This document shows, one piece after another, positions 1 through 64,000 of a stretch of 64,000 nt of DNA. Below the pieces are notes generated by a model. That model worked only from the letters and a program-made list of their open reading frames with translations, ran no database searches and had not been told where the DNA came from. This DNA comes from Gimesia aquarii. Its GTDB lineage: Bacteria; Planctomycetota; Planctomycetia; Planctomycetales; Planctomycetaceae. The stretch spans positions 6,779,952 through 6,843,951 of the forward strand of contig NZ_CP037422.1 of assembly GCF_007748175.1 (NCBI RefSeq), in the 5' to 3' direction. Position 1 is the stretch's first letter. Each line of letters begins with the position of its first letter. The position numbers and the translations under genes were made by a program.

Positions 1-1306
1 GGAGACCATCTGTCTCAAAGCCATTTCCAAACAAAAACGAGATCGCTATCAAACCGCGAGTGAGATGGCCGCGGATTTGAAACGCTTTCTCGATAATGAA
101 CCGATTCAGTCGCGGCGTGTTTCTGTGTTAGGTCGACTCTGGCGAAAAATCAAGCAGAGGCCGATTGTCTATAGTCTCTCAACAAGTGTTTCTTGCCTTT
201 TCATATTCTTGGCTTTTCAGGTCCTTTTTCCCACTCCTACTGTTTCAGCTGACACTCCGATTGTGACGTTAAACACAGAACCGGAAGGCGCTAAGGTTGC
301 GTTTATCCCCCTCAGCAAAAAAAACGGCGAACCGCTGCCTGAACAGATCATTCATGCTGAAGGAACTTCACCTGTAACACTACCGCTGGAACCGGGTGAT
401 TATCTGGTGGTGGCTTACTTTAATGACGAGTGGTTCCACGAAGTCTACCGGCATGTACCGGATAAACATGAAGGCATACCTGAAAATTTTGCACATCGAA
501 GATTTAGCCGAGACAAACGTCACCACAACTATATCATACTTCCATCAATTAAGATTCGAAGATTAAAAGAGGTCACGAAGGATATGGCGTACCTTGAGGG
601 TCCAAATCGAGCGTCCTTTGGAGGGGATAGTAGATACGCTCTGCCTCAGCACGACCGGAGCATGCCTGGTTTTTGGATGGATTCCAAAGAGCTTTCCGTA
701 GAAATATTCACAAGGTTATTCGAAATGAATCCAAATCTACAGCCTACTGGTAGAGAAGGTCCTGATTATGCAGTATTGCTCCAGTATGATATGGCCGTTA
801 ACTTAGCCGAAAAACAAGGCAAACGTCTACCCACAGAATTTGAATGGGTGTATGCAGCCACGCAAGCAGGAAAGACTCGCTTTTCCTGGGGAAACCAATT
901 ACCCGAGGAAGTACAGTTGAATCAGGAACAGTTCTTACCAGTTGGCTATCCCTTGTTTGATCAGTTGCCAACGACTCCTCCCATATTTGGCCTCTGTTCC
1001 AATGTGGCAGAATGGACTTGTACCCAGGTTTACTTTCATTCCGATAAGAAATTAGAATTTTCAAATGAAACTCCGACTTCTTTAAGAAACTATCGTGTCG
1101 TACGAGGTGGCAGTGACTCGGTTATCTTTGACGGGAATCCCACCGTGGATAGTCAGAGTCGTGATCCACGATTACGGTCCTTTGTGCATCGTGGTCAAAC
1201 TCACGCAGGATTAGGTGTGCGGTGTGTGAAGAGCGCTCGTCCCCGACTGACGATAGATGATTTTGTTTCAAGTCCACATCAAGAGAAAAACAAACCCCAG
1301 AATTAA
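1..1306 (+). CDS. Ser/Thr protein kinase C-terminus fused to transmembrane segment and FGE/SUMF1 domain (5' truncated by window edge)
   Basis: The reading frame is open from base 2, before the first ATG at 65, so the gene starts outside the window. The first residues (TICLKAISKQKRDRYQTASE, then a DLKRFL motif) match the last helix region of planctomycete Pkn-type kinase domains. A basic stretch and a hydrophobic segment (around 40-60 counted from the ATG at 65) suggest a single membrane crossing. The part after it resembles the formylglycine-generating-enzyme/SUMF1 fold: GFWMD, a KRLPTEFEWVYAA motif, SNVAEWTC, VVRGGS and a final GLGVRCV. In such kinase fusions the FGE-like domain is usually a sensor or binding module rather than an active sulfatase-maturing enzyme; that role is inferred here. 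The secreted sulfatase at 6131 may be coincidental. The kinase core itself cannot be seen. Confidence 0.85.
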   Translation, partial: ETICLKAISKQKRDRYQTASEMAADLKRFLDNEPIQSRRVSVLGRLWRKIKQRPIVYSLSTSVSCLFIFLAFQVLFPTPTVSADTPIVTLNTEPEGAKVAFIPLSKKNGEPLPEQIIHAEGTSPVTLPLEPGDYLVVAYFNDEWFHEVYRHVPDKHEGIPENFAHRRFSRDKRHHNYIILPSIKIRRLKEVTKDMAYLEGPNRASFGGDSRYALPQHDRSMPGFWMDSKELSVEIFTRLFEMNPNLQPTGREGPDYAVLLQYDMAVNLAEKQGKRLPTEFEWVYAATQAGKTRFSWGNQLPEEVQLNQEQFLPVGYPLFDQLPTTPPIFGLCSNVAEWTCTQVYFHSDKKLEFSNETPTSLRNYRVVRGGSDSVIFDGNPTVDSQSRDPRLRSFVHRGQTHAGLGVRCVKSARPRLTIDDFVSSPHQEKNKPQN

Positions 1307-1358
1307 AATCCTGAGGCTCGTTGAGAATTCTCTCTCAGATTTGATCTGATTCTTTTAC

Positions 1359-2120
1359 TTAGGGAGCCAGAAAAACAATTGCATATGTTTTTTTATTAGG
1401 ATCTGTAGGTTCTATAGGATCTAACACAATCGCTTCTCGTGCATTATTTGGATCTTTCAGTTGATAAGGGTTTGGTTCTATTCGACTGGATGGCACATCC
1501 CTTGCTTCAAAACCAACAAAAATAATTCGTGGATCATCAAGTGCGTAATTCCAAGTTAAGCTATCAGCTGGCCCTTTTGGTAGCCTACCACTATGGTAGT
1601 CCACGAAAATCTTATTGAAATCAATTTTAATGGTGAATAGCTTGACTATGATCTCCTTTTGACCGCTAGGTTTAGTGACCATCACCTTAATAAATCTTGG
1701 ATCAATATCTTTGCATAGAGTATATCTTGAATCAAAAATCGGGTCTGACTGATAGTGAATTGCTTCATTTATTATGGGAACAGGGTCTGCGTCTTCTACC
1801 CTATATCTAGAAGTATTAAGACAATTGCTTCCTGTGCAACTACCTGTCTGACATATGCCATAAGTATATCCTGATCCCGGTAAGAAAACAGGAACTGGAT
1901 TCTGACAAGTTAAACTAGGATGTGAAGGAACGGGATGTGTTTCACCAATCCAAAAGGTTCCGACATCAAGCAAAGCACAAGTGCAAGGAGGAGCCGGGGG
2001 GACTGGCGCACAGGGCACACAGGGTACACAGCGCCGGTTATGCTTCCAGGGTTTCTTCTTGGCAAAGAGTGTGGTGCTGAATAACAATAAAAAACACAAA
2101 CCGATACAAAAACGCTTCAT
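1359..2120 (-). CDS. Small secreted Cys/Pro-rich hypothetical protein (paralogue A)
   Basis: About 253 residues starting at the ATG at 2120. That start has a GGAGAAAG ribosome site 5 bases upstream, better than the in-frame ATG four codons earlier. The N-terminus MKRFCIGLCFLLLFSTTLFA is a clear signal peptide. A Cys/Pro-rich stretch follows (CVPC repeats), then a motif block DVGTFWIGE, PVPVFLPGS, YGIC and CTGSNC. The block recurs in the protein at 4063-4701, so the two are paralogues. Both end in a segment with NAREAI followed by a strand ending IVFLA. I recognise no named family and propose no function. It is probably exported, and the cysteines suggest disulfides. It lies downstream of the DUF1559 gene in the same orientation, an arrangement repeated in the second copy. 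Confidence 0.75.
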   Translation of the reverse strand: MKRFCIGLCFLLLFSTTLFAKKKPWKHNRRCVPCVPCAPVPPAPPCTCALLDVGTFWIGETHPVPSHPSLTCQNPVPVFLPGSGYTYGICQTGSCTGSNCLNTSRYRVEDADPVPIINEAIHYQSDPIFDSRYTLCKDIDPRFIKVMVTKPSGQKEIIVKLFTIKIDFNKIFVDYHSGRLPKGPADSLTWNYALDDPRIIFVGFEARDVPSSRIEPNPYQLKDPNNAREAIVLDPIEPTDPNKKTYAIVFLAP

Positions 2121-2290
2121 AACTTTCTCCATTAAAACTATAGACAGAAAATAGGGGCGAACATTACACTTAGAACGCCCTGAATAGAATGGGAGCTGCG
2201 CTCCCGACGATAGCGATAGAATTTTTCTGACTTGCGCTGAGAATGAGCACTTAGTGCATGAGATCGAGAGAGTAATTTAACTGTTTGTTG

Positions 2291-3283
2291 CTAAAATTCT
2301 CCGATGGATTGGCCGTCGTCGCGGACAGCCAATTGTTTCAATGTGGTCAGATTGATGTTTTCACTAATGAAGCGAACAGAACCATCTGCCAACAGGACCA
2401 TGACTCCTCCTTCATGAGCGGAAGCAAGGGGATTGTTCGGACCATGGTTATTGTGAACACCCGGTTGATCATAGCTTGAGTTGGGTGAATAGCGAATCGT
2501 CGTGATGTTGAAACAAGGAGGTGGAAAGGCTAGATTCGTCGGTTCATAATGGGGAGGTGTTCCATTTCCGAATGTCCCTGTAACCCAGCTCATGGGGAAT
2601 GCACCACCCACATGTTGCTTATCACCGTTATTGTCAAGCACAAAGTTGGATGCTTCGCCAATGACGATCGTGTTGGATGTTCCATCGGTGATGTCTCTGG
2701 ATTTGATATTGGCATTGGGAATTAGCACTCCATCTGCGGAGAGAATCCCATCAGGTGGGCTGATCGGCGCACAGCATGGAGAAACTCGGTCGGCTTTAAA
2801 CCCATCCTCATTCGAGGCACCTGAGATCCCCACATACGAAGGCTGCATATGTCTAAAAAATCCCATGGGATGAGTTTCATCTAACGGACTGGACGGACAT
2901 CGCATCGTCTGGATGATCACACCATCCAGTAAGGGACCATTCCTTACCCACGGCAAAAGGGGCAAACCATTCTGGATTGAATCATGATCAAACTGCTGAT
3001 AGAGATTTCCTTGATCAAGGGCAGGTAATAAACCGGGCCAGAATGAGAGGCCAAATCCACTCTGTGATCGTGCACCAATGGGAAAGGACTTATGACTGGC
3101 ATGGTAATTGTGAAGCGCGAGACCAATTTGTTTCAGATTGTTTCGGCATTGTGTTCGCCTTGCTGCTTCGCGGGCCTGCATGATGGCAGGTAAAAGTAGA
3201 GCAATGAGTAAGGCAATAATCGAAATTGCTACGAGTAGTTCAATCAGTGTGAATCCGCGTCGAGGTCTGTGATCATTCAACAT
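2291..3283 (-). CDS. DUF1559 family pseudopilin-like protein
   Basis: This 330-residue protein begins with a type IV pilin-like N-terminus: a short basic leader, then [20 protein letters not shown], the site of prepilin peptidase cleavage and N-methylation in that family. NLKQIGLALHNYH follows, a hallmark of DUF1559 proteins, which are greatly expanded in Planctomycetes. The C-terminus carries the usual HEGGVMVLLADGSVRFIS block. DUF1559 proteins are thought to be surface or periplasmic pseudopilins; their individual roles are unknown. An AAGGG ribosome site lies upstream. A three-codon ATG-AAA-TGT-TGA frame overlaps the start by a few bases and is also present before the truncated copy at 4914. 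The gene is followed by the small secreted protein at 1359-2120. Confidence 0.93.
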   Translation of the reverse strand: MLNDHRPRRGFTLIELLVAISIIALLIALLLPAIMQAREAARRTQCRNNLKQIGLALHNYHASHKSFPIGARSQSGFGLSFWPGLLPALDQGNLYQQFDHDSIQNGLPLLPWVRNGPLLDGVIIQTMRCPSSPLDETHPMGFFRHMQPSYVGISGASNEDGFKADRVSPCCAPISPPDGILSADGVLIPNANIKSRDITDGTSNTIVIGEASNFVLDNNGDKQHVGGAFPMSWVTGTFGNGTPPHYEPTNLAFPPPCFNITTIRYSPNSSYDQPGVHNNHGPNNPLASAHEGGVMVLLADGSVRFISENINLTTLKQLAVRDDGQSIGEF

Positions 3284-3625
3284 TTCATGGGCCCTTTGGT
3301 TGAAAATCTGGTTGTGGTACTTCGTATAGATGCCTGCTGATCATTTCACCCTAGAAAATTATTTTCTGAAATCAACAAAATAATCATAAATGTCCCCTAC
3401 TATCTAGTTGTTTCAGCTAAACACCCCATATTGCACATAGGAACACTTTCGAGTTTTGCATCTATTTTCTAACAGACAAACCGCGAGTGAGGACATTTTC
3501 TGCTCACTCAGAATCAAGAATCTTGAGTCATTTCGAATTTTCGTAACTGGTTTTGTGTCTTCTATATAATTCAATACACTGTGCTATTTGTATAGAAAAC
3601 ATGGCCCGTAAATACTGATCAAAGA

Positions 3626-3877
3626 ATGGAACCTGATGTGGAAATTCCCAAGCGGCGATTCATCTTTGAAAAGTTTCATACACAGACAAGTTGAAACCGT
3701 AGTTGCGGTATTCTGATGAATCCCAATACGGCTGATAATGTGTTAGGGGATTTTGAAACAGGAACGGGACGCATTGCTGACTTGGAAAGTCGGTGATTGG
3801 CTCATTGTGAGGATTTGCGTTATCAGTTCTTGCTGTAAAGAACCGGCACTGGTGATGCGTTGAGTCTAATGAATTAA
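3626..3877 (+). pseudogene. Decayed 83-codon reading frame with three internal stops
   Basis: Read from the ATG at 3626, the frame continues in protein-like sequence (EPDVEIPKRRFIFEKFHT, GDFETGTGRIADLESR, GTGDALSLMN) to a TAA at 3875, interrupted by three stops. The first, TGA at 3692, corresponds to TGG (Trp) in the duplicated copy at 5087, which reads GPDVEIPKRGFVFEEVHTKT followed by SW. That comparison supports an ancestral coding sequence that has decayed here. I do not recognise the family. The copy at 5087 is open for longer but loses similarity after about base 5187. Confidence 0.45.
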
Positions 3878-3990
3878 TCAGGGTCTTTTTATGGTTCTTG
3901 AAACCGTTTCGAGATATTGTAACTGATTTTTTTGCTATGGTAATTCGTTTGATGAATCAAATCTTTGTCTCTAACCTCGTTCTTTATTAG

Positions 3991-4038
3991 AGAAAGAAAA
4001 AACGAACCTTAGGCTCCATCATAAGCCTAAGGTTCGTT
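3991..4038 (-). terminator. Rho-independent terminator of the 4063-4701 gene
   Basis: A perfect 15-base inverted repeat lies at 4001-4015 and 4024-4038, with an 8-base loop. On the minus strand the hairpin is followed by a run of six T and a further T-rich stretch (3991-4000). It starts 25 bases after the stop codon of the small secreted protein gene, which fits an intrinsic terminator for that gene. Confidence 0.9.
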
Positions 4039-4062
4039 CATAATAACAAATTGAAATATGTG

Positions 4063-4701
4063 TTACTTTTGTGCTGAGGCTAGAAAGACTATTCCTTTAC
4101 GCAAACCAAAATCAATGATTGCTTCCCTTGCGTTGTGTTTTATTGGTTTAAATGTCTTAATTGCTTTTAGATTGTCATCTGGTAGTCCGGTAGTTTCATA
4201 GCCAACAATTAAAAATTGGGATGATCCGCGGAGTGGGTTCACTTTAAGATTATGGTCATGGGCTATTTGTTTGACATTAACCACGACGGTGAAAATTTTG
4301 ACATAGGTTTCTTTATCATTAATCTTTAACTTGACGAATTTTGGATCTACGAATCGCGCGTATTTAGGATCTGGAAAAGGATTTCCTAAAGGGGGGATTG
4401 GCTCTTTTAAAAGTGGAGCATTTTCACTTACTAACGGTACGCCGACACAGCCCGCTCCCGTGCAGGTTTCTGGCAAGCATATACCGTAATCCCAGTCTGA
4501 TCCTGGTAAGAAGACAGGCACTGGCGATAGACAATTACTACCTGCTTCATGTTGTTCTCCAATCCAAAAAAGTCCTAAATCAATCAATGGACATACACAC
4601 GGAAAGCTCTTAAGATTTTCATCCTGACATGCCTTGTCTTCTCCGAATACGAATGGATTGAATAAAACCAGGGCACACAAAAACATACTGAACCGTTTCA
4701 T
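4063..4701 (-). CDS. Small secreted hypothetical protein (paralogue B)
   Basis: About 212 residues from the ATG at 4701, which has an AAGGAG ribosome site 7 bases upstream; the longer frame would start with TTG and is less likely. The signal peptide is MKRFSMFLCALVLFNPFVFG. The mature part shares with the protein at 1359-2120 the order PCVCPLIDLGLFWIGE, PVPVFLPGS, DYGIC, CTGAGC and, near the end, NAREAI and IVFLAS. It lacks the longer Cys/Pro-rich linker of paralogue A. Function is unknown. A truncated DUF1559 stub precedes it at 4768-4914, as the intact DUF1559 gene precedes paralogue A. A strong terminator follows. Confidence 0.75.
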   Translation of the reverse strand: MKRFSMFLCALVLFNPFVFGEDKACQDENLKSFPCVCPLIDLGLFWIGEQHEAGSNCLSPVPVFLPGSDWDYGICLPETCTGAGCVGVPLVSENAPLLKEPIPPLGNPFPDPKYARFVDPKFVKLKINDKETYVKIFTVVVNVKQIAHDHNLKVNPLRGSSQFLIVGYETTGLPDDNLKAIKTFKPIKHNAREAIIDFGLRKGIVFLASAQK

Positions 4702-4767
4702 TGTTTTCTCCTTCAAACTACATACAGAGAGTCTAGGCGGACTTTACACATAGTTCGCCCTGAATAG

Positions 4768-4914
4768 TTAGCCGAGCCCGCAACGAGTTGAACCAATCTG
4801 ACAATATTGATTCACAAATGAAGCACGCAGAGCGATCAGTAAGGCAAGAATTGAGATTGCTACGAGTAGTTCAATCAGTGTAAATGCACGGCGAGACCTG
4901 TGATCAATCAACAT
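4768..4914 (-). pseudogene. DUF1559 pseudopilin stub, 48 codons, internally deleted
   Basis: From an ATG at 4914 the frame encodes [20 protein letters not shown] and then SILALLIALR, after which similarity to the intact DUF1559 gene at 3283 stops and unrelated codons run to a TAA at 4768. Flanking DNA on both sides matches the flanks of the intact copy: upstream to 3284 onwards, downstream to the segment between 2291 and 2120. The body of the gene has therefore been deleted from a duplicated cassette. The stub keeps the prepilin cleavage and methylation motif and the hydrophobic helix, so a short pilin-like peptide could still be made. It is shorter than typical ORF-calling limits. Confidence 0.7.
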
Positions 4915-5261
4915 TTCATTGGCCCTTTAGTAGAAAATCGGGTAGTGATACTTCGTATTGATGCTCATTGAAGATTATGAATCTTGATCTGTTTCAAATT
5001 TTCGTAACTGGCTTTGTACCTTCTGGACAATTCAGCAAACTGTGCTATTTGTATAGAGAGCACGACCCATAAACACTGATCAAAGAATGGGGCCTGATGT
5101 GGAGATTCCCAAGCGGGGATTTGTCTTTGAAGAGGTTCATACGAAGACAAGCTGGAACCGCAGTTGCAATATTCTTATGAATCAGTCAGTGTGCTTCTAT
5201 AGCCCGCCAGAAAAAAAGAGAACGCTGCAAGACAGCGCCCTCTTTGGAAATCAATTCGGCG
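4915..5261. other. Intergenic region, duplicate of 3284-3720
   Basis: The first 270 bases repeat, with divergence, the region upstream of the intact DUF1559 gene, including the start of the decayed frame. A plus-strand frame opens at 5087 (GPDVEIPKRGFVFEEVHTKT) and runs to 5374, but only its first 33 codons or so match the other copy, and the rest overlaps the gene at 5262-5627 on the opposite strand. I regard it as a remnant. Confidence 0.5.
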
Positions 5262-5627
5262 TCAGTCGCAGCCAATTTCAAACTCTGTCACTTCGCCTTC
5301 GCACTGTTGATACGATGCTTCAAAATGAACATGGTAACAAATTTTTTGCTTTGAACATGCGGGGGCTCGCTTAGTCAAGATCACAATTTCCCTTTGTGCT
5401 TTCCCACCTGGCGGGATGTCACCAAACCATCGGTCGTCTGGAACAACTTCGATCCCAGGCACATGTCCTCCAACAAGACCGATCGTCGCGATAACATTTT
5501 TTGCAGTGACACATTCACTCCTATTTCGAATTGTAACAATATATTTTGTGTCGTCGTCTGGTTCTAGTGTGCAATCAGTCATAGAAGCTGTAGCGGTCAA
5601 GATATCGTAAAAACAATTTGCCATCAT
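5262..5627 (-). CDS. Small hypothetical protein with predicted Ig/CARDB-like beta fold
   Basis: The start is set at the ATG at 5627, with AAAGGAAAG just upstream, giving 121 residues; the longer frame to 5738 lacks comparable support. The sequence (KYIVTIRNRSECVTAKNVIA, GIEVVPDD, WFGDIPPGGKAQREIVILTK) looks like a conserved extracellular beta-sandwich of the CARDB/DUF11 type, in which strands alternate and a PPGG turn precedes an edge strand. Six cysteines are present from ANCFYD onward. There is no signal peptide at this start. I do not recognise a specific family. Its position next to the duplicated cassettes may be coincidental. Confidence 0.55.
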   Translation of the reverse strand: MMANCFYDILTATASMTDCTLEPDDDTKYIVTIRNRSECVTAKNVIATIGLVGGHVPGIEVVPDDRWFGDIPPGGKAQREIVILTKRAPACSKQKICYHVHFEASYQQCEGEVTEFEIGCD

Positions 5628-6130
5628 ACTTTCCTTTAGTTTTTTCAAGGGGACTAAAATTAGTTGACCTCTGCGGAATAACCATTTTGTCAGGTCTTTT
5701 GAGAGTTCCAGACAGAGGAAGACACATTCTGTTATCAATCAAAGGAGGTTAAACGGCATATGACATCGCTCACTCAGTCAAGAGATAGAACCCGTTTTCT
5801 CGCCATGATTCATTTGTTGTCTGGTTGCAACCGACACTTGGTAAACCGCAATCGGCTGAAGAACACAATCAGCTATTTGTGAAATTTGTTTCGATTTTTT
5901 TAATTGCACTGAATCTAGTTGCTGGAAGTCCCATTCCATTTCTATATTGATCCGTAGAAGCAATGGGCACGAGCGCTGGTAATGCAGGATCTCAGTGAGA
6001 AAGGACAGTAGTAAGTTCGGCTGTTCCCGCTGACTACTAGAGATGGTATACTCAGCAAATACGAAACTGGAGACAAGCACACGTCTCTACGATCACTTTT
6101 CTTTAACGGTTTTAATCCACCATTAAACTG
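5628..6130. other. Intergenic region with an orphan strong ribosome site
   Basis: No convincing gene. A near-perfect Shine-Dalgarno sequence (5741-5749) precedes a 40-codon frame at 5760-5882, listed separately. A minus-strand frame of 100 codons (5778-6080) starts in a signal-like manner but has an unconvincing composition and overlaps it; I do not call it. Confidence 0.4.
5760..5882 (+). CDS. Possible 40-residue small protein with strong ribosome site
   Basis: AAAGGAGGT at 5741-5749 lies 10 bases before an ATG at 5760. The frame encodes MTSLTQSRDRTRFLAMIHLL and continues to a TGA at 5880. The TGA overlaps a GTG that opens a 23-codon hydrophobic frame (KFVSIFLIALNLVAGS). The ribosome site is the only real support. 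It could be a remnant of a gene whose body has been lost. Not recognised. Confidence 0.2.
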   Translation: MTSLTQSRDRTRFLAMIHLLSGCNRHLVNRNRLKNTISYL

Positions 6131-7648
6131 ATGCTGAATTCGCTACGAACCTGTATTGTCGTCATCCTGGCGATTTGCTGGCAGCCAGTCGGTGCGTCCG
6201 CAGCCGATCAGCCGAATATCTTGATGATCGTGGTTGATGATCTGCGGCCTATGCTGGGTTGCTATGGTGATCCGCGTGCGCAGACGCCGAACATCGATCG
6301 ACTGGCGGCACGTGGTGTTGTCTTTGAGCGCGCCTACTGCCAGTATGCCAAATGCGGACCTTCGCGGCTTTCGATGATGACCGGACTGCGGCCTGATACC
6401 ATCGGCGTCTTTGACCATCGCAATGATTCGGCAACACGATTCCGAAAACGTCGTCCCGATGCCGTTTCCATGGCGCGCTGGTTGAAGGATCACGGATATC
6501 AGACTCGGGGTTTGGGTAAGATCTACCACGATGGTTGGAATGTAGAGTCAGACTGGTCGAGCCCCGCCTTTCCCGGAAGGGACAGGGAGATGTGGGAGAT
6601 CTTCGACCAATCAAACCCTGCAGGACCGACGATTGTGGCCGAACGCTTTGCCTGTCCGGTGATGCAAAACCCGGATGTTCCCGACAATCACTTCTTCGCC
6701 GGTCGTATGACGGATGAAGCGATTCGTACCTTGCACAAACAGAAGCTGGGGAAACCACTGTTTCTCGCCGTGGGATATCGCCGTCCTCATCTCCCCTTCA
6801 TTGCACCACAGCGATATTACGATCTCCACCAACCCGACAATTCGTGGCTCGCGCAAAACCAAAATCCGCCACACAATTCCCCTGTGATGGCATGGTTTAA
6901 TTCTGATGGTTACGTTAAAGCGGCGCTACGTGCAAAGCTCACAATGCCGAACCCACCCAGTCGCGAAGAGGGTCCCTTATGGAATGGTTACGAAATGCGG
7001 AGTTATCTGGGGGCCCCCAATCAGGGTCTGATTGACCTAGAAATGCAGCTTAAACTTCTGCAGGCCTATGCTGCCTGCGTGAGTTATGTCGATGCTCAGA
7101 TTGGAAAACTGTTAGACGAACTTGAGCAGACGGATCGTCTGTCAAATACGATCATCGTCTTATGTTCCGATCATGGCTGGCATCTCGGCGAGCAGAGTGC
7201 CTGGAGCAAAATGACGAACTTTGAAATCGCCACCCGCGTGCCATTCCTCATTGTCGCTCCTGGAATCAAACCAGGCCGCACGCGCAATCTCGCAGAATTG
7301 GTAGATCTCTACCCTACAATCTGCGAACTGACAGGACTCACAAAGCCACCACACCTCGAAGGCAAAAGTCAGGTCCCCTCATTGCGGCAACCTGAGCAGA
7401 ACAGAAAGTCCGTTGCACTCAGTCAGCACACACGCTTCCGCGAGAAATACATGGGCCGTGCGCTCCGCACAGACCGCTACCGTTTTGTGTCCTGGTTCAA
7501 GAAGAAGAACGGCCACATTGTTGAGCGCGAACTGTATGATCATCAAACCGACCCGCTGGAAACACAAAACATCGCCGGAGATCCAAATCAGGCTGTTCGC
7601 GTGAAAAAACTGGAGGCACAACTTCGGCAATCATTCAGATTGCCGTAA
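6131..7648 (+). CDS. Secreted sulfatase (iduronate-2-sulfatase / arylsulfatase type)
   Basis: This 505-residue protein begins with a signal peptide ending near ASAAD. PNILMIVVDDLRPMLGCYGD follows, containing the metal-binding Asp pair (D36, D37). The sulfatase signature AKCGPSRLSMMTG lies at about residues 73-85; Cys75 is the residue converted to formylglycine by FGE in this family. Later motifs include GYRRPHLPF, NTIIVLCSDHGWHLGEQSAW with the second metal-ligand region, and a C-terminal YDHQTDPLE block. These fit the S1 sulfatase family, iduronate-2-sulfatase-like. The likely role is desulfation of marine sulfated polysaccharides in the periplasm or outside the cell; the substrate cannot be told. 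No clear ribosome site precedes the start. Confidence 0.95.
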   Translation: MLNSLRTCIVVILAICWQPVGASAADQPNILMIVVDDLRPMLGCYGDPRAQTPNIDRLAARGVVFERAYCQYAKCGPSRLSMMTGLRPDTIGVFDHRNDSATRFRKRRPDAVSMARWLKDHGYQTRGLGKIYHDGWNVESDWSSPAFPGRDREMWEIFDQSNPAGPTIVAERFACPVMQNPDVPDNHFFAGRMTDEAIRTLHKQKLGKPLFLAVGYRRPHLPFIAPQRYYDLHQPDNSWLAQNQNPPHNSPVMAWFNSDGYVKAALRAKLTMPNPPSREEGPLWNGYEMRSYLGAPNQGLIDLEMQLKLLQAYAACVSYVDAQIGKLLDELEQTDRLSNTIIVLCSDHGWHLGEQSAWSKMTNFEIATRVPFLIVAPGIKPGRTRNLAELVDLYPTICELTGLTKPPHLEGKSQVPSLRQPEQNRKSVALSQHTRFREKYMGRALRTDRYRFVSWFKKKNGHIVERELYDHQTDPLETQNIAGDPNQAVRVKKLEAQLRQSFRLP

Positions 7649-7726
7649 TGTATTCACTGATTTCAATTGCTTTCGTTCTTCCGGAACTTCTCCGACAATG
7701 TTACTTAAAGAAGCCGCAATAGGAAG

Positions 7727-10700
7727 CTATTTTTTCTTTGAAGAACGCCGATACGGTTTCCTCTCGCTGAACAGCCTGACTCTCTGACTTGCTTTGCCTT
7801 TCTGCTTTTCAGGGGCAAGTAACACAGCCTGTTTTTGCGTCTCAATGGCTTTTTCGAATTGACCAGTTTCTGCATAAGCGATTGCCAAAGCGCCATAATT
7901 CACCCAGAACTTTATCGGCAGTAGCTCTAAAGATTGCTGCGCGTGCTTGAGCGCCAGGGAACCATCGCGAATTTCTTCTCTTTCACAAGCCGCCAATAAA
8001 AAAACCAGGCTGTGATGTGGTAACCAATACTCAGGTTCTATTTTGATTGCTTTTTTGTAATCAGAAATGGCTTCGGCGTAATTTTCCAATGATTCATTAG
8101 CCTGTGCTCGATGTGTCAGAGCGATGACAAGGTCAGGTTTTAACTCCAGAATTTCGTCGATTTTTTTGATCGCACTTTCCAATTTCTCCGTATTTTTCAA
8201 ATATAAAGCCTTATGCAAAAGCAACACCGCCTGACCGTAATCGGCATCCATTTCCATGGTACGGCGTGCTCCGATCTTCTTATTCTGTGTGCGTAGATGA
8301 TGAACAGCCAATACACAATTATATTTCACAAACATCGGAGATGTGGCTGCCAGTTGCAGATATTTTTCTGCCAATTCGCTTTGGCCCCGCTGCTCTAAAA
8401 ACTTCCCGGCAAAATAATAATAGTTTGTGGGACTCCCGTTTGATACCTGAGCGATTAGTGATTGGAAACAAATTGGTCTCCAGTCAGTTGAATCTTGTTT
8501 CTGTAAATTGCGCTGGAATAGATTAGAAAGTTCAGCCTTCGCAAAGTCTTTGTTCCATTGTTGCGATACCTGTTTTAGTAGATTATCGCGCTGGTCTGTA
8601 AATTCAAGTTCATCAGCGAGCAAAGCCGCATGCAAACCACAGTAGGCGTCTCTGTATTTCTTGAAAGCGGTTTGGAAAATATCGAATGCTTGTTTTTTAG
8701 CTCCCTGAATAGTCTGGAATACACCAATTTGCATTCTCAGATCAAGATTATTTACATCAGGATTTGCCAGGAGATATTTCTCGGCCAACTGACGAGCCGA
8801 TTCAATATCTCCCTGGCCGGTTCGCACACACCAGAAGTACCAATCAGCAGCACTGGATTTGTACCGCATCGAACAAGCTCTCCGAAACGCTTCCGCCTGT
8901 TTCAGATCGCCAAGCCCCTCGTAACATTTGGCAGCACATTGTAATCCCCATCCTGAATAGGTCGCGGCTGCTTTCATCGCATACGGCTTCGCCAGTTCCC
9001 ATTCGCCACGCTCCATGTGATAGTGTGCCAGTTTGCTCTGGATGAGAGGATTTCGAAGGCCTGTTGAAGGAAGTTCGAGTGCTTTTTCCAATGTTTTCTT
9101 CCACTTCTCCGTCTCACCACGATTTTTGTAGATATTTGCCAGAGTTGTATATGACTGATAATCAGGGACGATTGCAATTCGACGTTGAAGAAGTTCCTCT
9201 GCTTTGGCATCGTTATAATCTGCGAGATGTCTATTAACTAAGGCCGTTAAAACAACGGGGTTCTTTCCATATTTCTCCATTAACTCAGCATTGTGTTTTT
9301 CGACATATTCTCTGTTTGTATCGATGTTTAAGGCCACAGTTTGCGGCATGTGAGGGCTGACTCTCAGAAGTAATCCAGCAAACATGCTATTTTGCTCTTG
9401 TCGATTCTCAGAAACCAGTTCTTTTAAACAAAGTACTCGGCGGAATAGATCCTGGTACACAAAATCAACGTTCTCAACCGCTTCCATATAAAGTTTATTG
9501 TATGCTTGTGAGTTTAATTTATAGTTACTATTGAAAATCATCGGAAATGAATTGAACTCCAGTTCGTGGGGGTCGTGAGACTGGAGTAACTTCTCATAAG
9601 CGGCTTTCGCTTCATCTGGGTTCGATGAATAGCTTTCAATAAACTGCTCATAAGGATGCCCTTTGACCAAAGGTCGCGATTGTGAAAGAACGTCATCAGC
9701 ATTGACTCTGAGATTCCCAGTTAGGAGTTTCAGTTTCCGATGTGTATGTAGAAAAGAGATTTCCTGGAGTAATTGTCCCAGACCATTCAATGATGGTTCC
9801 ATTGCCTTTGATTCGGAATCTTTCAGGAAATCAATCACTTGAACCCGTAACTGAGGTTCGCTGATCAAATTAAATGGAGTCGACAAATATTTTTCGATAG
9901 GAGCTTTGCCTGAATCAGGAAGATGACCCTCTAACAGTTTTCGGTAAATCTGTGGCCAGAGTGTGTCCAGGCGCTGTTCGGTGACCACCCTCAGAATCCC
10001 CAGGGAGTTTACCTCACAAAGTCGATCCATCGCCCGGCAGCAGGCCGGTTCCAGTTCAAGCAATTGCTCAGTAATGGTCAGCATCTGCTTTTCATTAGCA
10101 ACAGGATCTGTCAGCAGGCTACTCAAATAAATTGCCAGATGTTTGGTATCCTCATTTTTAACAGCTTTGTCCAAAACATCAGGCTTGTAAACGCAATACG
10201 CATCAATCAGATCAACCCAATCGGGAAGAGGTCGTTTATTCTCAGAGTTTTCACTTTTTACTGATCGAATGACTTCGATATCTGTCAGCGCACTCCGATG
10301 ACGCCCTGCGAAGGCTCGTGCATAGGCACGATGTGCCAATGCCCAGGGTGAATCCTCTCTGCGTGCCGTCAGCCGTTCTGCGTACAACAACGCCCGAGCC
10401 TTGAAGACCTTATGAGCAGGACTCCAAAGCGATTCGGTCAAACTGCCAAGATTGGCATAAGCCCGCACCAGCACAGCTAAACGTTCGGGGGATTCACCCT
10501 CATTTTCGATCGCTGCATGCATATCCTGGATCACAGTATATTGTGAGACCAAGTTCCATTCGTTCAATCGTTGTAGCGACGTGTCTGGAATAGTTGATGC
10601 TTCAATCCACTGAGGAGCCTTACCTGTGTAACCTGCCTGTTTCAATGCATCGACAAAGTCTTTGCGGGAAAACTCTTCTGTTTTTTCTATTAAAACCTCG

Positions 10701-11497
10701 AAACCGAGTTCTTGTGGTAGAATAAAGGGTTCGGAATACCAGTGAAAAGGAGGCTTGTTTTTGTAAGGACGCTCTAAATCGATAGTCACCTCCCGGCTGG
10801 GATCAATCTGCGTGATCAGCTTCAGAGGGAAAGTTTCAGGATTGTCAATTAAAAGAACCTCACCTCGCAAGGACGCATCGCGTGTCTTCAAGCCAAGCCC
10901 CTCTCGAGCGCCAATCAAGAAAGCCTGTCGTACGATTTCTCTTGTGAGCATTCCCTTCATATTGGGATACTGAGATTCGAGTTTGTCAGTCTTCAGGACT
11001 GCCACATTCTCAAATTTCGAGCTCAGACCGTTTTCCGGAAGGGCCGGTCGATGAACCAACGGCTTCGAAGATTCGGCTTTTAAATTCTTATCATCGAACT
11101 GTTCAACATCAGTCTCCAGAGAAAGGACTTCTCCATCGATTCCGACCGAGATTTGAATCGCATAAGTTCGAAACAAACTGAACCAGCGATATTGCAATTG
11201 CTTTCCGCTTTGAGTCAGCCGTTCATCCCCATACGGAAATCCTTTCACCATCGCTTTGGCGTCTTTGAGTAAAAACTCTTTGCCGTCTGCTTCCTGAGCG
11301 ATGCGGTTTTGCATTTCAGTTAGCGTATTGCTGTAACCATAGCGGGCATTCACTTCGAGAAGAACCACAATCAGAGCAACGGAAATCAATCCCCAAACGA
11401 TGACACGTTCCAGAGGCGATCGCTTTTTTTTATTGACGGTTTGCTTATTCTCAGAATTGAATTCTGAAGGGGTCGCATTCTGTTTTGAGTCCGCCAT
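7727..11497 (-). CDS. Large membrane-anchored TPR protein
   Basis: 1256 residues, starting at an ATG with GGAG 10 bases upstream. A basic N-terminus rich in N and K is followed by one hydrophobic segment (about 31-49, VIVWGLISVALIVVLLEV), giving a cytoplasmic tail and a long exported or periplasmic body. The first part (50-330) has no recognised domain; from about 330 to the end, helical repeats of TPR type recur, for example WELAKPYAMKAAATYSGWGL, LEPACCRAMDRL, and near the C-terminus LTHRAQANESLENYAEAISD followed by YKKAIKIEPEYWLPH. Such proteins act as scaffolds. It is divergent from the giant surface-protein genes, with 612 bases between them. It ends with a very basic tail. Specific function unknown. 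Confidence 0.88.
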   Translation of the reverse strand: MADSKQNATPSEFNSENKQTVNKKKRSPLERVIVWGLISVALIVVLLEVNARYGYSNTLTEMQNRIAQEADGKEFLLKDAKAMVKGFPYGDERLTQSGKQLQYRWFSLFRTYAIQISVGIDGEVLSLETDVEQFDDKNLKAESSKPLVHRPALPENGLSSKFENVAVLKTDKLESQYPNMKGMLTREIVRQAFLIGAREGLGLKTRDASLRGEVLLIDNPETFPLKLITQIDPSREVTIDLERPYKNKPPFHWYSEPFILPQELGFEVLIEKTEEFSRKDFVDALKQAGYTGKAPQWIEASTIPDTSLQRLNEWNLVSQYTVIQDMHAAIENEGESPERLAVLVRAYANLGSLTESLWSPAHKVFKARALLYAERLTARREDSPWALAHRAYARAFAGRHRSALTDIEVIRSVKSENSENKRPLPDWVDLIDAYCVYKPDVLDKAVKNEDTKHLAIYLSSLLTDPVANEKQMLTITEQLLELEPACCRAMDRLCEVNSLGILRVVTEQRLDTLWPQIYRKLLEGHLPDSGKAPIEKYLSTPFNLISEPQLRVQVIDFLKDSESKAMEPSLNGLGQLLQEISFLHTHRKLKLLTGNLRVNADDVLSQSRPLVKGHPYEQFIESYSSNPDEAKAAYEKLLQSHDPHELEFNSFPMIFNSNYKLNSQAYNKLYMEAVENVDFVYQDLFRRVLCLKELVSENRQEQNSMFAGLLLRVSPHMPQTVALNIDTNREYVEKHNAELMEKYGKNPVVLTALVNRHLADYNDAKAEELLQRRIAIVPDYQSYTTLANIYKNRGETEKWKKTLEKALELPSTGLRNPLIQSKLAHYHMERGEWELAKPYAMKAAATYSGWGLQCAAKCYEGLGDLKQAEAFRRACSMRYKSSAADWYFWCVRTGQGDIESARQLAEKYLLANPDVNNLDLRMQIGVFQTIQGAKKQAFDIFQTAFKKYRDAYCGLHAALLADELEFTDQRDNLLKQVSQQWNKDFAKAELSNLFQRNLQKQDSTDWRPICFQSLIAQVSNGSPTNYYYFAGKFLEQRGQSELAEKYLQLAATSPMFVKYNCVLAVHHLRTQNKKIGARRTMEMDADYGQAVLLLHKALYLKNTEKLESAIKKIDEILELKPDLVIALTHRAQANESLENYAEAISDYKKAIKIEPEYWLPHHSLVFLLAACEREEIRDGSLALKHAQQSLELLPIKFWVNYGALAIAYAETGQFEKAIETQKQAVLLAPEKQKGKASQRVRLFSERKPYRRSSKKK

Positions 11498-12110
11498 TGT
11501 TATTACTCCGAAATGAGTGATTCTCGTGAACGACGTATGAGATCGAGGCTGAGTGCTCTATTGTCTACTTAGCACCCATCATATCGGTGAAAATATTGTG
11601 GATCCACAAGTTTCACCAAATTTTTAAGCTTCTTTATATTCTAAGAATCACAGGAAGTCACGGATCAGGACTTTTAAGTCAAATCAACTCATCTCAAGAC
11701 CAGATAACAGATTTGTTTTAATCGCCAATTAACCAATAAATTAGGGAAATTCTCAACAACAGCAATTGGATCGTCCTCGATCAACACTGGCCCCTGCGAG
11801 AGACATTTTGCTTTGATCAAGCCTACAGAAAGAGAGGGAATTGGATTCCCCTTCGTTGAAATCACCACTAATTTCAAGCGCGTCTCAAAACAATATGAAA
11901 ATGTCTTAATTTAAGTAGAATGCGCTGGAATCAAGCACTAGGAGATGATACCTTTGTGCATGACAATGTGGTTCAGATACTTTAAAAACCCTGCTCGGTT
12001 TTCGCCACTTACCAAACTACCTACCCAAACAACCAATGCCCACTCTCGCAAACCGCTTGAAAAGTCAAGGTTGCGAAAGTTTTAGAGATAACTGAAAGAA
12101 CCTGCCCCCG
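11498..12110. other. Divergent intergenic region upstream of the giant-gene array
   Basis: About 610 AT-rich bases between the TPR gene and the first giant gene. It must hold promoters for both directions if each is a separate unit. I cannot single out promoter boxes. A 62-codon minus-strand frame (11689-11877) has no ribosome site or signal and is not called. The ATCC/GGAT start-codon hairpin found before giant genes 2-4 is absent here. Confidence 0.5.
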
Positions 12111-15100
12111 ATGCTGTTAACCAACTGGTTAAAGTCGATTGCCTCCCACTGTCGACCATTCCGCCCCCGTCATCATCGCCATCAACGCTCACGTGTCCTC
12201 AATCGATACCAGCCAGCACTAAGCCGACAGATGATCGGCTGCGAGCACCTCGAAGACCGCACGATGCTGACCTCGGTAATTAGTATTGATGATGTGACCA
12301 TCGAAGAAGATGCAGGATTACCCCTCGTTTACTTCACACTGACGCGGACTGGCATAAATCCAGGAGACCTTAACAGTAGAGTTGAGATTGATTTCACAAC
12401 ACAGGATGAAACAGCAAATGGATACGATGTTGATTACAATTCGGTTACCGGGTCCCTCTCTTTCTCCGCTTCAACCACAGCAACGACACAAACCACGACA
12501 ATGTCTGTCTTGATCCATGATGACTTAGAAGTCGAAGGAAATGAGACCTTTCAATTACTCATTTCCACGACTTCACCTAATACAATCATAGAGAAAAATA
12601 TCGGTATCGCGACCATTATTGATAACGAGGCAGTATCCCTCAGTGTCAGTGATGCAACTGCTTATGAAAATGACACACTATCTTTTGAAATAACACTTAA
12701 CCAGGTTGCCAGTTCAGATATCACTTTTTTAGCGACAACCGTCGCAGGATCCGCAGAAGAAGGTGGATTTTTTGGTGATTACACTTACTTTGAAAACAAG
12801 CTGGTAACGATCAAAGCAGGAGAGATATCGACGACGGTTACAGTTCATCCTCTGGATGATGATGATAAAGAACCGGATGAAACGTTCTCACTGGTAATCA
12901 GCGACCCTAAAATTAACGGCGATTCACTTCCTTCTACGTTGATAATTTCTGATGACACAGGCATGGGAACCATCCTGAATGATGACTACCTGCCAGGCTC
13001 AACCTTCAATATAGAAGGCACAAAGATTATAGAAGGACATGACGGTACAGATTACCTTGAATTCACAATCACTCGCACAGGAGAGTCAGCCGGAGATCTC
13101 AACTTTTTCACACAGGTTTTGTTCAACACAATTGATGGAACAGCGACAGCAGGCGAAGACTATGCTTCGACAGTCCGTGTTCTCGATTTTAATGCCAGTC
13201 CCTCAGCAACCAGACAAAGCCAGACGGTAGAAGTTCCAATTTTCGGTGACACTCATTTCGAAGCGACAGAAACGTTTCTCGGACGTTTAAGCAACGCCAC
13301 AGGGGGAAGCGTACTGAAAGGTAATGGAACGACATTAGACGCTACTGGTGTGATCACCAATGATGAATCGGATTTCAGTTTTCAGCAGGAACTGAAGGCA
13401 GATATTGGATTTGCAAATCATTCTTATGATCACGCAGGCAGGTATTTCGCTATCGATGGAAATGTTCTTGTCATAGGCGTCCCGAACAATATTGGAACTA
13501 CTGACAATGGGCCTGGTTTAGCTTATGTCTACACCAGAAATCAGCATGAAACTCCGGAAGATTCCGCAGACGATACATGGGATTTTCAAACAATCCTACG
13601 ACACGACAATCGGTCAGACTTGGAGTATTTTGGGGCTTCTGTCGCGATCCATGATGATACGATTCTGATTGGTGCCTTCCTTGGTCCCTACGGCGATTCA
13701 AGTCGGATTGTTTATATTTTTTCCAGAGACGGTGATGACTGGGTATCTTCACCCCCGCGCAGAGAATCAATTTTAATCCCTCGCCTGCACTATCATTCAC
13801 GTCAAGCAACTTCACTTATTGCAGTTTATGAAGAGACTATCGTCGTCGGAAATTATGTATTCGAGAAAACGGGAGTAGACTGGTCTGCCCCTGCTATGCG
13901 AAAATTAACTGAAGCCTCGGTTACTTCGGTGACAATACAGGAAAATACTATTGTAATTGGAACAGCATTTGATTCTGAAGAAGGATCACGCGCAGGGGCT
14001 GTCCTGATCTATACAAAAACGGGAAACAACTGGACATCCATCGCGCCTCACGAGGTGAAGCTCACAGCTTCGGATGCTAAACCTAATCTGCACTTTGGAC
14101 AATCAGTAGCACTCAATGGGAATCAGCTGGCAGTCGGTGCCACCAACACCAATACAGGAAGTTATTCTGGTCAGGCTTATATTTTCACACAGAGCGGATC
14201 GGACTGGTCTACTCTTCCCACCACCGAAGTTATTTTTCCTCGTGAACCCTTAACCCAACATTTTGGCGCATCAATCGCCCTGACAGATACGCACCTTGTT
14301 GTTGGAACTTTCCGTGACGTATTTCTGTCATCCTCATCGGAAGTGTATGTCTACACCAAAAACGGGGCAAACTGGGATCCAAGTACGGCATCAAGAACGG
14401 TATTGAATGCACCAGTCAGCGGTAATGTCCTCTTTGGAGAGTCTGTTGCTGTTTCTGGTACCACAATTCTGGCTGGAGCCTCTCGGGTTGACACAGAGAG
14501 CATCGAAAGTGGAATGATCTATGGGTTTGAATTGGATCAAAACGATAGCTATCAACTGATTCATGAAATCAGTCATGCTGTCAGCCAGACGGCACACAAT
14601 GGTGGTGATAGATATGGCCGAAGAATTGTCATAGGCGAAAAATATATGTTGATTGCCGCACCCGGCACTGAAACTGGTTCAGCCAACGGGGTCGTCTATC
14701 TATATGCCAAAGATGATGGAAATACATTGTTTGATTCGACTGATGACAACTGGATTTATGAGACAACTTTCACTGCACCAGATCCTGAATTGACTACTGG
14801 TTTTGGTCACAGTATCGACATTGATGGGAACACGCTTCTGATTGCTGCCCAGATGAAATCAGGTTTCTCTGAAGTCTACTCCTATGAAATGACAGGAGAC
14901 GACTGGTCGACTTTTAGCCCTCAGATTACCCCTTTACTCTCCAGGACTGGTACTTTTATTTCCTGGTATCCTGATGGGGCTCTAAATGCTGAAGATTTTG
15001 TAGCGATTGAAAATGACACCATCCTTGTCAGCGATCCCTTCAGTACCACTGACCCAAGTGAGGCAGGCCAGGTCTACGTATTCACCAGAAATGGTAACGA

Positions 15101-18100
15101 CTGGTCGACTTCATCCCCCACCAGATCAGTTCTGAAGGCTTCGGACACTACGATGAAAAATAATTTCGGATATGCTATTGATATTGATGGAGACAAAATC
15201 ATTGTGGGTGCCTATAGAGACGAATCATATCGCGGCGCTGCTTATCTCTATCTCAAGGGAGAAGATGGCTGGGAAAATGCAGTTGAAATTAAATTAACTG
15301 GATATGATTCTCGAGATGATGATCTTTTCGGGACATCCGTTGCCATTGATGGGAATACTATAGTCATCAGTGCGATTAGAGACAGTGATTCAGGTTTTTT
15401 TTCTGGGTCAATCTATATTTTTGATGGCTCAAAAGGTTGGGATAATCCCAAAGAATATAAAGTCATCCCAGCAAAGATCTATAACCATGATAAATATATT
15501 CGGGTTGCGTCAAACACTCAAGACTTTGGAGGCAGTGTCGATATTGATGGCACCACGATTGTGGTCGGCGCTTCATCAACCAGTCCAGAATCAAATTCCG
15601 TTTATATTTACGACGGTTCTGATGGTTGGGATCAGATTCAGGAATCGCGGATCAATTTACCTGAAGTCTCCGAATTGTATGACAGAGGCTTGGGTTCAAC
15701 AGTCGCCTTTCAGAACAACAATCTGCTCGTGGCACTGCTTGACAAACATTTTAACTCGGATATCTCCCGTGTTTACAGCTACACCAGGCCCCCCGATTAC
15801 AACAATCTAGTTCAATCTGAAACTATTATCCCCCCTGCCCCTACCGCCGACAGCGATCATTTCGGAAACGAAATCGAGGTTGATGGTGACTACATGATTG
15901 TGGCTGCCATCGATAGTGATCTCAGGGCCCCCTCAGCAGGTGCCGTCTATATATATCATCGAAACGATCAAAACACCCCCTACAATGACACTGATGACAC
16001 CTGGGATTATCATTCTACACTGACTCTCCTTGAAGCAGGGGCCGGCGATCAGTTTGGATCCAGTATTTCCATTGATGGTGACACTCTCGTCATTGGTGCC
16101 TACCTGGAAGATGCTTTGGGTAAAGATAGTGGTGCCGCTTACGTCTACCGGCTCAATGGTTCCATCTGGGAATTCGAAGAAAAATTAACGGCATCGGACG
16201 GAGAGCCCAATGACCACTTTGGAAGTTCTGTATCCATCGAAAATGATACTATTATCGTCGGAGCCAGTTTCCGGAACAGTGACTCCCCGTTCGACCGTGA
16301 TGATGGTGCCGTTTATGTCTTTAACAGAAGCGGTAGCAATTGGTCCGAGTCGCAAATTCTAACGGCATCTAATCACGATATACTTGACCGTTTTGGCTCT
16401 TCGGCAGTCATTCACAATGGTACCATCTTCATCTCAGCAGTCGGTGCTAAAGCAGCTGAGTCTCCTGAAGACGCTGGTGCAATCTATATTTTTCATCAAG
16501 CCGCCGGAATCTGGCACGAGGCACAGATTCTCGGACCGCCTGACGGTGAGCATAATGATCTCTTCGGTTCTGATTTGCATGTCGATGGAGATCATCTGGG
16601 GGTTGTCGCCTTTGGTGATGATGACAACAAGGGATCTGCATACCTTTTTGTTAATAATGCAGGAATCTGGGAATTTCAACAAAAGCTAACACCACCGGAA
16701 TCAGATGACGCTGATAGATCTGTCTTTTCGATTCGCATTTCTGGATCCACACTGGTAATTGGATCGCAGTTTAGTGATGGAAAAGAGACCGATTCTGGAG
16801 CCGCTTTCCTTTACAGATTGATTAATGACGAATGGGTTCAATCACAAACACTTTTTGCTGAAGACGGTGTATTTCAAGACTTCTTTGGATATGCGGTTGC
16901 TTTCTCCGATTCAGAAGTGATTGTCGGTGCACCACTCAATGATGAGGCTGGTGACGATATAGGAAAATTCTATGTATTCCGCCCTTTTACTCCTGAAATT
17001 GTTATCAGTGATGTCATTCAAGCTGAAGGAGACGAACCTCACCAAACAGTCTTTACCTTTAACATAGAACGTCGTGGACAGGTAGTCGGCGATTTAAACT
17101 TTGATTCAATGGTCGACTTTACAACCCTGGATTTATCAGCCAAGCTTGCCGATCATGATTATGCTTTTAAATCTGGCACCGTTACATTTCTTGCAGATCC
17201 AGATGCAATCGTACAGACACAAACCATTACTGTCCTCGTCAATGGTGATTATGATTATGAGGGTTCAGAAACCTTTCTCGTTCATCTCACAAACCCTTCT
17301 AGTGGAACCGTTTTAAAAAAATCAGTAGGCCTCGGAATCATCGAGGATGATGATCTTACTGTTCTCAATATTGAAGATATCACCATTGAGGAGAATGCGG
17401 AAACAGCAATCTTAACCGTTTCGCTGGACCAACCCTTATCCAATCAGATTCAAGTTGACTATTCAACTGCCAACCAGTCTGCAATGAGCCCAAGTCACTA
17501 TCTTGCGACTTCAGGAACACTCACTTTTGAACCTGGAGAAACATCAAAAACAATCTCTGTTTCCATCGTAGATAATTCTATTGTAGGGGCTGAAAAATCA
17601 TTTCTGGTTAATCTGACCAATCTTCAAAGCAATGGCCTTGAAGTGATCTTTGAAAACAGTCAAGCCGTAGTCACAATACATGATGATGATCAATCCAGTG
17701 TTTCAATCAACGATGTCACCGTAGATGAAACAGCAGGTACTGCGACTTTAACCGTCTCGTTATCTCAGCCTGTCGAGACTACCGTCAACATTGATTTTTC
17801 CACTATCGACCAATCAGCCAGCAATCCTGACGACTATTTGTCTCAGTCAGGAACACTTAGTTTTACCCCGGGTGAACAGTCCAAAACGATTACCATTTCG
17901 ATTGTAGATACCAACCTGGTAGAGATTGACGAAACATTTCTGGTTAAATTAAGCAACATCCAGGCGAGTGGTGCCAATATTATTTTTACAGATGACCAGG
18001 GCGAAGTCACCATTCAAGATGATGATCGCGCCAATCTCTCTATCAGTGACCTTACGATAAATGAATCTGCAGGAACTGCTTCCATTACTGTAACACTGGA

Positions 18101-21100
18101 CGAGCAAGTCGACACATCTGTCAGTGTCGAATTTGTCACTTCCGATCAGTCAGCTATTGCTCCTGGTGATTATCTACATCAATCGGATACATTAATTTTC
18201 AATCCAGGAGAGTCGTCAAAAACAATTGAAGTTCCCATTGTAAATTCTGACCTCATTGAAAGTGATGAATCGTTCTTCGTCAACTTAAGCAACCTGCAAG
18301 CCAATGGTCGCAGTGTTAACATCACAGATCATCAGGCGGAAATCACAATTCTGGACGATGATCATGCCAAAGTTTCTGTCAATGATGTTTCCATAAACGA
18401 GAATGAGGGAACGGCTACTTTAACAGTATCCTTGGATCAACCGTTATTCGATCAGGTTCAAGTTGACTTTGCCACCATCGACCAGTCTGCATTAAATCCA
18501 GATCATTATTTAGCAACTTCGGGCACACTTATATTCAATGCGGGAGAACAATCAAAAACGATCACCGTTTCTATCATTGATAATGATATTGTAGAGGCTG
18601 AAAAATCATTTCTACTTAAACTGAGCAATCTACAATCAGCAAGCCAGGATGTGCTCTTAGAAGACAGTGAAGCCATAGTCAAAATACACGATGATGATCA
18701 ATCCAGTGTTTCAATCAACGATGTCACCGTAGATGAAACAGCAGGTACTGCGACTTTAACCGTCTCGTTATCTCAGCCTGTTGAGACTACCGTCAACATT
18801 GATTTTTCCACTATCGACCAATCAGCCAGCAATCCTGACGACTATTTGTCTCAGTCAGGAACACTTAGTTTTACCCCGGGTGAACAGTCCAAAACGATTA
18901 CCATTTCGATTGTAGATACCAACCTGGTAGAGATTGACGAAACATTTCTGGTTAAATTAAGCAACATCCAGGCGAGTGGTGCCAATATTATTTTTACAGA
19001 TGACCAGGGCGAAGTCACCATTCAAGATGATGATCGCGCCAATCTCTCTATCAGTGACCTTACGATAAATGAATCTGCAGGAACTGCTTCCATTACTGTA
19101 ACACTGGACGAGCAAGTCGACACATCTGTCAGTGTCGAATTTGTCACTTCCGATCAGTCAGCTATTGCTCCTGGTGATTATCTACATCAATCGGATACAT
19201 TAATTTTCAATCCAGGAGAGTCGTCAAAAACAATTGAAGTTCCCATTGTAAATTCTGACCTCATTGAAAGTGATGAGTCGTTCTTCGTCAACTTAAGCAA
19301 CCTGCAAGCCAATGGTCGCAGTGTTAACATCACAGATCATCAGGCGGAAATCACGATTCTGGACGATGATCATGCCAAAGTTTCTGTCAATGATGTTTCT
19401 GTCGATGAAGCAATTGGAACGGCAACGGTGATTGTGACTCTTGACAAACCTGTTGACACATCTATCAGCATTGATTTTGCCACCGCCGATCAAACAGCTA
19501 TTAATTCAGAAGACTATTTATCACAATCTGGCACCCTGATTTTCAATCCTGGCGAGCAGTCAAAAACCATTACGGTCTCAATTGTGGATACCGACCTCAT
19601 TGAAGCGGATGAAATGTTTTTGATCAGTCTGAGTAACCTTCAGGCTAATGATGTTGATGTCATTGTTGAAGATGATCAATCAGAAGTGACGATCACAGAT
19701 AACGATCAAGCTGGGATCACAATTAATAATCTTTCCATCAATGAATCTGTAGGAACAGCCACCTTAACGGTATCTCTCGACAAACCGGTTGCGACATCCG
19801 TCAGTGTTGACTTTGCTACCGCCAATCAAACAGCCAACAATCCGGATGACTATTTGACACAAACTGGCACCCTTACCTTCAACCCGGGTGAGCAAACAAA
19901 AACTATTGCGATTTCTCTAGTAGATAACGACCTACTGGAAACCGACGAAGCCTTTCTAGTGAATCTTACAAATATCCAGGCAAATGGCGCCGACGTTATT
20001 TTCACAGACAATCAGGCAGAAGTCACGATTGTAGACGACGATGACCCCTTTTTATCAATCAGTGATCTCACAGTAAATGAGACAGAGGGCACGGCTTTCG
20101 TTATTGTTTCTCTAGAGAAGCCCGTTGACACCTCTGTCAGTGTCGACTTTATCACCGCCGATCAGTCCGCCTTAAATTCAATCGACTATCTTTTCCAATC
20201 AGGCACTTTGATTTTCGATCCGGGAGAGCAATCGAAGACGATTGAAATTTCGATTCTTGATAATTCCATTGTCGAAGGACTCGAAACATTTCTAGTCAAT
20301 TTGCGCAATATGCAAACCAGCAGCCCCGATGTGATCCTTGTAGATGATCAAGCAGAAATTACCATCGTCGATGATGATCAGGCCATGTTTTCGATCGACG
20401 ATCTTTCAGTCGATGAAACGGCGGGAACCGCTAAGCTGAAAGTGTCTCTGAATCGCCCGGTTCATACCACAGTCAGTGTTGACTTCTCTACCGCTGACAA
20501 TTCAGCCTCAAACTTCACAGATTATTTATCCCAGGCAGGTACGCTCACGTTTTTCCCAGGGCAGCAGTCAAAATACATCACGATTCCCATTCTGGATTCC
20601 AGTCTTGTGGAAGGCACGGAACAATTTTTCGTAAACCTGACCAACATTCAGGCCAACGGTGCCCAAGTGACTTTTGCAGACGATCAGTCAGAAGTCACGA
20701 TCATGGATGATGATCAAGCCAACTTATCAATCAACGATCTGACTGTGAACGAAGACGTTGGAACGATCACACTCACCGTGTCATTAGACCAACCAGTACA
20801 AACAGCTATCAATTTTGATTTCTCTACCGCTGATCAGTCAGCCTTTGCTCCTAGTGATTATCTCTCGCACTCTGGTACGCTGACCTTCAATGCCGGTGAG
20901 CAAACCAAAACGATTACCATTTCGATCATCGATTCCGATCTGGTGGAACTTGATGAAACGTTTCTGGTGAAACTCTCCAACCTGCAGACGAACGGCGCTG
21001 ATATTCTTCTGATAGATGACCAGGCAGAAGTAACCGTCATAGATGATGACCAAGCCAGGATTACCATCAATGACATTTCAGTTGATGAACATGCCGGCAC

Positions 21101-22691
21101 GGCCACTGTGGCGGTTTCACTCGACCAACCCGTTGATTCCGCAGTCAGTGTTGATTTTACAACCGCTGATCAAAGTGCGAATCAGACCAATGACTATCTC
21201 ACCTCAGCCGGTACTCTGACCTTCAACTCGGGTGAGCAATCAAAAACCATTACCATTTCCATCGTGGATTCGGATCTGCTGGAACGCGATGAAACTTTCC
21301 TGGTGAATCTGTCTAATATTCAAGCAGGTGGTCGTGATGTCATCTTCGCCGATGATCAGGCCGAAGTCACTATCATTGATGACGAAACTGCCACAGCCAG
21401 GGTTGACCTACGTGTAGTTCATGATCCTACAAATACACGCCCCAACGGCGAAGCAGGTTCACTTCCTGATAATGTAGAGTGGGTGAAAGAATGGTCTTCC
21501 TATTGGGTTGAAGTCTGGGTTGATGCCAGTAGCTCAACTCATCAAGGGATCTTTTCCGTACAATTCAATCTCGATTATAACACAGAATATACATCGGCCA
21601 CAGAAATTCAATTTGGTGCCAGCTTTACTCAAAATCAAGCCGGATCGATTAACGATACAACAGGAGCCATCGAAGGTCTGTTTGCGGAAACGAATACATC
21701 GGATCTGGGATCCAACGACCATCTTCTGTTTGCCCGCATCAAATTTGAACCGCTGGCGGAGGATCAAGTGGAACTGGATTATTCAGGGAAAAACATCGGC
21801 CCTTATGACTTAGGCTTTAATATTAACTCTGCGCAAGTCCATTTAGTTGGTGAGATTCCTGCCACAACCATTTCAGGACAATTCGATGGAGTCAGTATCT
21901 GGGCAAACCCTTATGATTTGAATGATGACGATGCAATTAATTTCCGAGATCTGATGTTATTCGCCAGTGTCTACAATACGATTCCCAGTGAATCGAGTTC
22001 AGATTATTCCTGGTTTGCTGATCTGAATCAAAGTGATCGAGTTAACTTTAAAGATTTGGTCTTATTTGCCAGTAACTACGGTAAAAGAAAACTTGATCAT
22101 CCAACGATCGTCTATCCTCAGAATTTTCCTCATGCCTGGAACAATCAACTGCTGGTCGATACCACTCAGGGTGAGCCACAGTTGGCACTAGAGACTCTCT
22201 CACAATCAACGGCAGACAGCGCACTGAATAATGTGGTTGAACATGTCAGTCCTCAGCTTAACCCCAGCCAGAATGAAACGCTGGAGCAAATTGACATTCA
22301 GGTCGTTGACCTCGAAGGCAATACTCTGGGCCGCGCTGTTTCCGGTACGATTTATATCGACGCCAACGCCGCGGGATACGGCTGGTTTGTGGACGCGACG
22401 CCTGGTGACAATAGCGAGTTCCAAGTAGAAAGTCAGTTATCACTCATCGCCCTGCCCGACACTGATGCCGCGGGACGCGTTGATCTCTGGTCGGTCATCA
22501 TGCACGAACTCGGACATCTGTTGGGTTTCGAACATGAAAACGAAGGCCTCATGCAAGACACCCTGCCTCCCGGAGTGCGCAGGCTTCCTGATTGGGAATT
22601 GAACATCGATCTGGGAAACAACTCCCTGCCCGAAGAAGCAGACTCCTTCTTTTTGACTATCCAGGATGAAACTGAGTTAGTCCCCTTTTAA
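12111..22691 (+). CDS. Giant surface protein 1: LEDRT motif, Calx-beta repeats, FG-GAP propellers, cohesin-like, dockerin-like, metzincin cassette
   Basis: 3526 residues. The N-terminus is long and basic and ends in LEDRTMLT (47-54), the planctomycete motif that marks exported giant proteins. Three divergent Calx-beta domains follow (about 55-420), then about 21 FG-GAP-type units (about 424-1625; for example FGSSISIDGDTLVIGA), then one divergent and 12 regular Calx-beta repeats of about 112 residues (to about 3093). A cohesin-like beta domain (about 3097-3245), a dockerin-like pair with DLNDDDAINFRDL and DLNQSDRVNFKDL (about 3268-3328) and a metzincin-type HELGHLLGFEH (H3465, E3466, H3469, H3475) close the protein. 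Acidic DDD turns suggest calcium binding. The likely role is adhesion or a surface layer; this is inference. Two of the Calx-beta repeats are near-exact duplicates. Confidence 0.93.
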   Translation: MLLTNWLKSIASHCRPFRPRHHRHQRSRVLNRYQPALSRQMIGCEHLEDRTMLTSVISIDDVTIEEDAGLPLVYFTLTRTGINPGDLNSRVEIDFTTQDETANGYDVDYNSVTGSLSFSASTTATTQTTTMSVLIHDDLEVEGNETFQLLISTTSPNTIIEKNIGIATIIDNEAVSLSVSDATAYENDTLSFEITLNQVASSDITFLATTVAGSAEEGGFFGDYTYFENKLVTIKAGEISTTVTVHPLDDDDKEPDETFSLVISDPKINGDSLPSTLIISDDTGMGTILNDDYLPGSTFNIEGTKIIEGHDGTDYLEFTITRTGESAGDLNFFTQVLFNTIDGTATAGEDYASTVRVLDFNASPSATRQSQTVEVPIFGDTHFEATETFLGRLSNATGGSVLKGNGTTLDATGVITNDESDFSFQQELKADIGFANHSYDHAGRYFAIDGNVLVIGVPNNIGTTDNGPGLAYVYTRNQHETPEDSADDTWDFQTILRHDNRSDLEYFGASVAIHDDTILIGAFLGPYGDSSRIVYIFSRDGDDWVSSPPRRESILIPRLHYHSRQATSLIAVYEETIVVGNYVFEKTGVDWSAPAMRKLTEASVTSVTIQENTIVIGTAFDSEEGSRAGAVLIYTKTGNNWTSIAPHEVKLTASDAKPNLHFGQSVALNGNQLAVGATNTNTGSYSGQAYIFTQSGSDWSTLPTTEVIFPREPLTQHFGASIALTDTHLVVGTFRDVFLSSSSEVYVYTKNGANWDPSTASRTVLNAPVSGNVLFGESVAVSGTTILAGASRVDTESIESGMIYGFELDQNDSYQLIHEISHAVSQTAHNGGDRYGRRIVIGEKYMLIAAPGTETGSANGVVYLYAKDDGNTLFDSTDDNWIYETTFTAPDPELTTGFGHSIDIDGNTLLIAAQMKSGFSEVYSYEMTGDDWSTFSPQITPLLSRTGTFISWYPDGALNAEDFVAIENDTILVSDPFSTTDPSEAGQVYVFTRNGNDWSTSSPTRSVLKASDTTMKNNFGYAIDIDGDKIIVGAYRDESYRGAAYLYLKGEDGWENAVEIKLTGYDSRDDDLFGTSVAIDGNTIVISAIRDSDSGFFSGSIYIFDGSKGWDNPKEYKVIPAKIYNHDKYIRVASNTQDFGGSVDIDGTTIVVGASSTSPESNSVYIYDGSDGWDQIQESRINLPEVSELYDRGLGSTVAFQNNNLLVALLDKHFNSDISRVYSYTRPPDYNNLVQSETIIPPAPTADSDHFGNEIEVDGDYMIVAAIDSDLRAPSAGAVYIYHRNDQNTPYNDTDDTWDYHSTLTLLEAGAGDQFGSSISIDGDTLVIGAYLEDALGKDSGAAYVYRLNGSIWEFEEKLTASDGEPNDHFGSSVSIENDTIIVGASFRNSDSPFDRDDGAVYVFNRSGSNWSESQILTASNHDILDRFGSSAVIHNGTIFISAVGAKAAESPEDAGAIYIFHQAAGIWHEAQILGPPDGEHNDLFGSDLHVDGDHLGVVAFGDDDNKGSAYLFVNNAGIWEFQQKLTPPESDDADRSVFSIRISGSTLVIGSQFSDGKETDSGAAFLYRLINDEWVQSQTLFAEDGVFQDFFGYAVAFSDSEVIVGAPLNDEAGDDIGKFYVFRPFTPEIVISDVIQAEGDEPHQTVFTFNIERRGQVVGDLNFDSMVDFTTLDLSAKLADHDYAFKSGTVTFLADPDAIVQTQTITVLVNGDYDYEGSETFLVHLTNPSSGTVLKKSVGLGIIEDDDLTVLNIEDITIEENAETAILTVSLDQPLSNQIQVDYSTANQSAMSPSHYLATSGTLTFEPGETSKTISVSIVDNSIVGAEKSFLVNLTNLQSNGLEVIFENSQAVVTIHDDDQSSVSINDVTVDETAGTATLTVSLSQPVETTVNIDFSTIDQSASNPDDYLSQSGTLSFTPGEQSKTITISIVDTNLVEIDETFLVKLSNIQASGANIIFTDDQGEVTIQDDDRANLSISDLTINESAGTASITVTLDEQVDTSVSVEFVTSDQSAIAPGDYLHQSDTLIFNPGESSKTIEVPIVNSDLIESDESFFVNLSNLQANGRSVNITDHQAEITILDDDHAKVSVNDVSINENEGTATLTVSLDQPLFDQVQVDFATIDQSALNPDHYLATSGTLIFNAGEQSKTITVSIIDNDIVEAEKSFLLKLSNLQSASQDVLLEDSEAIVKIHDDDQSSVSINDVTVDETAGTATLTVSLSQPVETTVNIDFSTIDQSASNPDDYLSQSGTLSFTPGEQSKTITISIVDTNLVEIDETFLVKLSNIQASGANIIFTDDQGEVTIQDDDRANLSISDLTINESAGTASITVTLDEQVDTSVSVEFVTSDQSAIAPGDYLHQSDTLIFNPGESSKTIEVPIVNSDLIESDESFFVNLSNLQANGRSVNITDHQAEITILDDDHAKVSVNDVSVDEAIGTATVIVTLDKPVDTSISIDFATADQTAINSEDYLSQSGTLIFNPGEQSKTITVSIVDTDLIEADEMFLISLSNLQANDVDVIVEDDQSEVTITDNDQAGITINNLSINESVGTATLTVSLDKPVATSVSVDFATANQTANNPDDYLTQTGTLTFNPGEQTKTIAISLVDNDLLETDEAFLVNLTNIQANGADVIFTDNQAEVTIVDDDDPFLSISDLTVNETEGTAFVIVSLEKPVDTSVSVDFITADQSALNSIDYLFQSGTLIFDPGEQSKTIEISILDNSIVEGLETFLVNLRNMQTSSPDVILVDDQAEITIVDDDQAMFSIDDLSVDETAGTAKLKVSLNRPVHTTVSVDFSTADNSASNFTDYLSQAGTLTFFPGQQSKYITIPILDSSLVEGTEQFFVNLTNIQANGAQVTFADDQSEVTIMDDDQANLSINDLTVNEDVGTITLTVSLDQPVQTAINFDFSTADQSAFAPSDYLSHSGTLTFNAGEQTKTITISIIDSDLVELDETFLVKLSNLQTNGADILLIDDQAEVTVIDDDQARITINDISVDEHAGTATVAVSLDQPVDSAVSVDFTTADQSANQTNDYLTSAGTLTFNSGEQSKTITISIVDSDLLERDETFLVNLSNIQAGGRDVIFADDQAEVTIIDDETATARVDLRVVHDPTNTRPNGEAGSLPDNVEWVKEWSSYWVEVWVDASSSTHQGIFSVQFNLDYNTEYTSATEIQFGASFTQNQAGSINDTTGAIEGLFAETNTSDLGSNDHLLFARIKFEPLAEDQVELDYSGKNIGPYDLGFNINSAQVHLVGEIPATTISGQFDGVSIWANPYDLNDDDAINFRDLMLFASVYNTIPSESSSDYSWFADLNQSDRVNFKDLVLFASNYGKRKLDHPTIVYPQNFPHAWNNQLLVDTTQGEPQLALETLSQSTADSALNNVVEHVSPQLNPSQNETLEQIDIQVVDLEGNTLGRAVSGTIYIDANAAGYGWFVDATPGDNSEFQVESQLSLIALPDTDAAGRVDLWSVIMHELGHLLGFEHENEGLMQDTLPPGVRRLPDWELNIDLGNNSLPEEADSFFLTIQDETELVPF
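17683..18391 (+). repeat. Intragenic 709-base repeat, copy 1
   Basis: Encodes two Calx-beta repeats. It is identical to 18691-19399 except for three synonymous changes that I can see. The offset of 1008 bases equals 336 codons, or three Calx-beta units, so a third unit (18392-18690) lies between the copies and is much more diverged from its counterpart at about 17350-17682. Confidence 0.95.
18691..19399 (+). repeat. Intragenic 709-base repeat, copy 2
   Basis: Second copy of 17683-18391. The differences seen are GTC to GTT (Val), GAA to GAG (Glu) and ACA to ACG (Thr), all silent. The boundaries are abrupt: after base 19399 the sequence diverges at the next codon. Confidence 0.95.
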
Positions 22692-22810
22692 AGTGGCCAA
22701 AACGCCATAAGTAAAGACCGTTACTTCATAAAAACACTCTATTTACAGCTGCGATCTTAATAAAACGATCATTGTATCTGCCCTAAATCGTGTTAATATA
22801 GGTAGCCTTA
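21909..22810 (+). repeat. C-terminal cassette plus downstream spacer, copy 1
   Basis: Starts at the dockerin-like module of giant gene 1, runs through the stop at 22691 and into the spacer to about 22810. It matches 25161-26062 with no gaps (constant offset of 3252 bases) and scattered substitutions, and 30224-31006 within the coding part (offset 8315). Confidence 0.92.
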
Positions 22811-22839
22811 GACCAGCTTTACTTACCATAAACCTACCT

Positions 22840-22854
22840 TATCCCCGCTGGATA
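22840..22854 (+). promoter_or_regulatory. Start-proximal hairpin before giant gene 2
   Basis: TATCC (22840-22844) can pair with GGATA (22850-22854) around a 5-base loop. The GGA is the only ribosome-site-like sequence, about 10 bases before the ATG at 22863. Equivalent hairpins precede giant genes 3 and 4, with the outer pair changed from T-A to A-T in gene 3. Confidence 0.4.
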
Positions 22855-22862
22855 TTAATAAT

Positions 22863-25800
22863 ATGTTTCGATTTCACTGGCTTACCTCTTTACGGAACAA
22901 GCTACGCGCGGACTCTACGAGACACATTCAATCTGAGCGAAAATATGCGCGGCAAAGAAGTTTACGAGTAGCAACTGCTTTCGTTTCCCGAACTGCTGCA
23001 GAAAGGTTAGAAGACCGTACCCTACTGACGGTATTCACGGTTGTGAATACCAACGACTCCGATACCGGTAGTCTCAGAGAAGCAATCGAACAAGCCAATG
23101 CTAGCGCGGGTGCAGACACCATTTCTTTCGATGCCAGTCTCGCCGGTCAGACAATTGTTCTCACGGATGAACTTTTGATTTCCGATGACGTGACCATCAT
23201 AGGACTCGGTGCAAACCAACTCACAATTAGTGGGAACAACAATAATCGCATATTTAATATCGATGACTCAAGCACTGAAACAGAAGTTATCGTCGAATTG
23301 AGTGGACTCTCACTCATAAATGGCCATTCAGATAATGGTGGAGCCATACTCAATTATGAAAACCTCACTATTACAGATAGTATTCTGTCTGGGAACAATG
23401 TAGCAGAACTACAATATGATGACAGCACTGTAAATAATGGAGGTGGCGTTCATAATATTCGAGGTGCTTTGACAATCAACAACTCCACATTTACTAATAA
23501 CTCAGCAAATGATGGTGGTGGAGTTTATAATCGTAACGGCACCGTAACCGTGACGAACAGCACGTTCTCAGAAAATTCAGCGACAACGTCTAGAGGTGAT
23601 GGAGGCGGAATCTATAATTATGATGGCAATTTAATTGTGAATCATTCTACGTTTTCAGAAAACTCAGCGACGAATGGTGCTGGAATTCACTTCAATAGCA
23701 GCTATGTCAACAGTGGCCCTGTTCCTAATTTAGTAATGGATATCACAAACAGCACTTTTTTGAAAAACTCAGCGACAAGCGGTGGCGGAATCTATTTTGA
23801 GTCACCTTATAAAAACGATAGTCATATGGCATCTGTGATGAACAGTACGTTTTCAGAAAATATTGTAAGTGGCAACGGTGCAGGAATACACTTTGATAGC
23901 GGAAAGGCATTTGTGTTTAACAGCACATTTGCAGGAAATATCTCTGATCGAATAGGGGGAGGAATTTCAAACCGTTGGACAACGCTGACGATTAAGAATA
24001 GTTCGTTTAATCAAAACTCCGCGAGACTGTATGGTGGTGGAATCAGTAACGGTGGCTTTTTCTATTATGAAAGTGGGGGAAACCTTTCCCTTATTAACAG
24101 TACGCTTTCAGAAAATAGTTCCAGCAACAATGGCGGTGCTCTCTATAGCAGTCTTGGAATTGTCGAAATTGTAAACAGTACACTTTCAGGTAACAGTGCT
24201 ATTTTTACCGGTGGTGCCATCTACACACGCCGATTTGAAGGGCCAACAGCAGTCAATATCATAAGTAGTACAATCACTGGAAATACTGCGAACTATGTAG
24301 GAGGATTCTATACTAGCTCTACACCATTTAGCATCATTAATAGCATCATCGCTGGTAATCCTACAAATGACTCCAATCCTCAAAACTCTATAAGTATAAC
24401 TCATTCTAATAGCACTACTAGTAGCATCATCCAAGATAGTATCGTAGGATTGCTTGATCCTGTTCTGAGAGACAACGGAGGACCTACCAAAACCCATGCG
24501 TTACTGCCTGGCAGTAACGCCATTAATTCCGGTGATAATTCAGCAATCGTCGACGCTGAAATCGATACCGATCAACGAGGCTCTACTTTTAATCGTATTT
24601 TTGGAGGAGTCGTTGATTTAGGAGCATACGAAGTACAGGTTTTTCATAGCCAGATCGATTTGAAAGTCGTCAATTCCAAGACATCCACATTGAGTAATGG
24701 AGAATCGAACTCGCTCCCGGATAATCTTGGTTGGATTGATGAATGGAGTAGCTACTGGTTAGAAATCTGGATTAGCACACCGTCTACGACAGATTTAGAA
24801 ATTCTGTCAGCTGCATTCAACATGAGTTACAACACCTCGATTACTACAGCCACCAGTATCGAATATGGCGCTGCCTTCACATTAAACCAATCGGGAACAA
24901 TCAATGATGTGACGGGAACTATTCAAAACTTATCAGCGGAGACAGGCCTGTCTGATGTAGGGGATGATCAACATGTACTCTTTGCCCGTATCCGCTTTGA
25001 GTCAACCTCTGACGATGCGGTCAACCTAGATCTGCAAGGGCGAAACCTGAATCCTCAAAGCCCTGAATTTTTGATCGGACAATCAGAGATCGTTTTTACC
25101 GGAAGCTCTCCCATAGAAGAGGCTTATGGCCCTTCACCAGAAACATTAATCTACGCAAACCCTTATGATTTGAACGATGACGATGCAATTAATTTCCGAG
25201 ATCTGATGTTATTCGCCAGTGTCTACAATACGATTCCCAGTGAATCGAGTTCAGATTATTCCTGGTTTGCTGATCTGAATCAAAGTGATCGAGTTAACTT
25301 TAAAGATTTGGTCTTATTTGCCAGTAACTACGGTAAAAGAAAACTTGATCATCCAACGATCGTCTATCCTCAGAATTTTCCTCATGCCTGGAACAATCAA
25401 CTGCTGGTCGATACCACTCAGGGTGAGCCACAGTTGGCACCCGAGACTCTCTCACAATCAACGGCAGACACCGCACTGAATAATGTGGTCGAACATGTCA
25501 GTCCTCAGCTTAACCCCAGCCAGAATGAAACGCTGGAGCAAATTGACATTCAGGTCGTTGACCTCGAAGGCAATACTCTGGGCCGCGCTGTTTCCGGTAC
25601 GATTTATATCGACGCCAACGCCGCGGGATACGGCTGGTTTGTGGACGCGACGCCTGGTGACAATAGCGAGTTCCAAGTAGAAAGTCAGTTATCACTCATC
25701 GCCCTGCCCGAAACTGATGCCGCGGGACACGTTGATCTCTGGTCGGTCATCATGCACGAACTCGGCCATCTGTTGGGATACGAACATGAAGACACAGGGC

Positions 25801-25943
25801 TGATGCAAGACACCCTGCCTCCCGGAGTGCGCAGGCTTCCTGATTGGGAATTGAACATCGATCTGGGAAACAACTCCCTGCCCGAAGAGGCAGACTCCTT
25901 CTTTCTGACTATCCAGGATCAAACAAATTTAGTCCCCTTTTAA
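22863..25943 (+). CDS. Giant surface protein 2: LEDRT motif, CSLREA beta-solenoid, cohesin-like, dockerin-like, metzincin cassette
   Basis: 1026 residues. The basic N-terminus MFRFHWLTSLRNKLR leads to LEDRTLLT (49-56). VNTNDSDTGSLREAIEQANA follows, the CSLREA-type entry motif, then a right-handed beta-solenoid (about 57-595) with many repeats of the form NSTFSENSAT-GGGIYN, as in polymorphic outer-membrane-like proteins. A cohesin-like domain (about 598-745), a dockerin-like pair (about 768-828) and a metzincin motif HELGHLLGYEH (first His 965) follow. The C-terminal cassette is nearly identical in DNA to those of genes 1 and 3, but its last 25 codons resemble gene 4 (DQTNLVPF). Likely secreted and surface-attached; the repeats suggest adhesion. 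Confidence 0.93.
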   Translation: MFRFHWLTSLRNKLRADSTRHIQSERKYARQRSLRVATAFVSRTAAERLEDRTLLTVFTVVNTNDSDTGSLREAIEQANASAGADTISFDASLAGQTIVLTDELLISDDVTIIGLGANQLTISGNNNNRIFNIDDSSTETEVIVELSGLSLINGHSDNGGAILNYENLTITDSILSGNNVAELQYDDSTVNNGGGVHNIRGALTINNSTFTNNSANDGGGVYNRNGTVTVTNSTFSENSATTSRGDGGGIYNYDGNLIVNHSTFSENSATNGAGIHFNSSYVNSGPVPNLVMDITNSTFLKNSATSGGGIYFESPYKNDSHMASVMNSTFSENIVSGNGAGIHFDSGKAFVFNSTFAGNISDRIGGGISNRWTTLTIKNSSFNQNSARLYGGGISNGGFFYYESGGNLSLINSTLSENSSSNNGGALYSSLGIVEIVNSTLSGNSAIFTGGAIYTRRFEGPTAVNIISSTITGNTANYVGGFYTSSTPFSIINSIIAGNPTNDSNPQNSISITHSNSTTSSIIQDSIVGLLDPVLRDNGGPTKTHALLPGSNAINSGDNSAIVDAEIDTDQRGSTFNRIFGGVVDLGAYEVQVFHSQIDLKVVNSKTSTLSNGESNSLPDNLGWIDEWSSYWLEIWISTPSTTDLEILSAAFNMSYNTSITTATSIEYGAAFTLNQSGTINDVTGTIQNLSAETGLSDVGDDQHVLFARIRFESTSDDAVNLDLQGRNLNPQSPEFLIGQSEIVFTGSSPIEEAYGPSPETLIYANPYDLNDDDAINFRDLMLFASVYNTIPSESSSDYSWFADLNQSDRVNFKDLVLFASNYGKRKLDHPTIVYPQNFPHAWNNQLLVDTTQGEPQLAPETLSQSTADTALNNVVEHVSPQLNPSQNETLEQIDIQVVDLEGNTLGRAVSGTIYIDANAAGYGWFVDATPGDNSEFQVESQLSLIALPETDAAGHVDLWSVIMHELGHLLGYEHEDTGLMQDTLPPGVRRLPDWELNIDLGNNSLPEEADSFFLTIQDQTNLVPF

Positions 25944-26062
25944 AGTGGCCAAAACGCCATAAGTAAAGACCATTACTTCATAAAAACACTCTATTTACAG
26001 CTGCGATCGTAATAAAACGATCATTGTATCTGCCCTAAATCGTGTTAGTATAGGTGACCTTA
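25161..26062 (+). repeat. C-terminal cassette plus downstream spacer, copy 2
   Basis: Copy of 21909-22810, including about 119 bases after the stop codon. Non-coding sequence is as well conserved as coding sequence, which indicates recent duplication or conversion rather than selection on the protein alone. Confidence 0.92.
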
Positions 26063-26092
26063 AACCAACCTTATTTACAATATACCTAATCT

Positions 26093-26108
26093 AATCCCCA
26101 ACCGGATT
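26093..26108 (+). promoter_or_regulatory. Start-proximal hairpin before giant gene 3
   Basis: AATCC (26093-26097) can pair with GGATT (26104-26108) around a 6-base loop, 8 bases before the ATG at 26117. Compared with gene 2, the first pair is A-T instead of T-A, a compensatory change. Confidence 0.4.
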
Positions 26109-26116
26109 TTTTTCAT

Positions 26117-29100
26117 ATGTTTCGATTCCGTTGGCTTTCCTCATTGAAGGATAAGCTCCGCATCCCTCACTCCAGAAACCGCAGAAACTGTCGAAAGCAA
26201 AATCGCCGTGTTCAAGCACCTTTCGCACAGGCTTCTGTTTCCAAGTTCGTTACTGAATCATTGGAAGACCGTACGCTATTAACAGCATTCACTGTTGTGA
26301 ATACGAACGACTCTGGAACAGGCAGTCTCAGAGAAGCAATCGAGTTGGCAAATGCCAACGCAGGCGCAGACACCATTACCTTCGATGCCAGCCTCTCTGG
26401 TCAGTCCATTGTTCTTACGAATGAACTTATAATTACTGACGACTTGACCATCACAGGTCTTGGAGCAGATCAACTCACACTTGATGGAAATAAAAACAGC
26501 CGCATTTTTGATATTGATGATGGAAATACCAATACATCGATTTTAGTTGAATTCAGTAGTCTTAATTTAACCAATGGATTTTCAGACTACGGTGGTGCGG
26601 TTCGGAATTCAGAAACTCTTTCAATTGTCGACTCCACTATCACCAAAAATGAAGGACAATTTTTTGGTGGAGGGATTTACACAAAAGAGGGAGACTTATC
26701 TGTTTTCAACTCTACTATAACCGAAAATCAATCATCTCATGGGGGTGGAATCTATAGTAACAATGGCACCTTAATCGTCAAAAACAGCAATGTTTCTAAT
26801 AACGATGTTACAACCTACGGTGGCGGAATTTATTACCAGAATGAATTCGAAATCGCCAATAGTTCTTCGAGCATTTCAGATAGCATATTCTCTGAAAATA
26901 AAGCTGTCAGTGGTGGGGGGATCTATATTTCACCAGGTTCATTAACTGTCTCACAAAGCAATTTTTCTCTCAATGAAGCATCAGACGGTGCTGGGATTTT
27001 TAGTCGTGGCGGCATACTAACAGTTGATGGTTCTACTTTTTCAGAGAATACAGCATCAGACCCTCGCTATTTTGGATCAGGGGGAGGGATTTATAGCACC
27101 TTTTATGGATCCTTGCGAGTTAGTGACAGTCTGTTTTCGGGTAACACGGCAACGAGATTTGGTGGAGGAATCTTTAATACAATAAGCGATGTACATCTCG
27201 TATCCAACTCCACTTTCATCCAAAATTCAGCTAGAAATGGTGGCGGAATCTATAATACCATCGCCACTATGACTGTGATAGATGGAACTTTTATTGAAAA
27301 TGAAGCGACGGCTGATGGAGGAGGGATTCATCATGCCACAAATTCTCACCATCCAGAAATTTATGAAGTTGTCATTTCCCAGAGTCATTTCTCGAAGAAC
27401 CATGCAAAATCGCATGGTGGGGGAATCAATATTGTAAGCGGTATCATGTCGATCTCTGAGAGCACCTTCATCGAAAACTCTGCTATGAATAGCGGTGGAG
27501 GAGTTTACAATAATTTAGCTGCTCTGACTGTTGAAGATAGTACGTTTAACAAAAACACAGCAACAAGGACCGCTGGCGGCATTGGCAATCGGGGAACACT
27601 CTCAATTCTCAGAAGTACGCTCACAGAAAATACAACTGGTATATCAGGAGGCGCTGTTTTTAATAACTCAACCGGTAGGGTAACTATCACCAACACTACG
27701 CTTTCTGGAAACAACTCATCTAATGTGGGTGGTGGCCTATATTCCTACTCTTCCGGCAATTTATCGCTGACGGTCATCAATAGTACCATCGTTCTAAACT
27801 CAGCGACGAACCAGGGTGGCGGGATTTATAGCCATTTTGTGACACCTGCGATTACAAACAGTCTGATCGCTGGAAATATTGCAGACTCTACCCCGGAGGT
27901 TTATGGAAGTCATATCGGCAATTCCAATATCATCCAGGATAGCATTGATGGACTGATTGACCCCATCCTCAGAGACAATGGAGGCCCCACGAAAACCCAT
28001 GCGTTACTGGCTGGTAGTGATGCCATTAATGCAGGTGATAATAATGCTGGCATCAATGCAGGATTGATCACAGACCAACGCAGTTCCTTATTTGAGCGTT
28101 TTAGTGAGAATGCGATTGACATAGGGGCATTTGAATTTCAGGCATTATCACTTGTGGTTGATACAACATCAGACCTTGAGAACAATGACTTCTCACCCGG
28201 TCAACTTTCATTACGAGAAGCACTTAGACTGGCAAACCTGAATCCTAATTTGGACACAATTACCTTTGATGCCACGCTTACCGGTCAGACAATCACCCTT
28301 ACGGAGGAACTATTGATTTCCGATGACCTGACTATAATCGGACTCGGAGCAGATCAACTCACCATTGACGGTAATCAAAATAGCCGCATCTTTTATGTGG
28401 ATGATAATAACTGGAATGCAACGATAAATGTAGAAATCAATGGTCTCACTCTGACAAATGGATACGCTGCTAATGGTGGTGCCATTCACAACAAAGAAAT
28501 TCTTACCATTTCAAACAGCATGATCTCCGAAAATGAAGCCATCAATAACGGCGGCGGGATTCATCATATTAAAGGAACACTGACTGTCACAAACACAACG
28601 TTTACAAAAAATTTATCGATTGATGGTGGTGGGATCTACAATAACTTAGGCACTGTAACTGTTACCAATAGCACATTTTTAGAAAATACAGCCACAACCA
28701 CTCAGGGGCAAGGAGGGGGAATTTTTAGTTCAAATGGTTCATTAGACGTTATTGATAGCACTTTTCTTAGAAATTCAGCTCCAGTTTGGGGAGGAGGAAT
28801 TTTTACTCGTCTGTCTCCACTTATGGTCATGAGGAGCACATTCTCTGAAAACTCTGGGAGCAATGGTGGAGGAGCGATTTACCATAGCCAAAAATCGATG
28901 ATTGTAAAACAGAGTTCTTTTTCTAATAACTTGGCAACTAAGCCTGCAACTAATAGTGACGGAGGCGCAATTGCGAATTATTTTTCGCAGGAAGAGACTG
29001 TCGAAATCACCAATTGCAGTTTTTTAGGGAATTCAGCTGGTTATCGAGGAGGGGCCGTCGCAAATCTTGGTGGAAACATGTTGATTTCGGATTGTTCCTT

Positions 29101-31006
29101 TTCAGAAAACACAGCGAATTACGGAGGTGGAATTTATGCCGGAGAAACAGTAACAGTCCGAAACAGTACAATATCAATCAATAGGGCAACCTTTGGTGGT
29201 GGTGCAGTTTTTAGTGAAGCTGGAATGATCTTGATTATCAATAGCACACTGTCGGGAAATAATGTTACAGGAACAACCGATCGTAATGGTTATGGAGGTG
29301 GGATCTATTATCAAGGTACTCTACCGGTCTTCGTCATTAATAGTACCATTACAGGGAATTCTGCATCACATTTTGGAGGTGGAATTTACAGCCGACAAAA
29401 CTCAGTGACTCTGACGAATAGTATTCTCGCAGGAAATATAGCGCCAGATGATTCACAAATCAATGGAAGCTTTACAAACAACTCCAGCATTGTACAGAAT
29501 AGTATCATAGGATTAATCGACCCCGTTCTGAGAGACAATGGTGGTCTCACCCAAACGCATGCCTTACTGATAGATAGTCCTGCCATTGATGCTGGTGATA
29601 ATGCTGTAGCTAATGACAGTAAGCTCACGACAGACCAACGAGGAACTGGCTTTGATCGTATTATTGGAGGAACAGTTGATCTAGGCGCATACGAAGTACA
29701 AATTTTCCATACCCAGATCGATTTACGAATCGTCAATTCAAAAACTCCCACTCATAACAACGGTGAAAGATCCACACTCCCCGAAAATCTGTCCTGGATA
29801 GATGAATGGAGTGGTTACTGGTTAGAAATCTGGATTAGTACGCCTTCTACAATCGATTTAGGAATTCTATCGGCTGCATTCAATCTGAGTTACAACACTG
29901 CAATTACCACGGCTACTAGAATTGAATATGGTTCAGCATTCACATTGAATCAAACAGGAACGATCAATGATGTGACGGGAACAATTGAAAACTTATCAGC
30001 AGAGACAAGCCAGACCGATGTTAGCGATGATCAATGTGTACTCTTTGCCCGCATTCGATTTGAGTCAACTGACGATGATAACATTGACTTGGATCTTGCC
30101 GGTCAAAGTCTGAATCAGCAAACTCCCGAGTTTGCGATCCACAGTCCAGAAATATTGTTTACCGGAGATGTAGTCAGCGAAGAGATTCATGGCTCCTCAC
30201 CCAATACAAAAATCTACGCAAACCCCTATGATTTAAACGATGACGATGCAATCAATTTCAAAGATCTGATGTTATTCGCCAGCGTCTATAACACGATTCC
30301 CAGTGAATCGAGTTCAGATTATTCCTGGTTTGCTGATCTGAATCAAAGTGATCGAGTTAACTTTAAAGATTTGGTCTTATTTGCCAGTAACTACGGTAAA
30401 AGAAAACTTGATCATCCAACGATCGTCTATCCTCAGAATTTTCCTCATGCCTGGAACAATCAACTGCTGGTCGATACCACTCAGGGTGAGCCACAGTTGG
30501 CACCCGAGACTCTCTCACAATCAACGGCAGACACCGCACTGAATAATGTGGTCGAACATGTCAGTCCTCAGCTTAACCCCAGCCAGAATGAAACGCTGGA
30601 GCAAATTGACATTCAGGTCGTTGACCTCGAAGGCAATACTCTGGGCCGCGCTGTTTCCGGTACGATTTATATCGACGCCAACGCCGCGGGTTACGGCTGG
30701 TTTGTGGACGCGACGCCTGGTGACAATAGCGAGTTCCAAGTAGAAAGTCAGTTATCACTCATCGCCCTGCCCGAAACTGATGCCGCGGGACACGTTGATC
30801 TCTGGTCGGTCATCATGCACGAACTCGGACATCTGTTGGGTTTCGAACATGAAAACGAAGGCCTCATGCAAGACACCCTGCCTCCCGGAGTGCGCAGGCT
30901 TCCCTCTTGGGAATTGAACATCGATCTGGAAGACAACTCCCTGCCCGAAGAGGCAGACTCCTTCTTTCTGACTATCCAGGATGAAACTGAGTTAGTCCCC
31001 TTTTAA
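26117..31006 (+). CDS. Giant surface protein 3: two CSLREA beta-solenoids, cohesin-like, dockerin-like, metzincin cassette
   Basis: 1629 residues. LEDRTLLT is at 49-56. The first CSLREA entry (GTGSLREAIELANANAGADT) starts the first solenoid (about 57-672). A second entry (about 678, with QLSLREALRLANLNPNLDTI) starts another complete solenoid (about 680-1195), so the body is a duplicated module. A cohesin-like domain (about 1199-1345), dockerin-like pair (about 1371-1431) and HELGHLLGFEH (first His 1568) follow. The middle of the cassette matches gene 2, while its last part (FEHENEG, DETELVPF) matches gene 1, a mosaic pattern. Each solenoid closes with a DPILRDNGGPTKTHALL-type end cap typical of choice-of-anchor-Q proteins. 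Presumed secreted adhesin-like protein. Confidence 0.93.
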   Translation: MFRFRWLSSLKDKLRIPHSRNRRNCRKQNRRVQAPFAQASVSKFVTESLEDRTLLTAFTVVNTNDSGTGSLREAIELANANAGADTITFDASLSGQSIVLTNELIITDDLTITGLGADQLTLDGNKNSRIFDIDDGNTNTSILVEFSSLNLTNGFSDYGGAVRNSETLSIVDSTITKNEGQFFGGGIYTKEGDLSVFNSTITENQSSHGGGIYSNNGTLIVKNSNVSNNDVTTYGGGIYYQNEFEIANSSSSISDSIFSENKAVSGGGIYISPGSLTVSQSNFSLNEASDGAGIFSRGGILTVDGSTFSENTASDPRYFGSGGGIYSTFYGSLRVSDSLFSGNTATRFGGGIFNTISDVHLVSNSTFIQNSARNGGGIYNTIATMTVIDGTFIENEATADGGGIHHATNSHHPEIYEVVISQSHFSKNHAKSHGGGINIVSGIMSISESTFIENSAMNSGGGVYNNLAALTVEDSTFNKNTATRTAGGIGNRGTLSILRSTLTENTTGISGGAVFNNSTGRVTITNTTLSGNNSSNVGGGLYSYSSGNLSLTVINSTIVLNSATNQGGGIYSHFVTPAITNSLIAGNIADSTPEVYGSHIGNSNIIQDSIDGLIDPILRDNGGPTKTHALLAGSDAINAGDNNAGINAGLITDQRSSLFERFSENAIDIGAFEFQALSLVVDTTSDLENNDFSPGQLSLREALRLANLNPNLDTITFDATLTGQTITLTEELLISDDLTIIGLGADQLTIDGNQNSRIFYVDDNNWNATINVEINGLTLTNGYAANGGAIHNKEILTISNSMISENEAINNGGGIHHIKGTLTVTNTTFTKNLSIDGGGIYNNLGTVTVTNSTFLENTATTTQGQGGGIFSSNGSLDVIDSTFLRNSAPVWGGGIFTRLSPLMVMRSTFSENSGSNGGGAIYHSQKSMIVKQSSFSNNLATKPATNSDGGAIANYFSQEETVEITNCSFLGNSAGYRGGAVANLGGNMLISDCSFSENTANYGGGIYAGETVTVRNSTISINRATFGGGAVFSEAGMILIINSTLSGNNVTGTTDRNGYGGGIYYQGTLPVFVINSTITGNSASHFGGGIYSRQNSVTLTNSILAGNIAPDDSQINGSFTNNSSIVQNSIIGLIDPVLRDNGGLTQTHALLIDSPAIDAGDNAVANDSKLTTDQRGTGFDRIIGGTVDLGAYEVQIFHTQIDLRIVNSKTPTHNNGERSTLPENLSWIDEWSGYWLEIWISTPSTIDLGILSAAFNLSYNTAITTATRIEYGSAFTLNQTGTINDVTGTIENLSAETSQTDVSDDQCVLFARIRFESTDDDNIDLDLAGQSLNQQTPEFAIHSPEILFTGDVVSEEIHGSSPNTKIYANPYDLNDDDAINFKDLMLFASVYNTIPSESSSDYSWFADLNQSDRVNFKDLVLFASNYGKRKLDHPTIVYPQNFPHAWNNQLLVDTTQGEPQLAPETLSQSTADTALNNVVEHVSPQLNPSQNETLEQIDIQVVDLEGNTLGRAVSGTIYIDANAAGYGWFVDATPGDNSEFQVESQLSLIALPETDAAGHVDLWSVIMHELGHLLGFEHENEGLMQDTLPPGVRRLPSWELNIDLEDNSLPEEADSFFLTIQDETELVPF
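30224..31006 (+). repeat. C-terminal cassette, copy 3
   Basis: Aligns gap-free to 25161-25943 (offset 5063). Here the similarity ends shortly after the stop codon; the spacer before gene 4 is different. Confidence 0.9.
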
Positions 31007-31193
31007 AGTGATCAAAACGTCACAAGTCTTTTGACTCGTGCATATAGAGGTTTCTACGAAGAAAAAGTTCCCATCACTGTAATCACATTCTTTACCCCAC
31101 AAAAACCCGGTGTTTTCATTGGTTCATGATTGCTATTAGTCCACACCGAGGTAGTATATATATTCGAAAATTTCTTGACAAAAGACCTACCCG

Positions 31194-31206
31194 ATCCCCA
31201 CCGGAT
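31194..31206 (+). promoter_or_regulatory. Start-proximal hairpin before giant gene 4
   Basis: ATCC (31194-31197) can pair with GGAT (31203-31206) around a 5-base loop, 9 bases before the ATG at 31216. An ACCTAC box just upstream (31186-31192) is also shared with gene 2 (ACCTAC) and gene 3 (ACCTAA), although the rest of the spacer is unrelated. Confidence 0.38.
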
Positions 31207-31215
31207 ATTTCCCAT

Positions 31216-34200
31216 ATGTTTCAATTCAACTGGCTTACTTCTTTGTCAAACAGGCTACGCGCTGGCTCTACCAGACGCATTAAATCACAGCGAAAACATT
31301 CTCGGCTGCGAAGCTTCCGAGAAGCAACCGCTTTCGTTTCCCGAACTGCTGCAGAAAGGTTAGAAGACCGTACCCTATTAACGGTATTCACGGTTGTGAA
31401 TACCAACGACTCCGGTACCGGCAGTCTTAGAGAAGCAATCGAGTTGGCAAACGTGAATGTCGGCGCGGACACTATTTCGTTCGACGCCGCGCTTGCTGGT
31501 CAGACAATTATTCTTGATAGTGAGCTGCTGATTTCCGATGACCTGACGATTAATGGTCTTGGCGCAGATCAACTCACTCTTGATGCTAGTGGCGATAACC
31601 GCATCTTCAATATCAATGATGGAGACGCGGAGACAACCATCAATGTTGATATCAGTGGTCTCACAATGACAAACGGCTATGCCGAGAATGGTGGTGCGAT
31701 CCTCAACCATGAAAACCTTTCGGTTTTTAGCAGCACAATCTCAAAAAATAAGGCCCTTAAAAACGGTGGAGGGATCTATCATGCAGCTGGCTTGTTGACG
31801 ATTAACGAAACTACATTCGCTGAAAACCTAGCAAATGAAAGTGGCGGTGGAATTTATAATTCCACTCAGGATTTAGTTGTTTCGAAGAGTACCTTCTACC
31901 GAAACGTTGCTACAAAAGACGGAGGTGGCATCTATACTCTGCAAGGAGTCTCCAAGTATAAACTCCGCGAACAACCTGAACCACAAATTAGGTACCGGAT
32001 TATACCACGCGGTGGAGACATATCTTTACCAACATATGAAATAGTAGAAGTAATAGTCTTACCTGTATTTCTTCCAAAGTATGACTTAGAATTTAACTCG
32101 ATCACAATCACAGACACCAGCTTCACTGAGAATTCTGCGATGAATGGAGGGGGTTTATTCAGTAATTATACAAAAGGCCCCAGTCCATGGTGGATTGACG
32201 TTATCTTGTATTCATCAATTACAAATGAGAATTCCGAGAGAATAAAATCGGAATTCACAATTGTCGATAGTGCTTTTACTGGTAATACTGCAGTAGATGA
32301 TGGAGGTGGAATTTTTAATTTAAGTGGTTTGCTGGAAATAAGAAACAGTTCCATTTCGAATAACTCAGCAGTTCGTTCAGGTGGAGGAATCAAAAATCAT
32401 GACCGCCTCACAATTAAGGAGAGCACCGTTTCAGATAATATTGCAGGCTCTAAAGGTGGTGGAATTTCCAATTACCACAATCTTTATATTGAGAAGAGTA
32501 CTATCTCAAACAATACAGCTTTGGTGGGAGGAGGCATTGAGGTCCGTTTAGGCAGTTTAACGTTTAAGCATAGCACGCTGAATAACAATATTGCGACATC
32601 TAATGGTGGCGGAATTTATAGCCTTGATGGTAATGTCTCTATCAAGAATAGTACAATCTCAAAGAATCATGCTGGTGGTTTGGGAGGTGGCATATACAGC
32701 TCCGATTATTTTATTAGCGATACAGTAATTCATAATCCTTCTATCGAAGAACATGCCAACCCAGCAACCACAAATGAGGTTGGCTCGCCTGAACTTAATC
32801 CTCTTATATCTACAACTTCCACTTTAGTAGCACATCCCATAAATAAATTGGAAATCACGAACAGTACCATTACAGGAAATTCAGCAGAACAGTCAGGGGG
32901 GGGCATCGTTGATTCTCGGCAAGGGAGATACTCCGAAGAAACTACTATCACCAACAGTATCGTGGCGGGAAATACTGCAGCGACATTCCCTCAAATCGAA
33001 GGTAATTATATAGGCAACACCAATATAATTCAGGACAGTATTGATGGATTACTCGACCCCGTTCTCAGAGACAACGGTGGTCCCAGTAAGACCCATACAT
33101 TACTGGCTGGTAGCGCGGCCATCAATGCTGGTGATAATGACGCTGCTAATGCTGCTGGTTTAACCAATGATCAACGCGGAACTGGCTCTGCCCGAATTAT
33201 TGATGGCACAGTCGATATCGGTGCGTTTGAAGTTCAGGCTCCATTCACACAAATTGATTTGCGGGTCGTCAATTCTAAAACTCCGACCTCAGTCAATGGT
33301 GAGAGAACTTCACTCCCCGAAAACCTGACGTGGATTGATGAGTGGGGCAATTACTGGGTCGAAATTTGGATCAGCTCGCCATCAACGACGGATCTTGGAA
33401 TTTTCTCAGCGAATCTCAATTTCACTTATAATACCGATATTACAACCGCTACCTCTATCGAATATGGTGCTGCCTTCACAGAGAATCAGACAGGCACCAT
33501 TAATGATCTGAGTGGAACCATTGAAAATTTGTCTGCAGAGACCAGCACGACCGATGTGGGTGATGATCAGTATTTGCTCTTTGCTCGCATTAAATTTGAA
33601 TCTACCTCAAACGATGCGATTGACTTGAATCTACAAGGACAGGGCCTAAATTCGCAAAGCCCTGACTTTTTGGTGAAAAACTCAGAAATCCGTTTTGTGG
33701 GAGATTTTCCCAGTGAAGAGCTACACGGTCCCTCACCCACCACACAAATCTGGGCCAATCCCTTTGATATAAACGATGACGACAAGATCAACTTTCGCGA
33801 TCTAATACTTTTTGTCAGTACCTACAATTCTATCACCAGCGAGTCGAGTTCAAACTTTTCCTGGCTAACGGATCTGGACAATAATAATCGTGTCAACTTC
33901 AAAGATTTATTTTTGTTTGCCAGAAACTATGGCAAGAGCAAACTCGATCAATCAGCCATAGTTTATCCACAATTTTTTCACGAATATTGGATCGATTTAT
34001 TAAACGAAAATACTCAGACTGGGCCGTTACTAATTCCTGTCACAGTAATCACCGTAGATAAAACGATAGACAGTCCAAATGAACATCTCGATCCGCAGGT
34101 CGTCGATTTAGAAGGCGATACCATAAGTCCTGTCGTTCTCGGTACCATTCGTATCGACATCAACTCTAGCAATCAAAACTCGTTTGTGGAGTCCACGATA

Positions 34201-34473
34201 GACGAGCAAAGTATTTTTGATCGATCAAGTCAGTTATCACTCATTGAATTATCTGATCCCGATCAAGATGACAGTCAGTTGAACTTCTGGTCTGCTATTG
34301 ATTACGAACTCCGCCATGAAGACGAAGGAGTGGTGGAAAATCCCCTGTCTCCAAAAGTTCGCAGGCATCTCTCCGGGAAATTAAACATCGACCTGGAAGA
34401 CAACTCCCTACCCGAAGAACCAGACTCCTTCTTTCTGACTATCCAGGATCAAACAAATTTAGTGCCCTTTTAA
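31216..34473 (+). CDS. Giant surface protein 4: CSLREA beta-solenoid with degenerate C-terminal cassette
   Basis: The start is placed at the ATG at 31216, which aligns with the starts of genes 2 and 3 (MFQFNWLTSLSNRLR); an in-frame ATG 30 codons upstream has no such support. That gives 1085 residues. LEDRTLLT is at 49-56, then CSLREA entry, a solenoid (to about 675), a cohesin-like domain (about 677-825) and a dockerin-like pair (from about 850, DINDDDKINFRDLILF and NRVNFKDLFLFARNYG). The expected zinc motif is replaced by YELRHEDEG, so no HExxHxxGxxH remains, but the final tail (NSLPEEPDSFFLTIQDQT) is kept. Three non-repeat insertions interrupt the solenoid, one at about residues 246-295. 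It could be a diverging, non-proteolytic paralogue. Confidence 0.9.
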   Translation: MFQFNWLTSLSNRLRAGSTRRIKSQRKHSRLRSFREATAFVSRTAAERLEDRTLLTVFTVVNTNDSGTGSLREAIELANVNVGADTISFDAALAGQTIILDSELLISDDLTINGLGADQLTLDASGDNRIFNINDGDAETTINVDISGLTMTNGYAENGGAILNHENLSVFSSTISKNKALKNGGGIYHAAGLLTINETTFAENLANESGGGIYNSTQDLVVSKSTFYRNVATKDGGGIYTLQGVSKYKLREQPEPQIRYRIIPRGGDISLPTYEIVEVIVLPVFLPKYDLEFNSITITDTSFTENSAMNGGGLFSNYTKGPSPWWIDVILYSSITNENSERIKSEFTIVDSAFTGNTAVDDGGGIFNLSGLLEIRNSSISNNSAVRSGGGIKNHDRLTIKESTVSDNIAGSKGGGISNYHNLYIEKSTISNNTALVGGGIEVRLGSLTFKHSTLNNNIATSNGGGIYSLDGNVSIKNSTISKNHAGGLGGGIYSSDYFISDTVIHNPSIEEHANPATTNEVGSPELNPLISTTSTLVAHPINKLEITNSTITGNSAEQSGGGIVDSRQGRYSEETTITNSIVAGNTAATFPQIEGNYIGNTNIIQDSIDGLLDPVLRDNGGPSKTHTLLAGSAAINAGDNDAANAAGLTNDQRGTGSARIIDGTVDIGAFEVQAPFTQIDLRVVNSKTPTSVNGERTSLPENLTWIDEWGNYWVEIWISSPSTTDLGIFSANLNFTYNTDITTATSIEYGAAFTENQTGTINDLSGTIENLSAETSTTDVGDDQYLLFARIKFESTSNDAIDLNLQGQGLNSQSPDFLVKNSEIRFVGDFPSEELHGPSPTTQIWANPFDINDDDKINFRDLILFVSTYNSITSESSSNFSWLTDLDNNNRVNFKDLFLFARNYGKSKLDQSAIVYPQFFHEYWIDLLNENTQTGPLLIPVTVITVDKTIDSPNEHLDPQVVDLEGDTISPVVLGTIRIDINSSNQNSFVESTIDEQSIFDRSSQLSLIELSDPDQDDSQLNFWSAIDYELRHEDEGVVENPLSPKVRRHLSGKLNIDLEDNSLPEEPDSFFLTIQDQTNLVPF

Positions 34474-34701
34474 ATCGTTTTCCGATTTTCTGAAGCAATA
34501 AAATAGAGCTATCTCTCTGATCTGACAAACCATTCCCTATGGCAACTTGGATTGCACTCTAGTCATAAAATGTGCAATCATACTATGACACGATATTACC
34601 TCCTTGTAGTTTGATTATTGTTTTTGACAACGAAGAGGAAGATCTCTTCTTACGTTGATCAATGCGAATTTAATTTACAAGACTAAGATTCGAGAAAAAG
34701 A

Positions 34702-35112
34702 ATGCAACTGTCTCCCGAATTACTGGGATGGTTAGCCTTCGCTTCGGTAATCACGTTCATCGGAACAATCATTCTGATTCCGATATTGGTGGTCCGAATT
34801 CCGGTTGACTATTTCATGCGTAAAGAACGAGGATCTCTGCCCTGGGCTTCGCGGCACCCTGTCGTTCGAGTCATTCTACTGACAGGTAAAAACCTTTTCG
34901 GCTTCCTCTTTATTGGTGTCGGAATCTTATTACTGGCACTGCCGGGCCAGGGGCTTGTGACAATTATCATTGGAATCTTGTTGGTTGACTTTCCGGGCAA
35001 GTTTCAACTCGAACGCTGGATCATTTCACAAAAACCAGCCCTCCGCAGCATCAACTGGCTGCGACGACGCTCAAATTGTCCACCGTTAGAAATCCCTGAA
35101 GAACTGGAATAA
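34702..35112 (+). CDS. Small membrane protein, PGPGW-type
   Basis: 136 residues with two main hydrophobic segments: about 9-30 (GWLAFASVITFIGTIILIPI) and about 66-93. The second contains LLLALPGQGLVTIIIGILLV, which corresponds to the PGPGW/PGQG signature of the putative transmembrane protein PGPGW family, followed by DFPGKFQLERWI. Family function is unknown. It is convergent with the LRR gene downstream and follows the giant-gene array after about 230 bases. A six-pair hairpin overlapping the stop of giant gene 4 (34472-34488) may separate the units weakly. Confidence 0.75.
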   Translation: MQLSPELLGWLAFASVITFIGTIILIPILVVRIPVDYFMRKERGSLPWASRHPVVRVILLTGKNLFGFLFIGVGILLLALPGQGLVTIIIGILLVDFPGKFQLERWIISQKPALRSINWLRRRSNCPPLEIPEELE

Positions 35113-35318
35113 GTTTTCCACTCAGGATAGAAATGACGGGCAGGGCAGTGATAGCGTCCGTCCTCGATTGCTTCATAATTGAGTTTGAGTAACTCGGGCA
35201 GAACCCGACGGTCCAGCACTTCCAAACTAGGTTCGATGTAACGGGAAAGAACCACATGTACAACAAACGGTCCTGAGGTTCTTTTTTGTATTATCAAGTG
35301 ATCTGATAAAAAATCTGA

Positions 35319-36668
35319 CTACGGTTCGGCATCCAGAAAAATATAGACCTCTGGTAATGCGGCTTCCAGCTTGGCCTTACCTGCAGGCGTGATCCTTGAA
35401 TTATGAGGATTGAGGTATTTGAGCGATTTCAATTTTGTTAAATGAGCCGCTCCCACATCAGTGATCTTACACTGCGAGAGATCAAGACGCTGCAGACCTT
35501 TGATATTGGCCACATGTACGATGCCTGCATCGGTGATCGGTGAGCCAGCATAGCCTAATTTGAGCTCGCGGAGTTTCGTCAAGTGGGTCAGATGAACGAG
35601 TCCATCATCGGAAATCATTTTTGTATCACCCAAAAATTCAAGCTTAACCAGCGAATGCATCTTACCCACATGGACTAATCCTTGATCAGTCAGTGACATG
35701 CCGCCGAGTTGCAGTTCTTCCAGTCTGGGAAGCATCGCCAGATGGACCAATCCTGGCCCACGCACCTTCGTGCTGGCGAGATTCAGAGTTCGAAGATTTT
35801 GCAATCCTTGTAGATGCACGAGACCTTCATCCGTGATGCCCGTTTCGTAGAGATTCAGCCTCTGAAGCTGGTCCATTTCTTTGATGCCTGCTAATCCGGC
35901 ATCGGTAATTTTTGACGCATAAAGTTCGAGTGAAGTTATTTTTTGCAGTGAAGTGAGATGAACCAATCCCGCTCCCGTAATTCTTGTTCTTCGAAATCCG
36001 ATATAGTTCAACTGCTTTAGTTCTGCTAACCCAATGAGTCCCTCGTCTGTCACACTGCTACCAGCAAGTTGGACTTCGCGCAGACGTTCCATGGAACGCA
36101 AGTGGGCCAGTCCTCGACCGGTAAATCCTTTGGCATGCCAGAGATTCAGTGACCGTAATTATTTCAAAGGCACTAAGTGCCTCAGAGCTTCGTCGGTAAT
36201 AGTGATACCTATCAACTGCAATTCTTGAAGGCGATTGAGATCCCCTAAATGAGCAAGTCCCGGCCCCTTGACTTGCGTCCAACTAAGGTCGAGCTTTTGA
36301 AGTTTTTCTAAACCCGCAAGATGCACAAGACCCGCGTCGCTGATTCGCGTTCCCCACAAATGTATCGATTCAAGTTGATTGAGTCCTTCTAACTCGACCA
36401 ATCCGGCGTCTGTGATACTGGTATGGTTCAGATGAAGGTGACGTAGATTCGGTAGCGATTTGACATGCTTCAGGCTTTCATCTGTGAATATTTTCTCGTG
36501 TCCCCGAGTACCTTTATTCCCATTGGAAAGGGTTCCATCTTTCTCATTCCAGAAAAACTTGATCGCCTGAAAATACTGAAGGGCCTGTTTTTGTTTACTC
36601 ACTTCGTTTGCGCGCACCCACGAAGTGTTGAAGATCACCAGCATCATCAAAAGGACGTTTCTCTTCAC
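35319..36668 (-). pseudogene. Leucine-rich repeat protein interrupted by one in-frame stop
   Basis: Two frames, 36159-36668 (169 codons with signal peptide MKRNVLLMMLVIFNTSWVRA) and 35319-36101, are in the same frame and belong to one LRR protein of about 449 codons. A TAA at 36159-36161 lies in the middle of a repeat, after LRHLVPLK and before LRSLNLW. Every other repeat has an ordinary residue there (for example Q, N or K), and TAA is one base from CAA, AAA or GAA. The repeats follow the pattern L-L-L-L-T-ITDAGLVHL, the bacterial/GALA-like type common in planctomycetes. Either a recent nonsense mutation, a sequence error or readthrough. Translation could restart in the downstream part, which alone would lack a signal peptide. 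Confidence 0.8.
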
Positions 36669-37174
36669 AGGGACACCTCGAAATAGGATTTATGACAAGC
36701 ATGACCTCGCAGAACTCGTGACCGAAGCTTGTCAAATTTACTGACAGGCAAAGTATGAATATATCACACGGCTATCAGCGTAGGCAATCTCTCGTTTCAC
36801 CAAAATGGCCCCAATTCATTGACACTTAACTTTGATCACATGAGACTATGATTAATCAACTGTGAAATAAAAACTCAAAGTGGCCGAATGAGATTTTCAT
36901 CGATTTTTGTTTGCGAAACTTGTCACATGTAGGACAGCAAACAAAAACGAACCTTAAAACAGACTTCGCACGTACCCCAAGAACTTGGACCTTTTTTGCG
37001 AAATAGGGTTTTGCTCTCTTCGCACAACCTATTGGATTCAATAGCATAATCGAAGCGAACGTTCCAAGACGATAGTTGGATTGTCCAGGTACGCTTAGTA
37101 TCATAGTTCAATGCGTCGCTTTTGTATGATAAAATGCAAAACTTCTACGAAGCTGAAGAAAGTCATGGTGTTTC
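36669..37174. other. Intergenic region without recognisable gene
   Basis: About 500 bases. Frames seen on the minus strand (36856-37111) overlap each other and have no ribosome sites or recognisable domains. The region presumably carries the promoters of the divergent LRR and PQQ-propeller genes. A short stretch at about 36913-36945 resembles 47344-47376, both between genes, but too weakly to define a repeat. Confidence 0.5.
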
Positions 37175-38479
37175 ATGATTCGTTACCTCGCACTGTTAAT
37201 CACTTTGTTATCAATTGTGCCTGCAGAAAGCGCCGACTGGCCTCACTGGCGAGGACCGAACCGCAATGACGTTACTTCGGAGCCCTCCGGCTGGGACGGA
37301 AAGTCGTGGCTCAAGGGAGAATTATGGAGCGTGTCTGTCGGCGAAGGCAGTTCATCTCCCCTGGTCGTCGGCAACCGAGTCTATCTCACAGGCTGGTCTA
37401 ACAATCGTGACACGATCATCTGCCTGGACGCCGAAAGCGGTAAGGAAAAGTGGAGACAGACATACAACTCGCCGCGATATGGTCGCTTCTCCATTGGTGA
37501 CAAAGGTCTGTACTCAGGAGCATGTTCTACTCCCGAGTATGACTCGGAGACCGGTATGCTATTCACGCTTGGTGTTGATGGAGACCTGCATGCCTGGGAC
37601 ACGCGAGACAAAGGCCGACGTGTCTGGTCGCTGAATCTTTATGAACAATACAAGGCCCAGCGGCGGCCCGAAGTTGCTGTACGCAAAAAGACACGGAGAG
37701 ATTACGGCTATATGAGCTCGCCACTTGTCATCGGCAATCAACTCATCGTGGAAGTCGGTGGCAAAACTGGTAACCTTGTCGCGTTCAATAAACGAACCGG
37801 CCATGAGCTGTGGAAATCAGAGAATCGGGATGAAGCCGGTCACACCGGTGGTCCCGTGCCGATCGTTATTCAGGGGGTCCCTTGCGTAGCTGTCCTGACA
37901 CTGCGGAATCTTGTCGTGACGAGGATTGACAGCCCGAACTCAGGCCAGACCGTCGCCGTTTATCCCTGGACTACGGATTTCGGCAACAACATCGCGACAC
38001 CAGCCGTGAGTGGAGATTCGGTGATTATTACCTCGGCCTATAACCATTTCTCAATGTGCCGACTTAAAGTGACACTAAACGGGGCAACAAAAGTCTGGGA
38101 AAACAAATTGGCATCGGGAGTCTGCAGTCCGCTCATTCACTCTGGTCACGTGTACTGGGCTTGGCGTGGAGTTCACTGCGTCGACTTTAAAACAGGGAAA
38201 GAACTGTGGTCTGGCGGAAAAGTCGGTTCGCAGGGCTCCTGCATTCTGACTGGCGATAATCGTCTGATCGTGTATGCAAACAAGGGTGATCTATCACTCG
38301 TCGAAACAGCAAAACGATCACCTCAAAAATACACACAACTTGCCACTGAAAGCATTCTATCGAAAACCGATGCCTGGCCCCATGTCATCCTTGCAAACGG
38401 TCGACTCATTTGTCGTGACAGGAGCGGTAATGTCCGCTGTATTGCAGTCTCTCGGAACATGAAATCGCAGACAAATTAA
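37175..38479 (+). CDS. Secreted PQQ-type beta-propeller protein (BamB-like repeats)
   Basis: 434 residues with a signal peptide (MIRYLALLITLLSIVPAESA) followed by DWPHWRGPNRNDVTSEPSGW, the usual start of planctomycete outer-membrane-assembly BamB-like propellers. Repeats such as CLDAESGKEKWRQ, LHAWDTRDKGRRVWSLN, LVAFNKRTGHELWKSE and CVDFKTGKELWSG show the W-docking motif of PQQ repeats; about seven blades fit the length. Such proteins may bind no cofactor; a role in electron transfer or scaffolding cannot be decided. Its end overlaps by about 49 bases a frame of an unrelated fragment. Confidence 0.9.
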   Translation: MIRYLALLITLLSIVPAESADWPHWRGPNRNDVTSEPSGWDGKSWLKGELWSVSVGEGSSSPLVVGNRVYLTGWSNNRDTIICLDAESGKEKWRQTYNSPRYGRFSIGDKGLYSGACSTPEYDSETGMLFTLGVDGDLHAWDTRDKGRRVWSLNLYEQYKAQRRPEVAVRKKTRRDYGYMSSPLVIGNQLIVEVGGKTGNLVAFNKRTGHELWKSENRDEAGHTGGPVPIVIQGVPCVAVLTLRNLVVTRIDSPNSGQTVAVYPWTTDFGNNIATPAVSGDSVIITSAYNHFSMCRLKVTLNGATKVWENKLASGVCSPLIHSGHVYWAWRGVHCVDFKTGKELWSGGKVGSQGSCILTGDNRLIVYANKGDLSLVETAKRSPQKYTQLATESILSKTDAWPHVILANGRLICRDRSGNVRCIAVSRNMKSQTN

Positions 38480-38622
38480 ACCGTCGCATCGACTTCGTCC
38501 AAAGTCAGATGCTAGCCAGATTTCCGGCTGTGAATATGGTCTACCAATCAGTAGCCGCCATAGGCAATCGCTTTGACTTACTGAATGATACTCTGCAACA
38601 TCATTTGATTTTGGCTGATTAG
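38431..38622 (+). pseudogene. 5'-truncated gene fragment overlapping the PQQ gene end
   Basis: In a frame different from the PQQ gene, the sequence is open from 38431 to a TAG at 38620. It reads as ordinary protein: EHEIADKLNRRIDFVQSQML, then ARFPAVNMVYQSVAAIGNRF and a short helical end. No start codon or ribosome site suits it. It looks like the C-terminal remnant of a helical protein fused behind the PQQ gene by a deletion. I do not recognise the family. Confidence 0.3.
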
Positions 38623-38732
38623 AGGGCGACCCGGTCAGCTTTATCGCAGGTAGGAAATTTTGGAACTTTTCCTATAACCGCGGCGTCTCACTGGAAAGCG
38701 ATCCTTCTCTTCAAAACCAAGGAACCAGGACG

Positions 38733-39545
38733 ATGAAATGTGTAGCAATGAAAACACTGTGTATCACGGTCTGTTGTTTGCTTTCCTTTGCACACTGTGC
38801 TCGGGCCGGGAACCCGACTTGGATGCTTCATCCCGATGAACCCGGCAAACTGAAACAGGCGGGCATTCACATTGCTTACAGGCTGGTCGTCAATGATGTG
38901 GAGCACCCCGAATACGCCTTTACAATCACAGCCAAAGCACCCGAAGGAGTTGACGCGCTTGATGCAATGATGTCGATTAACAACAGCAAAGGGCTTGTAG
39001 CAATGCAGGGTTGGAGCGACTCCGGGGGGAAATGCGTCTCCGATTTCACAGTCGGAAAGCAGGCGTTGAAAGACGCCGGATTTATGGTGCAACTCTACCG
39101 AGGAAAACGGACCTATCCCTTCTCTGCTTCGGGACGCTACGTGCTTTCGCTTGCGGAGTTTGCAAGCGACCAGCGCTACTGTAGCGGGAAGATTGGAATC
39201 ACAACTCCGGCCAAGAAGTCGGATCTCCGCATTGTCGCTCCGATCCAGCGCGACGGACCATGGCTCACCATTGAAGTTACGCCAAAAAGTGCCTTAAGCA
39301 ACCACCACTACGACTTCCACATCACCGTGGAGGGACGCGCTAATCAGCATTTCCAAATACGCAACAGCCAGCCGATCACGAGGAGCGACATCCGGCTTGC
39401 CGATCTCAATTCAGACGGTTTTCTTGACATCATGATCGTGGGAGGTGTCGACCATCGAGGTCAAGACTGGTACAAAACGTTGATCTACGATGAGGGCCAG
39501 AGGAGGTATCGTTGGATCAACGATGAGTTGAACTCGATCGACTAA
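38733..39545 (+). CDS. Secreted hypothetical protein with one FG-GAP/VCBS-like repeat
   Basis: 270 residues; the start at 38733 is preceded by AAGGAACCAGGA, and a second in-frame ATG lies five codons later. The signal peptide is TLCITVCCLLSFAHCARAG. The middle is beta-rich without a recognised family. Near the C-terminus, RLADLNSDGFLDIMIVGGVD matches the VCBS/FG-GAP calcium-loop pattern (DLNSDG-LD). Probably exported. The next gene, 39643, has the same orientation, a gap of about 100 bases and its own ribosome site; a joint function is speculative. Confidence 0.65.
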   Translation: MKCVAMKTLCITVCCLLSFAHCARAGNPTWMLHPDEPGKLKQAGIHIAYRLVVNDVEHPEYAFTITAKAPEGVDALDAMMSINNSKGLVAMQGWSDSGGKCVSDFTVGKQALKDAGFMVQLYRGKRTYPFSASGRYVLSLAEFASDQRYCSGKIGITTPAKKSDLRIVAPIQRDGPWLTIEVTPKSALSNHHYDFHITVEGRANQHFQIRNSQPITRSDIRLADLNSDGFLDIMIVGGVDHRGQDWYKTLIYDEGQRRYRWINDELNSID

Positions 39546-39642
39546 TCACTCCACTGGAACTACGGTTGATCGCGTGTTCTGAAATTGAAAAACTTAGCCC
39601 ACCGCTCGGTTAGCTCAAACGTTTAAGTGAGACAGGAACATC

Positions 39643-40191
39643 ATGAAAATATTTCTAATCATCTTTGCCGTTGTTGCGTGCCATCGACAGTTGCGCGCCG
39701 ATGATCAACATCAACTTGTCGAATATCCGGTGGATCGATCAATTGTCGACATCAAGAATGAATTCAGTCGCAATAATCCATTCTACAAACAACGGGCTGG
39801 GGCTTTCTACGAAATCAAGTATGTGGCCCCGTCCGCAGAAGCGCTGTTCCGCATTGCAAATGTACGGCCTGAACAAATGCCGGGAACTCTCGACGCTTTG
39901 CGTGCGTTCGTTTATGATTGGCTTGATGCCTACGTACGCGGAAACGGAGCCATTGGCTCAAACGAACTTGCGACTTGCGTTGCAAGATTGGACAAAAGAT
40001 TCGATTTGTTGTTTGACTCTGCGCTGCAGCGAAAACTGTATCGAATCTGGCGGGACGATGAAGCTAACAAACTCCGTTTTCTGATCAAATATCGGAAGGG
40101 CCATCACAGTGCGACTGTCAAACCATTGCGTACACAAGACTCGGCGGCTGGGTCGGTCTCAAATGGAAAGTCATCACTGTCGAACCAGTGA
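39643..40191 (+). CDS. Small secreted hypothetical protein
   Basis: 182 residues with AGGAA 6 bases upstream of the ATG and a signal peptide (MKIFLIIFAVVACHRQLRAD). The mature part is mainly helical and basic, with LDALRAFVYDWLDAYVRGNG and FDLLFDSALQRKLYRIW. No cysteines remain in the mature part other than one near the middle. I recognise no family. It follows the secreted protein at 38733 and precedes an acetyltransferase gene by about 250 bases. Confidence 0.6.
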   Translation: MKIFLIIFAVVACHRQLRADDQHQLVEYPVDRSIVDIKNEFSRNNPFYKQRAGAFYEIKYVAPSAEALFRIANVRPEQMPGTLDALRAFVYDWLDAYVRGNGAIGSNELATCVARLDKRFDLLFDSALQRKLYRIWRDDEANKLRFLIKYRKGHHSATVKPLRTQDSAAGSVSNGKSSLSNQ

Positions 40192-40439
40192 TGCTCGGCA
40201 TTATTCGGAAAACTCAATCCATTCTTCGGGCATTTCTGTAATCGGCACATTTCGCTTGCGCATTACTTTAGTCTGACAAGATTCAGTTAGAGTTGCGGTC
40301 AAACGAATCCATAATCGAAGGCATGGGCGATTCGTCGGATTTTGCTAGCGAACCTTTTGAAGCCGAACTGTGTCGTCCTGCTGATTAAACTTTTTTTGCT
40401 TATTCAAGATGAACTCAAGAACATAAGGTATCGAGGGTT

Positions 40440-41681
40440 ATGAATATTCAAGTCGCCAACTACGACTCCGATCGCGACTTGGAAGCGGTCAAGCGGCTTT
40501 GGCATGAAATCGGTTGGCTGCGCGACAATTCCGAAACAGAGCAAACGCTTCTGCAAACGGAGTTGGACCTCGGACCGGTCCGGGTTGCCCGCATTGAGGA
40601 TGCTACCGAGTCGATCGCCATGGGAGCGAACGCGATACTGCAATATATGGATTCGGAACTGCCACTGGCAGCGGTCACCGGAGTCGGCACAAGTTGGGTG
40701 GCCCGCAAGAGAGGACTCGCCCGCCGCGTAACAGCCCGACTCATAGCAGATATGGCCGCTGAAGGGGCAGCATTGAGTATGCTTGGGATCTTCGACCAAG
40801 GCTATTACGATCGGCTGGGTTTCGGCACAGGGAGCTACGACCACCGGGTATCCGTGCAACCACAGGACCTGTGCGTTCCACTTCCTCAGAGGGCACCGAA
40901 CCGGCTTTCGTCAGCTGACTGGGAAGAGATGCATGCGTGCCGCATGCGGCGAATGAAGCGACACGGGTACGTCACCTTTACTTCACCTACTGCTACACAA
41001 TGTGAGTCCATTCGCGACGATCGATTTGGATTCGGCTTTAGAGATAAAGCAAACGAAGCGTTGACTCACTATCTCTGGTGCCGCACCGATGATTTCGAGT
41101 CGGGTCCGTATCATGTCATTTCGATGGTCTATGAAAACCACAGGCAACTTTTGGAATTGCTCGGCACACTTAAGAGCCTGGAAGACCAGGTCCAGTTGGT
41201 CACGCTGTTCGAGCCACCAGATATTCAGTTGCAAGATCTAGTGTCGCGCCCGTTTTATCGCCTTGCCACATTAAACGAAGGGAAGTTTGGCACCGGCATC
41301 CGCAGCTACGCTGTTTGGCAGGCACGCATCTGTAATCTACACGCTTGTCTAAAAGAGACGCGACTGGAATGTGAACCACTACGCTTCAATCTCGATTTGA
41401 AAGATCCAATCGCCGAATTCCTTGACGACACCCAGCCATGGCGCGGCGTGGCCGGGCAGTACGTTGTGACACTTGCGAACGAATCGGAAGTCGAGCAAGG
41501 GAACGTAGCCAACCTGCCAACACTCACTGCAACAGTCGGCGCGTTCACGCGCCTGTGGCTGGGTGTGCGACCTGCAACCGGTCTGGTGGCAACCGATCAG
41601 CTAAACGGTCCCCCTGAGTTGCTTACCCAACTCGACTCTGCATTTCGGCTACCTGCCCCCTCCTGGGACTGGCATTTCTAA
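40440..41681 (+). CDS. Eis-like GNAT N-acetyltransferase
   Basis: 413 residues with GAGGG just before the ATG. The N-terminal GNAT domain shows GVGTSWVARKRGLARRVTAR, the acetyl-CoA pyrophosphate-binding loop (R/Q-x-x-G-x-G/A), and YYDRLGFGTGSYDHRV, the usual fold-end of Eis-type enzymes. A second degenerate GNAT-like part (about 180-290) and a C-terminal SCP2-like part with LPTLTATVGAFTRLWLGVRP follow, the three-part architecture of the Eis family. Eis enzymes acetylate amines such as aminoglycosides or lysine side chains. The substrate here is unknown, and a resistance function should not be assumed. Confidence 0.85.
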   Translation: MNIQVANYDSDRDLEAVKRLWHEIGWLRDNSETEQTLLQTELDLGPVRVARIEDATESIAMGANAILQYMDSELPLAAVTGVGTSWVARKRGLARRVTARLIADMAAEGAALSMLGIFDQGYYDRLGFGTGSYDHRVSVQPQDLCVPLPQRAPNRLSSADWEEMHACRMRRMKRHGYVTFTSPTATQCESIRDDRFGFGFRDKANEALTHYLWCRTDDFESGPYHVISMVYENHRQLLELLGTLKSLEDQVQLVTLFEPPDIQLQDLVSRPFYRLATLNEGKFGTGIRSYAVWQARICNLHACLKETRLECEPLRFNLDLKDPIAEFLDDTQPWRGVAGQYVVTLANESEVEQGNVANLPTLTATVGAFTRLWLGVRPATGLVATDQLNGPPELLTQLDSAFRLPAPSWDWHF

Positions 41682-42064
41682 CAAGCTAAGTTACGGTCTT
41701 AAAAATTCCAAGAATCACAATCTGCTGTCCTCACTTTTGCGACAGAGTCAGTCCCGAATCCTCATCTCCTGTACGAAAGGCGTAAACCTGTCAATCCGAA
41801 ATTGAGGCGCAGTACTGTCTCGATTTGATTCATTCTCATTCTGAATGACTGAAATTTTGCTTTGAAACTCGTTTAATCATGGTCAAAATGAGTGTGATCA
41901 TAGAGAATTGGATCGAAATGTGTATGATCGAGTAACCAGAAATAAGGAGCTTTTAAGGCTTTGGGAGTCTGTTTTCATTCACAGAAATCGTTGATTCACT
42001 TCATTTCACACACTTCATCGTGAACTCAACCACGTCAGGCAAGCATTAGAAAGAGAGTACAAGC
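41682..42064. other. Intergenic region upstream of the enolase-superfamily gene
   Basis: No gene seen. Two similar motifs with a TGATC core, at about 41893-41902 and 41921-41930, are about 30 bases apart and could be a regulator's half-sites. A 16-base stretch resembling 47498-47513 (CATCTCCTGT with flanking GTTCCCGAAT-like sequence) is also present. Confidence 0.35.
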
Positions 42065-43168
42065 GTGAAAATTTCGCGAATCAAGGTTTACCAGGTGGAC
42101 TTACCTTTGCTGGAAGGAAAATACAGTTGGTCTGAGGGAAAAAGTGTTGATGTGTTTGACTCGACTGTTGTCGAAGTTGAGACAGATCTTGGGATTACCG
42201 GCTACGGCGAAGTCTGCCCGCTGGGTCCGGTCTATCTTCCCGCTTATGCACGAGGTGTCCGCGCGGGGATTGAAGAGTTGGCACCTGCACTTCTCGGCGA
42301 AGATCCCCGGCAATTACTCGTCATCAATCATAAGATGGATCGGGTGCTGAAAGGGCACCCCTACGTCAAGTCCGCCATCGATATCGCATGCTGGGATCTG
42401 CTGGGGCAGTTAACAGGAATGCCAGTTTGCGATCTGCTCGGTGGTCGCTATGGCGAAGATATCACCCTGTACCGGGCAATTTCGCAACGTCCGGCCGAAG
42501 AAATGGCGGAAAACATTGCACAATACCGTGCCGAGGGATATCGACGTTTTCAGTTGAAAGTAGGAGGCCACCCCGATGACGATATTGCCCGTATTCGTGC
42601 AGCTCGGGAAGTACTGGAACCGGAAGACAAACTCGTGGCTGATGCCAACACCGGCTGGTTAATGCATGAAGCGATGCGTGTGGTGAATGCGGTGAAAGAT
42701 ATCGACGTGTATATCGAGCAACCCTGTCTGACCTACAATGAGTGCCTCAGTATCCGCCGCAATACCACGTTGCCGTTTGTGCTGGACGAAGTGATCGACT
42801 CCACGGCGGCCATTCTTCAAGGCGCATCCGATAGTGCCATGGATGTCGTTAATATTAAGATCAGCAAATTTGGTGGATTGACACGCGCCAAGCAGGCGCG
42901 CGACTTGTGTGTCTCACTGGGGATTGCAATGACGCTGGAAGACAGTTGGGGCGGCGACATCGTCACCGCTGCCATCGCGCATCTGGCGCAAGGAACACCT
43001 CCCGAATTTCAGTTTACATCCACCGACTTTAACAGCTATGTAACAACGTCAATCGCCGAAGGAGCCCCCCAACGCGTCGGCGGACGCATGTCCGCTTCGA
43101 CAAGTCCGGGTCTCGGGATTCGACCAAGGATGGACGTGCTGGGCGATCCAGTATGGACCAGCGATTAA
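42065..43168 (+). CDS. Mandelate racemase / muconate lactonizing enzyme family protein (possibly cis-3-hydroxyproline dehydratase or hydroxyproline-betaine epimerase type)
   Basis: 367 residues from a GTG start. The N-terminal capping domain ([20 protein letters not shown]) is followed by a TIM barrel with the enolase-superfamily landmarks: a KVGG Lys motif in [11 protein letters not shown], metal ligands VADANTGW (Asp), VYIEQPC (Glu) and VLDEVID (Asp/Glu), then the second base region [12 protein letters not shown] and a final EDSWGGD. These features match MR subgroup enzymes. The IEQPC and EDSWGGD signatures are those I associate with the hydroxyproline-type members, but I cannot confirm the substrate. 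Neighbours do not form an obvious pathway. Confidence 0.85.
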
Positions 43169-43241
43169 AGAGGATTCGGTTTCTTCTCATCCAGACCTGT
43201 ATTTTCAACGCCTTCATTTTAAAATGTAAATTTCGTTCCCT

Positions 43242-44237
43242 CTATGGATTCCCGTCTGACTCAGTTGCTGACTTGCCTGGATTCACCTTCGGGATACTCA
43301 AGAGCGTTGGTGTCACGGCGACGGTCAGACACTTCTTTGTTATCTTCCCGCCTTTAGACTTCTCCTGAGATTGCAGCGAGCGTTGACCGCCGATCAAAAT
43401 CGTTTTGCCCGGCTCGGCTAACACGTGCGTATTGATACAGCGGCAAGTCAACCCCGGAACAACGTTCCCGCTGATATTGATAGCGTTGTTGAAGTCGCGA
43501 TGAGAGGCTTCGACCTGTAACTCCAAACGAATCTTGCCATCAGGCATCACAGCTGTGACACTTTCGATCCGAGTACCGAACTCGTGCCACTCGACGCTCG
43601 TTTTGCCGGATTGCTGAGGAATGAGAATCGGAAACTCTCCACCGCTGAGCAGATTGGCGGGCTGCCCGGGAGTAGTAATGAGTGATGGTTCGGCAATTAC
43701 CTTAAATACTCCCGCTTTGCGAAGCCGCTGCCCGGTCGTTGAGAATTGACCGTGTTCGTCGAATAGTTTTTCTGGCGCCTCTTGCTTGCAGCTATTGCAC
43801 TTTGGGACTTCGACGTTGAATTCGCACAGCTTGACCCCGTCTGTGGCGAGCTTCTCCAAATCGAATTCAATGAGCTTTACGTCGACTTGGATTTGCTGGA
43901 CAACACCAGTCAGCCGGTATAGTTTGCGAATTTCGTCTTGAAGCTCTTGCAGGGCTTTGAGTTTTTCTTTTAGTTGCCGCTGATTGCGCAGCGACGTGGC
44001 CTGACTGCGCAGACGCTGTGCTTCACTGTTAAGCCCAGCGGCTTCGAGATGATTGGCGGCTTGTTCCAAATGGTAAACTTTATCACTTGCCTCGTCCACC
44101 AACTTCGGAACCGCCTGCTTGATCTGCACCGCCGAATCCACCAGATCCGGTGCGTCAGGCAGAAGATCGGTCTGCGCATAAGAAGTACTAGCAAAAACCA
44201 AAAAGAGAATACTGCAGAGATACGTACCCGTGCGCAT
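43242..44237 (-). CDS. Secretin-domain protein (type II/III secretion system family), exported
   Basis: 331 residues from the ATG at 44237, with TGGAG 8 bases upstream; an ATG six codons earlier is less well placed. The signal peptide is followed by a helical, probably coiled-coil region (about 20-110). A secretin C-domain-like core follows: IQVDVKLIEFDLEKL, KVIAEPSLITTPGQPANLLS, GGEFPILIP, FGTRIESVTAVMPDGKIRLEL and ILIGGQRS. It lacks the N0/N1/N2 ring domains and is far shorter than a functional outer-membrane secretin. Such short forms are common in planctomycetes and their role is unknown. A Cys pair (CNSC) lies in an insertion. No pilus or secretion genes are adjacent. Confidence 0.82.
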   Translation of the reverse strand: MRTGTYLCSILFLVFASTSYAQTDLLPDAPDLVDSAVQIKQAVPKLVDEASDKVYHLEQAANHLEAAGLNSEAQRLRSQATSLRNQRQLKEKLKALQELQDEIRKLYRLTGVVQQIQVDVKLIEFDLEKLATDGVKLCEFNVEVPKCNSCKQEAPEKLFDEHGQFSTTGQRLRKAGVFKVIAEPSLITTPGQPANLLSGGEFPILIPQQSGKTSVEWHEFGTRIESVTAVMPDGKIRLELQVEASHRDFNNAINISGNVVPGLTCRCINTHVLAEPGKTILIGGQRSLQSQEKSKGGKITKKCLTVAVTPTLLSIPKVNPGKSATESDGNP

Positions 44238-44847
44238 GATGGGACTCCATTCCATTAACGGGGAGAAGTTCGCTCTCTTCCACAGAGAGCTTTGCGCGGG
44301 AGTGTACCATTTATGCAGTCAGGGGGTCAATTGGACTTGACGCCCACTAAGATATAAGTTCGCCGCGGCTTGATCACTAGTCAGGCACCAAGTGGTATCC
44401 CACCAAGTCGTACCTTTTGCCAAATGTGCGATTTAACCAAAGTTTCCTCAAAACTTGATCGAACTATTGATGCAGTTAACAGAGACGTCTCAATTGGTTC
44501 ATGAACATCACTTAAATTCTGGAGCAAAAACGCAGCCGAACAAGACAATGGGATCACTTTAGCAACGCACTGAAATACCCAAACAGTGACCTTCCTCAGA
44601 TAAACGGTGCCATGCCTTGTACGATTCTATTGTCGTAGAACACTTTGAATTGATTTCATTGGTAAATCTGCTAAAGGACGTACTAAAAGAAACTGAAGAG
44701 TGAACGTGGTCGACTCTCCGCGCAGAGCTGTTATGCCTGGCGCGGCTGTAATTTGCTTGACAACTCGTCTCTGGTCAAATAAGGTTCCATCAATTCTGCC
44801 CTTAATGGGTGATACCGAAATAATTCAGTCTAACTCAAGTTGCATGG
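44238..44847. other. Intergenic region with hairpin in the secretin-gene leader
   Basis: About 600 bases with no gene. A perfect 7-base inverted repeat (44272-44278 and 44284-44290) with a 5-base loop lies about 35 bases before the start of the secretin-domain gene, in its probable 5' leader. It is not followed by a T run on that strand. The rest shows nothing I can name. Confidence 0.4.
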
Positions 44848-45345
44848 ATGAAGCTAGTGCGAAACCACGACATACCACATGACGAATTGCAGTGGCGTGA
44901 CAACGGTAACGGCACTGGTTCGTGGGAGATCTACGTGCGCTGCGATCTGATTGGCTCGGTAAAAGTTGACATTCCCTCACGGCATTCCGACGGACTTACG
45001 CGAACACAAGAAAAATGCCTGCAACTCGTCCGAGACCTGACTCCAAAAATGAAGCCAGCGCTCACCGAATGCCTGCGAAAATATGCGATTGCGTATTTGA
45101 GCGCCGACCTAGACGAAGACGAACTGTCTTTTGTGTCCGAATACGCTTCAGTACCATATCTGGAACATACCGACACGCCCTATGTGTTCCTTTACGCTGA
45201 TTCACCCGTCGACGACGAACATGGAGTCTGCTTTTTGATCCGCGATCGCGATGTGCTTTGCTGTTGTCACGGAGACGAATCGCTGCAATTCAATGGTTGG
45301 GACAACACAGCAGCGCTCGATGAATTGGCAGAGGATGTCACGTAA
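44848..45345 (+). CDS. Hypothetical protein, about 165 residues, cytoplasmic
   Basis: No signal peptide or membrane segment. The sequence starts with DELQWRDNGNGTGSWEIYVR and has an acidic, helix-plus-strand composition, including RTQEKCLQLVRDLTPKMKPA and a late Cys cluster (VLCCCHGDE). There is no clear ribosome site before the ATG. Its stop codon lies at the edge of a possible attC-like sequence (45343-45413). Small unrelated soluble proteins of this kind are typical of integron-like cassettes and of immunity-type proteins, but I recognise no family and propose no function. Confidence 0.5.
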   Translation: MKLVRNHDIPHDELQWRDNGNGTGSWEIYVRCDLIGSVKVDIPSRHSDGLTRTQEKCLQLVRDLTPKMKPALTECLRKYAIAYLSADLDEDELSFVSEYASVPYLEHTDTPYVFLYADSPVDDEHGVCFLIRDRDVLCCCHGDESLQFNGWDNTAALDELAEDVT

Positions 45346-45413
45346 CAATCCAATGCCCCCGAACACGCACACCGGGTGTTTTCAAATGGTCAGTCGAACG
45401 CGCGTGCTGGTTA
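45343..45413 (+). other. Possible attC-like recombination site
   Basis: The stretch starts with TAAC at the stop codon and ends with GTTA (45410-45413). Inside, ACACGCAC (45363-45370) and GCGCGTGC (45400-45407) form an imperfect inverted repeat around a central part rich in G and T. Its layout resembles planctomycete cassette-end sequences, but pairing is imperfect, and neither an integrase gene nor a second site is visible. Confidence 0.25.
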
Positions 45414-46090
45414 AATAGATTTTGATTCGACGTTTGGCAGAACCACTGGAGAATCGGGGTTGATGACTCGATTTTGACAAGCTATTCACTGGGCTTCATA
45501 CGAGCAATACTTTCATTGTTGTACTAAGCCCAAACTTGGTGGAATTTCGTTGGCGTAGGGTTAAAAAACTCAGCCGGTATTAATATGCAGGATTATGCGA
45601 CACTAGTGCCTCTCTTGATCTAATCAACTAATACACCTACAACAATAAATATTCACACCTATTTTAGAATTGACTTCATACAACTGAATGCAGGAAATCC
45701 ATCGGTATTTGCAGATTCATCGCGAACCGGAAAACAGTTTACGTTTCAAATTCTCTATGAGTTGCTCAACAAGTATCATGCTGTTTTCTCAGTTTGTTGC
45801 GTTTTCCGTTGATTAATATTTGCTGAAGATTAGTTCTAAGTATTAAATCTCAATGAAGTCACACCTTCATATCTTGAAATGTGATTTAGACCAGCTATCA
45901 TGCTCAGCTCGCTGGCAACAGATTCAGCATCATGGAACGGGGGCGTCAGCGACGGCCGTTCATCGGCAACTTAAGATGGACGCATAAATCAAGACGACGA
46001 TTCGCGTTTTCCAAACCAACCCTCCATTTATATCGGGTCATATTGAATCGGATTGTCAATAATTGCATTAGGAAAAGGATCGATGATATA
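45346..46090. other. Long intergenic region
   Basis: About 745 bases upstream of a DUF1559 gene. Apart from the possible attC-like stretch at its start I see no gene, RNA or strong hairpin. The frame of the downstream gene is open from 45932, but the residues before 46091 are very basic and do not resemble a leader. Confidence 0.5.
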
Positions 46091-47158
46091 ATGATAACTT
46101 GTCACAAATGTCGGAAGCAGTTGCAGCATCGAAATGGTTTCACACTAATTGAACTTCTCGTCGTCATCGCAATTATCGGAATTCTTGTCTCGCTGATTTT
46201 GCCTGCGGTTCAGCAGGCGCGCGCAGCCGCACGACGGGCTCAATGCAAGAATCATTTGAAGCAATTGGGGCTGGCGTTACACAATTTTGCATCGACTTAC
46301 GACGGCGACTTTCCGTTGATAGGAATTCACTCCGGTGACCCAGGTGAGTATCGTTCGTGGGCGATCACGCTGCTGCCGTACCTCGAACAGAAAAACATTT
46401 ATGAATCCTTGAAGCAAAACCCGGCATTCGATTTGAGCAACGTTACCATCCCTGTTTACACATGTCCCGATGACAGCTCGGCATCAGGTGTACCAGGAGA
46501 ATTGACATACGTGGTCAATTTTGGCTACACGGGGCGCAGTTCGATCAACTCGGCCCCGATCGGAGTCGGATTCATTCAAAAGCCTAGTTTTGTGCATCCA
46601 AGTGTCCCGTTTAGTGTCATCGCGACAAACCGCCATAATACAGAGACGGCCGACGGCGGATGGGGGACAGGAATGTTCTGGTCTGACAAGCATGTGAACC
46701 TCTCGCACGTCAACGTTGGCGATGGTACGTCGAACACGGTTGCGATGACAGAAAATCTGTATGCTGGCAGTTTCTCGCATAATGTGATCTACTCCGGCAG
46801 CAGTCTCCCGGTCTCCGGGAGTCCCGGCCTGTGTAATGTCGCGTTCGGTATTGGTGACGACGGCATCCAACTGCAAGGTGAATCGTCTGCTGGTAACGAC
46901 ACGGCATTTCCAACCTCGCTGCAGATTATCTCAACCGATCTGGAGCGTTATGGAATTAACGCGGCTGTTTCACATTCCGCCGGTGGATCGCACGGCTTGA
47001 TGCCGGCGCCCAATTCACGGCATACCGGCGGTGTAAACATGCTGTGGGTTGACGGTCGCGTGACTTTCGTCAGTGAGAATATTAACCAGGAAGTTTATGC
47101 GATGTCACTGACGTGGAACGGTGCCAGCCAGGGCGAAGGGACTTCCGGGCAATATTGA
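46091..47158 (+). CDS. DUF1559 family pseudopilin-like protein
   Basis: The start is taken at the ATG at 46091, 11 bases after AAGGA; it gives a normal short basic leader ([15 protein letters not shown]) before [20 protein letters not shown]. The frame is open further upstream but without a pilin-type leader. The protein has 355 residues, with the DUF1559 hallmark [20 protein letters not shown] and the C-terminal [20 protein letters not shown]. It is exported through the prepilin route by analogy; specific role unknown. The leader contains a CxxC pair, which is unusual compared with the copy at 2291-3283. Confidence 0.92.
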
Positions 47159-48110
47159 TCAACCTCTTTGCGTTACGTACGCACTCAAATTGATTCCTCT
47201 TTCATCCCATGCGGCGATTGAACTACGTCTCGCGGCCGAGATCGTTGTTTGTTGTTGAGTAAACAGCCCATGAGTCGCGTCGAGAGCAGGGGTGCTAAAG
47301 ACCTTCAGGATCCACAACTCTTCGTTTGGCTGCAATCATTTCACGAAACTTGTCGACTGCGGCACAGCAAGTAAACCGGCCGTTTTAAAAACAATCCTTA
47401 GGGTGACGACCTGAAAATACCTCATACTCATACACTTTTTATATTTCGAAAAGAGCAATCAACGACTGCCTACACTTTTGAAGTAAAGTTAGTTCCCAAT
47501 ATTCATCTCCTGTGTGCCGGTTCTTATCGGGTAGAATGCGTCTGCGCAGAATCTGTTTGCTCGTGCGGGGGGGTTGCTCTCACTGCCTGACTGATCCTGA
47601 TTCACTTAAACTCAATGGAGATGACCTAATGTGTTGTTCTGTGCTGCATCGTTCTCTGCTTTCGTTCTGGTTCACAGATTGTGATCTGATTTCGAACCAT
47701 CATCACAAATGGCGTGAGTGGGTCAAGCAGATTACTTATGCGCGTTATTGTCTCGACATTGGTAAATTCTGTCCTGAAACGCATCGATTTTTAAATGAAA
47801 TTCGTTTGATTGGGTTCAAAACAAACGTGATCAAAGGGAATGTGTTCGAGATGTATCGTAGCAAACTCTCAAAAACAAGGGACTTTTATGGTGATAACAT
47901 CCGCAGGGGTGAAGATATGCACTCGAAAAAAATGAGCGCCTCGCGCGCGCGACGCAGATCACAGAGTTTCGCGAGTAGCGCGGTGGTGTCAAGTTGAATT
48001 TAAACACTGAAAATACGGAAGCGTTATTGCGTTTCAATAGCCTCCCTTTTGTCAAGAGAATATTTTGAGTAGAACCGCTTTGGAAAAGACTGGTGATTGT
48101 TGCACTGAAT
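47159..48110. other. Long intergenic region, possibly a gene remnant
   Basis: Nearly 950 bases with no confident gene. One plus-strand frame is discussed at 47629-47997. A GC-alternating stretch lies at about 47940-47990. The stretch at about 47498-47513 resembles one at about 41757-41772, upstream of another gene. Confidence 0.4.
47629..47997 (+). CDS. Doubtful 122-residue ORF
   Basis: An ATG at 47629 lies 8 bases after GGAG. The translation begins MCCSVLHRSLLSFWFTDCDL and continues with WREWVKQITYARYCLDIGKF, which looks protein-like. The last third is a low-quality, Arg/Ser-rich tail. I recognise no family. It may be a small gene whose 3' end has been replaced, or chance. Confidence 0.25.
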   Translation: MCCSVLHRSLLSFWFTDCDLISNHHHKWREWVKQITYARYCLDIGKFCPETHRFLNEIRLIGFKTNVIKGNVFEMYRSKLSKTRDFYGDNIRRGEDMHSKKMSASRARRRSQSFASSAVVSS

Positions 48111-49208
48111 TTACAACAGGGAAGACTCAAACTCCTTCGGCACACTGGTAAGTGTTTCATGCCCGTCGCGGGTCACGAGTACGTCGTCTTCAATGCGTAC
48201 GCCTCCCCAGCCTGACAGGTAGATGCCTGGCTCCACGGTCACAATCATGCCCGGCTTGAGTTCTGTGGACTGGTTGGCTCCGAGACGCGGACCTTCGTGA
48301 ATGTCGAGACCGATGCCGTGCCCCAGTCCATGCGAAAAGTATTTTCCAAATCCTGCTTTGTCGATGATTTTTCTTGCGACGGAATCGACCTTTTTACATG
48401 TCACTCCCGGTCCTATGGCTTCGATGGCAGCACACTGCGCCTTCAAAACCGTGTTGTAAACTTTTTCCAACTTGCTTGTAGGTCGACCGTGGATGATCAT
48501 ACGCGTCAGATCGCTTCGATATCCTTTTTGGGTCATAGCGCCCCAGTCGACCAGCAAAAAAGGAGATTCCCCAATTCGTTTCTCGGACGGTATCGCATGC
48601 GGTAACGCTGCCCGCTCGCCCGCTGCGACGATGGGATCGAAGGCTGCTTGTCGAGCCCCGAAACGTCGCATGGCATGTTCTAATTCGTGTGCCCCCTGCA
48701 GCTCGGTCATGTCCTTCGTCAGGATGGCGCGCAAGACACCGAAGCCCTGTTGTGCCTGTTGAACGGCTTTGCGGGTTTCCTCGATTTCCGAAGCATCTTT
48801 CACCATCCGTAGCTCTTCGACAAAACTGTCAAGGGGGGTCCACTGGATGGCAGGTGTGATACCACTCAAAGAGTCTAAGAGCGAACAGGTCACAACATGG
48901 CTTTCGAATCCAACCTTTTCCAAATGTGCTTTTTTCAAGACTTTTTCCAGAGCCGTTGTCATCGACTCGGTGGACGGGCGAATGTAAACATCCAGACCGG
49001 GACATTCCTCCTCGATTTGAATCGTATATCGGGCATCGCTGATCAGAACGGTTTGCGCTTTTCCAATTAATAAGTAGCTGGAATCCCCCCCAAAACCGGT
49101 AAGATAGGTCACATTCGTTTCACTGGTGACTAACAGTGCTTCGACTCCCATGCGTTTCAGGAGTGAATTCAATTTTTTCTGTCTGGCGGCGATATAGTCT
49201 TTACTCAT
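48111..49208 (-). CDS. M24 family metallopeptidase, Xaa-Pro aminopeptidase type
   Basis: 365 residues with AAAGGAA 4 bases before the ATG. The N-terminal creatinase-like domain (about 1-130, ALLVTSETNVTYLTGFGGDS) precedes the pita-bread domain with the dinuclear metal ligands: VDWGA (Asp), YRSDLTRM (Asp), GHGIGLDIHEGPR (His), VTVEPGIYL (Glu) and GGVRIEDDVLVT (Glu). A HGLGH motif completes the active site. Cleavage of N-terminal residues before proline is the expected activity; it is cytoplasmic, with no signal peptide. It is divergent from the P-type ATPase gene, with about 310 bases between. Confidence 0.93.
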   Translation of the reverse strand: MSKDYIAARQKKLNSLLKRMGVEALLVTSETNVTYLTGFGGDSSYLLIGKAQTVLISDARYTIQIEEECPGLDVYIRPSTESMTTALEKVLKKAHLEKVGFESHVVTCSLLDSLSGITPAIQWTPLDSFVEELRMVKDASEIEETRKAVQQAQQGFGVLRAILTKDMTELQGAHELEHAMRRFGARQAAFDPIVAAGERAALPHAIPSEKRIGESPFLLVDWGAMTQKGYRSDLTRMIIHGRPTSKLEKVYNTVLKAQCAAIEAIGPGVTCKKVDSVARKIIDKAGFGKYFSHGLGHGIGLDIHEGPRLGANQSTELKPGMIVTVEPGIYLSGWGGVRIEDDVLVTRDGHETLTSVPKEFESSLL

Positions 49209-49517
49209 GGGATTCCTTTATGAACTAGTGCTGATAGTCGCACTAACTTGCTGTTTTTTACGCGATTTACTTCTATAAATTTTGCTGACCAACTGTTACA
49301 TTTTTGTAAGTTGCCATCTGGCTCGCTATGCCGATCAAAGCGATTATGGAAATGATTCCATTTAAAACGGTCAAAGTCGGATCTTAATCCTTTTATGAGA
49401 AATTTGCGAAGAAAAAAATCCGAAGTTTCTGTTTCTTCTCCTGAGGTGCTATGATTTTATTACTTTTGATTAGGATATGCCCCTGCTTCCTCTCTCTATT
49501 TTCGATATCGATTTTTC
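49209..49517. other. Divergent intergenic region
   Basis: AT-rich region between the aminopeptidase and P1B-ATPase genes. It should contain both promoters. I see a short palindrome-like TTACATTTTTGTAAG (49296-49310: TTAC and GTAA arms), a possible operator, but no clear metal-regulator box. Confidence 0.35.
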
Positions 49518-51719
49518 ATGGACCAGAACCAAGACGAACAAATCTTTAAAATCCAGGACATGGATTGTGTCGAAGAAGTTTCCGTGTTGAAACGGGAAAT
49601 TTCCCCACTCGTCGGTGGAGAGGAATATCTGTTTTTTGACATTCTCAATCGAAGAATGACAGTCAAGCCATCAACGCAACCTGTTTCTGCGGAAGCAGTG
49701 ATTCAAGCCATCAATGAAACCGGGATGCGGGCCGAGATCTGGGATGCAGAGAAACAACAAGCGGAATCCGGTTCATTCTGGTCGAAACAGGGACGCTCTC
49801 TACTGACTGGCTTGAGCGGTGTGATGATGTGCTCAGCGTTTCTGACTCATATCATTTTAGCAGGCAGTTTCAGCGCTGCCCTGGGTGCGGAAGAAACGGT
49901 CAACGCATCAATGCCGTTGCCTGTCCGTCTGCAATATCTGGCAGCCATCATCACAGGAATCTGGTTTGTGCTGCCTAAAGCCTGGTTTGCATTAAAGCGA
50001 TTACGACCGGATATGAATCTGTTGATGTGCATCGCTGTGATTGGAGCGCTATTTATAGATGAGTGGTTTGAAGCCGCGGCTGTCGCGTTTCTGTTCGCCT
50101 TCTCACAACTGCTGGAAGCCTGGAGTGTGGGTCGTGCACGCAAAGCAGTCGCGGCGTTAATGGACCTGACAACTCCGATTGCCCGTATTCGCGATGAGCA
50201 AGGAAACGAAACGACGGTCACACCCGAGTCTGTGGAAGTCGATACGATTTTTCTCATCCGACCGGGCGAAAAAATTCCGTTGGACGGCCGAGTGGTAAAA
50301 GGGGAAAGCGAAGTCAATCAGGCGCCCATTACAGGCGAATCGATCCCCATCATGAAACAAGTTGATGATGAAATTTTCGCAGGGACGATTAATGGGGACG
50401 GCCTGCTGGAAGCGAAATGTACCAAACTGGCGGAAGATACCATCCTTTCACAAATCATTCGCATGGTGGGAGAAGCGCAGACTCGCCGTGCGCCATCGGA
50501 AGTTTGGGTCGAAAAATTCGCTAAAGTTTATACACCAATTGTCATGGCGGCAGCATTGTTGATTTTGCTGACTCTGCCGCCTCTATTGCAAATTAGCTGG
50601 CACGATTCGCTTTATCGATCACTTGTGCTGTTAGTCATTGCCTGTCCTTGTGCACTTGTGATCTCCACGCCGGTCAGCATCGTGGCTTCGCTCGCAGCAG
50701 CAGCCCGGAATGGGGTGCTGATTAAAGGGGGCGAATTTGTTGAAGCACCTTCCAAATTGAAAGCGTTAGCGCTGGACAAAACAGGTACGCTCACACAAGG
50801 CAGACCTGTCGTCACCAAAATTGTTCCGTTGAACGGTCACACCGAATCAGAGTTACTTGAACGGGCCGCCGCACTGGAAGCGCACAGTAATCACCCTCTG
50901 GCGGTAGCAATTCTGGACGCGGTTGAAAAACAGAATGTCAAATATCAGCCGGCGGAAGACTACCAGATTATTCAAGGTAAAGGCGCAACGGCGCTGATTA
51001 ATGGGCGAGAATTCTGGCTGGGCTCTCATCGCTACCTGGAAGAGCGAAATGAAGAAACTCCCGAAGTACACCGGCAGCTTGAGGCGCTTTCGAACGCTGG
51101 TCAAACCGTAGTCGTTGTCGGGAATGAAACTCATGTCTGTGGTTTCATCGCTTTAGCAGATCGTGTGCGCGAGACATCGGCGGATGTGATTCGCGACCTA
51201 CACCATGAGGGTGTAAAACAGCTTGTCATGCTGACGGGTGACAACGCGGGCACTGCTCAAGCGGTTGCTGAAGAAGTGGGTATGGATACCGTGCATTCCG
51301 AATTACTGCCGGAAGATAAGCTCACCGTCATGGAATCGCTGGTGGAAGAATTCGAGTACGTGGCGATGGTCGGTGATGGCGTGAATGACGCGCCCGCAAT
51401 GAGTCGTTCGACTTTAGGAATTGCGATGGGAGCCGCTGGCAGTGATGTCGCCATCGAATCGGCTGACATCGCATTAATGACAGATGACCTGACCAAAATC
51501 CCGTGGCTGATTGGTCACTCGCACCGTACGTTGCGCATTATTCGTCAGAACATCATCTTTGCGTTGAGTATCAAAGTGTTATTCATGCTGTTGATGGTCT
51601 TTGACCAAGCCTCGTTGTGGGCAGCCATCGCCGCCGACATGGGGGCTTCACTGCTCGTCATATTCAATGGCCTGCGTTTGCTCCAGACGCCGGCAACGAC
51701 AAAGCTGAAAGAAGTGTGA
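49518..51719 (+). CDS. Heavy-metal P1B-type ATPase, zinc/cadmium type (ZntA/CadA-like)
   Basis: 733 residues. The N-terminal HMA-like domain has MDCVEE in place of the usual C-x-x-C; this resembles the MDCxxEE variant of some CadA proteins. The core has the metal-binding CPC in LVIACPCALVISTPVSIVAS, phosphorylation site DKTGTLTQGRP, HSNHPLA in the nucleotide-binding domain, and GDGVNDAPAMSRSTLGIAMG. The CPCALVISTP form is typical of Zn/Cd/Pb exporters rather than copper ones. A hydrophobic insertion after the HMA domain begins the membrane part. It exports divalent metal from the cytoplasm using ATP. Its stop lies 16 bases before the stop of the convergent AroDE gene. Confidence 0.93.
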   Translation: MDQNQDEQIFKIQDMDCVEEVSVLKREISPLVGGEEYLFFDILNRRMTVKPSTQPVSAEAVIQAINETGMRAEIWDAEKQQAESGSFWSKQGRSLLTGLSGVMMCSAFLTHIILAGSFSAALGAEETVNASMPLPVRLQYLAAIITGIWFVLPKAWFALKRLRPDMNLLMCIAVIGALFIDEWFEAAAVAFLFAFSQLLEAWSVGRARKAVAALMDLTTPIARIRDEQGNETTVTPESVEVDTIFLIRPGEKIPLDGRVVKGESEVNQAPITGESIPIMKQVDDEIFAGTINGDGLLEAKCTKLAEDTILSQIIRMVGEAQTRRAPSEVWVEKFAKVYTPIVMAAALLILLTLPPLLQISWHDSLYRSLVLLVIACPCALVISTPVSIVASLAAAARNGVLIKGGEFVEAPSKLKALALDKTGTLTQGRPVVTKIVPLNGHTESELLERAAALEAHSNHPLAVAILDAVEKQNVKYQPAEDYQIIQGKGATALINGREFWLGSHRYLEERNEETPEVHRQLEALSNAGQTVVVVGNETHVCGFIALADRVRETSADVIRDLHHEGVKQLVMLTGDNAGTAQAVAEEVGMDTVHSELLPEDKLTVMESLVEEFEYVAMVGDGVNDAPAMSRSTLGIAMGAAGSDVAIESADIALMTDDLTKIPWLIGHSHRTLRIIRQNIIFALSIKVLFMLLMVFDQASLWAAIAADMGASLLVIFNGLRLLQTPATTKLKEV

Positions 51720-51735
51720 CTCATTGTCACCGCGT

Positions 51736-53202
51736 TTACTTTGTATACTCGCTGCGACTTTCAAAGACTGCTTCTGGAATTTCCGATCCCGTAATCGCTT
51801 TGAAAATCTGATTGAGCTGTTTGCGGTATACTTCGTTTACATCGACGACTTCACACCCTCTGCCCTCGGCTTCGCGAATGAGTTCCGTTTCTTCGGGCAG
51901 CTGACTGATATCCATCACAGTCATTGTTTCGCGAAGGTATGCAGGATTAAATTCGGTCTTGCCAGGTCCCAGTTTTAATTCAGGGTCGGTCTGAATGACG
52001 ACGTCAGAAAGAGTATCGTATAAATTGGCAAACGGGACATAACGAACATCAAACATACGCGCGATTGCCTGGGCTGCTTTGTCGTTACCCGAAGCAACAC
52101 TGACAACAGCGCCCTGTTGCACCAGGCTATAAACGATGGCTTTTGTTAAACCACTGCTACCCAGGACGAGAATATTTTTACGCTGGAAGGCACTCGTTGA
52201 TCCTGTCGCATGCTCTTCAAAGGTGGCTTCGAGACTTTTCACTGCACTCCGCCGCACTGTATCGTAAGCGTGCCAACCATCTGGCTGATTGAGTTGCAAA
52301 TCCCCGTAACCGGTCGCTTGTGATGATTCTTCCAGATGCTCTGCCAGCGGTAAAATAAATTCTCCCATACGCGGGCTCACCACTAATGAGCGAATTTTTA
52401 GAATCCCCAGCATTTTATGAACTTGTTTGAAATCATTAATCATCAGTGGCAGGCAAATAAAATCCAGCCCCAACTGTTCTGAAGCTTTATTGAAGACTTC
52501 CACTGTGCGTCGTTCTGCGATACCTAAACCGGCAACACCGATAAAGCGTGTTTTGGCTGAGATTTTTTTGTGATGATAGACTTCATCTAATTCTGCCAAG
52601 GTCGGTTGCCCTTCGAAGGCTTCCATCCCTTTTTCCAGAGCAGCATAGATCCAGGGAGACCCATACTTCAAACCGAGTAATGAAAAGGTGATGCCTGCGG
52701 CTCCCAGCCCTAAACCGACCACCGGAATCTCCCGTTTCTGGCTGATCGCAGCGAGTAAAGGCCAGGCCGTTTGCAAGGTGGGAGTCGGCCAGGTGAATTT
52801 AATGATATCTGCCTTGGCATCTTCCATTTCATCAAAGATATCATCTACCGCAGCCAACGGTTTCATTAAACTCGTATAGCTAATAACACGTTTCGTTTTT
52901 CCGAATCGCGGAATCTGTTGAGCGGTCTCCAGATCTAGTTCGATATAAGCAGGTTCTGCGATGATGGCCTGCTTCAGTAGATTGATCCGTTCTGACTCGG
53001 TCCCTTTGAAAGACCCTCCCTCCTCGGGTCGACGACAGGAAACCAGAATGGGTACATCGAAGCCGGCGATCAAGTCTCCAATATCGGGGGTTTTAATCAA
53101 CCGATCCAGGCAGAGCTCCACCAAATCAGATTGTGCAGCAGCATTTAGAATATCCACTTTGGCAAAGCTACGGGATTCGGGAGTCACGGAGGTACAAATC
53201 AT
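51736..53202 (-). CDS. Bifunctional-type 3-dehydroquinate dehydratase (type I) / shikimate dehydrogenase fusion with degenerate active sites
   Basis: 488 residues: a type I AroD-like half (about 1-215) and an AroE-like half (about 220-485, with Rossmann motif NILVLGSSGLTKAIVYSL). AroD landmarks partly remain: VELCLD (Glu kept, Arg replaced by Cys), CRRPEEGG, ADIIKF with the Schiff-base Lys, and EGQPTLAEL. The catalytic His of the SxHD motif is Thr (VISYTSLM), and the Arg of the ISRL motif is Leu (TFSLLG). In the AroE half, the S-x-S shikimate site is AERR, and the Lys of the VTxPxK motif is Met (VVSPRMGE). The enzyme is probably altered or non-catalytic in at least one half; known planctomycete relatives would need comparing. 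Confidence 0.82.
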   Translation of the reverse strand: MICTSVTPESRSFAKVDILNAAAQSDLVELCLDRLIKTPDIGDLIAGFDVPILVSCRRPEEGGSFKGTESERINLLKQAIIAEPAYIELDLETAQQIPRFGKTKRVISYTSLMKPLAAVDDIFDEMEDAKADIIKFTWPTPTLQTAWPLLAAISQKREIPVVGLGLGAAGITFSLLGLKYGSPWIYAALEKGMEAFEGQPTLAELDEVYHHKKISAKTRFIGVAGLGIAERRTVEVFNKASEQLGLDFICLPLMINDFKQVHKMLGILKIRSLVVSPRMGEFILPLAEHLEESSQATGYGDLQLNQPDGWHAYDTVRRSAVKSLEATFEEHATGSTSAFQRKNILVLGSSGLTKAIVYSLVQQGAVVSVASGNDKAAQAIARMFDVRYVPFANLYDTLSDVVIQTDPELKLGPGKTEFNPAYLRETMTVMDISQLPEETELIREAEGRGCEVVDVNEVYRKQLNQIFKAITGSEIPEAVFESRSEYTK

Positions 53203-53359
53203 GCTGCTTCACAATCAATCTGAAATGAGATGGTAGAGCCAGAACACTTTTACAAATCGAAGCCCATCAATTATGCCAGATCTGTGTTGTAATGAAAGCG
53301 CCAATCTTGTTCTTCGGCAAATTTATTGACACGCTGATCGTTTTGTCTCTTTTCAATAA

Positions 53360-53398
53360 AAAACGCTTCCTCAGATGATAAAGTAGAGGAAGCGTTTT
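53360..53398 (-). terminator. Intrinsic terminator after the Cys-rich gene
   Basis: A perfect 13-base inverted repeat (53360-53372 and 53386-53398) with a 13-base loop lies about 68 bases after the stop of the gene at 53466. On the minus strand it is followed by a T-rich stretch, and T-rich sequence also follows on the plus strand, so it may act in both directions. Confidence 0.85.
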
Positions 53399-53465
53399 GT
53401 TTTCAAATCAGAAACAGGACCACTACGAGGGACTGACTCAAAAGTTACGCAGTGGTTTCTTTTTA

Positions 53466-53942
53466 CTATTTTCTGATTAGCGTCGCAGGAGCCAGTGGAG
53501 GTCGTGCTTTGGCGGATTGAGCTGGTTTTTGGACCGGCTTTTGGAGTGGTTTTTGAACAGCTGTTACGCAACTACCAGACGAGCAGGAATCACAGTTGCA
53601 TTCAACGGTCCACTTATATCCGCATTTCTCACAAGTATAATTATGCTTTTTCAGAACACGAACCGTTTTGATTTTCCCACATTTTAAATCACAACATTTC
53701 TGCCAGGGAAAACGTACGGGAGGAATACAGATATCCTTGCATTCAATATAGTAACAATGCTTTTTGACTTTTAATGTTTCCACATGCATTCGACAGGTTT
53801 TGCAACCCTGTGAACAGTAATTGGTGTTTCCACAAACACCTTTCGTCTGATCATAACAGGGCACTTGAGATTCGGCAAAGTTCCGGTGCCCACTTATGAG
53901 CGTGGCTGTGATCGCCAGTAAAATCATTCCTGGATATTTCAT
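53466..53942 (-). CDS. Small secreted Cys-rich protein
   Basis: Start placed at the ATG at 53942, 11 bases after AGG; an ATG three codons earlier sits only 1 base after the same AGGAA. About 158 residues, with signal peptide MKYPGMILLAITATLISG. The mature part has many cysteines in patterns such as YCSQGCKTCRMH, CKDICIPPVRFPWQKCCDLK and CEKCGYKW, followed by CNCDSCSSGSC and a Lys/Pro/Gln tail. This resembles Cys-rich planctomycete cell-wall or envelope proteins in which cysteines form disulfide networks; that is inference. A strong terminator follows. Confidence 0.8.
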   Translation of the reverse strand: MKYPGMILLAITATLISGHRNFAESQVPCYDQTKGVCGNTNYCSQGCKTCRMHVETLKVKKHCYYIECKDICIPPVRFPWQKCCDLKCGKIKTVRVLKKHNYTCEKCGYKWTVECNCDSCSSGSCVTAVQKPLQKPVQKPAQSAKARPPLAPATLIRK

Positions 53943-54006
53943 ATTACTCATTTCCTGAGAGATTAATTTTTTAGTATCACACTTTTAAATCAACACTATT
54001 CTGCTG

Positions 54007-55587
54007 TTAGAAGTCAACCATGAATCGTGCTCCAAAGATGTTTGACCGACCACCGGTGAAGCCATCAATCGGACCACGATCGTCAATTTGAGCATGGATA
54101 TAGTTGAACTGCAGGCGGGCATGCGAATTCCACCACCAAACCATACCAAACGTGAAGTTGCGTTCGTCACCACCAGTGATATCAGCATCAGTTAAGTTGA
54201 GGTAAGAATAGCGAGCAGCAATCTGCCAGGCCCCCCAACCACCGGCTTTGCCATCATCGCAGGTGTTGACTAAGAAAAAGTTTTCCAAAGGTTTCACACG
54301 AGCAATAGTACCTGTTCTACGATTGATGGGCTGGTACTCACCTGTCAGGAAGTAGGCTGCTTGCACATATGCACCATCGAAAGTGAGATCGGGTCCATCA
54401 TTACCACGTCCCACATTGGTAACCTGGTATTCACTCACAACTGAGAACGATCCGATGTTCAACATGAATTCGAAACCGAGCGTATTAAACCAGTCTGCTC
54501 CGGCAATTCGACCTGTATTTAACCAACGCACACTTCCCGTACGTGCTTCGGGTCGAGTTCGAAACCGGGCTTCGTTGTTATCAGAACTGGGTTCTACCAC
54601 GTCTCCATCCGGATGAGCCCACATATCGGCAATCCCCAGATGCAAGTAGCCACGACCGCCAGAGGTTTCATCATACCAGGGAGTTCCTGCCAAACGACCG
54701 TTCACACTCATTTGCCCTGCATCACCAACATAGGTTCCATCACTGGCAATATTCTCCAAATTATAAATACCATAGCGCCAGTTCCAGGTTTCGTCTTCAG
54801 AAACACCATAAGCGGCGATCCCCAAACGTCGGGCATCTTCATTGAATGCTTCGATTACCAGAGGACGTTCCAAGAACGTGTTGTAACGACTACTATTAAG
54901 GTGATCCATACCCAGGGGACGCTTCTGGTTACCAATCAAGAGCGTCTGAAAGACGGGTAGGTCCTTCCATCCGATATAAACATCTTTGAATGCAGGATCT
55001 CCGGGATTACCAAAGTCGTACTCGAATTTATAGAGCATGTTATCTTTAATATCACCGGAAACACCGATACGCAAACGACGAAATTCAAAACGGTTTTCTG
55101 GATCGGCTGGGTCTGCCGGATTATTAAAGGCAGCAATCCCCGGTGTACTATCAGAGAAATTCCATCCATCTAAATGAATTCGACCGAAGACTTTTAGGGT
55201 CGTAACTTTGGAAGCATCTTTTGCCTTTTTCGCCTGTTCGGACTCACTGAATTTCTTCCAGTCCTCTTCAAGAGTCGACAGGCGACTTTCCAGTGCGGGG
55301 TCTCCTTCGGCATTACGAAAACTGTTAATGAGCATTTCATCTGACTCATCAAGACTGCCTCCCACTTTTTCCAGTTGGGGTGGTAACACCGTGGCTTTTG
55401 CTGGCGCTGATGGTTGAGCCTTGGTTTTCTCCAGTTCCTGAATTCGACTCTCGGCGGCCTCTAATCGCTCGAGTAATCTTTCCAATTTATCAGAACTGAT
55501 TTTAGTGTCTTCAGCAAAGCTACTCTGAGAACGGAAGATCGTTCCTAAGAGAAGTAGAAACCCTGCAAATTTAATGAACGTGCGCAT
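54007..55587 (-). CDS. OprP/OprO-like porin (phosphate-selective porin family)
   Basis: The ATG at 55587 (6 bases after AGGG) is preferred over the one two codons earlier, giving 526 residues. The signal peptide (RTFIKFAGFLLLLGTIFRSQ) ends near SSFAED. A coiled-coil or helical region rich in E, K and A (about 30-115) follows, a trait of planctomycete porins that may attach to the wall. A beta-barrel part starts at FGRIHLDGWNF with NRFEFRRLRIGVSGDIKDNM and KFEYDFG, and the last residues FGARFMVDF end in Phe as outer-membrane beta-barrels do. Predicted role: uptake of phosphate or other anions through the outer membrane. Specificity is not provable. Confidence 0.9.
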   Translation of the reverse strand: MRTFIKFAGFLLLLGTIFRSQSSFAEDTKISSDKLERLLERLEAAESRIQELEKTKAQPSAPAKATVLPPQLEKVGGSLDESDEMLINSFRNAEGDPALESRLSTLEEDWKKFSESEQAKKAKDASKVTTLKVFGRIHLDGWNFSDSTPGIAAFNNPADPADPENRFEFRRLRIGVSGDIKDNMLYKFEYDFGNPGDPAFKDVYIGWKDLPVFQTLLIGNQKRPLGMDHLNSSRYNTFLERPLVIEAFNEDARRLGIAAYGVSEDETWNWRYGIYNLENIASDGTYVGDAGQMSVNGRLAGTPWYDETSGGRGYLHLGIADMWAHPDGDVVEPSSDNNEARFRTRPEARTGSVRWLNTGRIAGADWFNTLGFEFMLNIGSFSVVSEYQVTNVGRGNDGPDLTFDGAYVQAAYFLTGEYQPINRRTGTIARVKPLENFFLVNTCDDGKAGGWGAWQIAARYSYLNLTDADITGGDERNFTFGMVWWWNSHARLQFNYIHAQIDDRGPIDGFTGGRSNIFGARFMVDF

Positions 55588-56088
55588 ACTCATCCCTGAT
55601 GGTTGATCGCCTGGAAGTCATGACAAGCGATTCTGTACTAAATTTACGTGTTATGCGGCTATGTACGAATAGTCCGATTATGAGGGTCTTATCGGCTGTT
55701 CTTTTTTTAAGCGAATATTAAGAAACGATGAAGGACCTTAACATTTACCCCTTCAACGCGCACACGCCTGAAAGAAAACCTAACCGTTACAGTTTAACAT
55801 TTAAAAGGTGTTCCGATTTGAACTTACCCTCGGTAAATGAGTGATTTCACTTGGAAATCACTGGGATCTGGTATTCAAAACCTTAAGGTTGAAATTCAAT
55901 GATCCGGATTCATTACCGAGCAAAAGTTCAGAATCTCCTCAAATACAGTCAGAGAAGGCTCTTGCTATGATCCTTCACAAAAGCTAAAGTCATTCGCAAC
56001 TAATTTGCTATTACAATATGCGAGTGACGCTTGGCCTGGAAATCTGGGAAACTCACTCTATCTGGATCTCTGGTGGCTTTTTAACTCA
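55588..56088. other. Divergent intergenic region between porin and ZIP genes
   Basis: About 500 bases with no gene. The chief element is the inverted repeat at 55840-55862, listed separately. Frames extending the ZIP gene upstream begin with TTG and are not supported. Confidence 0.5.
55840..55862. promoter_or_regulatory. Perfect 9-base inverted repeat upstream of the ZIP gene
   Basis: AGTGATTTC, a 5-base spacer, then GAAATCACT. It is about 227 bases before the ZIP start and 250 after the porin start. There is no T run, so it is more like an operator than a terminator. Metal-regulator binding is a guess. Confidence 0.4.
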
Positions 56089-57219
56089 ATGAAACCGCTC
56101 TCTCACTTCAAAAATGACGTTAAACTTACGTTACTCTTAATGACGATTCCTCTCGTTCTGTTTTTGATCGCACCCGGATTTTTTGTTTCGCAACCTACAT
56201 TGGCGGCTGAACATACTCATCCACATACTGAATCTGAAAACACATCGGAATCATCAACAGTTGCAAATGCGGATACAAAAGCACCAATCAGCATCATGTG
56301 GGCTTATACTCTATTGGGTGTTTATTGTAGTGTCATCGTATTCTCTTCCCTGCTGGGTGGGTGGTTACCATCACTCATTCGCTTGACTCACACGCGCATG
56401 GAAACGCTGATCAGTTTCGTCGGTGGGCTCATGCTGGGAATTGGCGTATTCCATCTGCTGCCTCACGCCGTAGCTGAAATGGGCTCCGTTGATCGCGCTG
56501 TCTGGTGGATGATGGCCGGTATCCTGACACTGTTTTTCCTGATCCGTACCTTCCATTTTCACCAACACGGCACCGTAGAGCTTGACGAGGACGAAGAACA
56601 CACGCACGATCATGACTGCGACCATCACCACGCTCATGCTCACGTGCACTCACATACGCATTCCCATAAATTGAGTTGGGTCGGTATTGCCTTAGGCTTA
56701 GCACTGCACACTCTGATTGACGGGCTGGCTTTGGGTGCGAGTATCATTGCCGAGCAACATCATGAAGTCTTTCTGTCTTTGTTCGGACTGGGAACGTTTC
56801 TGGCAATCACATTACATAAACCTCTCGATGCTGTTTCGATCACTTCTTTGATGGCTGCAGGAGGCTGGTCTGCAGGTTGGCGCAATGCCGTGAATATTGG
56901 TTTTGCTTTAATGTGCCCATTAGGAGCTTTGTTGTTTTTCCTGGGAGTTCAACAATTTTCGGAAAATCAACATATCATCATCGGATGCGCGCTTGCCTTT
57001 TCGGCGGGCGTATTTATCTGTATTTCTCTGGGAGACTTACTGCCGGAAATGGAATTTCATTCGCATAACCGGTTTCGACTCTCCTTTGTGCTACTGCTGG
57101 GTATCGCACTCGCATATGGAATTGGTTTCATTGAACCTGACCATGTCCATCACCATGGCAGTCATGGAGCGGATTCTTCAAATCACGAAGCCGAGCACTC
57201 ACACAATCACAGTCACTAG
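56089..57219 (+). CDS. ZIP family metal transporter
   Basis: About 376 residues from the ATG at 56089, the first ATG in the frame; the frame could start at a TTG 28 codons earlier, but no ribosome site supports that. The first hydrophobic segment ends near PTLAAEH and is followed by a His-rich stretch. Typical ZIP features: TM4 motif LHTLIDGLALGASI and TM5 LHKPLDAVS provide the metal site, and a His-rich cytoplasmic loop (EHTHDHDCDHHHAHAHVHSH) and His-rich C-terminus bind metal. Eight or so hydrophobic segments. It imports zinc or other divalent metal. It converges with the Fur-type regulator, stops 17 bases apart. Confidence 0.9.
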   Translation: MKPLSHFKNDVKLTLLLMTIPLVLFLIAPGFFVSQPTLAAEHTHPHTESENTSESSTVANADTKAPISIMWAYTLLGVYCSVIVFSSLLGGWLPSLIRLTHTRMETLISFVGGLMLGIGVFHLLPHAVAEMGSVDRAVWWMMAGILTLFFLIRTFHFHQHGTVELDEDEEHTHDHDCDHHHAHAHVHSHTHSHKLSWVGIALGLALHTLIDGLALGASIIAEQHHEVFLSLFGLGTFLAITLHKPLDAVSITSLMAAGGWSAGWRNAVNIGFALMCPLGALLFFLGVQQFSENQHIIIGCALAFSAGVFICISLGDLLPEMEFHSHNRFRLSFVLLLGIALAYGIGFIEPDHVHHHGSHGADSSNHEAEHSHNHSH

Positions 57220-57236
57220 ACGAGTTTTATTCCCGC

Positions 57237-57680
57237 TCAAGCTTCGTCGCATTCACTGCAAATTCCCTTCAGGAGAATTTCTGTCACTTTTCCTACCTGA
57301 GACCAATGCTTATTACTGGGTGTCTTGAATTCGACATCATGGAGACAGGAAACACTGCCACATTCGGTACAGACAAAATGAGGGTGCTCAGCATCCTCCG
57401 GTTCATTGGGATCGCGTAATTCAAATCGCCACGCATGATCTCCAAGTTCTGTTCGTTTGACGAGCCCCGCTTCAGCAAGATCGATGAGATTACGATAGAC
57501 GGTCGCCTTGTCGAATCCCATCGGCGTCAGATCTTCGGCAATCTCTGCGTGCGTAAGAGGTGATGAGGCCTGACGTAGAAACTGAATGACTGTAATTCGG
57601 GCCGCAGTGCTTCGCAGGCCACTATTTCGCACCAGTGTGCGAATTTCATCAATTTCTTCTGCCTGGGACAGATTTTTCAT
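57237..57680 (-). CDS. Fur family transcription regulator (Zur-like by context)
   Basis: The ATG at 57680 gives 147 residues, the usual Fur length; a GTG start seven codons earlier is possible. The N-terminal winged-helix part contains SGLRSTAARITVIQFLRQAS and KATVYRNLIDLAEAGLVKR, the DNA-recognition region. HPHFVCTECG, then CLHDV and CSEC, supply His ligands and two Cys pairs for structural zinc. The family represses metal genes. Zur-type function is suggested by the adjoining ZIP transporter and the P1B ATPase a few kilobases away; PerR or Fur cannot be excluded. Confidence 0.88.
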   Translation of the reverse strand: MKNLSQAEEIDEIRTLVRNSGLRSTAARITVIQFLRQASSPLTHAEIAEDLTPMGFDKATVYRNLIDLAEAGLVKRTELGDHAWRFELRDPNEPEDAEHPHFVCTECGSVSCLHDVEFKTPSNKHWSQVGKVTEILLKGICSECDEA

Positions 57681-57793
57681 TGCGATATATCCGGGTGCCA
57701 CATCGGGTCATTAAATAAAAACAATCCACTTCGTCAGGGCTATGTTAACAATTATATACACAGATTACGAGATTCAGGATCATAATTGTCGGT

Positions 57794-58360
57794 TCAATCT
57801 CTATTATGAGCTTTCTTTACAGGCGGATCATAGCCTCGAATGCGGGGAATCCAACATCGAATCGCCCGTCGATAATCGGAATACTCCTCTTTAAATCGCA
57901 GTAAAAGATCATGCTCTTCAATAGGTCGCACATAGTAGTTCCAAAGAAAAAAACCGATGATGACGTAGATCAATGTAAGCCATGAGCCAACATAGAAAGC
58001 GACAGCAATACCTTGTGTTAAACCAGCGATGGCCATGGGATTCCGTACATAACGATAAGGACCCACAATGACCAGTTGGCGTGCTGAATCGAGGGGAAGT
58101 GGTGTTCCTCGACCGTAAATACCCATAATAGCTCCACTCATCAAACCCAGGCTCCCTCCTAGTACAAACAAGACGATACCCAAAATTCGCTGTCCTGAAA
58201 AATGGAAATGAATCTCACCCCACAACTGTTCCAACCACACAAGACCACCGGGGATCACAAACAAAAACAATCCCCAGAAAATCGTTGTCTGGAGAAAGAT
58301 TTTGAGCAAGATCCACCAAAGTGGGGAGTCCTCAGCCGCCGGGACAAAATAGGTCTTCAT
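57794..58360 (-). CDS. Membrane methyltransferase of the isoprenylcysteine carboxyl methyltransferase/PEMT type
   Basis: The start is taken at the ATG at 58360, 9 bases after GAGGAAG; a GTG six codons upstream is less likely. 188 residues with four or five hydrophobic segments. The conserved end GPYRYVRNPM (S-adenosylmethionine-binding region of the ICMT/PEMT superfamily), then EEHDLLLRFKEEYSDYRR and WIPR are diagnostic. Such small bacterial proteins methylate isoprenylated or lipid substrates; the substrate here is not known. The gene follows a small membrane protein gene in the same direction, with a gap of 55 bases, so they may be co-transcribed. Confidence 0.85.
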   Translation of the reverse strand: MKTYFVPAAEDSPLWWILLKIFLQTTIFWGLFLFVIPGGLVWLEQLWGEIHFHFSGQRILGIVLFVLGGSLGLMSGAIMGIYGRGTPLPLDSARQLVIVGPYRYVRNPMAIAGLTQGIAVAFYVGSWLTLIYVIIGFFLWNYYVRPIEEHDLLLRFKEEYSDYRRAIRCWIPRIRGYDPPVKKAHNRD

Positions 58361-58415
58361 TGATATGTGCTTCCTCACAATGGCGTCGGCTCACAACCAT
58401 CAACAATGAGGGATC

Positions 58416-58826
58416 TCAATCCCCGGGATGCGTTTCACTACTTCGAACAACGCTACAGACATAGAACATGACGAACATACAAAACAACATAATCAGAGTC
58501 CCCAACCATCCCCCTCTCGTTGAGAGACTCAACGCGAGACAGTAGAGACTGGCATAAGCAATGCCTCCGGTTAAAAAATAAAGAACAGGCTGAACCCAGC
58601 CCCGGTTTTTCCTCCATCCATAAGCAACCATCAATGAACAGAGAATAAAAATAAATAAATCGGGCAGCCAGAACGAAATCAACACACGATCCGGAAGCAT
58701 ATCCGATAGAAAAAATGAGCGACTCGCTGGCACACTAAACAGTAGACACCACCATAAAATGCCGCCAATTCCCTGTGCAAATAAATAAAGAGTTAGCCAT
58801 TTTTTCACATACAGAGATAATTTCAT
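58416..58826 (-). CDS. Small integral membrane protein, hypothetical
   Basis: About 136 residues from an ATG at 58826; the frame extends nine codons upstream to a GTG. Four hydrophobic segments, for example KKWLTLYLFAQGIGGILWWC, RVLISFWLPDLFIFILCSL and TLIMLFCMFVMFYVCSVV. It has no recognised motif, and the Cys residues lie in membrane segments. It shares direction with the methyltransferase gene downstream and may be in the same transcript. Confidence 0.6.
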   Translation of the reverse strand: MKLSLYVKKWLTLYLFAQGIGGILWWCLLFSVPASRSFFLSDMLPDRVLISFWLPDLFIFILCSLMVAYGWRKNRGWVQPVLYFLTGGIAYASLYCLALSLSTRGGWLGTLIMLFCMFVMFYVCSVVRSSETHPGD

Positions 58827-58969
58827 ATTGCTAATCGTCACAGAAACGAACACGATGATAAGAGAGATTTGAAAATTTTATCCTCATTATGATAGCCTGA
58901 CAGGCTCCGAACGACATCGTCAGACTTCAGATTGCTGAAAATCCCACCAGAATAAAGGCCACTAATCAT

Positions 58970-60265
58970 ATGAAACAACTGCTCTTTGCCACCTTGACCC
59001 TCTTAAGCATATTCGTAGTCTCTATGCAAACGGCGCAGGCACAGCGTCCTAAACCCAATTATGATGAAGCAAAGGTTCCGCAATATAAATTACCCGCTGT
59101 TTTGAAAACTTCTGATGGCAGGAAGGTCGACTCTGCTGAACTTTGGTGGAAAGTCAGACGCCCGGAAATTCTGCATCTGTTTGAAAGTGAAGTCTATGGA
59201 AAAAGTCCGGCACCACCAGAAAATATTCTGTTCGAAGTGATATCACAAAAAAATGATGCACTGCATGGCAAAGCAATCCGAAAAGAGGTTTCCGTCTTTT
59301 TTTCCGGAAAAAAAGAAGAGCCCCGTATGGACCTGCTGATTTACTTGCCGGCCAAAGCTACGAAACCGGTGCCGGTCTTCATGGGACTCAATTTCTATGG
59401 TAATCACACCATTGCCAATGATCCTGAAATCACACTCTCAACCAAATGGATGCGGGCCAATAAAGCGAAAGCTATCGTCAATCATCGAGCGACTGAAAAA
59501 TCAAGAGGCACCTCGGCCTCGCGCTGGGCTATTGATGAAATCCTTGACCGTGGCTATGGGTTAGTTGCCATTTATTGTGGTGACATTGATCCTGATTATG
59601 ACGATGGCTTTCAAAACGGCATTCATCCTCTGTTTAATAAGGCAGGACAAAAGAAGCCTGCGGCCGACGAATGGGGCACTATTGCCGCCTGGGCCTGGGG
59701 CTTGAGTCGTGCAATGGATTATCTCGAAACAGACGATCAAATCGATCAAAAGCATGTCGCCCTCATCGGTCATTCACGACTTGGCAAAACATCGCTTTGG
59801 GCCGGAGCACAAGATCAACGCTTTGCACTGGTCATTTCCAATAATTCTGGTTGCGGAGGCGCCGCCCTCAGCCGCCGTCGTTTTGGCGAAACACTGAATG
59901 TAATCAACAATGCATTCCCGCATTGGTTTTGTGATAATTTCAATAAGTACATTGACAAAGAAGAGCAACTTCCCGTTGATCAACACATGCTGGTCTCTTT
60001 AATTGCACCCCGTCCTGTATATGTAGCCAGCGCAGTTGAGGACCGCTGGGCAGATCCACGTGGTGAGTTCTTATCTGTACTGAATGCAGAGCCAGTCTAT
60101 AAATTATTGGGAACTTCCGGATTCGGCGCAAAACAGATGCCGGAAGTCAATCAACCCGTACAGCAGCAGATGGGATATCATATTCGTACCGGCAAACATG
60201 ATGTAATCGATTATGACTGGAAGCAATACCTCGATTTCGCAGATCGACACTTTCGTGGCAGCTGA
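58970..60265 (+). CDS. Secreted CE15-like (glucuronoyl esterase-type) alpha/beta hydrolase
   Basis: 431 residues with a signal peptide ending near TAQAQ. The sequence has the features of bacterial CE15 esterases: MGLNFYGNHTI near the oxyanion region, RGYGLVAIYCGDIDPDYDDG, the nucleophile motif ALIGHSRLGKTSLWAGAQDQ (Ser in GHSRLGK), SNNSGCGGAALSRRRFGETL, and a C-terminal GKHDVIDYDW with the probable catalytic His. The family cleaves ester bonds between glucuronoxylan and lignin or related substrates; the natural marine target is unknown. Together with the sulfatase it fits a polysaccharide-degrading lifestyle. AAAGG lies 14 bases before the ATG. Confidence 0.88.
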   Translation: MKQLLFATLTLLSIFVVSMQTAQAQRPKPNYDEAKVPQYKLPAVLKTSDGRKVDSAELWWKVRRPEILHLFESEVYGKSPAPPENILFEVISQKNDALHGKAIRKEVSVFFSGKKEEPRMDLLIYLPAKATKPVPVFMGLNFYGNHTIANDPEITLSTKWMRANKAKAIVNHRATEKSRGTSASRWAIDEILDRGYGLVAIYCGDIDPDYDDGFQNGIHPLFNKAGQKKPAADEWGTIAAWAWGLSRAMDYLETDDQIDQKHVALIGHSRLGKTSLWAGAQDQRFALVISNNSGCGGAALSRRRFGETLNVINNAFPHWFCDNFNKYIDKEEQLPVDQHMLVSLIAPRPVYVASAVEDRWADPRGEFLSVLNAEPVYKLLGTSGFGAKQMPEVNQPVQQQMGYHIRTGKHDVIDYDWKQYLDFADRHFRGS

Positions 60266-60479
60266 ACCCCATAGATCTAACCTCTCTCGACGACGAAGTT
60301 GAATCAAGAGCTACGTATTTGGTGATTTATCAGCAGAAATACCAGTGCACAAAGTACGTGTATCGTGGGTTTTCGCTGCTCCAGAAGGAGATTTCGACAA
60401 CGCCGCTTGCCTCAGCCAGAAGTGCCACGATAATATGAATGTTTCACACTTTACCACTTTAAATTGATTTCGCGATTCC

Positions 60480-63400
60480 ATGATGATGAATAACCGTATC
60501 CGGCCCCTCTTCTCATATGACTTACGTATCGGCAAAATTTGTCTGATTTTCCTGGCATTCACATTTTTGCCTGTTCAGTTTGTTCTTGCTGATAAAGCGT
60601 CCGATGAATTTCAGCTGGCGATCGGCCTGTACAAACAAAACCGCTGGGAACTGGCGACAGAAACATTTCAAAAATATTTGAAGAATTATCCTAAGCACGC
60701 CAGCGTTCCTTTGGCTAAGTTTTATCTCGGCCTGACTCTCGTTAATCAACAAAAGTATCGGGAAGCGAGAGACGTCCTCAGAAACTTTGTAAAAGAGTAC
60801 CCCCAAAACCAGAATAGACCCGATGCACTTTATCGCATCGGTGAATGCAGTTACTTGCTGGATGACCTGGAAGCAGCGGACAAAGAATTCACAGAATTTC
60901 TCAAACTCCATCCTAAGCACGCACTGGAAGAGTGGGCCTACCCTTATTTTGGTGATGTCATGCTTAGGCGTGGCAAATCCGAAATGGCTGTAAAAAGTTT
61001 TCAGAGATCATTAGAACGCCACCCTAAAGGAGCCATGCGCGAAGATGCTGAATTTGGTCTCGCATCAGCTTACTTGCAAAATAAACAACCGGCAGAAGCC
61101 GAAAAACGATTTAAAGAAATCGCCGACAAAAAAAATCACTCCCGCGCCAGTGATGCTCAAATGTCGCTAGCCACCTCTTTATTTGATCGTAAACAGTTTA
61201 AAGCGGCTGCAAATGCGTTTCTGGAAATACCTGAGAAGTTCCCTGAGAGCCCCCTTGGTACAACCGCGCGACTTAATGCAGGTTATGCATTTTACGATCT
61301 AAATGAGTATGCCAAAGCAATCGAGCAGTTTGATCTCGTTGCCAAAGATCCGAAACAAACTGCGAATGCCTTGTATTGGAAGGGAGTCAGTCTGAAAGGA
61401 GTGCAGAAATTTCCTGAAGCAATCGCGGTCTTAGAACAAACACTCAAATCAAAACCCAGTCCAGAGCAAAAAGAGTTAGCGACCTATCAACTGGCGGATA
61501 CTCTGTTACGCTCTGGAGAACCAGCCAAGGCAAAGCCTTTATTTCTTGATTTCATAAAACAATGGCCAACCAGTGATCTCGCCGATGACAGTTTACATTT
61601 TGCCATCGAATCTGCACTGCTGAACGATCAATTAACGGAAGCGGCACAACTGGCAATGCAGTTTGAAAAGGAGTACCCACAGAGTGGTCTGCGGCTGCAT
61701 CAGGAACTGCTGAAAGGCCGTATTCGAGATGCATTGGGTAGCACCGAAGATCTGAAAATCGCTTTGGCTCATTTTCAAAATGTACTTGCACAAACCAAGC
61801 TTGAGAACACAAAACTACTGGCACGGTTGTATCTGGCACGCACGTTCCAAAAATTGAATCAATTTGACAAGTCAGTAGAAGTGCTGGAGCCGTATTTAAA
61901 CGACCCTAAAGTCAACAAACAATCAAGCGAATACGCCGACGCACTGGTTCTGCAAAGCAGTAGCTTCAGTTCTCTAAAGAAGTATGCCGAGGCAGAAACT
62001 CTTTCTACCGAATATCTCAAGCAATTCCCAAATGGTCCTAGAGTTAATCAGATCCTTGCCAATCTGATTATTATCACTAATAAAAATAATAAACCCCAGG
62101 AAGTTGATAAATATCTCGATCAATTGAAAGCACGCAAACCAGATACTGAGTTGTTGCTTCGGACCTATAGTCAGTTAGCAGAAAGAAACTACGAGCAAAA
62201 GCAGTGGAAACGCGCAAAAAAATTCTTCGCTGAAATCGTAAAACCCGGATTGGATACTCCAGAATATCCGGCTGCACTCTCGGGATTGGCCTGGTCAGAA
62301 TTTCAACTCGAAGAGTATGCATCTGCGGCAAAACATTTTGAACAATTTGTCCAAGAGTTTCCAGAAAGCCCCTTGGCTGCTGAAGCAACTTTCATGCAGG
62401 GGCGCAGTCTGGAAGACAATAAACAACTGGAGGCAGCCGCCACTGTTTTCCAGAACGCGTTGACCAAATTTGCCCCTTCGCGTTATGCAATGCTCTCGGG
62501 TTTACAGGCAGCACGAACGTTATTCAAACTCAATAAAATCGATGCCGTTAACGAAGCCTACGAAACCCTCTTGCAGAAATTCCCCAAACCTGAGAATCTC
62601 GACAAAATTCTTGATGAGTGGGCTTTGATCAACTACGAGGCAGAGCGATTTGAAATGTCAGATACGATCTTTCAGCGCCTGGTGCAAGAGACCCCCAATA
62701 GCGATCTAGCTGATAACGCACGTTTGAGTCTGGCAGAAAGTGAATTGATCGCCGGTAAATTACAGGTAGCCGCAAAAGCATTCGATGAATTACAAGCCTC
62801 TGCAAAGTCTGATGAAAAAGTACAACAAGTCTCCCTTTATCGGCTGATTGAAATTTATCTGGAGTTGAAAAAATGGGACCTCGTCGAAAAATTTGCCAGA
62901 GAATTGCTCAAACGATTTCCCAAAAATGAATACGCATCCTTTGCTCAATTCCATCAGGCAGAAGCGGCCTTGTATCTAAATCAGACCAAAACAGCACAGG
63001 AAGAACTACTGAAAATCGTCAATGACGATAAAAGTGCGAAACTGGGTCAGGAACCCTGGTATCCGCGCGCGTGGGTACTTTTAGCAGAAACATACTTTCG
63101 ACAGAAAAAATATGATGATGTGCAAAAAACAGTGGAGCGTTTTCGTAGCTGGGATGCGAAAAACCCCTTCCTCTATCAAGCAGAAGAAGTTCTGGGACGC
63201 AGCTTGAAAAATCAGGCAAAATTTGAAGAGGCACGCAAAGTATTTCAACAAATCACAGAATCTGAAAATAGCAGACGCACCGAAACCGCAGCCAAGTGCC
63301 AATTTCTTCTGGCAGAAACTTTGATGATTCAAGAAAAATTCAAAGCAGCACTTCTGGCGTATTTGCAGGTTGATATTCAGTACAAATTTCCCGAATGGCA

Positions 63401-63569
63401 AGCCCCTGCACTCTTTCAAGCCGGTACCTGCCATGAAGCGCTGAACGAATGGACTCAAGCTTTAAAAACGTATCAGGATTTTCTGAAACGTTTCCCTGAA
63501 CATGAACTGGTTCCTCGTGCCAAAGAGCGGATGAAAACAGTTCAAGCCAAGATAAGTCGCAATAAATAA
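60480..63569 (+). CDS. Large exported TPR protein
   Basis: 1029 residues. Three ATG codons stand in a row at the start, so the exact one is unsure. A hydrophobic segment (about 17-36) ending near VLADK acts as a signal peptide. The rest is TPR-type helical repeats, for example ELATETFQKYLKNYPKHASV, EAADKEFTEFLKLHPKHALE and TALKTYQDFLKRFPEHELVP-like units, of the BamD/YbgF type that hold extracellular or periplasmic scaffolds. The next gene (63791) has the same direction, with a weak six-pair hairpin at 63576-63592 between. In planctomycetes such TPR genes often precede ExbB/TolQ-type genes, which would fit. Confidence 0.85.
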   Translation: MMMNNRIRPLFSYDLRIGKICLIFLAFTFLPVQFVLADKASDEFQLAIGLYKQNRWELATETFQKYLKNYPKHASVPLAKFYLGLTLVNQQKYREARDVLRNFVKEYPQNQNRPDALYRIGECSYLLDDLEAADKEFTEFLKLHPKHALEEWAYPYFGDVMLRRGKSEMAVKSFQRSLERHPKGAMREDAEFGLASAYLQNKQPAEAEKRFKEIADKKNHSRASDAQMSLATSLFDRKQFKAAANAFLEIPEKFPESPLGTTARLNAGYAFYDLNEYAKAIEQFDLVAKDPKQTANALYWKGVSLKGVQKFPEAIAVLEQTLKSKPSPEQKELATYQLADTLLRSGEPAKAKPLFLDFIKQWPTSDLADDSLHFAIESALLNDQLTEAAQLAMQFEKEYPQSGLRLHQELLKGRIRDALGSTEDLKIALAHFQNVLAQTKLENTKLLARLYLARTFQKLNQFDKSVEVLEPYLNDPKVNKQSSEYADALVLQSSSFSSLKKYAEAETLSTEYLKQFPNGPRVNQILANLIIITNKNNKPQEVDKYLDQLKARKPDTELLLRTYSQLAERNYEQKQWKRAKKFFAEIVKPGLDTPEYPAALSGLAWSEFQLEEYASAAKHFEQFVQEFPESPLAAEATFMQGRSLEDNKQLEAAATVFQNALTKFAPSRYAMLSGLQAARTLFKLNKIDAVNEAYETLLQKFPKPENLDKILDEWALINYEAERFEMSDTIFQRLVQETPNSDLADNARLSLAESELIAGKLQVAAKAFDELQASAKSDEKVQQVSLYRLIEIYLELKKWDLVEKFARELLKRFPKNEYASFAQFHQAEAALYLNQTKTAQEELLKIVNDDKSAKLGQEPWYPRAWVLLAETYFRQKKYDDVQKTVERFRSWDAKNPFLYQAEEVLGRSLKNQAKFEEARKVFQQITESENSRRTETAAKCQFLLAETLMIQEKFKAALLAYLQVDIQYKFPEWQAPALFQAGTCHEALNEWTQALKTYQDFLKRFPEHELVPRAKERMKTVQAKISRNK

Positions 63570-63790
63570 CCCAAAGTAAGATTTTGTCTTACAAACGTTT
63601 GATCAGGAAATTTGATTCCAGGCTCGACGGGAAAGCCAATCTGGCGTAAACTAGACCGCTTCTTACAATCGTATGTTGACTTACGATAAAGTACTAACGG
63701 GGCAAATGCTGCTACGAGTAACCCAAATCTGGATCAGATAACAGAGGCACTTAGCCAGTCCCCTTCATTTTAGCGTGACAATTATTTCTC

Positions 63791-64000
63791 ATGGTCAATT
63801 TTATCAGCAATCAACAAAATCCCTCCGCTGATCATCCCCATCGAGGAAAATCTACAAACTTCACATTCATGTGGTTCTCCCGACTACTGCTACCGTTCGT
63901 CGTGATTAGCGTTACCGCTCTACTTCTGATATCCAGCTCCACGGAAGCACAAGAACGATTACCCAAAGTGGTAGAACCCGTCGATGGAGGATTTGTGGAA
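63791..64000 (+). CDS. Start of an exported or membrane protein, truncated by window end
   Basis: An ATG at 63791 opens a frame that stays open to the last base (70 codons). After a basic start (NQQNPSADHPHRGKSTNFTF) there is a hydrophobic segment WFSRLLLPFVVISVTALLLI and then SSSTEAQERL, a likely signal-peptide cleavage region. The visible part carries no domain. Behind a large TPR gene, an ExbB/TolQ-type proton-channel protein with a long signal-like N-terminus is plausible, but this cannot be proved. Confidence 0.55.
   Translation, partial: MVNFISNQQNPSADHPHRGKSTNFTFMWFSRLLLPFVVISVTALLLISSSTEAQERLPKVVEPVDGGFVE

Follow-up and report, generated by a model that had tools for sequence, protein, structure and literature searches.

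The window analysed here is a stretch of 64,000 nucleotides, bases 6779952-6843951 of the complete 7.22 Mb genome of Gimesia aquarii. Positions 12111-34473 of its forward strand hold four tandem genes, A to D, with all frames open and no internal stop. Gene A (12111..22691) codes for 3526 aa, consisting of a leader, a body of Calx-beta and FG-GAP repeats, a cohesin, a dockerin, a metzincin and a tail. Gene B (22863..25943, 1026 aa) has the same modules around one CSLREA/beta-helix body, and gene C (26117..31006, 1629 aa) has a doubled CSLREA/beta-helix body and a C-terminus as in A and B. Gene D (31126..34473, at most 1115 aa) has a leader, a CSLREA/beta-helix body, a cohesin, a divergent dockerin, a degraded metzincin and an intact tail. 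The true start of D is probably an internal methionine at about 31216 and not 31126, since the sequence MFQFNWL... found there is homologous to the starts of B and C.

The leader of A (12111..12272) ends in LEDRTMLT and those of B, C and D in LEDRTLLT. The stretches preceding this motif have a net charge of +8 to +10 in all four proteins, so the basic leaders reported in the preliminary description of this DNA are borne out, and so are the bodies that it listed, Calx-beta plus FG-GAP in one protein and CSLREA in three, one of them doubled. Pfam finds 16 Calx-beta stretches and about 14-19 FG-GAP units in A (14 with FG-GAP_2). Its matches in B, C and D are to Chlam_PMP/beta-helix and choice-of-anchor Q, the body of C being two solenoid units. 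Each Calx-beta unit of A spans 336 bp, and window positions 17635-17934 and 18643-18942 are 96% identical while others are at about 60-65%. Together with a repeated block of units in the protein, this suggests a recent duplication within the repeat array.

The C-terminal cassette of B, 434 residues, was folded with 26 sequences (pLDDT 81). Residues 1-174 of the model match cohesins (VIA Z 13.6, rmsd 2.7 over 135 residues to 2vo8), and the top rows of the comparison are nearly all cohesins. By its modelled jelly-roll fold the first module is thus a cohesin, found at 21396..21896 in A and at 24639..25148 in B, although the Pfam family PF00963 (Cohesin) gave no match in the four proteins at E 0.1. 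The 65 residues that follow (21897..22091 in A, 25149..25343 in B, 30212..30406 in C) carry two calcium loops, DLNDDDAINFRD and DLNQSDRVNFKD, both of which fit D-x-N-x-(D/S)-x6-D, and are helical in the AF model. Their profile matches the solved dockerin 2y3n_B (E 1.1e-7), and the PF00404 scores, 17.7-20.7 bits in A to C and 16 in D, lie under the Pfam gathering cut-off of 22.9. Loops, helices and profile identify the module as type-I-dockerin-like, with cohesin binding as its putative function.

Scanning of the four proteins showed one cohesin in each and no glycoside hydrolase, which does not fit a cellulosome. A closer parallel is the 'planctosome' proposed for freshwater Planctomycetes, in which cohesin and dockerin modules are joined with peptidases (PMC6461901). 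There too, cohesin and dockerin modules of planctomycete proteins, putatively exported in the present case, go together with a metallopeptidase and show no connection with cellulose breakdown. In the planctosome, however, scaffold, adaptor and M12B/M14 peptidases are separate proteins (PMC6461901), whereas here cohesin, dockerin and metzincin share a single chain with an exchangeable body ahead of them, and the genes form tandem arrays with recombining ends.

The shared end called a tail module in the preliminary description is real, but it also contains a domain that was not named there. This domain is a metzincin of the matrix metalloprotease (MMP) type, with a predicted zinc-protease activity. 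It lies at 22191..22586 in A, 25443..25838 in B and 30506..30901 in C, and carries the motif HELGHLLGFEH (22503-22535 in A, 30818-30850 in C) or HELGHLLGYEH (25755-25787 in B) with a Met downstream. The profile matches karilysin (E 5e-4). The Pfam matrixin model, with a cut-off of 24 bits, gave 22.7, 20.3 and 20.7 bits for A, B and C in hmmscan, and 24.4, 22.3 and 24.9 bits in a scan of the genome. With the whole cassette as query, Foldseek returned mainly cohesins, and the metzincin of B was therefore folded alone (pLDDT 83). The model matched the catalytic domain of MMP-11 (VIA Z 9.0, 111 residues, rmsd 2.9), and 49 of the 50 VIA rows listed were MMPs, the remaining one being snapalysin. The structure prediction suggested earlier has thus given two recognisable folds, cohesin and MMP-like metzincin. 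Foldseek on the metzincin model found no match under E 0.001 (best E 0.07), and the assignment was made from motif, profile and VIA Z jointly. The domain resembles matrixins and karilysin (MEROPS M10A; PF00413) in its HExxHxxGxxH motif, downstream Met and modelled catalytic fold. Unlike them, it is a short module at the very end of a giant protein, and it is only about 20-25% identical to them; Pfam found no MMP propeptide or hemopexin domain in the four proteins.

A comparison of 62 full cassettes from the genus showed how strongly this region is constrained. The three zinc-binding His are kept in 61, 61 and 62 of them, and the catalytic Glu in 60, with Asp in the other two. The Met expected of a Met-turn follows the third His in 57/62, as judged from the sequence. 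The tail, at 22587..22688 in A (with the motif D-S-F-F), 25839..25940 in B (EEADSFFLTIQDQTNLVPF) and 30902..31003 in C, has D-x-[FY]-F at 15-17 residues from the end in all 62 cassettes, as compared to none of 23 other ORFs. Gene D is different. Its cassette is only 61% identical to the others, and the zinc motif of its metzincin (34036..34368) is destroyed, reading YEL------RHE. The C-terminal block said to be common to the four genes is therefore common to A, B and C, and is shared only partly by D. The dead domain of D, the two cassettes with Asp for Glu and the five lacking the Met suggest that the activity may be dispensable in places.

These observations bear on two other explanations of the shared end. 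One is that the proteins are secreted multi-modular proteases with the metzincin as the working part, the cohesin, dockerin and bodies serving to target the substrate and to assemble the complex, as in the planctosome. The near-invariant active site and the MMP-like fold of the model agree with this, as does the cohesin/dockerin-peptidase complex already proposed for freshwater planctomycetes (PMC6461901). On the other hand, the metzincin makes up little of proteins that are 1000-5800 aa long, and D has lost the active site but retained body and tail. We regard this explanation as quite possible but short of probable. The second is that the metzincin-like module is a non-enzymatic sorting or anchor domain of structural function, and the conserved tail the real signal. 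The tail motif at residue -16 plus or minus 1 in 62/62 cassettes would then be expected, as would its retention in D after the loss of the active site, and related variants have a long insert ahead of the third His. Structure alone would however not require the active-site residues to be among the most conserved of the domain in the 62 copies, and this explanation is improbable. To see the tail module as an anchor only, or as an unknown domain, is likewise less likely given the conserved zinc ligands and the MMP fold.

It was also possible to observe variant cassettes with the motif HEIGHxxGF, at loci L077, L080 and L083-L087 and in this genome at 4601716-4608714 and 2157801-2173049. They have about 50 extra residues ahead of a possible third His, a spacing like that of leishmanolysin (M8), and sit in larger proteins with a D-x-x-F-x-x-W-like tail. 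Metzincins without cohesin and dockerin were seen in giant ORFs at G000:6184153-6184629, G227:4154885 and G048:4080332 and at several places in genome G167, where the lone copies have nearly equal scores.

The idea that the cassette is restricted to this locus could be rejected. There are 13 copies in this genome, including a second tandem cluster at 5388663-5406083, and other species have it as well. All nine genomes sampled from the genus carry it, with 7-19 copies each, and the closest named matches are mainly Gimesia metagenome bins. In a sample of the phylum, matches were found in 27 of 392 genomes, in 23 of the 217 most complete ones, and in 14 of 266 genera. The bodies joined to it range from none recognised up to 28 Calx-beta, 40 FG-GAP or 5 beta-helix units. 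In three genomes from another family of the same class (G333, G389 and G377; loci L187-L192), a pair of cassette genes is found about 11 kb apart, one of about 2900 aa and one of 1150-1200 aa. The long gene has the LE.R.LL leader in all three, and the short gene has it where its leader could be seen (G377).

Leaders of the LE.R.LL or 'LEPR-XLL' type occur at the N-terminus of large planctomycete proteins. The leaders of the present family are similar, a basic N-terminus ending in LEDRTLLT on giant repeat proteins, and no NCBIfam model matches them at E up to 10. The pattern LE.R.[LM][LM] was found near the N-terminus of 68 of the 73 ORFs collected, and LE.R.LL in 58 of the 63 with a near-complete cassette, the other five having a 5' end that is masked, cut or disrupted. 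The search of planctomycete genomes proposed in the preliminary description has thus given dozens of proteins in other species, and the block is neither confined to this array nor attached to unrelated N-termini lacking a leader. The leader is also present on other giant proteins without the cassette, which suggests that the C-terminal fitting is not needed for the putative export.

From dockerin to tail, the DNA of A, B and C is 91-100% identical, far above chance. Between A and B the identity is 98% in the dockerin, 98% in the linker, 97% in the metzincin and 94% in the tail, and 107 of 113 four-fold sites from dockerin to tail are equal. The cohesin behaves in the opposite way, with A 96% identical in DNA to its ortholog A' in the nearest species (G048) and only 49% to B, while the metzincins of A and A' are only 87% identical (39 of 56 four-fold sites equal). 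In the second cluster of G048 the metzincins follow the same pattern, with 94% between neighbours (E'-F') and 84% between orthologs (F-F'). The edge is sharp. Before the point in the dockerin start at 21903 in A and 25155 in B there are 40 mismatches in 60 positions, after it 1 in 60, and the homogenised tract continues into the 3' intergenic DNA (21903..22803 in A, about 22803 being its end; partner 25155-26055). The homogenised unit thus starts at the dockerin and leaves out the cohesin.

Phylogenetic trees gave the same division. In the cohesin tree (47 rows) the body type changes only once, which shows that cohesin and body are inherited together, and the genome labels are scattered (46 changes, the random level). 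The cohesin of A is of a Calx-type subfamily and that of B of a beta-helix type. In the metzincin tree, built from few columns (116), the genomes cluster (39 changes, as low in 1 of 200 shuffles) and the body type changes 7 times, or 6 without D. That body type arose only once is rejected by an AU test, both for the whole unit (p 0.002) and for the metzincin (p 9e-54, an extreme value to be read only as a clear rejection). These comparisons indicate that the unit of dockerin, metzincin and tail has been homogenised within genomes and has passed from one body type to another at least 6 times. A cassette exchanged in its entirety was claimed before. The claim holds from the dockerin to the tail, but identities, trees, AU test and the edge at the dockerin start reject the cohesin as part of the exchanged unit, it stays with the body. 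At the C-terminus the process seen is homogenisation rather than diversification, and the diversifying surface system suggested earlier is conjectural.

One clean body swap was found. Two related species, G227 and G344, have proteins with identical leaders (48/48 residues) and about 98% identical dockerin DNA, but unrelated bodies and cohesins, Calx/FG-GAP in one and beta-helix in the other. About 400 bp of the leader region are about 91% identical overall and near 100% beside the leader. This is best read as a natural swap, either by replacement of the body or by conversion of both ends, the product being the same. Trees, edges and this swap support the modular layout of a variable body between constant ends. 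Most orthologous pairs keep the same body, which implies that bodies are seldom swapped over the time in which species diverge. The number of genes changes as well; the syntenic locus in G048 has two genes as compared to four here, between a sulfatase (91% identical) and an enolase-family protein (98.6%).

The main rival on why the ends are alike is neutral concerted evolution only, where ordinary tandem paralogs undergo unequal crossing-over and gene conversion, and the exchange of bodies is accidental without adaptive diversification. Homogenisation is strongest among neighbouring genes and can be neutral in tandem repeats, and most orthologs keep their body. The edge also falls where homology fails, because the cohesins of A and B belong to different subfamilies (49%). 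Against this, two genes in one genome (G291_2554016 and G291_4136596) lie 1.6 Mb apart and code for proteins of different length whose cohesin and metzincin segments are identical, which shows that the exchange is not limited to neighbours. The strong constraint on the zinc ligands and the D-x-[FY]-F tail and the exchange across body types at least six times also speak against it, and we find it rather unlikely that neutral processes are the whole explanation.

Similar arrangements are known from other bacteria. Gingipains and HagA of Porphyromonas gingivalis are protease-adhesin surface proteins with near-identical modules across paralogs, rearranged by recombination (PMC5266723). Their modules, a cysteine protease and CAD adhesin domains, are unrelated to those of Gimesia, and the shared part is the adhesin modules, whereas here the dockerin and metzincin are shared and the adhesin-like body varies. 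The Giant1-5 cluster of Apilactobacillus kunkeei (PMC12863079) also has neighbouring giant proteins with beta-solenoids, related C-termini and recombination. Those extracellular proteins have Firmicute SH3b cell-wall ends, recombine mostly between alleles of different strains, and lack cohesin, dockerin and metzincin. Cohesin/dockerin-peptidase links, module-sharing protease-adhesins and rows of giant proteins are in our judgement known already, and are here combined in arrays of one-chain, body-exchanging genes. In the literature covered, no paper joins Gimesia and dockerin or describes this composition in Gimesia.

The flanks of the array, compared with those in the nearest species and in five further genomes of the genus, showed no conserved secretion or sorting partner; only three neighbours from the window also flank the array of the nearest species, and none has a clear ortholog in the five. 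The nearest candidate secretion gene, for a type II/III secretin-like protein (43242-44255, reverse strand), lies about 9 kb downstream. A TPR protein adjoining the array (7727-11497, reverse strand) and its ortholog in the nearest species are only 71% identical, compared with 91% for the adjacent sulfatase. A leucine-rich-repeat gene (35319-36668, reverse strand) is split by one in-frame stop into ORFs 35319-36101 and 36159-36668, and is probably a recent pseudogene.

We consider it rather likely that the four genes belong to a family of exported modular proteins with a fixed leader, an exchangeable body with its matching cohesin, and a fixed fitting of dockerin, metzincin and D-x-[FY]-F tail, with docking and protease roles. 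The comparisons of sequences show constant ends, a linkage of body and cohesin and an active site under constraint; they also show recombination at module edges and arrays that differ in copy number. The tandem genes offer direct repeats, made up of the fitting, the intergenic DNA and the leader of the next gene. As the comparisons show, homologous recombination between them keeps the ends alike, adds or removes genes and pairs bodies with new ends. After export, the body may bind an external polymer or surface, which would place it on display at the cell surface. The common dockerin and the cohesins may link the members with one another or with a single docking site by means of calcium, and the zinc protease may trim the proteins of the family or digest protein at the binding site. 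With an identical fitting, every body could use the same machinery for export, docking and processing, and a common fitting for one such route is the most economical reading. A more far-reaching possibility, which we find doubtful and put forward tentatively, is a display in which body and cohesin are exchanged between the constant ends, one machinery reads the D-x-[FY]-F tail, and the binding of the cell diversifies, perhaps adaptively. The constant leader and fitting would then imply that all members are exported, docked and protease-processed in common.

Planctomycetes have numerous giant proteins, few of them with an assigned function. A family of them can now be defined by its named ends, and it offers an intact metalloprotease active site, a candidate signal at the C-terminus and documented re-pairing of bodies and ends. 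The sharp edges are ready domain boundaries for expression, and the role of the constant ends in export, docking and processing becomes testable. It also becomes testable whether bacteria other than pathogens swap bodies to alter their surface binding. If the display by body exchange is true, the bodies would diversify what the cell binds, through one common machinery.

Follow-up and report, generated by a model that had tools for sequence, protein, structure and literature searches.

A divergent AroD-AroE paralogue of Gimesia and its family that keeps the predicted fold and has lost residues needed for the reactions of both enzymes

Can a gene that has the layout of a fused AroD-AroE enzyme, and lacks residues by which both of its halves would work, still serve the cell, and in what capacity? 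The question is raised by a reading frame on the minus strand of the window, by which we mean the whole stretch of 64,000 nucleotides of Gimesia aquarii DNA that was analysed. The preliminary description of this DNA had reported an AroD-AroE fusion, intact at 488 codons, and this is borne out: the frame opens with ATG and occupies positions 51736-53202 of the minus strand. We use the label DIV for the divergent AroD-AroE paralogue that is encoded there. The gene and its two halves are placed as follows.

51736..53202, minus strand: DIV gene, relative of AroD-AroE, intact ORF of 488 codons (488 aa), ATG start
52573..53202, minus strand: AroD-like (type I dehydroquinase) half, TIM barrel, residues 1-210 (Pfam match at residues 3-209; match to 2yr1)
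51739..52566, minus strand: AroE-like (shikimate dehydrogenase) half, residues 213-488, with a degenerate active site and a partly degenerate NADP site

In the Pfam scan, PF01487 (DHquinase_I) matches DIV at 3e-35 with 122.8 bits against a cut-off of 22.2; the AroE half reaches 17.3 bits with PF01488, under the cut-off of 24.3, and the 3 matches of PF08501 (Shikimate_dh_N) in a profile search of the own genome all lie outside DIV. The bifunctional AroDE equivalog model of NCBIfam, PRK09310.1, gives DIV 69.4 bits with a cut-off of 598, and NCBI single-enzyme AroD and AroE models align to it with scores far under their cut-offs. The closest solved structure is Arabidopsis DHQ-SDH 2gpt, matched over the full length by the single sequence (phmmer, 4.5e-30) and with its entire length covered by a profile built from 67 DIV orthologues (4.5e-60). 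The AlphaFold2 model (mean pLDDT 92.1, pTM 0.88) has a two-domain fold; this predicted structure superposes on 2o7q (463 residues, Z 36.9, rmsd 2.6), its residues 1-219 align with 2yr1 (VIA-align Z 25.4, 215 aligned), and the AroE fold is predicted as well (2hk7, Z 28.0, 258 aligned, rmsd 2.4). The normal AroDE was also modelled, with pLDDT 94.1. DIV is therefore predicted to be a well-folded protein of the AroD-AroE type. In 51500-54100, no Rfam family reached its gathering score, and a scan for promoters and terminators, with 0 promoter-like sites and 3 terminator-like sites against 1.9 expected, was uninformative.

Active-site positions are named here by the residue numbers and roles of the E. 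coli and Salmonella enzymes, which we take to be His143, Lys170, Arg213, Arg48, Arg82, Glu46, Glu86, Gln236 and Asn86. Three alignments were used (phmmer to 2gpt, MAFFT with 40 normal planctomycete AroDE, and hhalign of two profiles), and residues were tallied over 124 distinct full-length DIV members, 35 short or identical rows having been removed from 159. The codons concerned are the following.

52873..52875, minus strand: Thr110, replacing the catalytic His (His143); 3 alignments; T 107, A 11, H 2, and V, R, N and S 1 each (n=124)
52798..52800, minus strand: Lys135, the kept Schiff-base Lys (Lys170); 3 alignments; K 123/124, R 1
52681..52683, minus strand: Ser174, replacing the carboxylate-binding Arg213; 3 alignments; S 113/124, R 0/124
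53110..53112, minus strand: Cys31, replacing Arg48; 3 alignments; C 90/124, R 18/124
52504..52512, minus strand: Arg231-x-Thr233, replacing the shikimate-binding S-x-S; 3 alignments; first Ser 5/124, second 4/124
52363..52365, minus strand: Gly280, replacing the dehydrogenase catalytic Lys; 3 alignments; G 71/124, K 1/124
52300..52302, minus strand: Asp301, replacing the substrate-binding Asn (Asn86); 3 alignments; D 114/124, N 8/124
52255..52257, minus strand: Val316, replacing the dehydrogenase catalytic Asp; 3 alignments; D 0/124

A shifted alignment as the cause of the missing residues is ruled out, since the three alignments place the losses alike. The preliminary description had read the catalytic His of the dehydratase as Thr, which Thr110 confirms, and the Schiff-base Lys as retained, as it is in Lys135. 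It had also called the Arg partners changed; this is right for Arg48 and Arg213 (Cys31 and Ser174), but Arg57, the equivalent of Arg82, is retained. The absence of S-x-S and of the catalytic Lys from the dehydrogenase half, claimed there too, is real (R-x-T and Gly280), and the Asp is lost in addition. The AroD residues kept in DIV are thus Glu29 (Glu46), Arg57 (Arg82), Lys135 and Gln199 (Gln236), with the protein's own Glu61 as the acid at Glu86; across the members, Glu46 and Arg82 are found in 124/124, Lys170 in 123/124 and Gln236 in 116/124. The residue at the His place varies (T, A, H, S, V, N, R), so that DIV has no constant acid-base group there, and the Lys-Asp pair of the dehydrogenase is complete in 0/124. 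An alignment with planctomycete homologues had been suggested as a check; it shows that the changes are common to the orthologues (His in 2/124, Arg213 in 0, dehydrogenase Lys in 1, Asp in 0). All 40 of 40 normal AroDE of the class have His, Lys, Arg213, S-x-S and the dehydrogenase Lys, Asn and Asp. Among 19 AroDE proteins from outside the class, both Lys are present in 19/19, His in 17 (2 have Tyr) and Asp in 18 (1 has Glu); in a 20th such protein (L234) the AroD site is normal and the AroE half degenerate.

The plant DHQ-SDH (2gpt/2o7q) and the normal planctomycete AroDE (L002) have an identical two-domain order that matches DIV from end to end, as well as the Schiff-base Lys, whereas DIV is without the AroD His, Arg48 and Arg213 and without the AroE S-x-S, Lys and Asp. 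DIV is an AroDE paralogue in which the predicted fold is kept in both halves and residues needed in the AroD and AroE reactions are lost. Judged by its sequence, it is homologous to AroD and AroE, yet by catalytic residues it is a member of neither enzyme.

Whether separate aroD/aroQ and aroE genes exist in the genome had been posed as a further check. The own Gimesia genome is one contig of 7.2 Mb, and it holds a separate, complete AroDE of 498 aa with every catalytic residue, followed by aroK (shikimate kinase), and two more AroE-type genes; a profile search of the same genome gave no match to type II dehydroquinase. DIV as a replacement of the normal enzyme is ruled out in the own genome, the normal AroDE being present. 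A further AroE-type gene lies at G000:C1:3862796-3863032 (L137) and a second shikimate-kinase match at G000:C1:7098964-7099425 (L239). The genes of DIV and of normal AroDE are 64 kb apart, and in one-contig Gimesia genomes this distance ranges from the own 64 kb to 2.8 Mb (G014). In another genome, G042 (L088:2958-8501), normal AroDE and the DIV copy are convergent with 2.5 kb between them.

A DIV copy is found in 85/91 genomes of the family that includes Gimesia (own genome counted; best E below 1e-90), a count that takes in fragments at contig ends and the broken G001 copy. Six family genomes are without DIV (G032, G037, G052, G065, G069 and G080); they carry normal AroDE or a piece of one, and two of them, G037 and G065, are at 97 and 100% completeness. 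In other families of the class, DIV occurs in 5/58 sampled genomes (below 1e-70; G093, G107, G122, G125 and G140). Outside the class, 19 of 20 stretches among the matches listed fall outside the DIV clade in the tree, and the remaining one, L234, has normal AroD residues. In one Gimesia with a one-contig genome (G001), the DIV gene (L029) is broken by two frameshifts and the 95.6%-identical L016 is intact; the break is a recent loss or a sequencing error. DIV is therefore dispensable in places, as its absence from six genomes of the family and the broken copy of one Gimesia show. Moreover, three drafts (G011, G015 and G078) have a DIV copy and no normal AroDE was seen in them. The normal gene is probably missing because these bins are incomplete, but the completeness of G011 is rated at 100%, and the statement that normal AroDE does the work does not extend to every genome.

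DIV proteins form one clade apart from normal AroDE (SH-aLRT 100). Trees made half by half give the same groups, with the DIV clade at 100 in both and the other groups at 72 to 99; as each half alone yields these groups, the fusion diverged as a unit. Being unrooted, the tree with its three groups fits an ancient duplication as well as one that took place inside the class. The 120-row alignment omitted 9 duplicate loci, L003 and the partial or broken L017, L018 and L029; L234 was excluded from the normal set in the tree and the constancy counts, and the normal AroDE of G042 was counted twice (L088, L168) among the 60 normal rows, a doubling that also underlies the Glu190/Leu189 comparison and the test of conservation at the mouth given below. 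Further copies were seen as well. G093 has three DIV-type copies (L082, L130 and L131), of which two have very long branches, and G041 has a second DIV-type copy (L075) with more pocket changes. In family f42, of another lineage of the phylum (loci L252, L255, L257, L259-L262 and L264), the genomes G335, G365, G423, G468, G384 and G401 have a second, shorter copy (327-340 aa) whose AroE half is truncated and degenerate and whose AroD site is intact, except that G401 has two residues changed, including Ser for Arg213. The full-length copy of G335 and G423 has Tyr for the AroD His and Leu for Arg48, with the AroE site largely intact; this pattern suggests that a fused enzyme was duplicated and the copies then decayed in complementary halves.

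Is the gene maintained? Within Gimesia, DIV has a median dN/dS of 0.044 (66 of 91 pairs usable) and normal AroDE has 0.044 (4 of 6 pairs usable), values that are rough with dS near saturation and saturated pairs left out (25/91 for DIV, 2/6 for normal). By halves, the dN/dS of DIV is 0.031 for AroD (68 usable pairs) and 0.055 for AroE (64 usable). Selection on DIV thus equals that on normal AroDE, from which it follows that the gene has a role. The preliminary description had suggested that the protein may have taken on a new role or may work by another mechanism; shared changes, a separate AroDE and selection equal to that on the normal enzyme support this suggestion. In the 28 genomes with both copies (378 pairs), the mean identity of the AroD half is 0.652 for DIV vs 0.649 for normal AroDE, and that of the AroE half is 0.384 vs 0.552. 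Among positions constant in the normal enzyme (at least 97% of 60 rows), 8/17 of the AroD half and 4/29 of the AroE half are kept in at least 90% of DIV. The catalytic mouth was set from strand ends of the predicted model, which makes for a crude test; by this measure, conserved positions of the normal enzyme crowd the mouth (22/56 vs 34/152, p 0.013) and those of the DIV AroD half show no crowding there (15/56 vs 35/152, p 0.35). Positions specific to the DIV clade are slightly commoner at the mouth (12/56 vs 22/152, p 0.16), and a stricter mouth definition was again negative for the DIV clade (p 0.35 and 0.17).

The gene neighbourhood was compared over 61 long-flank loci. A CehA/McbA metallohydrolase gene lies upstream of DIV on the same strand in 12/61 of them, 0 in Gimesia, and in 28/130 loci of a wider, partly redundant set that holds several genomes twice; three of these proteins were tested and identified by NCBIfam at 4e-82 to 9e-86. 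Near relatives of this protein are also found away from DIV (e.g. in G042) and in the DIV-less G032, and Gimesia has other CehA/McbA-type proteins elsewhere, 44-49% identical; because such relatives occur elsewhere in the genomes, the link to DIV is weak. No other neighbour has a fixed place across many genera in the 61 loci, and no regulator-family gene at a fixed place across genera was seen among the annotated neighbours. At three loci a membrane-fusion protein gene follows past the metallohydrolase, three loci of one subclade have an enoyl-ACP reductase gene upstream of DIV, and P-type ATPase, porin, ZIP and FUR genes are constant in position only among the 4 Gimesia loci. Within the window, the following genes were noted around DIV, of which ZIP, FUR and the P-type ATPase are probable metal homeostasis genes.

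49518-51719: P-type ATPase gene
53466-53951, minus strand: small cysteine-rich 161-aa protein, directly upstream of the DIV gene; its start is signal-like, and Pfam has no match to it
54007-55593: porin gene, further upstream beyond the gene of the cysteine-rich protein
56005-57701: convergent gene pair, a ZIP zinc transporter and a FUR-family regulator

Known relatives offer a comparison. The fungal QutR, GaaX and TanX are relatives with AroD/AroE domains that are taken as inactive and proposed to read inducers (PMC10512348, PMC6528562), the likely inducer of GaaX being 2-keto-3-deoxy-L-galactonate (PMC6528562). As described there, QutR, qa-1S, GaaX and TanX are like DIV in being dehydroquinase and shikimate dehydrogenase homologues beside a working enzyme, and DIV has both QutR-type domains without the full catalytic set. 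The fungal repressors of the QutR type differ in that they have a shikimate-kinase-like part and an adjacent gene of a Zn2Cys6 activator (PMC10512348, PMC6528562). The Pfam scan detected in DIV no shikimate-kinase-like part, PF01202 matching only two other places of the genome, and no DNA-binding domain. The dehydroquinase domain of Candida albicans Aro1 is likewise of type I with its catalytic His replaced, and it is inactive; unlike DIV, it belongs to a five-domain enzyme with the other four working and has no suitable Lys, and a type II enzyme can compensate for its loss (PMC9074039). In the portion of the open-licence literature listed, judged by title and the start of the abstract, we found no paper on DIV.

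We propose that DIV is a pseudoenzyme whose barrel would still bind a ligand and which would report or regulate through a partner, by analogy with QutR or GaaX but without being one of them; in our judgement the case for this reading is evenly balanced. Beyond the loss of residues for each canonical reaction and the retention of the gene, we infer every functional step. A ligand with a carbonyl group would still be held in the pocket of Glu29, Arg57, Lys135 and Gln199, perhaps bound to Lys135 as an imine that is unable to proceed to dehydration. Imine formation may persist when the Lys lacks its His, and a 1995 paper of Leech bears the title 'Stalled catalysis in a histidine to alanine mutant'. 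The imine would stall before dehydration because the His is gone; in fact, with the catalytic His absent from the sequence, dehydration would not be expected in DIV. In line with this, E. coli AroD H143Q lost its activity in an assay, and the Aro1 domain of C. albicans, inactive as said, has Gln at the His place (PMC9074039). Without the Arg that binds the carboxylate, dehydroquinate itself is doubtful as the ligand, and another keto-acid or keto-sugar would be equally likely. Binding would then alter the contact of DIV with its partner, perhaps through the faster-evolving AroE half, and the cell would thereby read out a metabolite. The narrower claim, that DIV is a bacterial counterpart of QutR and GaaX with an independent origin, in which a disarmed AroDE would trap a keto-metabolite on its retained Lys as an imine and so report it to the cell, is rather unlikely as it stands in full.

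Perhaps Lys135 runs some other Schiff-base reaction on a different substrate, as in an aldolase, lyase or isomerase, with a residue such as Glu29 or Glu190 in acid-base catalysis and the AroE half as a leftover scaffold. Such a new enzyme is a possibility that we hold as tentative: the near-invariance of Lys, Glu46 and Arg82 would suit it, as would Glu190 and Leu189, which are constant across the DIV clade (122 sequences) but differ from the residues of the normal enzyme, an AroD half constrained like that of the active enzyme beside a relaxed AroE half, and the slight excess of clade-specific positions at the mouth, whereas the His place is chemically variable, conservation has no focus on the catalytic mouth, and no recurring pathway neighbour hints at a substrate. 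Constraint that lies across the barrel and not at the mouth would also agree with a partner subunit, in which DIV forms a pair with normal AroDE, or with some other enzyme of the shikimate pathway, and adjusts its activity. A precedent is the trypanosomatid deoxyhypusine synthase, where a catalytically dead paralogue activates its partner (PMC3663545). Each of the 28 genomes compared has normal AroDE beside DIV, and the entire fold appears to be retained in the model. Yet the six family genomes that lack DIV have normal AroDE, whole or in part, the three drafts show the reverse, DIV is rare in the other families of the class, and the two genes are far apart in the own Gimesia genome; we regard this pairing as improbable.

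A decaying duplicate or a sequencing artefact, devoid of function, is hardly credible. The one broken Gimesia copy and the six family genomes without DIV fit such decay, but the selection results already contradict it: the low dN/dS, the AroD half constrained like that of the enzyme, and the 124 distinct full-length members with shared substitutions rule out a pseudogene.

Disarmed shikimate enzymes as readers of metabolites are known from fungi. If the reading of DIV as a ligand-binding pseudoenzyme is true, it would add a bacterial, family-wide case under enzyme-grade selection, and this route would have been taken more than once. Moreover, with its Lys kept and its His discarded, DIV would then provide a clean system for testing imine-trapping sensors. 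For annotation the finding is a warning, as the AroD half passes as a dehydroquinase by its Pfam score, and DIV should not enter metabolic models as such an enzyme.
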